Source: Sphagnum magellanicum (lineage: Eukaryota; Streptophyta; Sphagnopsida; Sphagnales; Sphagnaceae). From it: a stretch of DNA of 64,000 nt. Where the stretch lies: NCBI GenBank assembly GCA_021904315.1, contig CM038911.1, positions 14,791,390 through 14,855,389 of the forward strand, given 5' to 3'. Position 1 is the stretch's first letter. Each line of letters begins with the position of its first letter. This document shows, in pieces, positions 1 to 64,000 of the stretch. A program made the translations under genes and the position numbers. The notes under the pieces are model-generated. The model searched no databases. It was not told the origin of the DNA and saw nothing but the letters and a program-made list of their open reading frames with translations.

Positions 1-39
1 ACAATATACATATTGTATGTTGGTGAAGAGAGCACCCAC

Positions 40-559
40 CTTCACCACGCTTGATCTTCTTGGGTCGCTTTACTGACGAGCCTTTGAGAACTAATGCTCC
101 AGCTCCAACTCCAGCTGCAGCTGCAGTTGCAGCATAGTTCATTGCCTCCTCTTTGATGAGCTTCACTTTCTCAACTACTCTTTCCTGCCACTTAAGCTTC
201 TCCGGCTCGGGGATCCGTTGGCAATCGTAGCCAATATGGCGCTCCATGCCCTCGACACGGCCGTCGATGATGGCACCGCAGGCATTGCATGTGACCAAGA
301 ACCTGCGAGTGCGCTCGTTGCGTTCGCCGTAGGTAGTGTAAAGCTCCCACACGTCGGCTTTGGGTCTTCCACCTCGCTTGGGTTTTTTCTTCTTCTGCTT
401 ATCTTCGATGCTTCCAGGCGTTCCCGCTCCGGCTCCCGAGTTGTTCTCATCCTCCTCTCTCTCTCCCTCCACCATCCTCCCGCTCTCTGCTACCGGTAAC
501 TCCGAGTCGCTCCCCCCGTGATTCCCCTCGTCAGGTGGGGGCGACAAGTTGGAATCCAT
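40..559 (-). CDS. AT-hook and BED-like zinc-finger protein, first exon (partial)
   Basis: First coding exon of a minus-strand gene that continues beyond the left window edge. The ATG at 559-557 is the first in-frame ATG after an in-frame TAA, and the frame stays open for 173 codons to a consensus splice donor (GAAG|GTGGGTG, exon end at 40). The protein begins with an acidic, Gly/Ser-rich stretch (residues 1-52), then a basic run and an AT-hook core (KRGGRPKAD, about 61-69), then a possible zinc finger with C91, C94, H108 and C113 (C-x2-C-x13-H-x4-C), and an Ala/Gly-rich helix followed by a second basic patch (KRPKKIKR). This arrangement is typical of nuclear DNA-binding proteins; BED-type fingers often head hAT-transposase-derived proteins, which the unseen 3' exons may show. 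Function is inferred only from these motifs. A 91-residue ORF on the same strand in another frame is a shadow. Confidence 0.75.
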
Positions 560-1074
560 CCGAAAGAGTGAGAGATCCAGCTTGCCGTCTTTGCTATAAT
601 CCAGGAGAACCTCACTCCTCGCCCTCTTCACTGCTGATTAAAAAAAAAACCTCTTCTCCTCCTCCCTCTCGTGATTCCTTGAGAATCCAGACCCTGTCGT
701 TTTCTTTTCCTCAACCACAACAAACGATCGACGACTGATTACCACATCGAAGAAGCTCAAAAACAACAACAGCAACAGCAGCAAAAGAGAAGACACACGA
801 AAGGGTGGGGGGACCAAAAAAAAAAAACACCCCCAAAAAACCAAAAACAAAACCGGTACAAAAAAAAAAAGCCTTGAGAACTCGCTGCTGACGTACTCCC
901 AAAGAGCAGAAACCTGAAACACCACCGCGGCAGTTGATCCGCAACTGCGACGCACGCAAACCAAAATTTTGCGAGAGGGAGGGAAGAGCGAGACGCAGCA
1001 CCAAACCCTAAATTTCAAAACCCGCCTTTTTTTCGTGGTTGGTCCATTAGGCTATTATTGCCAAACAAAAGGCT
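560..1074 (-). promoter_or_regulatory. 5' leader and core promoter region of the AT-hook gene
   Basis: Between the ATG and the repeat-rich upstream module the minus strand is T/G-rich with homopolymer runs (plus-strand A runs near 640, 820 and 860) and a CAG-rich stretch near 765-785. Composition is genic rather than AT-rich spacer. No convincing TATA box is visible. ORFs here of about 100 residues are low-complexity and not supported as genes. Confidence 0.4.
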
Positions 1075-1531
1075 ACATGGCGAAACAAACGGACCACGCG
1101 GCGAGCCCATTGTGGCAAATCGCCTGCTGGCTTTTGCCAAGTGGCGAGCTGTGAATCGCCACTCTACACAAACCTCAGATGAAGGAAGCTTTTTTTCTTT
1201 TTCTATTCTTTTCTCTTTTTTTTCTTTTTTTTCTTTAATTAAAAACAACCGACCGACGGCGCGCCGGAGGGTCCGTGGGAGAGGGTTTCTTATTATTTAT
1301 TTATTTATGTATTTTTAAAATATTTTTTCGGTTCACGCGAGCGGCGAAATCTGTCGTTACCGTTGTCGCCATCGTTTGTGGTCAGTGGTTATTTTCGTGG
1401 CGAAAAGGAGGCACAAAGTCAATTGTCGCCATATTTGGACAACGGGCTTTCCCAGCATGTCGCCAAAAGATAGCATGATTACTAAACTTTTCTACTTTCC
1501 TGTCCTCCCTGACCTGTAGCCAAATTTGGCT
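1075..1531 (-). promoter_or_regulatory. Promoter-boundary module copy A (GGCGA cluster plus palindrome)
   Basis: Reading toward the gene on the minus strand, the module starts with the 14-bp palindrome AGCCAAATTTGGCT (1518-1531) followed by TACAGGTC, then GAAAGTAGAAAA and a long series of GGCGA words in both orientations (at about 1078, 1100, 1116, 1141, 1155, 1343, 1368, 1398, 1426 and 1459). The same order is found at 6113 and 26547, each upstream of another gene and with the same orientation toward it. About 1 kb from the ATG. Confidence 0.55.
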
Positions 1532-1534
1532 AAA

Positions 1535-4500
1535 TCCAGACCCACCTAGGTACACTCACAAAATTGGGGGAAAAAAAAAAACACTGATTGTGGGTGGGTT
1601 GTTTCAACTTGTTTTGTTTGTTTGTTCTTGAGCTTTTTGTTTTTGAGCTTTAATTTTGTTTTTGTTAGGTTATGGTTTTGCACTTTGTTAGGTTCTTTTT
1701 GGAACACTTGAAATACAATTTTTTTTAAATAATTTTAATAATTTAATATATTTTTAAAGGGTTTGTTGATGGTTTTGTTTTGCTTCTGTTGATGGCCTTT
1801 TTTTTTCCCTTCTTTTTGTTGTTGTTGTTATAGTTTTATTCTTTGTGATTTGACCCAATAGAATTATTTGTAAAGTGTGGTCAAGGGGTTTTAGTAATGG
1901 GTTTGCCTTATACGGCTATTAATGACAAATAGAAAATACACATGTAATGATGGAAAATAATAATAAATCAATTTTTTATTGGAGAGAATATGAAGAGGAT
2001 GATAATAGCATTGCCAAGGAGAGAGTGTTGAAAGGTGGTCTTTTTCCCTTATATAGTGTTTTTTTTGGGTGTTTTAATAGGTGTGTGTTCCAAAGAAAGT
2101 ATTGTCAAGGAGAGTGAAGAGAGAGTGTTAAAAGAACTTTTAGTTCATATTTTGTCTCATGTTGTTTTTTTTTTTCCTTGCAAATTATTATTATTATTAT
2201 CTCTTTTGTTCCTTTGTCTCTTTTTTTTTTCCCCACACATTGCTATTTCTTTAATTATAGCAATCATAGAGAGGTTCATAAGAAAGGCACACAAAATAGC
2301 TCAAGTATTTTTTAAATTTTGTTGCATGTTGAATGGATGTTTATTTTATTTATTTTTTATAGATGAGGATTTTTAAAAAGGGCTTTTTGTTGGGTCTTTT
2401 TTATGTTTTAAGGGAAAACAAAATAGAGTATAAACATTCTAGTTTTTTATTGTTTCAAAAGGCATTGTGAAGAGAACGCTATGGAAAAGAGAACTTCAAT
2501 TATTGTTGAAATTTTTTTAAGTGTTGTAGGAAAGCATTGCAAAAGAATGTGTTTCTCAATTTTGGGTTGTGAGATAAAAGGTTTAGATGAATAAAGGGTT
2601 GTGTCATTTATTAGTTATGTGTGCACATCATGGATGGGCATGCTTAAGTGTTTGAAAAAAAAACTCCTTATTGCATTTGTAGTTTATGAATGGAAAATCT
2701 CAATCTTATAAATTGCTTACTTGATAATGTAAAATCATTCAACTTTTTTTTTTGAAATAAAAGCTTGCAAGTTCATATCATATCATATCATTGTCACACA
2801 AGAAAAGAGGATTTAGGTATGAGCCAAAAAGGAAGATCATGAAGGTTCATATTCTTGCACTTAAATAACCAAAAATTTTAAATAGAATGTTTTAATGTTA
2901 CTAATGCTTAAGAACTTGGAATCAATTGATTTCACTTGAATTTTATCATATTTATGTCTTGTGTAGAATTCATCCACTTAGCACACCTTTTGAAATTAGG
3001 ATAACCCATTCTAATTGTTGAGTTGCATTTAATGTTGCTAACTTTGTATATATTATTAGCCTAATAATTGAATTAATATTTATACTATCACCTTTTGGTT
3101 TAAGAGGATTTTGACTTTTAATGATGAGACTTGCATTGCATCCCTCCTTTTTTTCTCTATTCCACTTCTTCATGATATCTTTAAGAAAGGGTATTGATCC
3201 TTTGCTTTAATTAACACTCTTTCTCAAGGGGAAATGAAAGTGAATATCATTTGCATTTATTTATGTCTTGAGAATCAAGGGTTGAGCCATTATGTCATCA
3301 GGTACTAACTAAAAGGGCCTTTTTTTTGGTACTTTGCATTGGTGCATATGGCAATAAAGTTTCACAAGTTTATGTCATTATGCCCTTGTCCCATTGTGCT
3401 AATTTTTGAAAAGGATGATAAATGATTTACCATATTACCTTTATTCAAGTGTGATAATAAATTAAATTTATTTTTGGAAGTGTTGAATATTTAGATATTT
3501 TTAATTATTCTAAATGAAAAAAAAATTAAGGAAATTATTACCCTTGATGTTGAAGTTTTGGGAATTTGATCAATTTTCTATGGTGCCTGAATTTTCTATA
3601 CCATGCCATTTGATTTTCTTTTCCTAATTTGTAAGGCTTCGGGGGTTGTAAAAGGGAACAACAAGGCCGTGCACACATAACACCATCAAGAGATGGAACA
3701 TATACAAACTAACCTAAAAACTTAAGAGCTTCTTCTTTCAAGCCATCGTAGAGCAAATATCGAATAATAAACAACATTTCTCTTTTGCTATAATTGGTGG
3801 AAAATTATTTTCCCCCCTTCTTTGCAAAAAGATGTAATAGAAAGTGTTGTAGGGTCTGGATAATCTACTAATAAAACTACCTATATTTATTGTTGATATG
3901 TAATAAATTATTTTTTTTACTACCAAAGTGGATTTTGAAAAATAAAATAATTATTCGACACACAAGTGCCAAACTTCAAGGTGATTGATGATTGGTAATA
4001 AGGTCAATTGCATTTTTAAAAATACAATTTAAGAAATCTAAAAAAATGGCATTATATGCTTTCAAAGTCATTTATGTATCAAGGGAGGCTTTCCCCAAGT
4101 ACCTAAAGATAGCTTACACATAAACATGTGGAATAATTTGGATTAAATACAATTATTATAAATTACTCAAAAACATTCATGTAATGATATTCAATGTTTT
4201 CATTATTTTATCATTTTTTAAAGATTTCAAATGCCTTCAAAAATTACATAATCATATATAATAATTATTCAAACATTTGCATAATAATATAATATCTCAA
4301 GAATGTTTTCAACCATTATAAAAATTTGTAGATTCTAAAATCCATCACCTTCAATAGCTAAACATAGTCTATTGTATCATCCTATCAAGCACTCCTTTTT
4401 TTGTGTTGTCTTGCCACATTACTATTTTCATTCCATTCGTTTGCTTGATTTACCGTAAGTAAGGTATTACACATTGTGATGCATTAATCACTAAATAACA

Positions 4501-6112
4501 CAATATGTTCAATTTTTATTATATCTAACCAATGCACAAGTTAATTTTAACACATATTTTAATGATAAATGGTTAGTGACATCAAATCAACATAGTTGAA
4601 ATCCTTAATAATTTAGGCAGACATTTTCTTCAAGAAATTGTATGATGTGAATATCATCATGTCTTCTGAACCCTAAGGATGTGGTCATTGTGCCTAGGGA
4701 GATCTTCCAATATATGTAACATGGTGTTTATACACAATGGTGATGCCATTCGTTTCATATTGACAAAATAGATATTTTATGATAATTTGGTCATAGCTAG
4801 GGGAAAAAATATTAAATAAATCTAAATAAATCATCATGTTGTTGTAAAAAAATTTTGTCATGATTATTTTTTTCATTTTTTAACATCACATTAGTTACAA
4901 GGAATCCAAAAGGAATTTCACATTAAATGATGACAAGTTCTAAGAGCCTATCTAAACATTTCAAAATTGTTGCCAAACAAAACCAATAGGATAATGTCGC
5001 AACATGATTTTCAAATTTTTTGGAAATTTAATTTTTTTATTATAAAAAGTAATCAAATATTCCTCATTCATATTTATTTTTCACAATGGTGCAAATTTTT
5101 CCCAAAAAAAAAAAAAAAACTCATCATGGCATGTGTATTTGAATGTTTTCAATCACATTGTCACATTTTGAAATAATTACATTTTTTTTTTGTGTATGAT
5201 AGGTGCTTTAACCATTTTTGGATAAGGTAGTTTCATATTTAATTTTGTGTGTTATGGATTGATGACAAAATCATTTAGGGTTGGGTGCACACTTCAAGAG
5301 GTGGTAGAGAAAACAAAATGTCAAATGTTGAATGTGAATCTTTTTACAACCAAATTAAGATGAATAATCTCATCAAGTTTCTAAGGGCCAAAATCCCTTG
5401 AAGTTGTTATATTCTATAATAATTACAACACAATATCCCTACCTTACAAGGCAAGGCCAACAAAGGGATCAACTTTTAAAGGGTTTTATGGTATTATTAT
5501 CCTCAAATTTTCAAAGTCTAAAGAAAAAAATTAAATTTTGATGTAAATGTTATTAAAACCAAAGTTGGTAGGTTTCGGTCCAAGTCATAGGTCAAGTGTT
5601 AGGGTCTTTGGACCAAAGGTTCCAAGTCTTATGGAAATCACCATTGGAACTTAACCAAACAACCATCACATTTTCAAATTTGAATTAAAATATGAACCAT
5701 GGGTGCAATGGTGTTTTAAATTAGTTTAAGTTTTCTATGCAAATAAGCACAACTTTATTTTTAAAATTTTATAAACTTAATTTCACATTTTGAACAAGTT
5801 ATTGCATTTTGTTGGTTGTACATAATTAATGTTACATAATTTTTATCCTGAATTATGTGCCCTACTTGAACAAACTAATATTACACTCAAAAAAAGTTTA
5901 TTTAATTGTGTGTAATGGAAATGGAATTGGACTTGAAATTAAATTAGAGCATTTTAAATTCTTTGTGAGAATAATTTGAATTGAAGATTTTAAAAATCTA
6001 AAAATTCGATCCAAAAACAAAACTAAAGGTTCCATTCCAAACACAAAAATTTCATTATTTTTATGCTATTTTGTGAGGTACGTCGACTGGCAATCATTCA
6101 CAAGAGGAATGA
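1535..6112. other. AT-rich intergenic spacer
   Basis: AT-rich, full of T and A homopolymers and short microsatellite-like runs (for example CATAT repeats near 2777-2792). ORFs are short and low-complexity. I see no gene, RNA gene or intact mobile element. Confidence 0.6.
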
Positions 6113-6292
6113 ACCAAATTTGGCTACAGGTCAGAGAGTTAGATTTTTTAAAGAATTGTATTGCCTAAATATGGCAACTTCAGATTTTCTCCTAAAAATG
6201 TGGCGAATTTTGGATCATTTTTTCCAAATAAAATAAAATTTTAAAAATCCTGGATTTATTTTGGTCGCCGCGGAGCGAAATTTCGCCCAAAA
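6113..6292 (+). promoter_or_regulatory. Promoter-boundary module copy B
   Basis: Contains ACCAAATTTGGCTACAGGTC at 6113-6132, then AAATATGGCAAC, TGTGGCGAATTTT (about 6200) and TCGCCGCGGAGCGAAATTTCGCC (split here only in description; it lies at about 6266-6290). The order matches copy A (reverse strand) and copy C, and the module again points toward the downstream gene-like locus, whose candidate ATG is at 6996. Flanking sequence upstream (TTTGTGAGGTA, about 6070) also resembles copy C (TTTGTAAGGTA, about 26501). Confidence 0.5.
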
Positions 6293-6332
6293 AAAAAAAA
6301 AAAAAACACGGCTAGGATCCGGATTGGGTATT

Positions 6333-6680
6333 GGAGGGCCCGGATTGAAGCATGGGCAGAAGAAATGGAGGGCGCAGATTGAAGCATGGGCAAAGCCGAT
6401 GGCTTCAACTGGAGGGTCCAGATTAAAGCGTGGGCGTTTTCCGGATGAAGGGAACTGGAGGGTCCAGATTGATGGACGGGCGTAATAGATTGGCGGTAAT
6501 TGGAGGGTCCAGATTGATGGATGGGTGCAGGTATAGAGGGTCTGGATTGGAACATAGGCCTGAATAGACGGCGGGAATGGAGGGTCCGGATTGAAGAATG
6601 GAAGTAATTCGTTGAAATGGAGGGTTCCGATCGAAGGATGGGGCAACAGATTGGGTGGGAATGAAGGGTCCAGATTGAAT
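6333..6680 (+). repeat. Promoter-proximal minisatellite, about nine units
   Basis: Nine imperfect copies of a unit with the core TGGAGGGTCCAGATTGA followed by a GGATGGGC-like block. Units start near 6333, 6367, 6411, 6457, 6502, 6535, 6579, 6619 and 6663, so spacing is 34-46 bp. The array keeps reading frames open on both strands, giving repeated peptides such as PSIWTLQ on the minus strand; these are repeat artefacts, not genes. It lies between module B and the candidate start of the 7-kb locus. Confidence 0.85.
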
Positions 6681-6995
6681 GATGCGTGTGTAAGATTGGA
6701 CGACAGCCTCGGGAACTGGAGAGAGTAAAAGAAAAGGGGAATTTGGAAAGACGAGTCCGTGTCAGTCCGTCACCTTGGAGCGAAATTAGCCGGGGAATGT
6801 GAGAAAGACGAAGGGGCGAAGGGAAAGACGATGCTCCACCGACGAGTGCGGTGGGCCTTGTGTGCGTTGGTGAGATTGCACGCCCGTTGCACAGCATCGC
6901 CTCGCCGCGCAGTGTGTTGCTTTGTTTTGAGTAACGGATTGTGGGGATTCTGTCTGCGGAGTGTCGTCGGATCGTTGTTTCGGGACGCGGAGGCG

Positions 6996-7050
6996 ATGGC
7001 CAGCTTTCCAGAGAATGTTTTCTCGGGAGCAACGGTGAACGGTGAAATAC
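6996..7050 (+). CDS. Candidate first coding exon of the unidentified 7-12 kb locus
   Basis: An ATG in good context opens an 18-codon stretch (MASFPENVFSGATVNGEI) that runs into a perfect plant splice donor (AATAC|GTAAGTAA, donor at 7051). The position, just downstream of a GC-richer promoter, fits a short first exon. I could not connect it with confidence to a second exon; several AG acceptors follow (for example near 7157, 7251 and 7797). It could instead lie wholly in a 5' leader. Confidence 0.3.
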
Positions 7051-7899
7051 GTAAGTAAAGGAGCTTCATATTCTTTGTTCCAATTTGTTTTCGTCTTTTT
7101 GTTGTCTTTCTGTTTTGTTTCTCCTTCGGTCTATTGTTTGTTCCTGGAACACACGAAACAAAGGTAGTTTCTTGAAGATGCGTACGACCTCATGTGTGGA
7201 GAATTTCTCATCGAACAGAGTGATTGTTGATCAATGTACAAGAGATCCTGTAGATGTGTTCACATGTAAGAGGGGAACGCATTGTAGGAGAGAGATGCCT
7301 TGAAATAGATTAGGAGGTATTATTGTATTATTCCCTTTTCCTTTGTCTCATGGGCATTTCTCCGTTTCAGCTTCGTCTTTTAGACATCATAATGCGCCTA
7401 GCGGAGGAAGCTCAAGTTTTGTGATGACTGTTCTCGTCTGGAAAATTGTCGAGGCTGGAGTTTGTACAGTCTGCCCCGCCAAAATGCCTTTTGAATCTTC
7501 CTTTGTTGCGAATAGAGGACTATGTGAGAAGATCTGTTGATCTATGTATGGCGTTTGTTCTCTGCTTAACTTAGATTCGTTGGCCATTGTTGTTGTTTCC
7601 GGAATGGTGTGAATGAAACATTGTCTGATGATAAGCGGCTTTACGAGAATGTCATGTTCTCTGTTGCTTTGAAGTTCTCTTTCCTCGAAAACGAGATTGT
7701 AATGTTAGATCGTCGTCCTTGTGATAGGATAAGGATATCACATAGTTCAGCTCTTTTGTGAAAATCGCTATGTAAGTCCTAGCCTCCTGCGGAATCGCAG
7801 CTCTGGAGCCGATCTCGAGTCATGAAGCGGAGGCTCAAGGGACCTGATCAGTAGAAGCACAGTCAAACGGCTGGAAGGGCTCTCTGGAAGGCTTCAATC
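7051..7899 (+). other. Probable leader/intron sequence of the 7-12 kb locus
   Basis: Genic composition with pyrimidine tracts and several donor- and acceptor-like sites, but no long ORF on the plus strand. Most likely intron and untranslated exon sequence between the candidate first exon and the ORF at 7900. Confidence 0.3.
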
Positions 7900-8310
7900 A
7901 TGGCTTTGAGCAAAACAGAACGCCAAGGGATAGTGATGGGGCAGCATCCAGCCAATTCACCTGAGAATGATTCTGCTTTCTTTAAAGCTGGAGCTGCTGA
8001 TGGTTGTGCAGTAGCTTCTTCTATATCAAGCAACTCTTCCTGTAAGCTGGAGTTGCTGATTGGAGACATGGCTATAAGAATTGATGCACCTTTGTCCCAC
8101 ATGGGATCTTATAATCTTTCCATCCCATTACTTACTGGAGGGGCTGTGACTTCTCCCCCAGCTCTATATGACGACAATGTGAAGCCAATCACGGTAGAAG
8201 CAGGAGAGGCTGCAAGTCAGGCAGTTACATTTGTACCATTGGTGCTGGATCAGGAGATTTGTGAGGAATTATTGCCTTCCCTTATGCATTTGCAAGAGCT
8301 CGAGCACTAG
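7900..8310 (+). CDS. Unidentified ORF, 136 residues
   Basis: ATG-initiated ORF; the frame is open a little further upstream, so it may be part of a longer exon. The product is Ser/Ala-rich with a hydrophobic middle (about LELLIGDMAIRIDAPLSH) and an acidic end (ICEELLPSLMHLQELEH). No domain is recognised. It ends 1.4 kb before the next long ORF on the same strand. It could be a real exon of the locus, a separate small protein, or chance. Confidence is low because no homologue is recognised. Confidence 0.3.
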   Translation: MALSKTERQGIVMGQHPANSPENDSAFFKAGAADGCAVASSISSNSSCKLELLIGDMAIRIDAPLSHMGSYNLSIPLLTGGAVTSPPALYDDNVKPITVEAGEAASQAVTFVPLVLDQEICEELLPSLMHLQELEH

Positions 8311-9746
8311 AACCTTTGCACCCTCTTCTACTTACAGTATCTAGCAAAGCTTGTTGCTGAATTCATTGCAGAACAACCTTGACCTAGCTTCAGTACAAAT
8401 GGTCAAGTAATTTATCATCCAGAATGCAGAAGAGAAATCTCAGATATTTGACTTAGGGTTTATGAGTTTGTTCTCAAATTTCCACAAAGGGGTTCTATTC
8501 TTCCATTTGAGCTTCTGTAATATGGACTCATCTTGGTGCAAGAGTCCATGGGGAAACTCATTTGAGCTACTTGAGGTTGTTTGTTTTTGTATATGTGCAC
8601 CACCTGCCAATTCATAAATTCATGAGTCTTCTGCAAGATATTCAGTGGGTAGTCATGATAGCTCATACATGCTACTTGTGATGAAGGTGATAGTCTGACA
8701 CTTTATCAGAAACTCTCAATAAAGTCATGACTGCACTCATTGTCATGTTATCTTCAATTTTTTTGTTTTGGAGATTTCTTTGCAAAAATAGAAATATATT
8801 TTTTCCCATTTGGAGATGCTAACTTGTGCTGGCTCCAGCTGTGGCTCCATGCTAGAAGTTTTTATCTAATAGTTGGGACAAGGATACATTCTGAATTTGT
8901 TTTGGGAGCTGTCATACTAACTATTCTCTTGTTGTTGGGCAGAGGAACTTGCATCAAGTACTTTTTGGAGCTGCTCGCTCTGCTCAAAATACATCTCAAC
9001 AGAGGCGTCTGGTCTGGGTTGCACATACAAAACAGAGTCTTGTGGACTTCAGTTTTGCAAAGATTGTCACACAAACCTTGTGAACAAAATTTGGCAAGGA
9101 GCTGAATCTGAGTCAGCATCTTGGGACACTGTCAATACTTCGTTGAAGTGTCCGGTTGACACATAAATTCTCGCATCTTTTCATGCAATGCAGGTCATAA
9201 AACAGTGTGATGTAAATCTTGTACTTTGCAACAGTGACAGTTTTCAGTTCACTAGCCAAAATTGCCTCACATTTAAATCTTAATCGATTTCACTGTTGAA
9301 AGTTGATATGAAGATGAATGAGTGGAGACATGCAACTCTTTGTGCTTGCAGATGTAGTCAGCACTTTACACAGCTGGACATTAAACAAGCAGTGGGCAAC
9401 TGTGCTTTCCTTCACTTGCAAAATGCTTTAGTAGGTTTGCTCTGCTGTGAATTTGGAGCTGCCTGGAATAAAATTTGCCCTCAATGCAGCACCCAAGATT
9501 TTGCAGCCACCTTAGTACCATCAATAGAGTTGGAGTATCTTGGACTGAGAGAAGGTATGCCTGTTTTCCTGGAATGAATCTCTGTACCATGCTGTTTGTG
9601 TCCCAGCATTGAGGGTTTCAGGAACTGCTCTATGGTACTAGTACTGGAAAGTGTATATGCGACCATGGAAGCAACTGGACATGAAATTGAACTCCTTGTG
9701 TTGTTCCAACCTTGGATGCTGAATTTCAAATGTGTTTGGATAGGAT
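8311..9746 (+). other. Sequence between ORFs of the unidentified locus
   Basis: Composition is like the surrounding genic DNA. Only short ORFs are present (for example about 93 residues at 9296-9577) and none has a recognisable domain. Could be intron or untranslated RNA. Confidence 0.3.
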
Positions 9747-11891
9747 ATGTGTCAAACTCTTGACTGCAATTTCTGTTGGAAAGGGCCAGCAAGCTCTTCA
9801 TCTGCAAGGTCTAAGCATGAAGGTCTTGCTTTCGATGACTTTGGAATCATTTTGCAAGGCAGGGAAATCACAACTCTAGCCTCTGAAGAAATGATAGCTC
9901 CAGCTTGCAGCTCTCTAACTGATGCCCCACATCAAGTGTGTGAATCCGGGCGAAAGCAAAGCTTTTCTCTGTTCTGTGCTGTGATGGACATCAACTCAGC
10001 TTATGAAGGGCTCAAGCACTGTCTACTCACAAAAGAGTCTACGTTACATACTTTTGGTAGCTCTTGCAGCAGCAAGGTTCACACAAAAGAAGCAGCAATT
10101 TGGCCTAATGATGGTGTCAAGGAGAAGACTGGTCAGGATCTCAGGACTTCTGATTATGCCCTTTATCATGAGTTGCTTGTATCTCAGTTGTTACCCCATT
10201 GTCAGGCTCAGATATTGCCTCTAGGACCCTCAGAAATTTGTGGCATGCAACTGAGGAAACCTCCTGAGGCTGTGGATGGTATGCCAAGAATGCTTCTGCC
10301 TGCTGTTGAGGATTTGCTTTCTCCTCAGGGTTCACAACATCCAGTTGCAGCAGTGAGTGAATCTGTTTTCTTGGAACAGTCTCCTTTGGAAATTGTTTCT
10401 GGGACACATGGACAAGTCTCTCAACTACCTCGACAATGGAGTCATCAAACTGCAGCCATGCTCAGATCCCAGACATAGACATTCCTGTCATTTTCCCCTC
10501 ATTACCCGCAGTGCCTGTTAATCCAGATCAAGAGCCCCTGTATTTTGTGAACCAGGGGCCTAGATCATTGATTTTTATTGACTATTGGAGTTACAAAAGA
10601 GATACCTGGAGTATGGCAAGCCAATACTGGGGATGTGAAGCAGAAACATGTGCTGCTGCAGCCGCATGGTGGAATATGGAGTGCAGCAATTGGGCTGGAA
10701 TATCAAATGCAATGGCACAGACTGCATCAATTTGTGCATCTTTAGAAGCACACTGGGCCCAATCAGCCGAGCAGGCCAGGCTTTTGCATGAGCTCTGGGT
10801 TTTCAATTTCCATGAAATGTCTGTGTGGCAGGTCAATCTGGCCAGATCTGGTATTTGTGGACCCCCTTGCTCACTGACCAAATCATTTCCTGCTTGTCAG
10901 CCAACAGTCCAGTTGCTCAATTTGAGAAGGGAGACAGATGTTGATGGGTATCCTGATTCAAAAAGTGCAGAGATGGAATGGATTTCAGCAGGAGGTGGTG
11001 AGGTGGAGTTGTGGTCAACAGCATCTACTGCTTTTGTACCATCAGCATCTTTAGGCTCTCACTCTAAAACTCGAGCCTCCTCCCCCTCCAGCCTAGATTC
11101 CCCATTGGATGAAGGGTCAAGTAATGTACCAGAAGCTGTGGCTGCAGATAAGCTAGCTGATGAGAGATTGGCAAATACACTCTGGGATTTGACTAATATT
11201 TTGGAGGTCAATGCTGCAGTTGGTGTTGGTCTACCCACCCTTGCCACATTCTTCCTCTCTGGATTCAAACCTCTACGGGAAGTGTTAAGCTTTCTTCTTG
11301 AGAATACAAGTCTGCCAGACATCATGGCCCGAGAGTCATCTCTTGTCCAAGTATGCAAAGCAATCCCAGCTGTCAAGCACACAGTTCCCTCTTTGAAGCT
11401 CTTCAAAGTCTCCACGAGAGGGCTGAGGATATGCTCTCTGAAACTCTGGTCAGAGTGGACAATGAGCATGATGCAACTCGGAAGAATTTGAACTTCATTG
11501 GAGATCTGGAGGATGCTTTTGATATTGTGCAAGCCAGCTTGGAGCATCTGCAAACAGGTTAATAGGCTACAAATCATCTATCTCCATGATTCTGTGGCCT
11601 GGTGGTAAAATCCTCCAGCACGTACAGTGTCACTATGCAGGCCTCATTGTGCCTGTTAGGCTTTGTTGCTTGCTTTTACAGAAGCTAAATTGTATTGAAG
11701 CCCTTGCAAGCAAGCTTGTTGCAGCCCAAATGAGGATACTAGCCAACTTCTCTTATGACCTATGTCTATTTAGTGCTGGCCAACATCATGACTCAGTCTT
11801 CCCATGGCTTTCAGAAATGCAATTGATACTCAGAACTCTCAGGACACAGATGTTAGAAGAATGGTTGGCTGAAGTTTTGGGTGGATTATGA
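9747..11891 (+). pseudogene. Chain of overlapping ORFs in different frames; broken or spliced coding sequence of unknown family
   Basis: Four plus-strand ORFs follow one another: 9747-10478 (243 aa), 10436-11491 (351 aa), 11353-11562 (69 aa) and 11586-11891 (101 aa). Neighbours overlap but lie in different frames. The third ends in a heptad-like helix (SLHERAEDMLSETLVRVDNE, then more charged helix), a probable coiled coil, and the fourth has a helix-like amphipathic end (MQLILRTLRTQMLEEWLAEV). Overlaps are too short for normal introns; I tested donor/acceptor pairs at 10353/10455 and 11351/11420 and neither restores frame. A decayed gene with indels, or assembly indels in a live gene, explains this better than a single intact gene. 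No family is recognised. Confidence 0.35.
10436..11491 (+). CDS. Unidentified 351-residue ORF, Trp/Ala-rich
   Basis: Longest open frame of the unidentified locus; the frame is open from about 10360 and the first ATG is at 10436. The N-terminal third is rich in Trp, Ala and Cys (CEAETCAAAAAWWNMEC and a run around AMAQTASICASLEAHWAQ), followed by a Ser-rich linker (SPSSLDSPLDEGSSN) and a hydrophobic helical part (LPTLATFFLSGFKPLREVL). No known domain. A random open frame of this length is unlikely in sequence of this composition, so it is, or recently was, coding. The C-terminal 45 residues overlap a more protein-like frame (from 11353), suggesting the true reading leaves this frame near 11380-11400. 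Confidence 0.35.
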   Translation: MESSNCSHAQIPDIDIPVIFPSLPAVPVNPDQEPLYFVNQGPRSLIFIDYWSYKRDTWSMASQYWGCEAETCAAAAAWWNMECSNWAGISNAMAQTASICASLEAHWAQSAEQARLLHELWVFNFHEMSVWQVNLARSGICGPPCSLTKSFPACQPTVQLLNLRRETDVDGYPDSKSAEMEWISAGGGEVELWSTASTAFVPSASLGSHSKTRASSPSSLDSPLDEGSSNVPEAVAADKLADERLANTLWDLTNILEVNAAVGVGLPTLATFFLSGFKPLREVLSFLLENTSLPDIMARESSLVQVCKAIPAVKHTVPSLKLFKVSTRGLRICSLKLWSEWTMSMMQLGRI

Positions 11892-14800
11892 TATACTTTT
11901 CTATACCCACCATTCACAGCTGATGAAGTCAGTGGAGAGTCATGGCAGTTTGTTACTGCTATTGATGATGAAGGTGTCTGACACTTGGTGAGTGACACTC
12001 ATAAGGTTATGACCACTCATCCTTGCTGTGTTAGTTTTGAGGGAACAAGAAGATATACACTGACCATAGTGTCAAGGTGGAACCTCATGTTTTCTGGAGC
12101 CAAATGGATTGAGACAGAAGGGTTTATGAGCTGGTAGCACTCACCAAAAAGGTATGGGGAGTGCTAGCCGAAGGTCGATTCAGCTGGTACCCAAGGTACC
12201 CAACTCTTCACTGTTAGGAGGAATTTGGTTCACTATATTCCAATTCTGCTGCACTTGGACTGTAGAGAGTTAGTCTTGTTGAATATTTTGAGCACCAATG
12301 TTCTTTCAGGACAGCCCCCACATATACAGGTTACATAGGCTCTCTCATATGTGACACAGTAATGCTCTCTATATCTGTTTTCAACTGAAGCTTTGTTTGA
12401 TACAGGACCTTATTAGATGTGGACTTGGGAGTGAGCATTACTGAATTCACTCTATGCGGCTTTGTAGTCCACTGTATTGGTCAGGTAAGCCTTGTTTTTT
12501 GCAAAGCGTAACACACCACAGGGAGTTTCAATGTTTCATATTTTTGGACTCTCTGCTTTTTGAAGCAAACTCAATTTTCAGGACAGGTTATGTGTCCCAT
12601 TGTAGTTGCAGTGAGAAATTCATGATTGCCCAGAGCAATTTTTTCTGGAGGAATTGAATTTTGTTGTGTTGCCTTGCTACTGGTTGTTATTGTGTGTCTC
12701 AAACTATCTGGATTGCAGGAGTATGTCTCTTTGCAGTAGGTGGTAACATGAGTATGTTTATTCGATTAGATACCCATCATAACAAATGACAAATGGACAG
12801 TTTCTAGCATTAAAGATGTGTTGTGTACATGAAGGTAAGCCCAAAGGTTCTTGAATTTGAAATAAATGTGCTAAAAAATTAAAATGTTTAAAAATTGGAA
12901 AAACTTAGTTCAAAGTTCAAACCCTCACTCAAAGAACCTCCAAATAAAATTTAAATATGAAAATTGAGATTGAAGGTTTTTTTGTTTTTAAAGAATTGCA
13001 CATTAGTATTTACTTCCTCCTGGCTACTTACATGTATTACCCATGACATGGCCCTACCTACATGGTCTCACCTAGCTATTCAATATTGGCTCCTAGTTCT
13101 AACTTAAGTACAACAAGATTTTTCCAATGATAAAACTCCCGGGCTCCCTACAAACAAACAAAAGGAGGACCCATCCTTGCAAATAGAAGAAGAGGACGAA
13201 GAAAAAGAATAAGAAAGAGTGAAAGAGAAGAACATAACACCTCCCCTCAACATTTGAACTTCCTATAAATTGAAAAAAAAAAGCAAAACAAAACAAAAAT
13301 GATGAAGAAAAAGACACACACATAAAGGAGAGAATGATAACTCCCGTTGGCCCCTTAGCTCCATGGAAATAGAAGAAAAAGAATGCAAGAGAGTATAGCT
13401 TCTTACTTGAATTGAATTGGAGTTTGAGCTTGAAGGTTTAGGGTTTAATGATGAAGCAACTCAAAAACAAAAAAAAACAAATTAAGGTTGAAAAAATGTG
13501 GTGGGGTAGGTGAAGGTAGAAAGGAGGAGGTTGCAAGGGTAGGTAAAGGGTTGTAGGATAAGTAGGGCAAATCAAGGTGAACCCAATCTAATGAGAGTTG
13601 AGGTTCATCCTTGCCTCAAAGAATGGAATTTTTGAATGGTGCATTGGTGGGTGTTAGCTCTTGAAATGAGCCCTTAGAAAAAGCCCTTAAAAAGGTTCAA
13701 TGTAAAATCAAGGCCATCATTTTCTAGTGACACCTTATGCCAAAAAGACCCAAGGTAATTTTTTTATGAATAAAACGTCTTGTGAAATATTTTGTCATGT
13801 AAATCACATTTGAACTACTATAAGAAATGGTCGCCATGTTTTTAAAAATAGGTTTTTAACTCCCAATTTTGAAGTGTTATGGTTATAAGCTCCTTTTATA
13901 ACTATAATATCCAAAATGGGGAACCTTACCTTGCACAAAATTTTGTTGAAACCAATGGAATGCAACAAAATTAAATATTTATTACAAGGCCTCACACACA
14001 TAACACCCTCCCCAAACTAAGCCTTGTAGACAATAAGGCCTCCTTGGTTAGAATTCATGAACCATAGTTGACATCCATCATTACCTCCCAACCATACATT
14101 AAGACCTTAGCCCCCTCTTGGTGGGAGGATGAGCCTTTTCATTTAATGTTTGTATGTAGCCCGTCAACAATTCTACCCCAATAGTAATATGACCTCGATT
14201 TATTTTTGAGAAAAAAAAATTAATTGTTTCAAAGGTAGTGTTATTTGAAAATCAAACATTCAAACTTGTAAATTCTATTGTATTTACAAATAAAAATAAC
14301 ATAAGATCATTCCATACCATATTTTGCATTTATGTTTCTTTGTGAAAAGTAGATAATTGCATTTTTATGACCCTAGAGAAGGAAAAACCTATGTAGGCAA
14401 AAGCCACACCATTTGACAAGAAAAGGGTAGTGTGATAACACTTGTGAAGAAAACAACACAAATCACCTACAAATGTTTTACATAACCACATTTTATTATT
14501 TATATGCTAGAATGAGTTGTCTAAGTTGGAAAATATTGACATAACTTTCAAAACTACCCATCAAAATAAATTTTCATGCCATGGAATCCAATTCATCACA
14601 CAAAAATGCCTCCATTCACTAATCAAGTAACAAATGTAGAATAAACAATGTATATTGACTCACAAGTATTGCTTGTGTCAAATTTTCCCCTACCTCAAGA
14701 TTGTCACATCATATAATCTTTTTTGAAGTCAACATCATTGTTTACAATTTGGTGTTGAGAGTCAACCATTTGATTTAAGCCTCACCAAAATTCAAGCCTT

Positions 14801-14999
14801 GGAATTTTATACACCAAGCATAAAATAAGATCAATTATAAGAATATTAGCATTGTGATACACCATAGACAATTTTTAATCATCTAGGACACCAACATGAA
14901 CCCAAAAAAAATGATGGTACTAAATAATTGATGTTGCATTCAGACTTGTAGTTAACAACAAAAAATTAGGGCCCAAAATCATATATATGAATTCTTTTG
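11892..14999. other. 3' flank of the unidentified locus grading into AT-rich spacer
   Basis: Up to about 12800 the composition is still genic and may be 3' untranslated sequence. From about 12830 it is AT-rich with no ORF worth reporting. A purine-rich stretch lies near 13180-13330. Confidence 0.45.
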
Positions 15000-15775
15000 T
15001 TTGTTTGTGACAGGCCATTCCGACCCGTTAATCTGCGAGGCCGATTCTGCAACCCCCCAGTTGACAAAAACGAGGTCTCGAAAACCAAGTGCGGGTCGTG
15101 GTGGCGGAGAGAAATTGGAAATGAGGTCCCACTGTTTATTTTCAAATAGGTTAAATAGGAACCAAGCAAACTGTCGTGGTGTTTGAGGATGTGTTTGTCT
15201 TAGGTAATCAGGAAGCAAATTGTCGTGGTGTTCGAGGATGTGTTTGTGCCGCCATTATAGCCACAGAAGAGGAGGAAGGTTTAGGGTTGTTAGTCTGTGA
15301 CGGGGGTTTTGGGGGGTGGGGGAGGGAGAGGCCGGTGAAGCAGCGGGCGACCAGTGTCAGTTTGTGACGGGGGTTGGATCACCACAGTTTTCGTGTACAA
15401 ACCGTCTCCACAAAGCATTGCAGCCGTCCGAAGGGTAGGAATGACGGTCGGATCGCATCTCTCTCCCACCGCACCAGAAGCGGATATAAAAACCTTCCCC
15501 TCCCCCCCCCCCCCCCCCACTACCGAAAGAACCGGTGGTTATATAGAGGAACGTGTTTTCGAAATTTTCCAAAACTTTCGGGAATCAAGGTTTAAAATAT
15601 CAGAACCGGGGTTTTGGGTTTTCTCACGTCGGGTAAAGGAGTAAATACCTGGACTGATAACCTGAGGGTGCACACGGCTGGTTTTGATACCCGCACAACG
15701 TCGGTTGGGACCACTGCACGTTCGGGGTGACTAGAGTGGCATAGCCACGAGTGTTCGAAGGTCACGGGTACCACT
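15000..15775. other. GC-rich island of unknown origin inside AT-rich spacer
   Basis: Composition changes abruptly at about 15000 and back at about 15780. The island holds a G-rich tract (15303-15330), a 17-C run (15502-15518), a GATATAAAAA box (15483), two near-identical blocks 49 bp apart (TGTCGTGGTGTTTGAGGATG at 15172 and a close copy at 15221), and two GTGACGGGGGTT blocks (about 15298 and 15365). Short ORFs on both strands do not resemble known proteins. A fragment of a retroelement LTR or a lost promoter are possible; no target-site duplication could be defined. Confidence 0.4.
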
Positions 15776-18597
15776 AGTTAGATTAATGTTTGTTGACAAG
15801 GAATTATAGGGTTTTTTTAATTGATAGGAAGGTACCTTAACTTTTTTTTTCCCTATTTTCATTCAAACCTACTAAATTTTTGTATGTAAATACCTTATCA
15901 TTAAAGGATAATGAATCTTTGTTCATGATGCATAGGCAAAAGTTAACATTGAAGTTGTGTCATGATTTTAGTGAAATTTCCTTGTCACCTTTGAACTTGT
16001 TTTTTAACTTTTCATTTCCCAATCGATTTTTTTTTTTCCTTTTGTGTTGTCTTTGAAAGTCGCTTTGTTTTTTCTTTGTATTGTTCATTATTTAGGGGTA
16101 GAAATCTCTGGACTAGTTACTACCACATGCATCCTAATAATTAATAGTTATCAGTGGTAGACTTATCATCTTTTACCAAAAGGGTGAAGCTAGTGGATTA
16201 AGTAGTTCATGTTAGTGAGTGGTTGGGGGTAATCTACCCAATCATCTAGGAGATTTTTAGGAATGGATTAAAATAAGGGCCTTATTTTCATGGGGTCAAT
16301 GTGAGTCTTGTGTGGCTTTGTGGAAAAGGAGAATTAGAAGAAGATTTGAAGAACTTTTATGACATTCGATACTTTTGTAATTGGTTGTTGGAATGAAAGA
16401 TTCTCTTGGAAAAGTGTGTGATGTAACACTAGGGAGGAAAGAGTAGTGAGAAATGTATTTGTACTTGTGTGTGATTCTCATATAAAATTGAGGAACTTCT
16501 ACATGTTTTTTGTGCATTTATTATATTAAGAAATGTGGAAAGTAATGTAGTTTAAGAGTATACAATGTGTTGTTGCCCCTTTCTCATGATAGTTATGCGT
16601 TTTCTCTAAAACGAAAAACAAGGTTGCATACTAAATGGTAGCCTTTAAAGGAGTAAGTTACTAGCTACCATAGGAAAATAGTAATTAACATGTGGTAGTA
16701 GGAAGAGGGGGAAGACTTGAAAATAGAAGTTTGTAGGCTAGGAAGGATTGTTGCAAATAACAGGTAACGGCCATGAGTGGATGCAACTCATTACAAATAG
16801 TATGCAACATTGGGGAGGTGTTTCGGAAGTGTTACAAACAATAGGTAGGGTTACCAAAAGGTCTGTAGGTGTTGTTAAGGTGGGACAATAGTTGTGGGAG
16901 GCCTATAGACCCACTAGGGCAACATCTAGGGGCATTGAAAGTGCTGTAAGAACTTGGAAAGTAATTATTCCCTAGTTATTCTCAATTCCCATGTTGCCTT
17001 TTTATATTTTCTTCTTTTGGCACCTCTAGATTAATCTACAAATAAGACAGTAGGTCTACTCTTAGACGGTAGACCCTACCTTTTTTTTTTAGTTTTTGCA
17101 TGGTTTCTTACCTATTATTTGAGTAATTATAGTAAAGTAAACAAGTGAAGGTTTTTTTTTTTTTGAATACTAAGGCATGGACCTTGTTCCTTCGGTCTTA
17201 CCTCTTGGGAGATGGTAATGATCAGAGTCCACAATTTCACCCCTTTACATCCATGAACCTTTTTTTTCTTCCTTTATGTTGCCTCTAAAAGCTTTTCTAA
17301 AAGTTTCAAGGTCTTGCAACATTACGATGTTTTCCTCCAAGTTTTTACAATATTGTTTTATTGTTATGTTTCATAGTTCAATGTCATATGTGTTCACAAT
17401 TTAAATTTCTAGGGAATTTCCTTTGCATTCTTTGTCATATATTCAAAACCTTCAAACTTTTGCAACACTGTAATGTTCTCTTCCAAGTTCTTGAAATGGG
17501 GTTCTTGGTGGTCTATCTCACAGTTCATGGCCATCTATGTTTACAATTGAAGCTATCATAGTTGAAGGTTATTGTTGTTAAAAAATGTGTCGTCTTTGAA
17601 TGTCATTATTTTCTCTTTATGTGTTTTCTTTGAAATCTCATTGTGCTTCAAGTTTTTGTAGCATCACATTGTTCTCATTCAAGTTCTTACAATGGCACTT
17701 TCGATGTTGTTATAGCAATGGTTTTTTTACTTTTTCGTCCTATGTAGTTTAATTTTTTACAATAGTGTTCTCAATGTTTTTGCAACAATGATATCTCTTT
17801 GTCAAATTTTGTTTATGTTTTTGTAACAACCTTCTCAATGTTCTTGCAACAATAATATTTCATTATGTGTCTTACATTGTTTGTGTTTTCACAACATCCT
17901 CAATGTTCTTATAATAATGATATTTCTTGGTCTTGTTTTGTTTGTGCTTTTCCTTTTTCTTCTTTTCATAATTTTCATCTTAGCCATGATGAAGTCAATA
18001 AAGATTTGCTTGTTAATCCAATTTTTCCATATCATCATGCAATTGTAGGAGTTTTTTATTCTTTACTTAGAAGTTGAGAACGAAACCTTAAATTGTATGG
18101 GAGATTTTTTAGCATATAAGAATAGGTTGTTGTAAGCCAGGAAAAATGCCATGGTCTTGCATCATTTCAATATGTCTTGCAATTTTGATGTCTTAATGAT
18201 GAAAGAGATTAGAGATTAGGTGAAAACTAGAAACACTACTTGATATTCAAAAAAATTCATGGTGCAATATGATGATCAAAACTGGGTCAAACATTTTCGA
18301 GTGACTAGAAAGGTTGTTATGTAGATCATAGAGAAGTTGTGACCTTTAATTGAAAAATAAACACAAAATATAAATTTATCATTCTTGTTGGCATTCGAGT
18401 CGCTTATTCTTTTTTCAAACTTGCCCATGGTGTTGATTATCTTCAATACAGTGAGATGTTTGCGATCAGGAAATCTTCCATCAACATGATGTTACATAAT
18501 TAAAAAATTGCAATGAATATTGTGTTTAGAAATTAGATTCATTAGCCTCAGGGTGAAAGTTGTTTCAAATCATGATAGGTTTCAAATATTGATGTGG
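15776..18597. other. AT-rich spacer with degenerate tandem repeat
   Basis: No gene. From about 17690 to 17950 the plus strand repeats a unit of roughly 65 bp built around CTCAATGTTYTTGCAACAATGATATTTC (quoted as a consensus, in parts: CTCAATGTT and TTGCAACAATGATAT), with clear starts near 17773, 17830 and 17893 and weaker ones upstream at about 17455 and 17670. Confidence 0.5.
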
Positions 18598-18602
18598 CCT
18601 CC

Positions 18603-19425
18603 TGATGCACTCCTAAGTCCTCGGATAGTCCCTAGTTGGAACTAACTTGCTCAAGTTGCGGAATTGGGAAGGACTCGAGGCATGCTCCCAGCTTCCAGCA
18701 CTAAAGGGGGGTGAGAGGGGCTTGCTGAAAGCTTCGGGATTAGACTAGGAAGATGGACAAGCTACTTAGTGATTCGGTCCTACATCCAAATCCAACCAAC
18801 AAGTTGGTTATAACTCATTCTGCACATTTTTGGTGTTAGGACTAGCCACGGGCAACCTTGGACTCACTTGACTCACCACGGCCCGAACTCCGGGGAAGCC
18901 ACCACCTTCCCCCATACAGTATTCTCTGCATCTCATTGTTGCACTTGCATCCAAATGGCACTTTTTCCTGGGACTCCCAAAGTGAAGTCCCGAAATTGTC
19001 CCAGTTTTTACTCTCGGGACTTTGGGTGTTCATAACTTCTCGCCCCGAGCTCGGATTGGGATGAGGTCTAAAACAAAGTTGTAGCTCTCCTTGAGAGCTT
19101 TCTAACGGTGTGTTGCACTTCACCTGCACGCACCAGGATCGGGTCGATTCCCGACTTTTAATGGTCGGGAGTCAAATTGCCAGTTTAACTCCCGACCCTT
19201 CTTTCGACCATAACTTGTGCTTCAGATGTCCAAATGGCTCATGTGAGGCCATTTTGGACATCACACTTCAAGACCTTTCCAACGGTATATAGAACACCTC
19301 AATGCAAGGTGTTTTGACCCTTGCAATCGCGCTCTGAGTTTTCGGGAGTTTCGGAGGACTCCCAAGTCCCATTTTCAGTAGTGTGAGTGGCGGCCTCGCA
19401 CTTCCCTCAAAGTGGGGTTGTGACA
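18603..19425 (-). mobile_element. Solo LTR of a retrotransposon with 5-bp target-site duplication
   Basis: An 823-bp GC-richer block starts with TGATGCACTCC and ends with GTTGTGACA, so it has the TG...CA termini of an LTR. It is flanked by the direct repeat CCTCC at 18598-18602 and 19426-19430, the 5-bp duplication expected for LTR-retrotransposon insertion. No internal coding region or second LTR is nearby, so it is a solo LTR left by recombination. On the minus strand it begins TGTCACAACC, a common LTR start, so I assign that orientation tentatively. Intact duplication suggests a fairly recent insertion compared with the surrounding decayed DNA. Confidence 0.8.
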
Positions 19426-20174
19426 CCTCCCTTCTATTCATGGTGCAATCGATTGCATGCATATCCACATTCAGAAACCCACTTGTGCTGTTGTTGAGAA
19501 CAATTTTTCTTATAAGTCCAAAGTTCACATCAAGCAATTGTTGATCATGAAAAGCATTTTCGTAATGTTTTTGTGGGAATACTAAGATCTATGGATGATT
19601 CTATAATTTTGCGATTTTCTAATCTTTACTAGAATGCAACCTATAATGGATTTTTTTATCATGAACATGGATCACAAGATGGCATTTGCCCCTAGATTTT
19701 AGGGACAAGGGTTACCCACTTCTACCATGGCTCATGATTCCCATGAGCAAAATGCAAATGTCAGACCTGTTATACTGAAAACAACTTATAACAAACATCT
19801 TTCAAGGGGGAGGAGTGTGGTTGATAATGTCGTTGGAACATTGAAAAAGTCGTTAAAAAATTGCTACTAAAAAATAATCTACGTATTCTTTTCATCTTGA
19901 TGTTATTACTTGTTGTTGTACATTGTATAATTTCATTTTGGATGGGCGAAATGTTGATGTGAATTTTTTGATGCTTCAGTTGGACCAAAAAGATTGTCAA
20001 GATACAATAAGACAACCTTAGAATAATATAATGGGTTCAAATGTAAGATTCAATGAAAGAAACCCTACTTTAAAAGGTAATGAACTTTCAAGATCTAATC
20101 AATGACCAATACTTTAAACATTTTTAGGAATAGACGAATGCATAAATAATGAACAAATCGTTTTTGAATTGAAA

Positions 20175-20420
20175 TGAATTTGGAAATTGGCAATTTGATT
20201 CAAATTGAATTGTTTTTTTTAGATGAATTGTCAAATTGGGTCTTCACCATCTTCACATGGTAATCTTATTCAAACTAAAATGGTCTTCTTTAAATGAAAT
20301 ATTGAATTCAATTCTCACCATTTTCAATTGGCAATATGATTCAAACTAAAATGGTCTTTTTCAAATGAAATATTGAATTCAATTCTCACCATCTTCAAAT
20401 GGCAAACTAACTCAAACTTT
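20175..20420 (+). repeat. Tandem repeat, about 71-bp period, three copies
   Basis: ATTCAAACTAAAATGGTCTT occurs at 20268 and again at 20339, each followed by AAATGAAATATTGAATTCAA and TTCTCACCATYTTCAAWTGG. A more diverged copy precedes them from about 20180. Confidence 0.8.
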
Positions 20421-21639
20421 TTTTTTTTTCCCCACATGAATTAATAGCATTTTATTTTTCATTTATATATTGATTATCCACCGTCAGTTGTTCATTAAAT
20501 AAGGATTTTAGATATGCAAATTAACAATGACATTTCTATTTTATCTTGGATGAAAATGTGACACATTGCAAAACTTAGATTGGATAAAACATTCACCATG
20601 TTTTTGTTCATTTTGTAATTTTTTTTGTCATGTTCTTTCAAATATTAAGTGCACCTTGAAGGTCTTTTCCTGAAACTTAGTGTAGTTCTTGTCAATGTCC
20701 AGTTGAATAGTGTTGATTTTGTCCATGGTGTCCATAATGTTTTTATTATGCTTATATGTAGCGTCAACGATTAGCATGAAAACCAATGTCCATTTCCTCT
20801 TTACTCATGTACTCCTTAGATTGTCAATGTGGTAAACACTAGTTATTTTTTGCTTCTCACAAGTGTTGTGAAATTGAAGAATCACCAAGGTTGATGATTT
20901 GAGGATGTTGAGGACAACCTAATGTAGAATATTGCAATAAATCATTTAAATTGATTGTATTTTCTTGATTAATTCCATGATTGATGCATATGTTCACTTG
21001 TTGAACATTTTGACTGTCCTTATGAACATTATCTTCTCCCAAAAAGTTTTATATGAAAGAGCGAAATGATTGGATAGGAAAATGTTCGTCTTGTTGTTCT
21101 TCATTCTGTTGTGTGTAAACTCCATCTCCTTGTGCATTAAAAAATTTCACATGTATTACAACACTAATGTTTTTCTCCCATTGAAATGCACAAATAACAT
21201 GATTGAATTATTTTAGCAAATGGAATTTGTTGTGCTCTTCCATGAACAAGTGCCAATAGGATGTATTGTATCAGTTCTTTTATGATAATAAAAAATCCTC
21301 TTATAATCACCATTGATGTTGTTCCATTTGTCTTTGTGAATCTTGCCATTTCTTAGTGTCTTCAAGTGTGTTTTTGACTACAGGTCTTTTAATAATTTGT
21401 TCCACCTTTTAGTTGTAGGAATCATATTTGTTATTGGATCAACAAGATTCTTCAAGTAAATGTGTTCTTTTTGTTTATTGCATATGCAAACACCTCCTTT
21501 TGACTCCAATTAATGTTGCATTGTTGTGAAGGACTTGCTCCACTTGATCTACTACCTTTGCCTTTTCTTTTTACATTGTTTATCAAATTGTTGCTTGAAT
21601 TATTCATTGCATCCATAGCCTCCATTTCTAACTAAATGT

Positions 21640-22160
21640 TTGTAATGATGACATGAAATGTTTGATGTAAAGATGATGTTTGCTATAAAAACAACAAAGA
21701 TGACATGTTGGTTGTAAAGATGATGTTTATTGCAAAGACAATAAAGGTTGCAAAAATGATGTTTGTTGTAAAGACAACATAGATGATTTGTAGAAATGAT
21801 GTTTATTATAAATACAATAAAGATTATAGATATGATCTTTATTGTAGAGGGTCTTGAACTATTAAAAACAACAAAGATTGTAAAGACAATGGTTGCAAAG
21901 AAATTGTTAGGGTCATTGCTACAAAAAGATGTTGTTCGAGATGTTTTAGCTAGAGCATGATGTTGCCAAAAAATGGTTAATGTTGACATGAAAAATGTTG
22001 ATGCCAAAGGATGGCTAATGTTGATGCTAGAAATGTTGTTGCCAAAGGACATTGCTACATGCCCAAGATGTTGTTGCAAGAGATGTTGCCAAATTAGGAC
22101 ATTGTTATAAAAGATGTTACAATAGATTTTTTGCTCAAGATGATTGCTACCATAGAAAAT
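21640..22160 (+). repeat. Degenerate short-unit tandem repeats (ATGATGTTTRTTRTAAA family)
   Basis: Units of about 36-47 bp containing ATGATGTTT, AAAGACAA and AAAGAT recur between about 21660 and 21860; a second series built on GATGTTGTTGCCAAA and AATGTTGATG follows to about 22130. The array keeps a 202-residue frame open on the minus strand, rich in Asn, His, Ile and Cys; this is a product of the repeats and not a protein gene. Confidence 0.7.
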
Positions 22161-25100
22161 TACTACAAAATAACATCTACATACATTGTTAGAAATGGGT
22201 ACATTCACAAAATAAAGACCTAGGGGTGCACCCTTAGTAAGGATTTCGATGATTGCTTATTTTGAAAGATTTTGGATATATTAGGAATATTCCATTTATA
22301 AGTTGCAAAAAGTCATAAGAAAGTCCTTTTGATTCAAAAAATGTTACATTATACTTTCATGTGAGTATTTGTTTTAAGAATTTCTCCAAAATTATATCAT
22401 TTTCAAGTCCTTGAAGAATCATTTATGAGTTATTTCAAGCAGTAAAAACACTATAAAACATTGGTTACATTGATTAATCAATGTTTTGAAAATTCAAATT
22501 TCATTAGATTCGTTTCAAATTATTGCACATGTTTCCACAATATATTAAAAACATTATCATCAAAACGTATAATAGAAATGTTCGATATTAATATTTTTTT
22601 GGCATGAAAATATGAAAAACAAAACATTGTTTATAGCTCCTATGGCTCCTATATTTGTGAATGTACGTAGATGTTTGTTATCACAAATACTACTACTAAA
22701 GACAATATTGTAGCAATATCTATTGCTAGTAACATTATTGCACCATAAGTTCTTACCAATGCAAAGACATTTTGTATTAGAGATGCGTGTGGCGATAACA
22801 AGTCACTTGTGGCAATGGTGAGGAGCATGAGAATGGAAAAATATAACCCTTGTCGATAAGTTAATAATTAGGAATCATGTGCAATAAGCTATTGATAATG
22901 TTAAGCACCACACATTCTCATTTTTCAAACATTTTTACTATGGTACTAGTAAATTAACACCTTCATTAACACAAAAAGTTAAGGCAAAAATAACATTACC
23001 ATGTAATCAAACATGCCATCTATTTATAGAAAAATTATGGTAGGTTTGAATGGTGATAGTTACTTTCAATTTTATGTTCTACATTATCTCCATGTCTAAA
23101 CACACCTTTAATAATTTCATTGCTACAAGAATGAATGTTCATTTGCATCACAAATAACTAACATATAAATGTTATGAACTAAGAATCAACACAATAATTT
23201 GATGCATCTAAAAAGAGATTAGTCACCTAAATACATTAAAAAAAAGACTTGGTGTTCAAATACACATGCAAAAATATCTCATATGATAACTTGTTTAAAT
23301 TTGGTGCCCTCAATGACCTAAACATAAATGGTAGAATCCATCATTTTCTTGTAATCCTTGATGCATTCTCAAAGCATAAAACTCATTCACTTGTTATCAA
23401 GTCACACATGATGATAGTCAATCACAAATCTTATTGTTTGGCACATCAAATGCATATGCTAATTTTCTTGGGGAGCTCCTTCATTTCCACAATAGGTAAC
23501 AATGATTGCATAGTTTTTTAGGCTTTTGGTTTTTGAATCTCAAAATGGGTGAAACTCTGGAAACTTTTCATTGAATAGATTTTCTATAAATGCGTTACAA
23601 ATTACAAAATAATTCATTGAAGTAAAATTTTGAAATCAATATATCCTACCAATGAAATCAAGTCTTGGGGTGACAATGAATGTAAACAGCTTTACATTAC
23701 TTACATCAACCAAAACATTGTTTGGGGGATATTATGTGAATGAACGTTTTTTTCCCATCTTATTATTACTTGATTTTTTAATATGCACATATTTAAGTCA
23801 CTCTAAATTTAATTATAATTTTTGGTTTTCATCAAATATTGATACCATATATTTATTTAAATTTTTAGTTTTAATATTTGAAGTTATGAGGAATGATTAT
23901 TATACAATTGAAAATGATAAGATCATATGATAAGATTTTTAATATATATATGATATGTACTTACAAATTTTCCAATTAAGTAATTGGGAGGTGGTAGAGC
24001 AAAATAATCATATAAATTTTAAGTATTTTCAAAATGATTCAAATGCTTTAATTGTCAATGGTGTGAAGAGATCCATATGCAACAAGGTTGGCACATCTAT
24101 TTGCCACATTGGTTTTTTTCAACACATCCACACAAAGTGGTAGGAATGAAATTGAAGCAAACACTAATGTCACAACAAAATGCCATGGGTCAAATATTTC
24201 AAATGGCTCAACATGCTAGCATGTTTATAAAATTCTTCCAAGACTAATGGATTAAATTGTGAATCAAGTTGTCAAAATTCTATAATGAAAGGTTCTTTCC
24301 TAGCATATAGGTTATGTAAAATGTGCAAAATCTCATTGTTGGACCAAAAAGATGAAAATCCAATATATAAAAAATGAGTTTACATTTCTACAACCTAAAC
24401 GATGCTCCCATGTTCTTATATGCCATCATACACTTCAAGGTGACATGGTGTGATAATGTCAGAATCCAATATCAAAAGAAATCTTGCCTTCGATTTGATG
24501 GTGAGGATGTCATAATAACCCTCACTTTTCCTTATGTTGTCACAAATGCTAACACATCTTAGCTATGTGATTATCTTATTAGTTGAAAAAACCTAGGATA
24601 ATCACAACATGTGATATTAGATGTATGGTTACCAATTTTTATTTTTATTTTTTTAAAAACAAAAGATGAATATGCATGAATTATGATTTGGTTTAAGCAA
24701 GAAATGCACTTTGATAGCAAAAAAACACATGGACCATGAGAATTCTTTTGTAATAACTCAAAAGCCTTGAAATTGCAACTATAAAGACATTTTTTGCATG
24801 TAACTTAATAAAGAATTGTATGATCACATGTATATTTCTTGGACCATGTTTCATTTCATGATGTTATTCTAATTATTGGTACTAAAGTTGAACTTATTGG
24901 ATCTAACATAATCTTATTATAAAATTAATTATAATTTTATATTAAAAAAACCAATATATAAACCCCATTTTTTATTTATGTATTTTTGAAAATCAAAGAA
25001 GTGTGTTCTCCCTTGGGATCAAATAAATTCTACTTGCCTTAAATTTGGAAATCAACAAGCAAAAATTTCTTATGCACCCAAAAATCATTCTTTCAAAAAA

Positions 25101-25690
25101 ATCAACAACGAGAACCCACACAAGAATTATTAAACTCGCAAGTTTTAAAATTTCACTAGATTCAAAGAGAAACATCAAATCAATCCTTGACGAAGAATTT
25201 CATTTGATAATTTTTTAAAAAAAAAATTATCTAAACTATGAACAAGATCAATGTGATGAACATATGTTGTGACATGAAAATCAAAACCTTGCTAATAAAT
25301 TCTTTGGAAAATATTGCAAGGTGTGAAATGTGATTCTTGCCATGATGAAAGAAACTCCAACCTAAGCATGCATGATTCCTAAATAAAACACCAAATCATA
25401 AATTTATGTGTGAAGTAAAACTCCATAGTGGGGACCTTCCCAAAATAAGGGCCTAGGAAAAGGTAGTTACCAAGTCTAGCCCCATATCTTGGGAAGGACC
25501 TTATAACTCAATGTTGTGGAAGTATCATAAAAATACATATTCACACCCCTTCCTTGTGGAGAATGAAAGAAAACAATTCATAAGAGCATTGCAAAATGGC
25601 AATATGTTACATAAATTTTCATAGTTGGTTGTTTCATGGTGCACTTGTTGCCTTGGGATTGCATCACCAAACCACAACACCCTTATGCCA

Positions 25691-25795
25691 TTCGACCAAC
25701 ATTACTACACAAAAAATGATTAAGTTTTTAGGGTTAGAGCCACTCGACCAACATTACTACACAAAAAATGATTTAAGTTTTTAGGGTTAGACCCA
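25691..25795 (+). repeat. Direct duplication, 52-bp period
   Basis: TCGACCAACATTACTACACA followed by AAAAATGAT and AAGTTTTTAGGGTTAGA occurs at 25692 and again at 25744, nearly identical, with one extra T in the second copy. It is a young tandem duplication in spacer DNA. Confidence 0.85.
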
Positions 25796-26495
25796 CAATC
25801 TTGCATTGACATGGAATTGTTTGGGTTGTCACAACATGCCCACAAGAATCAAAATGCATGCCATTCCCAATCTCACAATATTTTTTTAACAAAACCCTCC
25901 CCAAACCCTCACAAAAAAAAAAAAAAAAAACACCATTTTAAAAAAGTTGTAATAAGAAAAACAATGACAACACAAAGAAACACCAACACCATAAGACAAA
26001 AAAACTTTGTTAGAATTTTAAAACGTAAAACATTTTTGCATATATTTTTAAAAAACAATAGTTCAAGTTACTTTAACAAATGTTTCAAAATCCTACCTTA
26101 TCCTCCTTAATCAAATGAATGTTATAATCATTTTGTTGTCACTATTATCATTGATCACGACAATAATTTCAAATCTTTTTCTTCAAGCTAAGTAAGGGAT
26201 CCAAAAACTTTTAAGTCACCATTCTAATTGTAAGTGTTTTGGAAATCTCTCAAAGTGTTCAACAACTATTTTGTCTCACACACACACACACACAAACTTG
26301 AATCTTTTGTATGCCAAAGTAAACATATCGCATGGGTGGTAGCTTTGCTACTTGATGTGAATACATTGTAATGAAAAAGGTTTGAAATTGAGTTCTATCT
26401 CATAGCATGGATTTTTTTTTAAAAAAATATTTTAAAATTATTTTATTTTATTTTATTTTATTTTATTTTTTTAAAAAATATTTTATTTTATTTTG

Positions 26496-26870
26496 CAAGT
26501 TTGTAAGGTAGCCAAAACTGGTGATCATCAACAAGAAGACTCATTCAGCCAAATTTGGCTATAGACCTGATTTGAAAGTAGAAAATGTTAAGAATCCTTT
26601 GGCTACCTGTTGGAACCTGTTGTAAAAAGCTGGAGATGTTTATTATTCTTTTAAAAAAATTTAAATCGAAAAATCTGGCGAAATAGGGCCATTTTGTGAA
26701 TTAATTTTTTTTCCCACAAAAAAATCCTTTGTATGTGTCGAAACATAATAATACTATATGTCAAATCGGAAAAAAAAAAAAAGAAAAAAAAAGGCGAAAC
26801 CCTACCTCGCCCCTAACAAAAAAAACACTGGCGAGTTTGATGACACGTGTGCACGCCAGGTGGCGAAAGG
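26496..26870 (+). promoter_or_regulatory. Promoter-boundary module copy C, upstream of the patatin-like gene
   Basis: Carries AGCCAAATTTGGCT at 26547-26560 followed by ATAGACCT, then GAAAGTAGAAAATGTTAAGAATCC (about 26574, matching copy A), TTTGGCTACCTGTTGG, TCTGGCGAAATAG (about 26676), AAGGCGAAACCC (26791), ACTGGCGAGTTT (26829) and CCAGGTGGCGAAAGG (26857). Same order and same direction toward the gene as copies A and B. It marks the change from (TTTTA)n-rich spacer to genic sequence. Confidence 0.55.
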
Positions 26871-27395
26871 TGGTGCACTTTTTCAATCGGGAATCGGTCG
26901 GAGACGGACGCTTTAGTTGTGCCGCTTTCCTCAAACACGTGTGTCTCTTTGAGCGCCACAAAAGCGTTCGATCAGTTTTGTTCTGTTTTTGTTTTGTTTT
27001 GTTTTGTTTGTTTTTTTTTTCTGTTTTTGCTTCCTTTTTCCGACGATGAAAATTCAGTAGCCTAGGGTTTGCAAACCGGAAGAAGACGAAGATAGACGAA
27101 GACGAAGAAAGACAGGATCGGGATGTCGATGCTCGACATCTGCAGGAAACGATTTTTTCACTATTGTGTGTTCAAGCGTCGATTCCTTTCATTTGCTCTT
27201 CAGTTCTGATGAGAGAAGAGCTTTGAGAGAGCAGCAGGGCGAGTGCAAATTATTCATGCCGCCTCCTCTTTCTCCTTCTGCTTGTGTCGTTTCGGTTTTC
27301 AGTTTCACGATGTTTTGAAAGCTCTGTAGATCGTCAATTGCTGATCGTCGTCCCTTTTCTTCATCATCATCATCATCATCATCGCTGCAGATAAG

Positions 27396-28102
27396 GTAAA
27401 GCAGCAACTCCCTCCCTCCTCCCTCCTCCTACGCGATTCCTTTTACTTCTTACTTGTTACAACCATTCTTTCCTTCGATTTACACACCATTGTTATTGTT
27501 AAGCTTGTTTGTAATTCCTACAACTCTGCTTTTAACCTTTTTTTTTTTTTTTTTCAATTCTTCTTTTCTTGTGGTTTGCAGTTTGTATCTTTGTTTGTTT
27601 GTTAGACTTCTACTTTTTTTTCTTGTTTTTGTTTTTAATTTCTTTTGGTTTTGTTTTGTTTTGTTTTGCTTTGCTTTGCTTTTCGCTTCTTTCTCCAGGT
27701 ATGAATGTATGTATGTATGTATGTATGTATGTTATGGAGTGTGGATTCATTACCAGAAATGAGGTTTTTGGATTAGAGATATTGTATCCAGTTTCATTAC
27801 CTTTTGCTTTTTCAATTCTTCTTTTGCTCAAGGGTTTGCAGTTTGTAAGTTTTTTTGTTTTGTTTTGTTATGTTTTTTCTTTTTCTTTTTCCCTTTTTTT
27901 CTTTCCTCCAGGTATATATGTATGTATGTTGTGGATGGGAATTGGTTACCAGATATGAGGTTTCTGCATTACAGATATTTGCATCCAGTTCCATCATGTG
28001 AATTTTCTTTGTGGTTGCACCTTTGATATGGGGTCTTTATTGGAAAGAGCAAGTGAAAGGATTTAAACAAGTAGGTAATACAGTGCGTGGTTTTTCATGC
28101 AG
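27396..28102 (+). other. Predicted 5'-leader intron of the patatin-like gene
   Basis: A donor (ATAAG|GTAAAG, at 27396) follows a purine/ATC-repeat leader exon, and a pyrimidine-rich acceptor (TTTTTCATGCAG|AA, ending at 28102) sits 13 nt before the first in-frame ATG of the coding sequence. The interval contains pyrimidine tracts, a (GTAT)n microsatellite near 27706-27732 and the tandem duplication listed below. Splice sites are inferred from sequence only. Confidence 0.5.
27553..27999 (+). repeat. Tandem duplication within the leader intron
   Basis: Two copies share, in order: TTTTTCAATTCTTCTTTT, GGTTTGCAGTTTGTA, a T/G-rich tract, TTTCTCCAGGTAT followed by ATGTATGTATGT, TTACCAGAAATGAGGTTT, GATATT and TGCATCCAGTTYCAT. 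Copy 1 spans about 27553-27805 and copy 2 about 27811-27999; copy 2 is shorter through loss in the tract. Each copy carries its own TTGCAG and CTCCAG acceptor-like sites, so alternative leader exons are possible. Confidence 0.7.
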
Positions 28103-28115
28103 AAGGAAGGAAGGG

Positions 28116-31100
28116 ATGGTGAGGATATTAGCCACAGGATTGGGGTTAGGGACAGAATTTTCGTCTTGTATCCAGCAAGGTGTGCACTGCAGAACAAGCT
28201 TAGGGAATGGAATTCAAATGAAACCATTAGCAGCCATGGCATCATTCCGTCGGTCCAAATTTATGACCACTCCTATCTTGAACATGCAAGTAAATCTCTC
28301 CTTGCCTAATTTGAAATTTGCAGCCTTCAAATTCTTTGAGAATATCTCTAGCAGGTTTGGGACAAAGGAGAACGGATCAGCATCGTCATCTGCTAAGCAG
28401 TTAGAGAATTGGAATTCAAATCCAAGTGAGGATATTGTGGAGGGTGAGGAGGCTCTAGATGGAACGTCAGTTGGAATTGAGGATGGAAATTCCCAGGATA
28501 ATAATGCCAAGCAGATTGCAATTAGGGAGACTCTAGTTGTGACACTTCAGGAGGAGAGCATCAGAGCTGGAATCCTGGACTTGGCAGGAGCAGCAGGTGT
28601 GGAAGAGGAAGAGAAGGTAGCGACTGTGACCCCAGACGATAGGAACCCATCCATTCTTTGGGAGCAGAGGGAGAAGGATGTTACAGCAGAGTTAGAACGA
28701 AAGATTTTCACAAGCCCTGGGTTCAGCTTCTCAGCAGCAGGATTGCTCTTTCCTTATCATTTAGGTGTGTGTGAATGCCTCATCAAGCATGGCTATATCA
28801 CGGTAATCCTTATGAGTTTCTTCTCTTTATTTGTCATCCTCTGCCCCATGTCAGTTCTGTAGCTCAATCTTAATGCAATCTCTTAAGATCAAAACTGCTG
28901 TATTGATCTGCACATTCTTGTCTGTTGCTCCTCTTCTTATCTTCCTCTTTTTTTTATTTATTGTTTTTGGTTCTGAAAGTCTAGCATATGAGCCCTTTGG
29001 AAATTAGGAATGAAGTACACACTCTTGGCAACCAGAGCAGCTTGTGCACGAATATTGGTTACCATGTGCCATGCACTGAGTACTTGTTAAGTAAGAGGGA
29101 TGTTTAAAATGGTCTCAGACAACAAATATGTGATGATCCCAGCAAAGATATCCATGCTTTTCAGAATGAGGAGCCGTTAGAATAGGATAACAGTCCTATT
29201 GCCAGAAACTCAGGTAGTGAATTCCAAAGAAGGGAGGGTGTGAAGAGAGTGTGTTTGAGAAAGGAAAATGGTGGGGCTATGACAGGAGGATACACCACTA
29301 GCAGGGTCATCAGCTGGAGCACTTGTATGTGCCGTTGTTGGAGGAGGCCTTAGTATGTATGATGCTCTCCAAGCCACAAAGGAGCTTGCTCATGATTGCC
29401 GCACTTATGGGACTGCCTTCCGTCTTGGGGTTTCTCTCATCCCCTTCTCTTTTGATTTCTGCCTCAAACTCAGTTTTGGCAACAGCATTTGCTTAGGTTT
29501 TCAAACAGAGATTCTTGAAAATTGACAAAAAAAATTTAATCACAGTTTGGAAATTCTCTTATTTAGGCTGGGTCTTACCTTTCTGTACATTTCAGTTCAT
29601 GGGAAACTGCTTCTTTGGGTTTTCTATTTAAGGTTTACCACCCATTTGGTTTGGTGATCAAATTTGGAGTTCTGTTGCACAAAGGTTCTCAAAGTTTTCA
29701 TCACAATACCCAGAGTTTCTGATCTGGGTATTATTTTTGATCCCAATCCCAGGACCAGTTCTCCACCAATTCCTGTCCTGGCATATCTGAAAGGCAATGA
29801 TGGCAAAGGTTACTTTCTGATGGTCAGAGATATTTCCTAAAAGTGAAAGCACTTGCACCTGGTTTAGTTTTAGGCAACCTATGGAGATATTTTTTGGGCC
29901 TAAGATGGTTGCACTCTGTTCATTCAGGCTGTTTTGAGGAACTTCCTGGAGAGGTTTTTGCCTGAAGATACGCATGAAAAGGTCAATGGCAAGATTCGTG
30001 GTATGTTTGAGTTTTTGACTTCTGTTGTTTGTAAGTGAAGGATTGGCACACTGCTGGTGACAGATGCAGAATATTTAAGATGTGCAGCATTGATAAAATA
30101 TGAGTCAATTACTGGTCAAACTTTGAGGTCACAATTAGAGTTGCAATGGTTGTAGAGTGCAAACTAGTTGATATCTTTCTCAATGACTAAATCTTTTTTG
30201 CAATCCTTTGATTTCATGATACTGGGGTTTCAAGTCCTGAATTGTACCTTTTCTGTATTTTATAAAGAAGTGTAGACAAGGTGAAGTTCCTCTCAGATAA
30301 TTGTTGTGAATAGTCTTGTTATGGTCTTTGCAAATAAATAGATTCATTGTGGTGGTCATTGTTTTGACCTGTAGATTCACCTAAGAATGGTTTCTGGGGA
30401 TGGGACAGTCGCAGTGACGCAAGTGTTCCGGCAACCAAGAGGGTTATTAGTGGATTCCTTTGACTCTAAAGAGGACCTTATCAATGCACTTCACACATCA
30501 TGCTTCATACCTGGGTACAGATTTGCAGTATCAAAGCCTAAAAGTGCCATTCTGTTTTTTGCTCTCATGTTTTCTCTTCTTTGGTTTGGGAAGGATATTT
30601 GTCGCTACCTCAATAGCATCTCATCCAAATTGGAGAAAACTTGGGAAAATGAGGAAATTAGTGCTGTCATGGAGACTACTGTGCAGTGTTTAGTTCTCAA
30701 TGTCAGCATGTTTTGTGTGCAGGTACTTGGCACCAAGGCCGGTGACTATTTTCCGAGATCGTGTTTGCATTGATGGCGGCCTGACACTTTTCATGCCCCC
30801 TACAGTTGCTGACAAAACAGTATGTATTCACAGACTTTTTCCCCTAGAGTCCCAATCCAATGCATGTGCATTAGGAGCCAGTTTTGAAGGATGAAATGTA
30901 TCAGCTTTGACCATGAACTCTTATTGCTAATTTCAATAGCCAGGTTCCTAAGGTTATGAATATGAGACAGGAAATTGTTCATTTCCATTGATTTGTCAAA
31001 CTCCAGCAAGCTCCTTACAACATGCAGGAAGTGATGTATCTGAAGTAGTTGTCTGTCCATTTGGTTCAATTTCAGGCAGCCATGAAAGAGAGCTTGGATG

Positions 31101-31858
31101 TGAGTTTCAATGGGTCAAAAATGTTAAGATACATCCTAAGAACCTAGATATCATCAGACTTACTATGATGGGATGATGTCTCTTGTTGTCTCACAAAAAT
31201 GCAATGCTCTCTCTTCCTGTTCAAAACTGTTGAGAAAATGGTATAACTGTGGTCTTGTAAATATATTCATAAAAAATGGGCATTCACGTCCAATGTTGCT
31301 GCTGCTGCTAAGTGTAGGCATCACTATGTCTTTTGTGAAGGTACGAGTGTGTGCCTTTCCATCATATGCACCAGAGGGCATCAGCCCTGACTGCAGTCCT
31401 GTGGAAGGTCGGGCCAGCATCCGACAGGTTCCATACACATCCTTGAACCTTTTGCTCAGTACAAAATACATATTGCTGCTCTTCTGGTCTAAAGTTTTTT
31501 GTGTTACCAGTTCCTGCAATGTGGGAACTGAGTTGATCTTGGCTGTAATTTTTGTGTCTTGTTTTCATCTGAATGATGACTGCTTGAGTATATGCTTAAC
31601 AATGAGCATCTGTTCTTGAGTAAATTTTCACAAGAACCTCTTCTGACGTTGGTTGTGGGGTGGCAGCTATTTAACTGGGCATTGGAACCTGCAGAAGATG
31701 AGATCTTGGATGAGCTTTTCCTCTTGGGCTACCAGGATGCTCTAGTGTGGGTCAATCAGCAGCAGACAATTTTGTCCCCTCATTCAAATGGAGCAGCAAC
31801 ACAGACTGGAAGACCTCCTCCACCTCTTGAAAACCTTAGCCAAACATCTTCCATTTAA
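28116..31858 (+). CDS. Patatin-like phospholipase / acyl hydrolase, probably plastid-targeted
   Basis: Seven coding exons give 461 residues: 28116-28802, 29286-29429, 29928-30000, 30409-30514, 30723-30819, 31341-31427 and 31667-31858; phases agree at every junction and all introns are GT-AG. The start is the first in-frame ATG after a TGA. Residues 1-60 are Ser/Thr/Met-rich and basic, which fits a transit peptide, followed by a variable acidic linker. The patatin fold starts about residue 203 (FSFSAAGLLFPYHLGV), with the nucleophile elbow GSSAG (Ser238) and the catalytic Asp in DGG (Asp354), forming the Ser-Asp dyad of the family. The C-terminal QLFNWALEPAEDE block resembles the Arabidopsis At1g33270-type proteins, a small plant family of patatin-domain lipases with poorly known substrate. 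Expected action is deacylation of membrane or storage lipid. Confidence 0.9.
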
Positions 31859-34800
31859 GTAAGCATCTCCACATTCATTATGTGTACACATTGTCCACAG
31901 TTCTTGAAGTATATGATGCTGACTCTGTGCAGCAGAAGTATGTACATTTGTGGTGCAAGTTTGCACCATTTAGACAAGAGTTCGGAAAAGACCGTTTTTG
32001 AGAGAAGAAATTGAAGCCCTAGCTGGTGGTGTTGGCAGTGAGAGTTTAGGGAAAACTATTGCCACTCTCTCATATCAGGTTAGGATTTTTGGTTATGAAT
32101 GCAGGTCTCAAAGAATCAACCCAACTCAATATCTAAATAGAAGAAAATTAATGCAAATCCAATGATGCAGGTGAATTATTATTACTTGATTTGTGTTATT
32201 TAAAATCAATCGAATTATGTTGATCGTTTAAACATCAGAGGCCTTCAATAGCACGTTTGATATTGGTTGCTACATAAATGTGTTAGTGTGGTACAACATG
32301 GGTGCCAACACTATCACAACTGACAAAGTCACATAAATAAAACATGCACACAAATGAATAAGAGGCATAATGAAGCATCAAATTTCATGTCTTCATCATG
32401 TTTTGGGCTTGGATTTTTGTTGTTGTTGGGGAATCACATTTTCTAAGACAAAAGAAAATTCGAACTACTCCTTGGGGATAACCTCCCAAACACAAAATGG
32501 TTGAAACTTTGTTCACATTGAATCAGGTTTTAACACATGAAATAAGATAAAATAAAACATACAAGAAATAAATTATCCTATTAAAAAATGCTTGACAAAA
32601 TTGCTAAAATGTGAAAAACATTTTGAGGTTGCAAATTCAACTTGAGAAATTTGCATCTTTTGATCCTTTTCAAATTATACCTTGTGAAAATGTTAGAATA
32701 TTAAGGAAATTTTTTTAATGTGGTTTTGAGTCTGAGTTATAATGGTCATTTTAGTTATAAGTATAATTGAGCAAAAATGGTGCCCTGGTTTCAAAATGGG
32801 TTTGAAACCAGGGCACCATTTTTACTCAATTATCATAATAATGTTTGATGTGATTTATTGAAAAAGTGAAATCACATTAGCTTTCCTTGTACTGCACTAC
32901 ACATCAAACATATGGAAAAAATATGTATATAGTTAATAAATTTATTTACTTGACTATGTAAGCTTTAATAATGGGTTTAAGTTGGGATATGGTTATCAAT
33001 AGAGCATTAGCTTCAATACATACATAATTTCTTTCTAGAGGAAATCATCCACCCAGAGAAGCCCCACTTCTTGGACCATGAATGCAAAGGTGATACACAA
33101 AATGTCATGTGTTTGAGTTTTGCTCACTCATGAAGCACATCTCAAAATTGTGGATTCCCATTTGATCACTAAAGTGAGTGCACATACAATGAGGAAGGCC
33201 TCCCATTGAGGTATGGGGGACTCCTAGCTTGATTCAAAGAAAAAGGGTCCAACAACTCGCATCTAAAATCCTTAGGTTTTCTTGTCTAACTTGGATTATG
33301 TTGGGTTATGGTTCTAGGTGAAAAAGCCCATTTGGTAGGGTTTATATATATATATAATGAGCTAATGAATGATTGATGTGTTTTTATCGCATTTACAAAA
33401 ACCCAAGAGCTGTTGTGCAAGGATATACTGGACACATTAGTGCGTGACGGTAGTTGTTTGTGTGTGCAGGCAGCCATAGGGAATAATAGTGAACAGCAAT
33501 AGGGAAATCGGTATGCGATAATAAGGGAATTGCAATGATAAGTCCCTTTACCCTGCAATGCTGTAACAAAGCAGTTGAATAATTTGTGTTGTTTCATAGT
33601 GTGATGCTAGATTGTAAATAATATAGGTATTCCCTTGCATGTAAACCTGTGATTTTTAAAACTTTTTTTTCAATCAAATGTCGTGAGTGAAAGCTCTCTA
33701 GTCATGAGGGAAAGCATTTAATGTGCAAAACACTCTCAATCATATCTGGGCAAATAGATCAAACTAAATGCAAAGTCCAAACATGCAATAAATTTGGTTT
33801 TAGTTGAGATGTTGGCATTCAACATCTTACCAACAACCACGGTGCAAGGTACCTCTATTGAAATTAGTTCGTCACATTGCATGCATCCTTAATTGCGATA
33901 GTAGTAGTAGTAGTAGTAGAGAACCAAACGAATGCATGCAATAAACTAGCAAGGCTGTGATGCTTAATTCTGAGACCCACCTCCATTCTTGAGGCTCTCT
34001 TTGTGTTAGTGCTAAATTTTCAATTTCTTAGCATAGCTTGTGATGATATTTAGTGTAGGGTTTTAAGTTTGAAGGTGGGGCATTCCCAGAACAAGGGGCC
34101 TAGAGCAAGCCAGTAGCTGACTTTGACACCACATTTCGGAAATGTCCCCACCCATAGGCTTTTACACCTTGTAAAGCACAAGGCAAACATTATTATGTTA
34201 CCTAGACATACCTAGATCATGAGAAATTGGAGGGAGAGGAATCTTATGGCTACTCCTTTAGGAGCTTTAGGAGGAGAGTAGCTTTAAGATCTCTTCTCTT
34301 TATGAGGAGGAATATTCATTGATGTAATGTGTCCTCCAAATATATAAGGAAATTTCTCTGAGTGCTTTACATGTAGGGTGAAGCTCAAGGCATCAAGTGC
34401 TACTGGAATAAGGGCCCATGGGAGGCGGAGTCGAGTGCAAGCTCAATTCCATTAAAGCATGTTGTTGAAGGCTTTACTGAGCGTAAAGACTTACTTGACA
34501 TTTTAATTTTTAATATTTTTTTCTTGTGATACCCACCGGGTATTACAGGGAAAAAAAGAAAAAAAGAAAAGAGTTGTGGGCATTTTGAAAAAGTAATGCA
34601 TGTGTCCTATGGGCATTTACATTTTTTGAAATGCCCATGAAATGCCTGCCCTTCATGGAGGAAAGATTACAAGCAATAAGGCACCCTTGAATTGCACTAA
34701 AGAAATCCGAGCAGGTCTTTACATAGGTGGACATTTAGTTGGTGGCATCTGTGTTGGAACTTGGAACATCAATTCTGTAGAGTGCATTGGCATAAAACAC

Positions 34801-35652
34801 AGTTGGTTAGGCCATGCCCCCTTCATCTTGAGATTCTCAGGGTCAACTGCTCTTTAAGATTTCATGTGACCAGCAAATAGTATAACATCATGAGGTCTAG
34901 CAAATAGTTCCTAATGATGCGTGCAGAATCTCTTGCTCCTACTGATTCTGTCAGATAATGGCCATTGATCAGACCTGGCTTGTGGCCCCCGGCCCTGGAG
35001 CCAGGGCCTCCCAACAATCATGGGCCCTTATCACCTACTAGAGTGACCCACTGAGACTTTACAGGCTTGTTGTGTGCCCTGCTATCATCCCCAAATCACA
35101 TATGTGACTTTAGGAGAGACAGGAGAGTGGGTGAGACTAACTCAGTGAGATTCCACAGCTAAATAATTGGAGTATCAAGTTTAGGGTTAGCTATCCTCAA
35201 TCCAGTCCATGTTGGGTTCATCTTTGGTTGGGCTAAGAAATGCATGGTAACAGAGTTAATGGAGAAAGAGTGCAAAGCATCTTGGGTGTGCAATCTGCCA
35301 TTTATTTGCTGACCCCACCACCCATGTGCCAAAATTGCTGAGTTGTTGTTCATTACTTACAACACTTGCCCATCTGCTTTTTGGTCCCCCATTTGCTCAT
35401 TCCTCACCTTACCCACCACCTGTTGCAATATTGATTCTTGTCTCAGATTTTTGGTTCTTGGGTCTAGCTTTTTTTCTTGCCTTTTGTTCATTCCCCCTCA
35501 TTCCTGTAATAAATGTGGGAGCATGAGGATGGGTCGGCAAGGAATAAGAAGAAAAATCCTGCCAAAAAAAATCAACAATGGGAACCCATCCATCAAAAGT
35601 ACAAGACAAATGAGAACACAAGAAGACACAACCCAAAGAAAAAACAAAAGCA
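31859..35652. other. 3' flank of the patatin-like gene and AT-rich spacer
   Basis: The first 250 bases may be 3' untranslated sequence. The rest has no supportable gene. A (TAG)n run lies at 33901-33919, a (TA)n run near 33343-33356. A somewhat GC-richer stretch at about 34900-35500 has only short ORFs. Confidence 0.5.
32763..32833. repeat. 33-bp stem, 5-nt loop snap-back hairpin
   Basis: The arms 32763-32795 and 32801-32833 are reverse complements except one position (C at 32772 opposite A at 32824). The loop is ATGGG. The core reads AAAAATGGTGCCCTGGTTTC. Weak complementarity continues about 10 nt outward. There is no target duplication or terminal motif to call a MITE. Confidence 0.95.
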
Positions 35653-35795
35653 AACAATCAACAAAAATTAGGTAAAGACCCTATGCAAAAAGGACTCGTG
35701 ACTACGAAATGACAATCAACAATAACAAAAATTAGGTAAAGACCCTATGCAAAAATGACTCATGACTACGAAATGACAATCAACAATAACAGATA
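35653..35795 (+). repeat. Tandem repeat, 64-bp period, about 2.2 copies
   Basis: AATTAGGTAAAGACCCTATG occurs at 35666 and 35730, each followed by CAAAAANGACTCRTGACTAC and GAAATGACAATCAACAATAAC. A third partial copy (GACAATCAACAATAAC) ends the array. Confidence 0.9.
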
Positions 35796-37379
35796 AGCCT
35801 TTAGATGAAAGAGTTATCATTTTGTCACAAATTGGCTAGCGACGGAGGTGCATTAGCTATGATGTGTGAAAGAGATGAGGAACCCCAACCAAGTGTAGTA
35901 GCCCACTAAAAAGTCATTATGGCTTGCACACACTATAGGATTATGGATACACATTATCAATAGTAAGAAACAAGCATCGAGGGGATTAAAGAAGACCATT
36001 AATAACATGCAATAGTGGTTTGTGCACAAGTGGTCAAAAATGAATCAAAATGAAAATGAAGACACCTATCCATTTCAATAGTAGGGGAAATGGAGTCATT
36101 GTTTAGTGCTCGCTCAACATATGATCATGTCTTCTCTTAAGCAATCATCATAGTTGCATGTGTTGTTGTCGTTGATGTTTGTTGCACCATAACTATGTGA
36201 GTCGGATTAACAATGATGACATCCACCAAAGTCCAAAAAACCATTTCTAGTGATAAGGATATCTTTTCATCGTCAAGTGTGACGAGGGAAAAGATGAGAG
36301 ACCTCTTTTTGAACATGTGTTCCATTCTCCAAAAGGTGCAAGCAAAATATTTTGTACATACTTGTTACCTTGTTTTCTACTTGAAAACACGAAAAGAACA
36401 ATTTTTTAGACTTCTAACCTTCCTCCAACATTTCAAACAAATTAAACTTTTTTTTTTCATGGGCATCTTTAGCCTCCTTTTAGCTTTTTAAAGCAATTTG
36501 TGTCATATGATTTGGACTTGGAAAAATATCCCAAAAATATCCCCCATTTTTTAGGGGTTAGGGATGATTTTAATTATGAAAACAAATTTGATTAACTAAA
36601 AAAATTATATTAGAATGTTCACCACATCAATATTGAAGTGCTTTGAAAATAAAACCAAATATTTGCAAAAACATTTCACTTATTTTCAAGTACTTGAACT
36701 TTATTTTTCAAACTACCACAAATTTTAGGTCCAATTCAAGTACTTGCAAGTAGCTTTCAAAAAAACATGATTATAACAATTTAACTTTTAAATTCCATGC
36801 AAACAAGAGTTAAGAAATAATGTACCCAAAAAATTTATTATCCCCGTTAAATCATCTGCTTGTTAATCCTTTTCTTTAGGGACCTTAATATTTTGTTACT
36901 TACACTACTTTTTGTGTATACTTTACCATGCTTTCACCCCAAAACAATAGTTGTGACAATATCTTGAAATGTATCGTGGGTTGTTGTACATTCACTCCCG
37001 CAAGGGCATTAAAACAAATGGGTACTTAAATCGTCAATGGTATGACCACATTAACACTATGAAAGATGGGCAATTGTAGGATGTGGCAAGCCAAGACTAA
37101 TACGTAATGTTGTAGGGAAGTGGGTTGAAAATAAACAAAATGCAAATGTGGTAGGACAAATTAATGACCAAGTACCTGCCCCTGGATTCACACATGAATG
37201 AAAACATGTTCACATGATATTTAAAGGAACATTTACAAAAAGCGAGGCACACTCTTGCTTGTGTAGGCGATCCACCAAAGAAACATACAACTAGGGATAA
37301 GACTTAACCATTAAGCTCTCAAAAGGTGGGACTTGAAAATGAACAACCTTGGGTAATATGGCTCGGGTATCTTGTAATG
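35796..37379. other. AT-rich spacer
   Basis: No ORF with recognisable product, no clear repeat. May include highly decayed retroelement sequence on the 3' side of the LINE remnant. Confidence 0.4.
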
Positions 37380-39380
37380 CCATCTAGAACTAGAAAGTGT
37401 TAGTCTCAACATGTGCTACTACATCTAGAAAAATAGTGTGATCATCTTGTTGGAAACGAGTGACAATTGTAGGAACAATCGTTACCCAACATCCCAAGAA
37501 TGTGGGGGCAATAATCCAAACTACAAAAGGGAGGTCGAACCCACTCGAAAAAACAAGAAGAATGGCATGACAACAAGTTAAGTGATTAATATAACCACCA
37601 AAAGATTTCACACCAAATAACTTCTCCAATGAAATTATGGTACGAGTATTGAACTCAACGTAATGCTATAAAATACCTAGAGATTGAAACATTATATGAA
37701 ACAAGTAGCCAAGGTGCTGGGCATAATATAACGAGAACGTCACAAAAGCCGCTTGAGGATCTACAAGCATAAATAAACTATATATCATCCTAAGATCTTT
37801 ATGAAAAGCCTTAACCACAAACAATTCAACAAATGATTTGGATCCCACCAGTGTGCCCAAAATATGAAAACCCGAATTGGGAGTAAGAAAACTAGGAGGA
37901 AGGGATATAGAGTGGTCCAACCCCTATAAAAAACCAAGCTACACACTTTGTTGGTTGTAGTAAAAATCTTAATGTGGTAAACTCCTATTATAATTATAAA
38001 AAAACAAGAACCACATTTGATGTGGGACCTACTATATGCATATTATCCACCAACGAAAGGAGAACACAAGTAAGGTGGGCTATTACTATAGGGTGAATAA
38101 CATGAAAATGAACTAAATCAAACAACGTTCCTCCCAATGGGTTCTTTTATTGTGTACCTAATTCCAACGAAATGACTATGAAATCCCCATGTTAGAAGGC
38201 CTAAAAAAAATATAGTGGGGATAGGCATGCATAAATGGTTGAACAAATAGGAAAATTTGATATAGAGAATCGGGCGAAGAATATAACTCTTGAAAAATGG
38301 CTAATCGTGACATTAAATTGAAGGCATTACGAACATCCACCTATAGCACCACCCAATATGGGTGCAAATCTAACTTTGTTTAAACACCATGAACCATTAT
38401 CTAACACCCGACACGAATCACTAAACCAAATTAATGAAGACTAAAATATTTAGTGAAATTATCTTTAAATCGAATAGCTAGTGTGTGGGCAACTAGGCAA
38501 TAGGTCACCGCACCGATTGCAATGGGATGTATGTTTTTAGATTACTTCTCCAACATTAAAAGTCAAGATGCAAAAAATCAATGTGATATTGAAGGTGGAA
38601 CATGACTTCAAACCATGTACCCACATACTTCAAGAAAGAGTCGAAGCCACTCACAAAATCATTTGAGACAAAGCAATCTTGTAAAGTTCATACACCATAC
38701 CTAAAGGGCCATCGGAAAAAAAAAAAAAACATGGTGAACGAACTAGGGCAAAGATAATGCATGCCAATTTAAAGTAACCTCCATTTCAAAATGGAAATTA
38801 GCAACGAAAGGGGAAGATCAACCTTAATAAATGGATGGAAAAGGTGAAGGCAAAGGACTCTTGTGGTCTCATCAAATGGGCTACATGTATGTTTAAAGCT
38901 AACGCATGTACTACTCAAACGTATTCCCCTACATGAACCCTTTGTCCATGTGCGATGTAATTGTGTTGATGGAGGTGGGGTAGGATTTGGAGTTGATTCC
39001 AAACATCTATGAAAAGTTAAGGCAAATGTTCTAATTGTGTGTTTTTTTTGTAATGTTTTTTAATCACCACCAATGTATCAACACAAAACATGTGCGAATC
39101 TCTTGGTGGCCTTTCTCACCACCCCGTGGAAGAAAGTACAAACACCAAGACTTAGGAATAACAAAAAATCATGCCAAGCTACAATATTGGAAGGATCGGA
39201 TGTTAATTGAGATAAAGGGTGCAAAGCCCACCAAACATCAACTTGAAGAACATATGAAATATGATGGTATGAAAGAGGATGAAGTAAACCCAAATTGAAA
39301 ACATCAATGATGTCTATGGATGCAATCCATGTCCATGGTGAAGAGGAAGGAAAACATGGTAAAATCAAAGGCAACATTGC
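37380..39380 (-). mobile_element. Decayed LINE-type (non-LTR) retrotransposon, reverse transcriptase remnant
   Basis: On the minus strand, frames with many stops and shifts still spell conserved pieces of a LINE-like reverse transcriptase in the right order: an N-terminal piece near 39110-39200 (AWHDFLLFLSLGV), a piece near 38470-38530 resembling RPIAIGEVTYRLVA...LAIRFK, a GDPLGG-like segment near 38130-38150, the catalytic box near 38028-38060 (VDNMHIVGP where active elements have ADDTHIVGP), GFHILGTLVGSKSFVE near 37830-37880, and FDLPFVVWIIAPTFLGCW near 37480-37540. The catalytic Asp-Asp has decayed to Asp-Asn, so it is dead. Ends and poly-A tail could not be fixed; it may extend to about 39800 (CKKYGDVGHH near 39760). 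Confidence 0.7.
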
Positions 39381-42040
39381 CCATGAAACATATGATTACC
39401 TATGAGTGGTGCATAAAAGTTAGTGTCGTGTTAAACCCCCCCTTGCATTGAATAAATGACTACAAGAAGGATAAGGAACATGGTGTTGCGGAGAAAATGA
39501 AGATACGACAGATATTGGAAAAACTTCTAATGGGTGTGGGGAGTGAGGCGGAAGGAAGGTCAATGGACCAAGAGATGAGGGGATTGGCCAAAATAAACTA
39601 AAAAGGATGGGAATGATGGATAGATGGATGGAAGTTAAAACACAGTTGGGCATAATGGTAAACGTAACTACTGGCTTTCCATTGGGTGCTTACTAAGAGG
39701 GCTAAAAAGGCTTGGATGTCTTTCAACATGCCCGTAATTTGATGGTGTCCAACATCTCCATATTTTTTGCACACATGCACTTTTCACTACAAATGTCAAT
39801 TTCTAATCTCTCCTTGCTAGTATACCTCCCACCCATAAGGAACCAAATTGGGAATTTCTGGAAACTAATCCAGATGCAATAAAAAACAAGATTACCATCA
39901 CTATTACTACCAACAACAAAAGAAGAAGAAAAAAAAAAAAGGCTTATAACCAATGATTGAAAAATAGTGATTTATTCTCCAATGCACCTTCTTGTTTTCA
40001 AAGACATACACCAAGCTCTAGTTGTAAAAATTGTTTCCAACCTTGCAATTTTCAAAACCTTCAACCTGTTCAAAAAGTTGTTAATAACCCTTTAACACTC
40101 TTGAAAAAAACAATACAGTCATCCACAACATCATGCAAGTCCCTTAGAATGTAAGGATATGAAACTTTGGCCTACCTAACTTTAACTTGCTTATGGGTGC
40201 ATCACAATGTTTTTAGTATCGCTACCCATGGAACAAAACTTGGTTTGAACCTCTAAACATATGTTGTCAACAATGAACAAATGAAGCTCTCATTTGGATG
40301 GTTTCTTGGATATTTACAAGGTTTGAAGTTTGAACCAGTGTTGGGTAGTTCTCCCCTTGGGTTGGGTGTATGAACCTTTCACCAAAAGTCCAAAGAAAAT
40401 ATTAGAGAATTATTTTTGACCCTATAACCATAGTTGTCAAAAATCAAGGAAGTAATCAAAAAACCTATTTGGAATTATTGGTTTTTTCATTTTTTCCAAA
40501 AACCTAGAACTAGAGGTTATAAGTTTGAACCAATGTTTATGTGAGTATATTGATTTTACATATTAGTGTGTTAAGAATAAATATTTTGAAAATATAACAA
40601 TTGAGTAGCGATATACAAGCTTTTAAAAAAATTCAACAAGTCAAGGTAATGAATTCATGTTGGCTTTGCAAAATCAATATGAAATCTGAACAAGGGTGAA
40701 GGAAAATGACTAACCCTTATCTTACTCATAAATTAAAGGTAAATTTTTATGGATAATCTACATTATTGTATGTAGAATGGATACAAGAGTCTAAACATAA
40801 GGTGAATTATATCATAAATTGTAACATGTTGAAAATTTATACAATGATGGCACATTGCAAGTTGGGGATAACAACCAATTACACAATTAACATTGCAAAC
40901 ACAAGCACATGACATTAATTAAAAAAATACTAAAAAAATATTGATCAAAGTATAATGAAGTTTTTTGGCACTTTGATGCTTCATTCAAATGATACATATA
41001 ATGTCAATGATAGCACAATTTAAAGAATTTAGAAGGGTATAATGCAATAATCATGCTAAAGGTGCTTAATACATAAATTAAATATATATCCATAAAATTT
41101 TCATATTAAGGTATGAGAATAATTAGTTTGGCATGGGCTAGGATGAGACCTACAACATGGGATGTATTGCATATTTAGGAAAATAAAAAGGGCCCAAATT
41201 TGATTTTGCACCAAAGTGATGGATTTGGAGTTTGGTCATGTGTCTTTGTTTTCATGTGAAGGAGTCAACATTCAAGTCAAGGCACATGCTCAAGTGCACT
41301 TGTTTTCAAAGTTAGTTAACATTGATGTGTGCATGCATGTGAGTGAGAGGGTGTGAATAGAGGATTCTTTTGTGTAAGTGTGAAGGGAATGTGAAGGTGT
41401 GATGGCTCTAGAAAGTTTTTGAATGTGAGGGTGTGAACATCTAGAGAATATTCATGAAACCTAAAAGAAAGCTGAAAAGGACCATTAAGGGAATTTGATT
41501 AACATAACAAAAGGAGTGGAACTCGGGTGAAGAAGTTGGCATGGAAAGCTTTGAGCAAATTTGGTTCATTGAACAAATTCAAGTTGTAAATTGTAACAAC
41601 CCAAGAGGCTTCTTCTCATTTTAGAGGTGATGAATAAGGTTAGTTTGATATTGGGAGTTCACAAAAAAAACTAAATGCACCATATATATTGAAATTGGGT
41701 GATCTATAGACATACACAAAAATTATGATAAATCCTCTATGTTCAAATTGGTCCATTTTTCAATTATTAAAAAATTGGACATATTTTTTATAATGAAATT
41801 GGGTGATATGTAAACACTAATATGCATGGGTAGACCTTTTTAATTGTGTTACCTATGTTGAAATTGCATGATCTATAATAGGTGAAAAATGATGGATATA
41901 CTTTCTTTGTTATGTATTTAGAAACATGAAATCAATGTATTGAAAGAGCTATGCGTCTAAAGAATTATGTTTCTAAAAAGTTAAAGATCTTGAAAGTTAT
42001 GACTATGGCTAGATCATTCATGTGATTACCCAAAAGCTTT
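39381..42040. other. AT-rich spacer
   Basis: No gene. The first 400 bases may be the 5' part of the decayed LINE. The remainder is AT-rich without clear repeats. Confidence 0.4.
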
Positions 42041-42472
42041 AAATACAAGCTTACACCCTAAACATATAACCAAACCTAAATCTAATCATAAAATCAAAAC
42101 TCAAATCCTCATCATATTTTTATGTTTAGGCCCTAAATCATAAATCTAAGCCCAAATCCCAAAGCTTAAATCCAAAACCCAACTTTAAATTTAAACCCTA
42201 CATTTACTAATCAACTTAAACCTTTTAATTGAACCAAACTTTAAACTTGAACCATAAAAAATAACAATTAACAAGGAGCCCCTAAACCCAAACCCAACCC
42301 CAAAAATAAGCCCCAAAGCCCAAACTCATATGAATAATAATTTAAAAATAACCTCTAAAACCTAAACCCCAAAAAAATTGTGTTTAAAATTAAACCTTAA
42401 AATGAAAACCCTAAAATTTAAACCACAAACCCCAAAACCTTGGCTTAAAATGTCAAACCTAAAACCCAAACC

Positions 42473-42536
<64 letters not shown>

Positions 42537-42720
42537 AACCCCTAACATCCAAACCTGAAAAATAATGATTAAAAAAACCCCCTAAAACCCATACCTTAAA
42601 AATAACAAATGAAAAATAACCCCAAAACCAAAACCCTAAAACTAAACCTTTCAAACACAAAATTTGAAACCTTACACTTTAAACCCCAAAATCCTATAGC
42701 CCTAGAAATCCTAAATGCTT
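42040..42720 (-). repeat. Degenerate telomere-like repeat tract with a 61-A homopolymer
   Basis: The plus strand is a run of AAACCCTAAA-, AAACCC- and CCTAAACC-like words, i.e. the complement of the plant telomere repeat TTTAGGG in degenerate form. An uninterrupted run of A spans 42474-42534 as given. This is an interstitial telomere-like sequence, common in plant intergenic DNA, or a diverged satellite; it is not an active telomere. Confidence 0.65.
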
Positions 42721-45242
42721 ATAATACCCAACTAAGGTAAGCTTTAGTGCACTTAAACCATTTAAAGTTGGAACTAATACCTAATTCATCCCTAGTTTGG
42801 GGGCTTTTGTCTCTAGTTGGGCTGATTTCTAAAATGCCCAAAAAGATGGTATGAAACCTAGTAAATAGGGGGTCAGGTTGGGTTATAAAAATAACTTCAA
42901 AATGCAAGAGGAAACAAAATGTACTAGTCAATCAACAAAACTCAAAACAAATCCATCATAATTAAATGTAATACAAAATGTGAGAATGCACTTAAGCCAT
43001 AGGATTATTTTTGCATACACGCTATTTTTACTCAATTCTAAATAAAAATGAACTTGAAATATGAGCTAGCCAAATAAAGTAAAATAGGATTTGTACCTTC
43101 GAAATATTTAAATAAGGTATCTAAAAAAGTGTTAGGAAAAAAACACAAAAAATTAAGCATGTGAATATATTTGAATAAAGGTGACACCCACCCAACACTA
43201 ATTTGAATATCTATACTTCAAAAATTATTTCACAAAATTGAAAATATGAAATATTTTTCATCTTCCCTTTTTGTTGGCATTGCCACCTAGATTGAGTTGG
43301 GTCAAGAACTAATAATATTAAGTTTCCATACACATAACACACTTGGAGAAATTATAGTGTATTTGGAAGGCATCTTGTATTTGGGAATATCCTTCCTAGA
43401 TAGAAAAGAGGAGGCCTCTTACATCCAATCCTTTAAAATAATCATGATATCCCTCCCATTCTTGTGGAGTAGTTGGAGGAAGCCTCTTTTCATATGCTTC
43501 ATAATCTACATATATTTAAATTCATGATAACCATTTTGATGATGAACAAAGCCCATGGGTGGTGAATGTTATGAAAATGAGGGTTTGGATTTAGCTATGG
43601 TCTCATATTATGCCCCTTACTTTTAGAATGCCATTACCATAGAGTTTTACCCTACACCTAGAGCCCTTTTTGTCATTTTAGTGTTAGAAGAAGACTCCTT
43701 ATATCCATAAAAGGCAAATAATAGTTTTAATGTGTCTCCTCACCCAAAAAAGTAAGCATGATAAGGTACTTAGAAGGGTGGTCACCTTGTGATATAGAAA
43801 TGTTCTATTCATGATTTGCATCATGTTTCATGTTAGTTAATGTCCACAATGACAACATTCCCAAAATGCGAAGCTAAGTCCAACCATGTTGTGCCTATGC
43901 CCCTTATTTGGAAAATGCCCTTAGCTTATAAACTTTTATTTAATAATCACCGCAATCACAAATGAGACATTCCACCTTTTTTGATAAATAAAATCATATT
44001 GTAATTGATACCTTTAGGTATATACCTTAATATTATTTAGTTTTCAATATGAGATAAACAAATTTGTTTCCAAAACATTGTCATGTTGTAACTTCCTTAA
44101 GTGCAACATGTTGAATGGAATCCCAAACACAAATACAAATCTGCATTAGCACATAACTAGATTGTGAATCTCTTTTGTGTTTCAGGAAATATTCATTTGC
44201 ACATTGTAAGAATCCAAGTTTAAAACACAAAGCAAAATCACAAAATAACCATCATGTTTTTACCATGTGCTTGGAATCTCAAAACATGAAAGATGAGGCT
44301 TTAAAATACTTTAATCCTTTAAACTTGTACATAGATTACAAGAATAAAAAGTTGAACTTCTTGAATTTTCACAATGATAAACCAAGCCTTACCAATAGAT
44401 CACGCCTCCAAAATGTGACAAATTTTGTTAAGTTTTTAATTTCATATGTTTATTTCACATATAAATAAGTAAATAACAATAATAATAATTAGTATGTAAG
44501 TTGAAAGTAGGTTGTAGGATGGTTATAGATAAGAGACAAAAGGTAGGTAGGTTATAAAAAGGTAGGAAATAGATAAGTAGATAGGTGAATGGGTAGGTAG
44601 GTTTGTAGGATGATAGGTGGGAGGTAGTTAAAATAATAAATTGTATATGAGAGGTAGATAAGTAGAAAATAGATAACAAGACCTAAGTTACTTACTTACA
44701 TAGTTTGGCTCATTAGCTAGCCTAGGATATCCCATTTGATTAAAAAACCATTGACCATTGTGATCAATAATATCATTTTGCTTTGTTCAACTTCACTTAA
44801 TATTTGATTTGATAGACAATTAAACAATTCCTTTGAAGTTCATTGATCCAAAATATAAATACCATTCAAGCTTTAGGCCTTCACCTAAAAAGTGCATGGT
44901 ACACTTGGTAAGAAGGATTGGTTAATCAACTTGAACCATTTGAAAAACTTTTTTTTTTTTTAACAATTGTAACAAACTACAAAAAGAAAACTAATGTCCT
45001 ACAATAAATACTTGACAAAGGTGAATATCGAATCCAACCAAGCTTGCCCAAGGAGATGTGAAACAAAAGAGGAAAAAAAAATCGCCCAACACTGGTCATA
45101 TCTCCCCCTTGCTTAATCTTGCTGACATCATGGTTAGTGGCCAACTTAGCAATTTCCTGAATTCCTTAAAGAAGACAAGGTACACTCCCCCTTTCTTCAA
45201 CTGGTTTCCAATATTCAGTACATGGCACTTAGCCCACTTATT
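42721..45242. other. AT-rich spacer
   Basis: No gene. ORFs such as the 97-residue one at 44175-44468 are Lys/Asn-rich and typical of AT-rich noncoding DNA. Confidence 0.5.
44490..44670 (+). repeat. Degenerate GTAG/GATAG microsatellite
   Basis: Repeated GTAGGTAG, GATAAGTAG and GGTAGG words, interspersed with GATAGG, with no fixed period. Confidence 0.7.
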
Positions 45243-45633
45243 AGAGTTATCTGTAAAGTCACCCACTGTTTCACCCCCTATCTCCTCTGCTTTTGCCCAC
45301 GATCCCCTTTTTCAGCGGTATCTGCAAAAGTAAGGAAATTTTATTAAATTTGGGTATGAAATGCTGAAACTCAGCATTTAATGCACAAGGTTCGAGAATA
45401 ATTATAGTACTTTGTACAAGTAGGAGCAGTGAAAATATATATGCAGTGGAGGCGCTCATGAAAAAGGAAAGACAGGATGAAACTCAGCTTACCACGAAAA
45501 TTGGTGGAAAAACTAGGTTGAGTCCCAGTTATTTCCTTTCATAAAATTTCATTCCCAGTTAAGCGTTTGATGCTCTATTATGCCGAAACTGACCGTTCTT
45601 GCCCCCTAATAGCCTGACTTTACAGATAACTCT
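45243..45633. mobile_element. Candidate MITE with terminal inverted repeats and 3-bp duplication
   Basis: AGAGTTATCTGTAAAGTCA at 45243-45261 is repeated exactly in reverse complement at 45615-45633. The trinucleotide ATT flanks both ends (45240-45242 and 45634-45636). The 391-bp interior has no ORF that matches a transposase. Size, inverted ends and short target duplication fit a non-autonomous DNA transposon; a 3-bp duplication is used by PIF/Harbinger and CACTA types, but the termini fit neither clearly. Confidence 0.55.
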
Positions 45634-45636
45634 ATT

Positions 45637-47470
45637 ACCATAGAAGGTTATAGAAGAAAAACATTCTACGAAGCTATCTAGGTGTCTTTATGACAGTTAA
45701 AAAATTTCAATCCCTATCACTTAGGGTTTGTTTCCATGATCTTCCCACTCACGCATTATTTGTATTACCTACCTCCCACTCAAATTGTTAAGTTTTTAAT
45801 ATGAAATATTGAAGACACTGGCCCACTAGTCTAGTAGATTTCCCACTATTTTAGTGGGTTTTTTCCTTGGGAAACCCCCAAAGGTCCTAAACAAGATCTG
45901 GAGATACCAACTAGACCAACAAATTGTCAGGTGTACAAGTGCAAAAAATATTCTGACTTGGTCCTTGGAACATTAACTCTCTACACCAACAACTGCCAGA
46001 TGTGGGTTTGAAAGTATTCTTTCAAAGTGGGGTTTAGAAATAGTGAGGTAAACATAGAAATCCTTTTTTGCCATAATTTGAACAAATTAATTGTAATAGG
46101 AACCTTTATCATGTTTTGCACAAATAAATTCTCATGTTACATGTCCCAAGGGCCATGTAACATGCCAGGTAGCATGTGCCAAGGGTCTTCTAGCATGTTA
46201 CATACCCCCCCCTAGCACATGTAACATGCCCAAAACATGTATGACATGAACCCAAAGCATGTCTATAAATGCCGAGGTGAAAAAAAAATGGGGCAAAGGG
46301 CAGGCTGGGGGAAAAATAATTGCAGCAATCCTCTTGTACTGGGACCATTAACAACTAACTATGGGCATATGTAATTTTAGGGCTTGTAAATGTTGTGCCC
46401 TCCCAGCCTTGTGTGAGGGGGTACCTCGAGGCTCAAATACTCACACATCCTCTTCAAAGGCTTGTTGAGAGAAACTGACCCAAGAACAGAAAAGCCAAGA
46501 AAAACCTCACAAAAGATATACACCTCCCCCTTCATCTCCATGAATAGGAAGGAACACTATTTTTTGATGATGTCAAACTTTATTGCAATATAAACAAAGG
46601 AAGAAATGGAAGGAAAAATGAAAAGATAATGATTTTTTGGATGACATTCAGCCCAGTTAGATAGATGATAAAGCCTTAACTTTAAGGCCCTAAAACCAAT
46701 AGAAAAATTCAATCATCTACCAACAATGAGCAACAGATCAAAAGCAGAAGTGGGAACACAAGAGTTGGAAGTTGAGAAATTAAGGAGAAACTGAAAATAT
46801 AGAGCTCTTAATGAAATTCAACCCTGTTAGATAGATGCAAGAGCCCTTAATTTTAGGGTCCAAAATCATTAACAGAGTCAATCAACTACTAATGATGGGG
46901 TGGATTCTGGAACCTGAAAATTAACCTTAGTTTTCAGGGCTGAGAACCATTAACTTAAATCAATCAACAACAGATCAGAAGTGAGAGTCTGAAGAAGAAC
47001 AAAAGGTCCCAATGAGTGGGGATGTCATTCAAATTTCAAGCTTGTATCTCAATGGTTGATTCATTAAAACTGTCATTGACAGCTTGACCCAAAAGAAAAT
47101 TGGAGCCCAAGAGATAGCTGCATGTCCCACCTAGGAAAAAGGCTGTGATAATGCCTGAATAGGACACACAAACTAGTTACCCAATCCATGAAGTTCCCCT
47201 AATCAAAAATGAAACTCACAATTCAGAATTTAGAACAATGTAGAAGGTGCAACATTCCTGAAACTGTAATTCAGAGTGAGACTTGGTGTAAGCAATCCTC
47301 AAAAATGTGGGACCAAATGAAAACCACATTAATGGTTCCCTAGTCTCTCCTTTACAGGCACATCCAGCCAACAAACAAATATGATCATCATCATCCTCAT
47401 TGCTTTTACACCCCAAATTTGGTACAGAAAGCCACCTGAAAAGCCAAGTACCTATACCATCACCACAAGA
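45637..47470. other. Spacer upstream of the F-box gene
   Basis: Moderately AT-rich. Palindromic CATGTTACATG/CATGTAACATG words cluster at 46130-46235. A repeat lies at 46643-46990. No gene seen. Confidence 0.45.
46643..46990 (+). repeat. Degenerate tandem repeat, about 170-bp period
   Basis: CATTCAGCCCAGTTAGATAGATG at about 46645 (first copy) is matched by ATTCAACCCTGTTAGATAG at about 46816; both are followed by CCTTAA-TTTAGGG/C-CC-AAAA-CATTAA and TCAATCA-CTAC. A third partial copy (CAGGGCTGAGAACCATTAA, AATCAATCAACAACAGATCA) runs to 46990. Confidence 0.6.
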
Positions 47471-49241
47471 CAAAGTTGTGGGTCCACTCTCTGTCTTCTT
47501 CTTCTTCTTCTTTTTCTTTCTTTCTTTCTTTCTTCTGGGGGACTCACTCTTGGGTGTCTCTAGGTTTGCTTTTCACACAAAGAAAAGTACTTGAAGTTCT
47601 TGTTGTTGCAATCATTGATCCATCTCTCCTCCTTCCTCCTCCATTTCTTCTTCTTCTCCTTCTTCTCCATCCCTATACATCTTTCTGTGTGCACCTACTA
47701 CCCATGTCTGAATAGAAAGTTAGGCAGCTCCCCAGTGTCTGAATGATGATAAAGGCAAAGATTGTGATGAAAGGGATGATTATGAGATGATGACGAGGAA
47801 AAGGAGGAGGAGGAGTCTGCAGTGGGATTTGTACAGAGTGTTTGAGAGATTTGGACTTTGAGTCTTTTCTGGAGTAACTGCTCTTCATTTGGTTCATTGG
47901 GTGTTTATCAGTTTCTTGGTTTTTTTTTCTTGTCTAAGAAACTATTGTTGTTGAAGTTTTGATTGTACTCTGTGATGGGTTTTTGGACAGAACATTTTTA
48001 CATGTTTTTGTGAGCTCCAGTAGGTATTTGAGAGTATTCTCGCTGGTGATTTTTTCAATTTCTTCTTTGCTTTGTTGGGTTCTGTTTGTTTGTGGTGTTT
48101 TTTTTTCCCTGTGGAGAATTTAGCAAGTTGGGTGATGGGCAATTGTATAAAGTAGTGTGTTTTTTTAATGACGCCTTCAGCTTCCAGTTTCATGTCTTTG
48201 CAACAGATTTTTCTCGGAGGATTTTGTTGGGTTTTTGGTGATTGAAACCAGAGCTACATATAGGAGAGGAGAATTGAATGTGTGTGGAAAATAAAACCTT
48301 TCTACCATGCAAATGAGTCTTGTGAGGGGGGCTAGGGATGGATGGAGGGCTATGTACCTGGGAGCTTTCTTTTTATGAAGCTGCTTACACTGTTCAATCT
48401 CCACTGGAAGAAATACTTTCTCAAAGGATTGAGCTTTCTCTCATGATTTGAAAGCACTTGGGAGCACAACATTCAAGACAACCCAAGGAAGGAGAAGAAA
48501 AGCTTTGGAGAGTAAAATCAGGTATGTCTCTCTTTCTTTGCTCCAAGGGATGGGTTTTTGTATCTTCTGTGGCTCAGTCAGCTTGGAGAGATGGATCCAT
48601 AATCCATACCCTCTTTTGTGAGCATGAATGTTTCCTCCCACAGAATAAAAGTGGCAGTGGATTTACAGAGAGTGTTCATCACTTCTTCTGTTGAGTTGCT
48701 TGGGTTGGTTGTTCACTTTTATTCAAGTCTTTCTCTTCCTCAGCCTTTTGGTGAAGAGAATTCCTGTTCACTGGTTGCCAACACTCAGAGATTGGTTTGT
48801 GGGTATGGTTTTGGCAAGTTTAGGTCAGAAGGGAAGTTGAGCTTCTTTGGGTGGGTTGAAATTCCCTTCTTGAGCTTCTCACCTCTCCTTCACAGTTTCG
48901 TTGGTTTTCTACACCGACAGTGCAATTGCACCATCATGTATGGCCCATGATTGTCATGGTAATTGAGCTTTTGGGGTTTCTTCAGGACCTGGAAAGAGTT
49001 TGCCTGTGTTTTCTGTTGCTTAATGATCAGGATTGTGACTTTTGTAGAGTAATTTGCACAAGGTTCATGAGTCTTTGGACTGCCTTCTCTCTAACATTCT
49101 CTGGTGAGATTTTCCTTTTCAACCACATCTGTAAACAGGGTTATACTGACACAATTGGATGTCAAATTGGTTTTTCAGAGTATTGTGGAGAGTGAGATCC
49201 TTGCTCAAGTTCTTCTCGTTCTTACGAATTCGTCTGGAATC
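47471..49241 (+). promoter_or_regulatory. Promoter and long 5' leader of the F-box gene, with predicted leader intron
   Basis: Pyrimidine-rich repeats (TCTTCTTCTTCTTC, TTTCTTTCTTTC at about 47490-47535, and CTCCTTCCTCCTCC near 47625) mark a likely promoter/transcription start. A donor AAATCAG|GTATGTCTC (48522) and a pyrimidine-rich acceptor TTTTTCAG (ending 49178) define a likely 657-nt leader intron, leaving 63 nt of leader before the ATG. Several upstream ATGs lie before the donor. All inferred from sequence. Confidence 0.45.
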
Positions 49242-50330
49242 ATGAGTGGGATCAGCTTAAACGATCTTCCTGAAGAATTGGTGGTGAATATACTGCAAAG
49301 GTTGCCAGTGCCTGTCATGTGTCAGATGCGATGTGTGTGCAAGAGATGGAATTTGTTACCTCGCTCCCCACTTTATGTGAATCTCTGTTCTCAAGCAACA
49401 CTGGAGAAACCTTACCTCTCGTTTCTTGTGATTGAGCGTGGCCAGTTAGCACTCTCACTTTTCAGCCCTAGGTTAGGTAAATGGTACAAGCGGCCATTAA
49501 CATTTCTTCGAAACTTCTTCATCTTCCCTACCCGAGAATGCCATTTCGTTGCTGGACATGGGGGCTTGTTTTGTATAGCATCAACTGTGAACGACAGTTG
49601 CATTTTCATTGTTGTTAATCCAATCTCAAAGAGATGGCGGAAGCTGCCTCCTATTCCACACCAACGACCCTCATTCTACTTCAGAGGGATGCATGTTGAT
49701 CGCAAATCCAGAACTTACAAACTGATTGTTCGAGGGAGGATTGAAGGCTCAGACCACTGGAAAACAAATGTATATGACTCTGCAACTCAGTCTTGGAGAG
49801 TTGGGTCTGACATGCCACCAGGATTTGGAAACCATCTTCTTGTGGATTGCACATTTTGCAATGGAAAATTCTACTGTTTTGACAATGGGAGATCTAACAC
49901 ACTACGAGCGTATGATGTATGCACGGGTGTTTGGAGTGAGGTTGAAGAATGGAGATCATCTCTTTCAGGTAAATTCTCATTTGTGAAGGGCTATGGGGGA
50001 CTCATGGTTTGGAGACAACTAGGAGACTGGCCATTTGGGCTGAAGAATTTTGAGGTCATGCGACTCAATCAGAATAGCTCAGAGTGGGTGAAGGTGGACA
50101 CAACACCAATTGAAACCAGCCTGCAAGCTTTCTTCCGCATTACACGGTTTGATCTTTGCACTGGAGCTGGTGATCTTGCATACTTCTCAATTTTTGAAGA
50201 CCGTGCAGTTTTAGTGTACGACTTTGCACAACAATTGTGGAGCTTGGTGCTTGTTTGCCCCAAAACTGTGGCGGGTACCTGCTTTGACGGAGTATTTGCC
50301 CTCAACCCTGGGTTTGATTTCCCAGTCTAG
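49242..50330 (+). CDS. F-box protein with kelch-like/F-box-associated C-terminal domain
   Basis: Single-exon ORF of 362 residues; the ATG at 49242 is the first in frame. Residues 4-45 form an F-box (LNDLPEELVVNILQRLPV... CVCKRWN), the part that binds the SKP1 subunit of SCF ubiquitin ligases. The rest is a beta-rich domain with kelch-like strands and Trp anchors (NPISKRWRKLPPIP, VYDSATQSWRVGSDMPPGFG, AYDVCTGVWSEVEEW), which would hold the degradation target. Length and layout fit plant F-box/kelch-repeat proteins of the At5g15710 / HWS type, usually intronless in the coding part. The substrate cannot be read from sequence. A strong short hairpin lies 40 nt after the stop codon. Confidence 0.9.
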   Translation: MSGISLNDLPEELVVNILQRLPVPVMCQMRCVCKRWNLLPRSPLYVNLCSQATLEKPYLSFLVIERGQLALSLFSPRLGKWYKRPLTFLRNFFIFPTRECHFVAGHGGLFCIASTVNDSCIFIVVNPISKRWRKLPPIPHQRPSFYFRGMHVDRKSRTYKLIVRGRIEGSDHWKTNVYDSATQSWRVGSDMPPGFGNHLLVDCTFCNGKFYCFDNGRSNTLRAYDVCTGVWSEVEEWRSSLSGKFSFVKGYGGLMVWRQLGDWPFGLKNFEVMRLNQNSSEWVKVDTTPIETSLQAFFRITRFDLCTGAGDLAYFSIFEDRAVLVYDFAQQLWSLVLVCPKTVAGTCFDGVFALNPGFDFPV

Positions 50331-50369
50331 TCAGATTTAGTCTGCCTCTCTCTGTCTCTCTCTGTTCAA

Positions 50370-50399
50370 CTTTGAGCACAACAAATGTTGTGCTCAAAG
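50370..50399 (+). repeat. 14-bp perfect hairpin in the F-box 3' untranslated region
   Basis: CTTTGAGCACAACA (50370-50383), AA, then TGTTGTGCTCAAAG (50386-50399), exact reverse complements. It would form a stable stem-loop in the transcript 40 nt after the stop. Confidence 0.95.
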
Positions 50400-51270
50400 G
50401 TTTGCGCTGGACAAAATTCTGCCCAAAGAACAGGATCCTGTGGATGAGAAGTCCAGATTTGTATGTCAGCACTTTGCGCAATTGGAGATTTGTTGGGATG
50501 CAAAATGGAAATGAGGGAAGGCAGCTCAAGTCAGCAGTGTTCAACTGTTGCTTGTCAATTATACAATGTAAGCCATCTGGTTTATTGGAATTGCAGGTAA
50601 CAACACCTGTGCATGTGCTGAAGTCTGTGAGATACTGCCAGAAGTCCCGTCTTTGAGGTCAGGCAAAAGTCTCTGTCTGCATTCCTTGAGATTCCTGCTA
50701 CAAAGTCACAACCACTCGTCAAAACAACCCGCTTGCTGGCAGAAAAAGGTGGTTGTGGGGATCAAGATTGCAAAATTCACCCAGGAATTCGACTTGCTGA
50801 CAACCATAGAAAACATGATCCATTTCTTACTAGAAAGTGCAAAATGGTTTCTTGTGAAAATGGAAGGGTCCTGGACAATTAATGGATTTCCCTTCTGAAG
50901 GGACCTGCAGTTGACACATGTCCATTATGTGCCATAATGCACATCTAATATATGCACATTATGTGTTTGAAGGTACATCAAGATAACAGAGGCAAATATT
51001 TCTGCAATGTAAGGAGCCCTCTAGAGTCTCAAAATCCAATCCTTTTTGTGCTGATTTGACAGGCCAGCTGAGCTCCACAATCTTGTGAAGCATCTTCAAG
51101 ACTAGCGGACATGCCTATCACATCCAAATAGTGTGAAGTTATTTCCCCCTCATAACCTTCACCACAAAATTGTCTGCAAAGTTACTTCCCCATCCCTGCC
51201 TATGAACATGAAAAATCTGAACCAATGTAAAGGAAGGGATCAGTTAAATGTTAGCACATGGGCTAAAAAT

Positions 51271-51485
51271 TGTGACTAGCCAATCAAATGTAGTCTTATT
51301 TCTTTACTTGTCCTTTTAGAGAGCCTAATATCCTATGCATATTTACAATGACATAGGCCTGTATATTATGCATATTTACAACCATGAAGGCTGATCATTG
51401 TGACTGGCCAGATCAAAGGTAACCATGTTTTTTGTATCAGCCCTTTTGGTGAGCCCTACAACCTATGCATGTTTACAATCACAGA
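51271..51485 (+). repeat. Tandem duplication, 128-bp period
   Basis: TGTGACTAGCCAATCAAATG at 51271 is matched by TGTGACTGGCCAGATCAAAG at 51399, and CCTATGCATATTTACAATGACA (end of copy 1, about 51332) by CCTATGCATGTTTACAATCACA (end of copy 2, about 51462). A third CATATTTACAA block lies between. Confidence 0.75.
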
Positions 51486-53482
51486 CTTACTTGCACATTT
51501 CTCCAAGAAGTGCTTTACAATAGTGTAACTTGCACCCTATATCCCTTTCACCCCATGCAAGCCATTTCAACTTCAGTTGAACTGCAAGTTCTAGGTACAT
51601 TGTTGATTTTGTTGTTCACATGTATTGTTTTATTTTGAACTACACAAGATGTTCATAATTGTGATCCTCAATTTTGAGGATTTGGGCAAAGAATGATGAG
51701 AAGACAAATGTCTTTTCAATTGAACAATCTTCCATTCAATTTTGTGTCATGGCTTACACGAATGTTAAGTAACATTGACAAATGCTTCTCACAAGATATG
51801 GAGGCATTATGGGCAAGACTCACGAACACGATACAACACAACTGGATTTGGATTATCAAGATGTGAATCACAAATTCACAAAGTGTAAAGTGTGGAAAAC
51901 TTACATGTTTGTTTTTCCATGGATGCAAGTTCCTTTTAGCATCCTACATCATGATTGTCAGATTCCAGAAAACTCTAGTCTATCAATCATCATTGAACAA
52001 GACTACATCACGAACATTGTCCTTTTTGTGTTTTCTTCAATATGCACTATTGTCCATTTTACTACATGGGTGACTATTTGGTTTCATTGATCAATAAATA
52101 TTTTAGAAGACAGTGGGATGCTATGAGGCATCAAGAATTCAAGCTATACTCAATATCACGCACACACACAACTCCACATACATGTGACATGGAACTCTTT
52201 TTAACCTTTGCAACTGATAACAATTCAATGCGTTCTTCACAATGACACAACATAGGAAATTTGGCTTATTTCATTTACAAAAATGATTCCCAAGCCCTTT
52301 TTCAGGATTCAAGTCATTGTGACTTTCTAATTGTCTTGGTTAGCTTGTCACAGTAGTCCTCTATTTTCAAGAGATGACAATGAGATGATGATGCATATAG
52401 CATGACCCATTACATTAGCCTCCAGGAAACCAATGAGAAAGTGGGACAAAATGGAATACCTTGCAGAAAGTTGCTAGTAAGGCAATCCACAGCTGCAGGA
52501 TAGAGATTAATCTGTATAAAAACATGAACAAGAAAGATATCAGATTGCACAGAAAATATGATTTTGAAGGTAACCATTAGGCTGAAACTGACAATATGCT
52601 TTTTTCCCAAAAGATGTATGCAACCGAGATTGTATCTTCCAACATACACAAGAGCAAGGATTGGAAACCTCCCCACAAATGCATCCTTCAATTCCAGCTC
52701 AGAAAAAGCCTCTGAATTAGAACTTTGAAAACACCAATCTACAACATCCCCCTAGTTTTTCCTTACAGAAGCCTCACATAACCTGCTAATGTGCTCACCC
52801 TGAGAGCCAGAGCCAGATTCCTCCATCTTGACAGTTCTCTCTGACATCATGACTCCTTGTAAATGTGATGGGCTTCACTGTGGGGGAGCTCCAACTCTTG
52901 ATGCAACAACAGTGCTTGCAGTTGGGAGTGTTCACCAAAGTCACAGAGTGCCAGAAAGAACACTTCCAGCAAATTAATAGGGACATTTCAAAGGGGCAAA
53001 TTGCCTCATTATAGTTTGGATCTTACATACATGTGAATCATATCAACTGTTGAAATGATTCGTAAGTGGTGTAGAACATGATTGGAGAATGTCATTGAAC
53101 AAAGAAAAAGAATTATGGTCAAGACTTCATACAAACTCGAGTCTAGACACAAACTCCAATGACTAACCCACCAATGCTGAACATGTTTGAGCTTTGTTTC
53201 TATTAACCATTGCTGACAACATCCACCACTCTGTAAGTTACAAATACCAAATCCTCTCATGACTGTTCATGATCAGAATGTGCCGCCTCCTGCAAGAAGT
53301 CAGGTTTTAAGTCAGAATCTTAATTTAGTTTGCAGATTTTGTGTAGGGTCTATACTTCTGATCAGCCCCCTGAATCATCTGGAACAAAATCTTCCTGTGA
53401 TTTGCTTAACAATCAGACTTCTTTGCAAGAATTTTTACAGAAGGCTTAGAAGAGAAAGAACCAGATACAATTTATTCTGCAA

Positions 53483-56400
53483 CTAGTAACTTACAATAAT
53501 GATGGGATGATGTGCTGTCCCAGCTATGATTGTGTGGGTCCCAATATCAAGAGTCTGCACTCCATCTGCCTTGACTGACCCCAAATCAATGCAGAAAGAC
53601 ACCAGAAAGATGACTTCCTCCTCTGAGCCTGATTCCAATTGAACTCGTTGGAATCCCACTAACTGCTTGAATGGAGTACCATTGGAACCAGCTAAGGGGG
53701 ACTTTGAAAATAACAGCACTGAGTGGCTGCCATCCATTGGGCCTTCATTTTTCACCCTCACCCTCACTTTGAAATATAAGTCCTCACAAGCATCTGTTGA
53801 AAGAATCAGCGAGGCTTTAGGTTCATGTTAGGAGTTCAGCAGAAAGTGTGAGATAAATAGCCATGGGAATGGTTAAAATTCTATAACACAGGTGAGTAAC
53901 AGATGCATTGTTTTTCAACTTAGTGAAAGTTGTCTAAAGAATTTCCTGAGCTACTTGACATCTATGTTCACCTTCTTGTGTTACTAAACATTGAAATTAT
54001 AGTTGTCTTGCTCCTCACAAGCCACTCTTAATGAAATGTAGGTCTACAAAATATTCATATAGAAAGGCAGGATGAAAACTCAGTCTTCTAACCTTTGTCT
54101 TCCTTTGAGCATTGAACTGTCTTCAATGAGTTTGATACATCCTTATGACACAGCTGCTGATGTAATGTAGGTGCAGTCAGGGTAGAAGGGGCTTCCACAA
54201 TTGCATGTGAGAACTTAGAATAGCTCAGCCCATAACCAAATTCCCAAATTGGCGATCCCATGAAAAAACGGTAAGTACGACCTTGATAACCAGCAGATAA
54301 ATCTGGGCGCATCTGCATATTTGACATATCCATCTGTGTGTAATTCTCATGGTACCATGAAAGAGCTAATCGGCCTCCTATAACATCACACCAATCAAAA
54401 CATCCACAACCTGTGAGCAAAAAGGTTCGTTTCAACCACAACACTTAACATGTCTTATAGCATATGGCTGTCATCATAACAGAATAGTTAACCTCCATAT
54501 GCAGGAGACAGAACACCCATCATGCCAGTTCTCGTTTGTTACATCCTGGAGCCAGCCATCCAGCAATTGAGACCTGACAATTATTATGAAACAGCACCCC
54601 ACCCTCAAATATTCTTCCCCTAGAACCTGCACCAGAGGTTTCACTCATTAAACCAAATCAGAGACCAAGTCATTGCATTTAACATGGCACCTAAATTACC
54701 TGGATTCACATCACCAAAGATGATTTCTGCTATTGCTTGACCACCAGCCTGTCCAGGATAGCCTGCCCATAGAATACCTCCAACTCGCTGATCGTCATTT
54801 GCAAATGAGACATCAACAGGCCCACCTGACAATATTACGAGCACAACTGGGCGCCCGTTAACAGCATCTAGTACAGTTGAAATTAATTCCTCCTGCTTGC
54901 CTGGAAGACGTAGACTTTCACGGTCCCGTCCTTCTGATTCTTGGGCCTGGCTTAATCCAACAAATAAGACAACCGCATCTGCTTCTGAGGCAGCAGTCAC
55001 TGCAGATGGAAAGAGATTTCCATCTCTGCAAGTTGCGTCGGCACATCCAGGTGCATAAATCACACTTTGCCCATTGCCCCCAAAAAGTGCTGTTATTCCA
55101 TCCAAAGGACTTGTAAATTTACAGGGAATGCCTGCAGAAACCCAAAGAAATATTTTTATGACAAGTCTCTTTCTAATTCTCACTCTTCTGACAAGACTAG
55201 GCTTTGGCAAAACCTTGGAAGCAAACAGATTTTCCCTTATATGCCTAAGGGGACCAATCTTACAAACCTTAGGCATGTTGGGATTAAACTCACAACTTTG
55301 CCATGACAATTAGTTTGACAACATGTGACATTTCAACGATAGTGACTAAGCATAGCAAGCTTCAGAGTTGGTAGGCCAGAATAGTTGCACTTGTACTGGC
55401 AACCCACATTACTGTAAGATGTCAAGAGGAATCACTTTAAGGAATCAATAGGATGGCCCAATAATACCTTCATAATTACCAAGCATCTCTTGAGTTGCAT
55501 TCCCATGAGGGCCAATCACAGCCAGCTTGAACTTTTTTGTTTTGTTCCATGGAAGTGTACTTCTAGCATTTTTCAACAGAACAATGCTTTGTTGAGCAGC
55601 CTCAAGAGCAAGATTTTGGTGACCAGTGGTGCAAACATCAGATGGTCCCAGTGAGCCGAATGGAAGAGTTTCAGGATCTCCGTCAAACATCCCCAATCGC
55701 ATCCGCACAGAAAACAGGTTGCGCAGGTGCATGTTTATAAGTTCCTCCCAAATTAATCCCTTGTCTAGTGCAGCCTGAGCATGATATAAAACTGTCGTTC
55801 CACAATTAAGATCCATACCTGAAAAATTCATCTCAAGTTTCAGTTCATTTTCTGGGGCATGTCTCTCATGGGTGACCTACCTTCCAGAGTTCCTACAAAT
55901 CGAAGTGATTAAAGATCACAAAGAAAACCAAATACAGAACAAAAGTATCAAATTGTCCAAAACCAGGAGGAGCACCTGCCAACAAAACATAAGAGACTGC
56001 ATCCTCTGGAGTAGGTGCATAATGGATGTATTCATGTATTAGTGCAACTGCATCGCAATCTGACACAATGTACCTACAGCCAACTACAAGTTTCTGTCAA
56101 TCAAATCCCTTTAGCAATTGCCCTGCAACAAAAAAACTGGTATAGAATCTGTTGCCAAATTGCATCTCAAGATTTCATAACAGCTCATCTTCAACTTAAA
56201 GCACAAAACCTAAAACACAAACAATTGAAGGTCGTGACATACCCATTAAAGCCCCAAATATTGCGAACAGTGAGAGTGAGAAGCTCATAGTGAGTGCACA
56301 TAGGAATTCCATTGAGACGATTGTAGGAGCACATTAGGCTACTGGACTGCCCTTCTTTCACACAGCTCTTGAAAGGTGGGTTATAAGTGTCCTCCAAGTC

Positions 56401-58668
56401 TTGCAGACTCACCTGACCACATTCTTGAGATCATTAAGCTATCATCCGTAGGAAGGTCTGAGTTCCAATCAGGAGAACGTTTCAATCAGGATTTGATTCT
56501 GGAAATGTATTTTTGAACCCATAGGTTCTTAAATCAGAATTCTGCAATTCTTCCTGATTCTTGACTTTCAAAATTCAAACTGCATTTGGACATCTCCCTC
56601 ACTTGGTGAATATGCTCATCTAAAACAAACAATGCTTTACATTTGTCTACACATCCAGGTATGCAAATGTAAGAAGAGGACAAGTCAGTCCATAGAAAGA
56701 CACAAACCAGCAGTAAAATGAGCTGGGCTTGAGACAAAATCACAGCTGAAAAGGAGCAGGTAAAGCATTGAACTTTAGAGCAAAGCAAAATGCTGAGGAG
56801 CAGAGAGATATGGAACTTACTTTTGCATCAAAATAGTTTCGATCATAGCCTTTCCAGCTGTCCAAGTCATGAGCTGTAAAATGCTTACAACATGCAGAAA
56901 CCTTTAACCGCTTTGGCCCCCCAGCAGTGTGGATCTGGGAACCATCATAATGTCCCTCTTGCAGACCCTTGACAAAGTAGACTGCATATGTACTAGTAAG
57001 CTTTGGATCCTCCCCTGGCGTTTCCTGTGTCCTTCCCCATCGAGGATCTCTGACTATGTTTATGTTTGGTGACCAATAGCTCAATCCTGACCTTCCTTGA
57101 TTATACATGGCTCGCCCTTCTGTTGATACTACCTGCCATAAAGAGCAAACAAAGGTATGTTTATCACCAATGTGTGAATTTGAGCAGCCATTTGATAGTC
57201 CTAAATGCCCTAACTGTAAACAGTACTAGGGTTCCTGCAGTCTGTCTGCAACCTAACACTGAGCAATTGAATTTAGAGCTCAACTTTCCTCATGGCATTG
57301 GGGGGATTAACACTTGTTTCTTTTTATAAATCAATCCAAAAGCAATTGAGAAAGAAGGAGCTGGAAAAAGGAGAACTCAAAGAGAGGCTTTTGGAAAGCA
57401 AAGAGATTTGACAAAGACTTGAAAGAGAAAGGCTTCTAACAGATAATAAGAGCAGAAACACAAAGGGAAGATTACAGAGCTGGTAGATACATGAACAATG
57501 CGGACAAAATGAGGGGGAGAAATGTTCCAATTATCACAGAGCAGATGAAGAGGAGGAAATGCAAGGAGTAGATCATGCTGGAAATAAGAAGATCAGTCCT
57601 GTCCATCTTACTGATATCTTTGAAGTAACATAGAGCCTAAGTGTTGGCTGCTGTGATCACTGTTACACACAACGGCCTAATGGAAAGCCACTGACATAGG
57701 GCCTTGTTTCTTGCTGCAGGGACAGTTGCTTTCCATTGGAGAGCTACAAGTGAGTTGAAAATATGTAGATAATCATGTTAGGAACTCTGAGACCGCATAT
57801 TTTCATGAAGAACGGACAGATGTCGTTTTGTGCTTAGTCACAGTTTGACTCACAGCTCTTCAGCTACTGCAATTGGTCAATGCTTCACCTGTGAGATGAC
57901 TGTGAGCACAACTGGCCCAAAAAACATAATAGAAAGTTGCTGTGAACAGAGAATTTGTGTTCACAGCCGCCTAATGGAAAAATATCCTAACACATGCAAA
58001 ATCAAGCACAATAGTCTGCGGAAAGATTGCAGAAGGACGCCGATGCCAAGCCGTATGCAAAAGACCCGTGTGCAATGATCGTCGCAAACATGATCTGCAG
58101 AAGCAAAAACACAAAAAACAAAAAGAGAGAGAGGATTCTCGATAGAAAATTTGGGAACAAGCTTAGTATCGCTTGCCTGACCAATGCTGTTCCACAGTGC
58201 GGTATTGAACGAGCATGCCGTTAAAATAGGCTGCGGGAAGCTGGTGGCAGCTGCTACATCCCCTCCGAAATCCACCGACGGACTGATCGCCACTCCGTGC
58301 AACCCTTCCCCCCACCATTCGTAAGCCGGTATGCCAAGCCTGGAGACATTGAACGCCGTACTGACCAACTGTGTGATTTTCTCTTGCACTGTGAGCCTGG
58401 ATATCAGATCCTCCACGCGCTCCGCATCCGTCAACGACGTATCACAAAACGGCAAGCCTCGAAGCGCCGGATTCCCTTTCGGATCGCAGGCATACTGCTG
58501 CGGCTGCTGCTTGATTGCTTCACCACCACCACCACCACCACGACGACGAAGACTAGCACTAGTCTTCGTCACCGAAACACACAACAAAACGACGCAAATG
58601 ACAAGAAAACGAACACCGAAAAACACAGCACGCATCTCCGGCAACAGGGCACCAAATTTCACCGTCAT
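53483..58668 (-). CDS. Beta-D-xylosidase / alpha-L-arabinofuranosidase, glycoside hydrolase family 3
   Basis: Eight exons give 816 residues (minus strand): 58668-58177, 57132-56821, 56412-56243, 56073-55976, 55818-55468, 55131-54700, 54377-54093 and 53793-53483; all phases join. A signal peptide follows an alternative Met at residue 12 ([13 protein letters not shown]), so the enzyme should be secreted to the cell wall, where plant BXL enzymes trim xylan and arabinan side chains. The GH3 N-domain includes [25 protein letters not shown], and the nucleophile Asp330 in YIVSDCD. The C-domain includes the likely acid/base Glu in QESEGRDR and [10 protein letters not shown]; a fibronectin-III-like domain ends the protein. 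Length is slightly above the usual about 770, partly from a Gly-rich insert ([10 protein letters not shown]). Intron 1 starts with GC rather than GT. The stop lies 6 nt past a perfect GTAAGT, so an alternative last exon is possible. Confidence 0.93.
58545..58570. repeat. 26-nt near-perfect palindrome in xylosidase exon 1
   Basis: GACGAAGACTAG (58545-58556), CA, CTAGTCTTCGTC (58559-58570): exact 12-bp arms with a 2-nt centre. It codes for the residues just after the signal peptide (around TKTSASL), next to the CCA/CCT-type repeat that encodes the Gly run. Confidence 0.95.
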
Positions 58669-58930
58669 AATTGCACAATCCGACAACCGAATTCCGCAGA
58701 ATTGATCACATTTCCGCAGCAAGCGAAGGAGCTTGGAGGGAGGGAGCTATGGCGAGCGAGCTGTGTGTGAGCGCGAACGCGCGCGGGGCTGGCCTCTCTG
58801 TCTAAGGGCCTTAGTTGGCGTAAAGATCAAGGCAGGTTCCACATCGTAAGGGCCGGCCCCTAAGAACCTTGACTAAGTCCCACCCCGAGGACGCTAAAAT
58901 GACCTATGTTAGGCAGCACAGATCTACAAC
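58669..58930 (-). promoter_or_regulatory. Promoter and 5' leader of the xylosidase gene
   Basis: GC-rich block with GCGCGAACGCGCGCGGGG (about 58771-58788) and a short inverted pair (AAGGGCC / GGCCCTT-like) around 58803-58852. It ends sharply at about 58930, where AT-rich spacer starts. No AGCCAAATTTGGCT module is present here. Confidence 0.4.
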
Positions 58931-60174
58931 TAAAAGTTAGTTAACTAATTCTTATACTCATTCACACCTAATAGAGTCATTTTTATTTTTTTAAATTAAC
59001 TTAACATTTACTTAAATTCTCTTTTTATGGGTTGTTACCCAACATTATGTTTTTATTTAATGATCTATGTTTTTAAAAAATAAATAGATATTGAATTAAT
59101 ATTCATTTAATATTGACTTAACACCCACTTTAACATTGTGTGTGTCATTTAAGATCCCACCTAGGCCTAAAGATTTGATCTTAATTAACATTCTTATCTT
59201 TAAAATTTTATTTTTAAAAATATTTTAAAAAAAAACCTCTATTAACATAAGATGTGATTATAATATTATCGATTTCAATATTGATACCCACAAAAATTTT
59301 ACATATCTTCCCCAACTTGAGCTTTGTGTTCACAACTAAATGTGCTTATCCATATTAGACTAGGGTTTGATTTAGATTCTTAGAATCTAGATTTTTGGAA
59401 TTTTTGATAACAGGATAAATAATTTTTTTCCAAAAATTCAGCAATTTTTTAAAAATATATATTTAATTTATGCCAAACTCACCCATGTACTACAATATTG
59501 CCTTGTCTAAGGCCTCTTATTTTGAGAATGTCTCCCCCATCCTACCCCGGGACTTTACCTTACACTTAAGTTACTTATCCATGTTTATACCTAGTTAACT
59601 ATTTAGGGGAAGTAGAAGGATTTTCAAGCTAGGCCACCAAGGTTGGAACCAAAGTTGATAAGTCCAAAAATCATAATGGGTTTCAAAAGTGCAAGATAAT
59701 TTTTATTTTTTTATAAAATTTTTTGGAGGATCTTCCACTTTTGTAAGGTCTTTCAAATTTAAAGTGAAATTTTCAGGCATTTTCAGGCAGAGGAGGCCCT
59801 TTCAAACCCTACAAAGATGAAAATTGAAAAGTTCATTACTTATGGACAAAAAGACTAGTATGACCAAGTGTACTAGGTAATAATTCCACCCAACTTTGTT
59901 TTTATTAAAAACTGTGCCCTAGGACGAATTCTCTCCCTCTTTAGTGGAGTCACAAGGATGAGGCTTGTAGGCAAAGCTTGGGTGGTGACACACCAGGAGT
60001 AGAATGACCCCCCAAGTGGGCATTCCTTAGCATAAAGGTCTGTAGGTGGGTCATAAAGTAGCATAAACCTCAAATACACCTAAAAAAAACCATTTCTCAT
60101 AAGTCTTTATATTTACAAATGAACTCATTCACTTCACTTCATGGCCATCTTTGGTGAGGTTGTTTAAATCTTTG

Positions 60175-60213
<39 letters not shown>

Positions 60214-61844
60214 TTGTTAAATTGGCAATGAGCAAAAACAACATGACTCCCTTCCGAAGACATTGGTGAAATCACACCTAATGTGCATTGCACACAAGCA
60301 CAAAAGATGTGGGCAAATCAATCATCACACCCCCAATAATTGATTTGTTGGCATTCGGAAGGGTGGTCCATTTCCAGCTGCAAAATGTGAAAAACACTCT
60401 TGTTGTCAAATAAAAACCCTGAACCCTAAATTCACACATATCGAGGCCATTTGATCAAACACACACATTTATATGTTAGAATGGTTCCCAATTGCTTATG
60501 GAAATTTGTAGTTGTGATTGGTTGTGTCTAAGACCATTTTCAAGGAAAACAACTTTGACTAAACATGCAAGTATAGTACCTGAAAGTGCGACATAAAAAT
60601 TGCAAACGAGTAAAAATTGGGTTATTTAGATCCCAATCCAAAAAAAATTGCTTCATTCTTAGAGTCTGCAATAAAAATGATGTCACTCAAAAAATCCTTA
60701 TTCTAGTACAAAATTAGCAAAAAACTATTCATTCCCTAATAACAACTACCCTGGTACATTACAGATCGGTAGTATTAGTTCTTGGTTGAATGAAGGTTGA
60801 TGATCATTAACTTTGGGGGAAAAAAATAGACTGGAATGGAGTCTTGAATCATTGCAATTTGCTACAAACATTCATGTGATGATTTTATTGTAACTGAAGT
60901 ACAAATCATCACAACTTTCTTTGCAAAATATTTCTCAGCAATTTTAAGAACATTATCCTACTCGCGTATTAAGGAAGGTAGTTTGCTTGTTTTGTTTCAT
61001 TTGTCACATTGAGATTCAAAACCACATTGAGATTTTGACTTCTTTCATCACTAAAATTCAATAAAAATCAAGAATAAAAATTTGAAGTAAGTACAAGTGC
61101 AATGAGAGACACAATTTTTCACATTCTCAATTCTCATGAGGGATGGTTATGTCCAGTAACCAGCTCGAGCACACACTGGTCACAGTGAGTAGTCTTGGCA
61201 CTCATGTGCCTTGACTATCCATGGTAACCTGTACACTATAGCCAGTTACCTAGTCCAAAATACAATACTCTGTTACAACATGTACTCAACAACACAGGCC
61301 ACACTAGTGTCAATAAAAACCAATAAAACAAACCTTTGAATTGACAACTTGTGCATATTATCATGACTTTAAAGAAAGAAGCTGGAGAAAAGCACAAGCA
61401 AGCAAGCAACGAGTTGCTGTATGATGATGGGATTAGGGTCTTTGGAAAAGAGATAATGCAAAAAAAAATCAGCATCACTTCTGCACAGCAGCTCAACATC
61501 TTGCCTGCTGGAACTTTGCACAGTTGCTACAATGATTCAAATGTCTCCAGCATGCATAGACAGTCTTGGAATGGGTGACCATTAAAATTTGAATCCTAGG
61601 CAAGTCTGGCAAAAATATTGAGTCTGCCAAAATGATCGCAGGGTAAATAAGGGGGTTTACCTGTGTTGCTCATGCACCGGGAGTCTCTGCATTCTGCTGC
61701 CACTGTTGCTGTTTGATGAACAGCTTGACATCTGGATCAGGCACCAATATGCCCACTTATTCGTGCGATGATCATGTGAGGTCTGCCCTCCACCAAACAG
61801 GTGCCCTTTGTCACTGTTGTTACAATGATTCTCTCATTTTTCAC
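58931..61844. other. AT-rich spacer with a 38-C homopolymer
   Basis: No gene. An uninterrupted run of C spans 60176-60213. From about 61130 the composition becomes less AT-rich without a convincing ORF. Confidence 0.5.
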
Positions 61845-62200
61845 AATAGTACATGAGGCACACAAACATGTTGAATTTCCATTGAGCTCTCCTTCATATT
61901 TAGGGGAAAATTTCTAGGTCAAGGATAGTAAGGTTTTCTCCAGTCTATTTTTACAACAAGAACTGCACAAAATTCACACGTATCACCTCCTTCCACAACC
62001 TCTAAAAGCATGAAAAATGCTAGGTAAAAACAGTACATGAGACATGCAAACACATTGAATGTCCGTTGAGCTCTTCTGCAATTTCTAGGTCAAGGTTGTT
62101 AGGTTTTCCAGTCGATTGTTGCAAACAAGAACTGCCCCATAGTTCACAAGCATCACACTTCTCAGCAACCTCTGAAAGCATGAAAAAAAGCAAGATAAAA
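61845..62200 (+). repeat. Tandem duplication, about 184-bp period
   Basis: Copy 1 (from about 61848) and copy 2 (from about 62032) share, in order: AGTACATGAGRCA, ACATTGAAT-TCC-TTGAGCTC, TTTCTAGGTCAAGG, TTAGGTTTTC, CCAGTC-ATT, ACAAGAACTGC, TTCACA-G-ATCAC, CAACCTCT-AAAGCATGAAAAA. The function is unknown; a diverged tandem duplication upstream of the SEC61 promoter. Confidence 0.8.
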
Positions 62201-62750
62201 AGAAACCATCAAGATACAGCAGCTATACCATCAGCAGAAGAAGGTGCAAATGAGTCCCTGTTCCTAGCAGCAAACAGAATGCACCTTATGTGAATGCTTT
62301 ATGGATAATAGACTTGGATGCAAGCACCTTGAAGAACAGTGAGAACTAGAGCTTGTAGAAACCACAGTAATAAGAAGTTTGATCTTGTTACATGATCTCC
62401 ATGAGTATAGAGAGCATTCCAACCACACTAGACTTGTTGCCTCTGAAAGAAAAGAGAAGGGAAAAGTCATTGTTTGTTGCTGTTGAGAATGGGAATTCTG
62501 AAGGGTTTATCCCTAAAACCTAAACCTGGGAATTCTGAAGCAGGCACATCTGATATAGTCCAGGGTGTACTTCAACCTCTCGGAGTCTGCCGAAGAATTT
62601 GTCTGGTACAACTGCGATAGAAGGGCACCCGCATGAGCTCTTCCGGTTGGAATTGTGTTGGAGTGACCCTCCAACACAATTCCAATCAAATACCAGTCAA
62701 ATGTCCACCAATGTAGATCAAATAAAAAATCGCTACAAAAATATCAGATA
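62201..62750. other. Region upstream of the SEC61 promoter
   Basis: No ORF of note. It includes a repeated phrase (TGGGAATTCTGAAG at about 62488 and 62526) and the hairpin at 62647. Confidence 0.4.
62647..62685. repeat. 17-bp perfect hairpin with 5-nt loop
   Basis: TTGGAATTGTGTTGGAG (62647-62663), TGACC, CTCCAACACAATTCCAA (62669-62685). Exact reverse-complement arms. Confidence 0.95.
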
Positions 62751-63368
62751 CCAGATCGAAGAATAAAGAAGAACGCACCCGAAAAACAAAGCTCCACTGA
62801 TGAATCTAAACACGAATTCACGAACTCTATCGTCACCACACCAGAACTGTGCTCGCAAGCACCACAGCTGGTTCTGCTGCACAGAACCCTCTCCCCTTCT
62901 CCCGACCGACACCCTCGTGGATGAATATCATCCATATATGTCGTGCATTCATCCGCGCCGCCATGTATTCGCTTTAATAAAGTTTCCGCAATCTGCGGGT
63001 CAATTGAACGCGGAAGGTAGGTGTAAGTCAGTGGACGTGGAAACGTGGGAACAAGGTTGGGAGCCAATGATAACGTCGTGAACTCGAGGACGGTGACCGC
63101 AAGGGAACTCGCTCGGGGAACTCAATGTACCCAATTGCGAACTTGAAGAACTACGGGGAACTGCGATGAGAACCGGGGATCAGATTCTCGAAAGGTCAAG
63201 CGGATTATACCAGAATCTCAGGGGCACGCAATCTCGAACTTCGAGAACAGATTTGGGAACGAGTGGGCACACGGACGGGAATAAAGAGAAAAGAAGAGAA
63301 GAGAAGAAAAGAAGAAGATGATGGCGGCGGCGCTCCTGCACTGAAGTTTTGTTGCTGCGTAACGACAG
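62751..63368 (+). promoter_or_regulatory. Promoter and noncoding first exon of SEC61 alpha
   Basis: CpG-containing, GC-richer region upstream of the gene. A purine-rich leader (GAGAAAAGAAGAGAAGAG, about 63285-63316) precedes a donor (AACGACAG|GTAAGATC, at 63369). An 8-codon upstream ORF starting ATGATGGCGGCGGCG lies at 63318-63344. A 107-residue minus-strand frame here lacks an ATG and is not accepted as a gene. Confidence 0.5.
63318..63344 (+). CDS. Short upstream ORF (MMAAALLH) in the SEC61 leader
   Basis: ATG ATG GCG GCG GCG CTC CTG CAC TGA in the predicted noncoding first exon, 25 nt before its splice donor. It would be translated before the main start if the leader exon is in the mRNA. 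Whether it matters for expression is unknown. Confidence 0.35.
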   Translation: MMAAALLH

Positions 63369-63633
63369 GTAAGATCTTTTGCTCTGTCGCTTCTCTTGCA
63401 TTCTTGGCTGCTTTTCGGAAGTCAGGGACACGAGAAAAGAGATCTCCTAATGATTCTGCGAATTTTGATGTCTGGATGGTCGATTTTGGTGCTTCCTAAT
63501 GTTTGTTGTAGCCGGATTTGGGCAAGGAACTTGGCGTTGTGAAATAGGGTTGCAAGGTTTCTGAATACATGCATGAGGAGGCCGCAACTAACTTCATTGT
63601 TTCTTTTTTCTTCTTTTTTCTTTTTTGGTGCAG
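63369..63633 (+). other. 5'-leader intron of SEC61 alpha
   Basis: From the consensus donor GTAAGAT at 63369 to an acceptor with a long pyrimidine tract (TTCTTTTTTCTTTTTTGGTGCAG split as tract plus CAG, ending at 63633). Length 265 nt. Leader introns near the start codon are common in highly expressed plant genes. Inferred from splice signals. Confidence 0.65.
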
Positions 63634-63851
63634 TCTATCGAGCGGACAAGGTTCCTATCGGCAGCGCTGGAATAGGTCAAATTTGTAGAACAACGTATCA
63701 GAATAATTGCTCCTTAAACGACGGAAGAAGGCGTTGCAACGTCGATCTGCGGTTGTGCTGCTGGTAGTCTGTCTGTAGCTCTCTCGTTAGGGCAAGGCTC
63801 TTGCGTCGAAAACAAACAAGGCTTGGTGGAGGACGACAGAGACTACACAAG

Positions 63852-64000
63852 ATGGGAGGAGGATTTAGGGTTCTTCACCTCGTGAGGCCGTTTCTATCAT
63901 TTTTGCCGGAGGTTCAATCGGCAGATAGGAAGGTCCCTTTCAGAGAGAAAGTGATGTACACTGTAGTTTCCCTTTTTATCTTCTTGGTTTGCAGTCAGCT
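63852..64000 (+). CDS. SEC61A: SEC61 alpha subunit of the ER protein translocon, N-terminal part
   Basis: The ATG at 63852 opens 49 full codons to the window end: MGGGFRVLHLVRPFLSFLPE, then VQSADRKVPFREKV and a hydrophobic start of the first membrane helix (MYTVVSLFIFLVCSQ). This N-terminus is almost invariant among plant Sec61 alpha proteins: an amphipathic cytosolic helix leading to TM1. Sec61 alpha forms the channel that moves nascent proteins into or across the ER membrane together with Sec61 beta and gamma. The usual length is about 475 residues, so about 90 percent lies beyond the window. The sequence remains open to the edge; no donor is visible. Confidence 0.95.
   Translation, partial: MGGGFRVLHLVRPFLSFLPEVQSADRKVPFREKVMYTVVSLFIFLVCSQ

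Follow-up and report, generated by a model that had tools for sequence, protein, structure and literature searches.

Palindrome copies near genes of Sphagnum magellanicum belong to a dispersed repeat that is very probably an old hAT-type MITE

Results

The window, i.e., the entire 64-kb stretch of DNA analyzed (C5:14791390-14855389), carries the palindrome AGCCAAATTTGGCT twice as an exact copy and once in the one-mismatch form AACCAAATTTGGCT (Table 1). Allowing up to two mismatches, four matches were counted in the window compared with 0.55 expected, a number of at least four being reached in 0 of 100 shuffles. This confirmed the repeated palindrome which the first-pass annotation had regarded as the core of a module upstream of three genes; the palindrome of copy B was real as well, its true start lying one base to the left of the annotated position 6113. 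The flanking blocks were all recovered, comprising the TAYAGRYC extension, GAAAGTAGAAAA (copies A and C), AAATATGGC (copies A and B), and the TGGCGA words. A search of the window with a profile of the repeat, having A and C but not B among its seeds, returned only the places of copies A, B, and C up to an E-value of 1, and a fourth loose palindrome match (9254) was absent from the profile matches at this threshold. The reported junction of AT-rich and genic DNA was seen at all three copies, with 28-31% GC in the kilobase behind and 40-50% GC in the DNA ahead of them, GC content serving as a proxy only for genic DNA. One open reading frame (ORF) near each of the three copies was subjected to a Pfam scan and gave no match.

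Copies B and C keep recognizable 3' ends (at 6311 and 26830), while the 5' ends of both have decayed. No target-site duplication was recognizable for copy B. A 7/8 match to the right flank of copy C at 26495 is situated within element-aligned sequence and was taken as chance.

Table 1. Features of the repeat within the window (positions are those of the window; a dot denotes that no strand is assigned).
Feature	Position	Strand	Evidence and remarks
Copy A, 204-bp element CAGTGTTTTTTTTTTT...AAAATAACCACTG	1383..1586	-	Profile E 1.1e-24; 5' end read directly; 3' end picked by duplication test
Candidate target-site duplication, 5' side of A, CCCACAAT on minus strand	1587..1594	.	6/8 identical to other side; weak alone
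Candidate target-site duplication, 3' side of A, ACCACAAA on minus strand	1375..1382	.	6/8 compared with 5' side
Palindrome AGCCAAATTTGGCT of copy A, includes CCAAATTTGG	1518..1531	.	Exact match
Copy B, decayed 5' end (start approximate), 3' end ...AAAAAAAAAACACGG (CACTG variant)	6050..6311	+	Profile 6055-6215, E 9.4e-19; 3' end read directly
Palindrome variant AACCAAATTTGGCT of copy B	6112..6125	.	One mismatch
Copy C, 5' end merged into ATTTT-rich DNA (start approximate), 3' end ...AACAAAAAAAACACTG	26475..26830	+	Profile 26484-26648, E 7.5e-35, plus 3' end; match of the genome search by 3'-end pattern
Palindrome AGCCAAATTTGGCT of copy C	26547..26560	.	Exact match

Extension of the palindrome search to the whole assembly (438,994,042 bases in 31 contigs) yielded 2978 exact copies, compared with eight copies each for a composition-matched control palindrome (AGGCAAATTTGCCT) and for a second control sharing the CCAAATTTGG core within other flanks (GACCAAATTTGGTC); the motif is thus dispersed rather than promoter-specific. 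In 25 examined exact copies, 23 from 20 loci on C1 and two from the window, the flanks align over ~190 bp. A profile with the palindrome masked recovered all 25 at E-values of 3.5e-10 or better, which is partly by construction, as its 45 seeds consisted of these 25 and 20 other copies; it also matched copies not used as seeds. Furthermore, the inner segment GTGGYRATCATCCAYARGA had 603 matches in the genome and its reversed control none. Together with the recovery by the masked profile, this shows that the whole block is repeated and not the palindrome alone: all 25 examined exact palindromes are members of one dispersed repeat. Order-of-magnitude guesses of the total family size are ~17,000 copies, calculated from the 2978 exact copies and an exact palindrome in 3 of 17 copies not selected for it, or ~20,000 copies, calculated from three copies per 64-kb window.

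In intact copies, conservation begins sharply at CAGTGTTTTT, representing the 5' end. In 70 genome copies, which had been selected for this word, it precedes the palindrome by 45-75 bp. The element opens with CAGTGTTTTT(T)n and has the palindrome some 55-85 bp from this end; a run of A followed by CACTG, or by a variant of it, forms the other end. Expressed as sequence words, the ends read CAGTGTTTTT and AAAACACTG, with a recognizable inverted repeat of about 10 bp. A genome search by the 3'-end pattern gave only five matches, two of them in opposite orientation by sequence.

Target-site duplications were evaluated in 43 copies with intact 5' end, i.e., 40 fetched from the above-mentioned 70, L015, L019, and copy A of the window. 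In each copy, the 8 bp in front of CAGTG were checked against those following every A-rich, CACTG-like 3' end, and the null expectation was derived from 50,000 shuffles permuting the flanks between copies. The 3' ends differ among copies; the end was chosen jointly with the duplication, and the shuffles were handled alike. With 3' ends matching CACTG in at least three of five positions, 10/43 copies had a duplication with at least six of eight positions identical (null mean 1.23, p 2e-5, the lowest value that 50,000 shuffles can give). Looser 3' ends increased this number to 12/43 (null 3.65, p 1.2e-4), including 7/8 duplications in four copies (null 0.51, p 0.001), and the strictest 3' ends left 7/43 at 6/8 (null 0.53, p 2e-5) and a single copy at 7/8 (p 0.07). 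Significance was lost as soon as the flank was slid by 1-3 bp (p 0.06-0.85). Across duplication lengths of 2-12 bp, each evaluated with no more than three thresholds (30 settings), only a length of 8 received consistent support; a nominally low value for length 11 at 9/11 (2/43, p 0.003) was taken as chance. No duplication was found under these rules in 31-33 of the 43 copies. L043 carries an exact 8/8 duplication and was left out of the counts, its 3' end failing the end rule. The 12 copies supported by a duplication measure 161-442 bp, one of them having an alternative end at 485, and start with CAGTG and terminate with CACTG or its variants. Overall, the element has a length of roughly 160-440 bp and, judged by this length and its decay, would be non-coding.

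The genome harbors at least 146 hAT transposase matches to PF05699 (150 of 671 candidates scored). Five hAT loci with long ORFs (L065-L069) were fetched, and no autonomous hAT partner with CAGTG/CACTG ends was found among their partly read ends. L065 and L066 share an element, of which one end was read, the left end being TAGGCCTC; L068 and L069 likewise share an end, the only one read, without CAGTG. At L067, a copy of the family lies about 0.5 kb from an open frame of 652 aa.

To ask whether the palindrome is under selection, we considered 23 copies not chosen for it, using the profile in which it is masked; 17 passed the coverage filters and six were dropped. In these 17 copies, identity to the consensus amounted to 79% for the palindrome compared with 72% for the flanks, the palindrome being exact in three, and the inner block GTGGCGATCATCCA reached 82%, as high as the palindrome. 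At two consensus CpG sites within the 45 aligned rows, a tally including chosen copies and gapped rows, TG/CA was found in 25 and 22 rows and CG in only five and six. C/G columns within consensus CpG sites were kept in 52%, compared with 66% for other C/G columns. Such a CpG loss is how methylated repeats are expected to decay. CpG is absent from the palindrome itself, which could explain its small conservation excess. In consequence of this small difference, the equally conserved inner block, and the missing CpG, there is no good evidence of selection on the palindrome.

Every exact copy of the palindrome contains CCAAATTTGG, a perfect CArG box according to the consensus CC(A/T)6GG given in PMC6914339, and the copies are located at GC transitions. 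The same source describes Arabidopsis Helitrons as having spread CArG-like motifs for the MADS protein PHERES1. The CArG palindrome of this transposon family might thus have been co-opted at some genes as putative MADS-protein sites, which would be compatible with a hAT MITE; as the palindrome is only about seven points better kept than its flanks, a difference for which the missing CpG could account, we consider such co-option quite improbable. Within the open-access literature, nothing was found joining CCAAATTTGG with CArG and palindrome.

The placement of copies relative to genes was addressed by GC steps, with random points within the same loci (1000 random sets of equal size) as background. 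For 19 central copies, the GC step over 1 kb was 0.088 compared with 0.053 at random points, a value reached in 0/1000 random sets (7/1000 at 0.5 kb and 0/1000 at 2 kb). The other copies exceeded their background at 0.5 kb (n=19; 0.091 compared with 0.059, 6/1000), with no raised GC step at 1 kb (n=18, 183/1000) or 2 kb (n=14, 328/1000). A Pfam scan of 20 ORFs from 14 of the 20 C1 loci gave matches at seven loci. Judged from the position and strand of the ORF, three of these have the copy past the 3' end of the gene, by about 0.5 kb at L008 (multicopper oxidase) and L020 (P450) and by 2 kb at L021 (PurA-like ORF). At the other four (L009, L011, L012, and L018) it is found 1.4 to about 4 kb upstream of the ORF, facing the gene. 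Copies therefore favor GC transitions, which we read as gene edges, and are not confined to gene starts, leaving room for a mild 5' preference.

In the light of these data, it is highly unlikely that the copies form a genuine module with a regulatory or boundary role, conserved in front of genes and pointing toward them, even though each of the three copies in the window faces DNA that is richer in GC and probably genic, the GC transitions at copies exceed those at random points, and four of seven Pfam-supported loci show the arrangement such a module calls for. The claimed orientation toward gene starts did not hold beyond the window: the GC-rich side was ahead in 24 of the 40 usable profile matches (of 41 in total; p 0.27), in 21/37 without the window copies, and in a first pass over the 20 C1 loci in 11/20 (p 0.45; 12 when considering the nearest kilobase, p 0.18). 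In addition to this lack of a consistent orientation, the copies past 3' ends and the small conservation excess of the palindrome, matched by that of GTGGCGATCATCCA, led us to reject a conserved promoter module.

Discussion

Elements of the hAT superfamily have ends of the type YARNG and short terminal inverted repeats. The repeat investigated here shows short inverted repeats as well, its conservation starts at CAGTG, and 8-bp target-site duplications are present in 10-12 of 43 copies; the combination of these duplications with CAGTG/CACTG ends fits the hAT superfamily. Being short (under about 600-1000 bp), dispersed, and of high copy number, it furthermore corresponds to a MITE. Copies A, B, and C are thus very probably remnants of an old, high-copy, non-autonomous hAT-type DNA transposon. 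From the two interpretations offered by the first-pass annotation, the transposon family prevailed, as its dispersed copies number in the thousands, its 5' terminus is fixed, its 3' termini resemble CACTG, and target duplications of 8 bp occur; the boundary or regulatory module was abandoned.

CACTA elements, which are a further class to be considered, begin with CACTA or CACTG at their 5' end. A CACTA-type MITE is extremely improbable and was rejected: the termini do contain CACTG, and CACTA is the commonest named repeat type reported for Sphagnum (6.8% of the genome, according to PMC9946827), but the 5' terminus is CAGTG, the element order CAGTG...CACTG is the reverse of that of CACTA, and 3-bp duplications stayed near chance (16/43 compared with 13.1 expected, p 0.19; 5/43 compared with 4.2 in a second test, p 0.42).

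Concerning the origin of the hAT-type element, we propose that a hAT transposase would have moved it in trans, cutting at the CAGTG/CACTG ends, with frequent insertion into gene flanks; the copies would later have been silenced and would now be decaying. The autonomous donor may be extinct. The palindrome and the TGGCTA/TGGCGA words belong to the interior of the element and may be transposase-binding repeats. The promoter-like appearance of the window copies results from all three sitting at edges of GC-rich DNA.

Plant hAT MITEs with 8-bp duplications are already known, as documented in PMC7385995 and PMC12595863. BniHAT-1/2 from Brassica nigra are likewise short, non-autonomous, of high copy number, and assigned to hAT by 8-bp duplications (PMC7385995). 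They measure 666-673 bp, their inverted repeats span 12-25 bp, and 331-434 of their copies are intact (same source), whereas the Sphagnum element is shorter, present in thousands of copies, strongly decayed, and equipped with an inverted repeat of about 10 bp, the comparison being one of description. The MITEs that have spread E2F sites in Brassicaceae, as reviewed in PMC12595863, similarly combine high copy number with a motif fitting a known transcription-factor consensus; in Sphagnum, this motif is a putative binding site, a CArG box instead of an E2F site. The PHERES1 Helitrons of Arabidopsis also distribute transposon-borne CArG-like boxes across a plant genome, although they belong to a different transposon class, and binding and expression were measured for them (PMC6914339).

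Among the MITE and transposon matches in the open-access literature, considered by title and abstract, no paper about Sphagnum transposons was found. Unclassified repeats are the largest repeat type reported for the Sphagnum genome (7.8%, according to PMC9946827), and it is in such a genome that a very abundant repeat is now described; what appeared to be a promoter code is explained as an old mini-transposon. An unlikely scenario, parallel to that of Helitrons and PHERES1 in Arabidopsis, is that a burst of this hAT MITE put thousands of perfect CArG boxes at gene edges, a subset of which would be bound by MADS proteins and wire a Sphagnum MADS network. If these CArG boxes are used, the family would make transposon-driven wiring of gene regulation testable in a moss.

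Duplication, pairing and internal repetition of the element

The number of copies of the palindrome-centered repeat family is partly owed to segmental duplication, since the element copies of two genomic loci separated by 145 kb, L012 and L014, are near-identical and lie within the same flanks. An NB-ARC ORF is also present in L012. Some loci hold two family copies less than about 1 kb apart, which are nested insertions or composite elements, their arrangement varying between loci from back to back over face to face to tandem. Repetition was likewise observed for the inner segment GTGGTGATCATCCACARGA, found in three tandem copies elsewhere in the genome. Directly downstream of copy B, window positions 6340-6700 appear by eye to be composed of tandem-like, diverged repeats of GGAGGGTCCAGATTGAAG-type units.

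Features located in the window and in loci of the same genome
Feature	Location	Strand	Spacing
Family copy pair	L005 4894-5068, 5515-5688
Family copy pair	L008 4802-4905, 4920-5031
Family copy pair	L010 4932-5117, 5738-5909
Family copy pair	L017 5777-5890, 5902-6064
Family copy pair	L039
GTGGTGATCATCCACARGA, three tandem copies	G000 C3:3481492-3481577		32-35 bp
F-box/KIB1-4 beta-propeller ORF	window 49095-50327	+
Glycosyl hydrolase family 3 C-terminal ORF	window 54644-55309	-
hAT dimerisation-domain open frame	L065 2052-4223
hAT dimerisation-domain open frame	L066 1988-4159

Possible subfamilies and a second hAT family

When L031, L033, L034, L038, L043 and L044 were compared by eye with L021, copy B of the window and further copies, the 3′ halves fell into two or more kinds, one rich in TGGCGA with the terminus CACTG, another of the type ...TATATAGCCAGCAAAAAAGGCTG. 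These possibly represent subfamilies.

The transposase loci L065 and L066 share 97.9% identity across the 4.2 kb common to both, each with an open frame of 724 codons matching the hAT dimerisation domain. They constitute a separate and apparently younger hAT family, with TAGGCCTC as the left end of their element.
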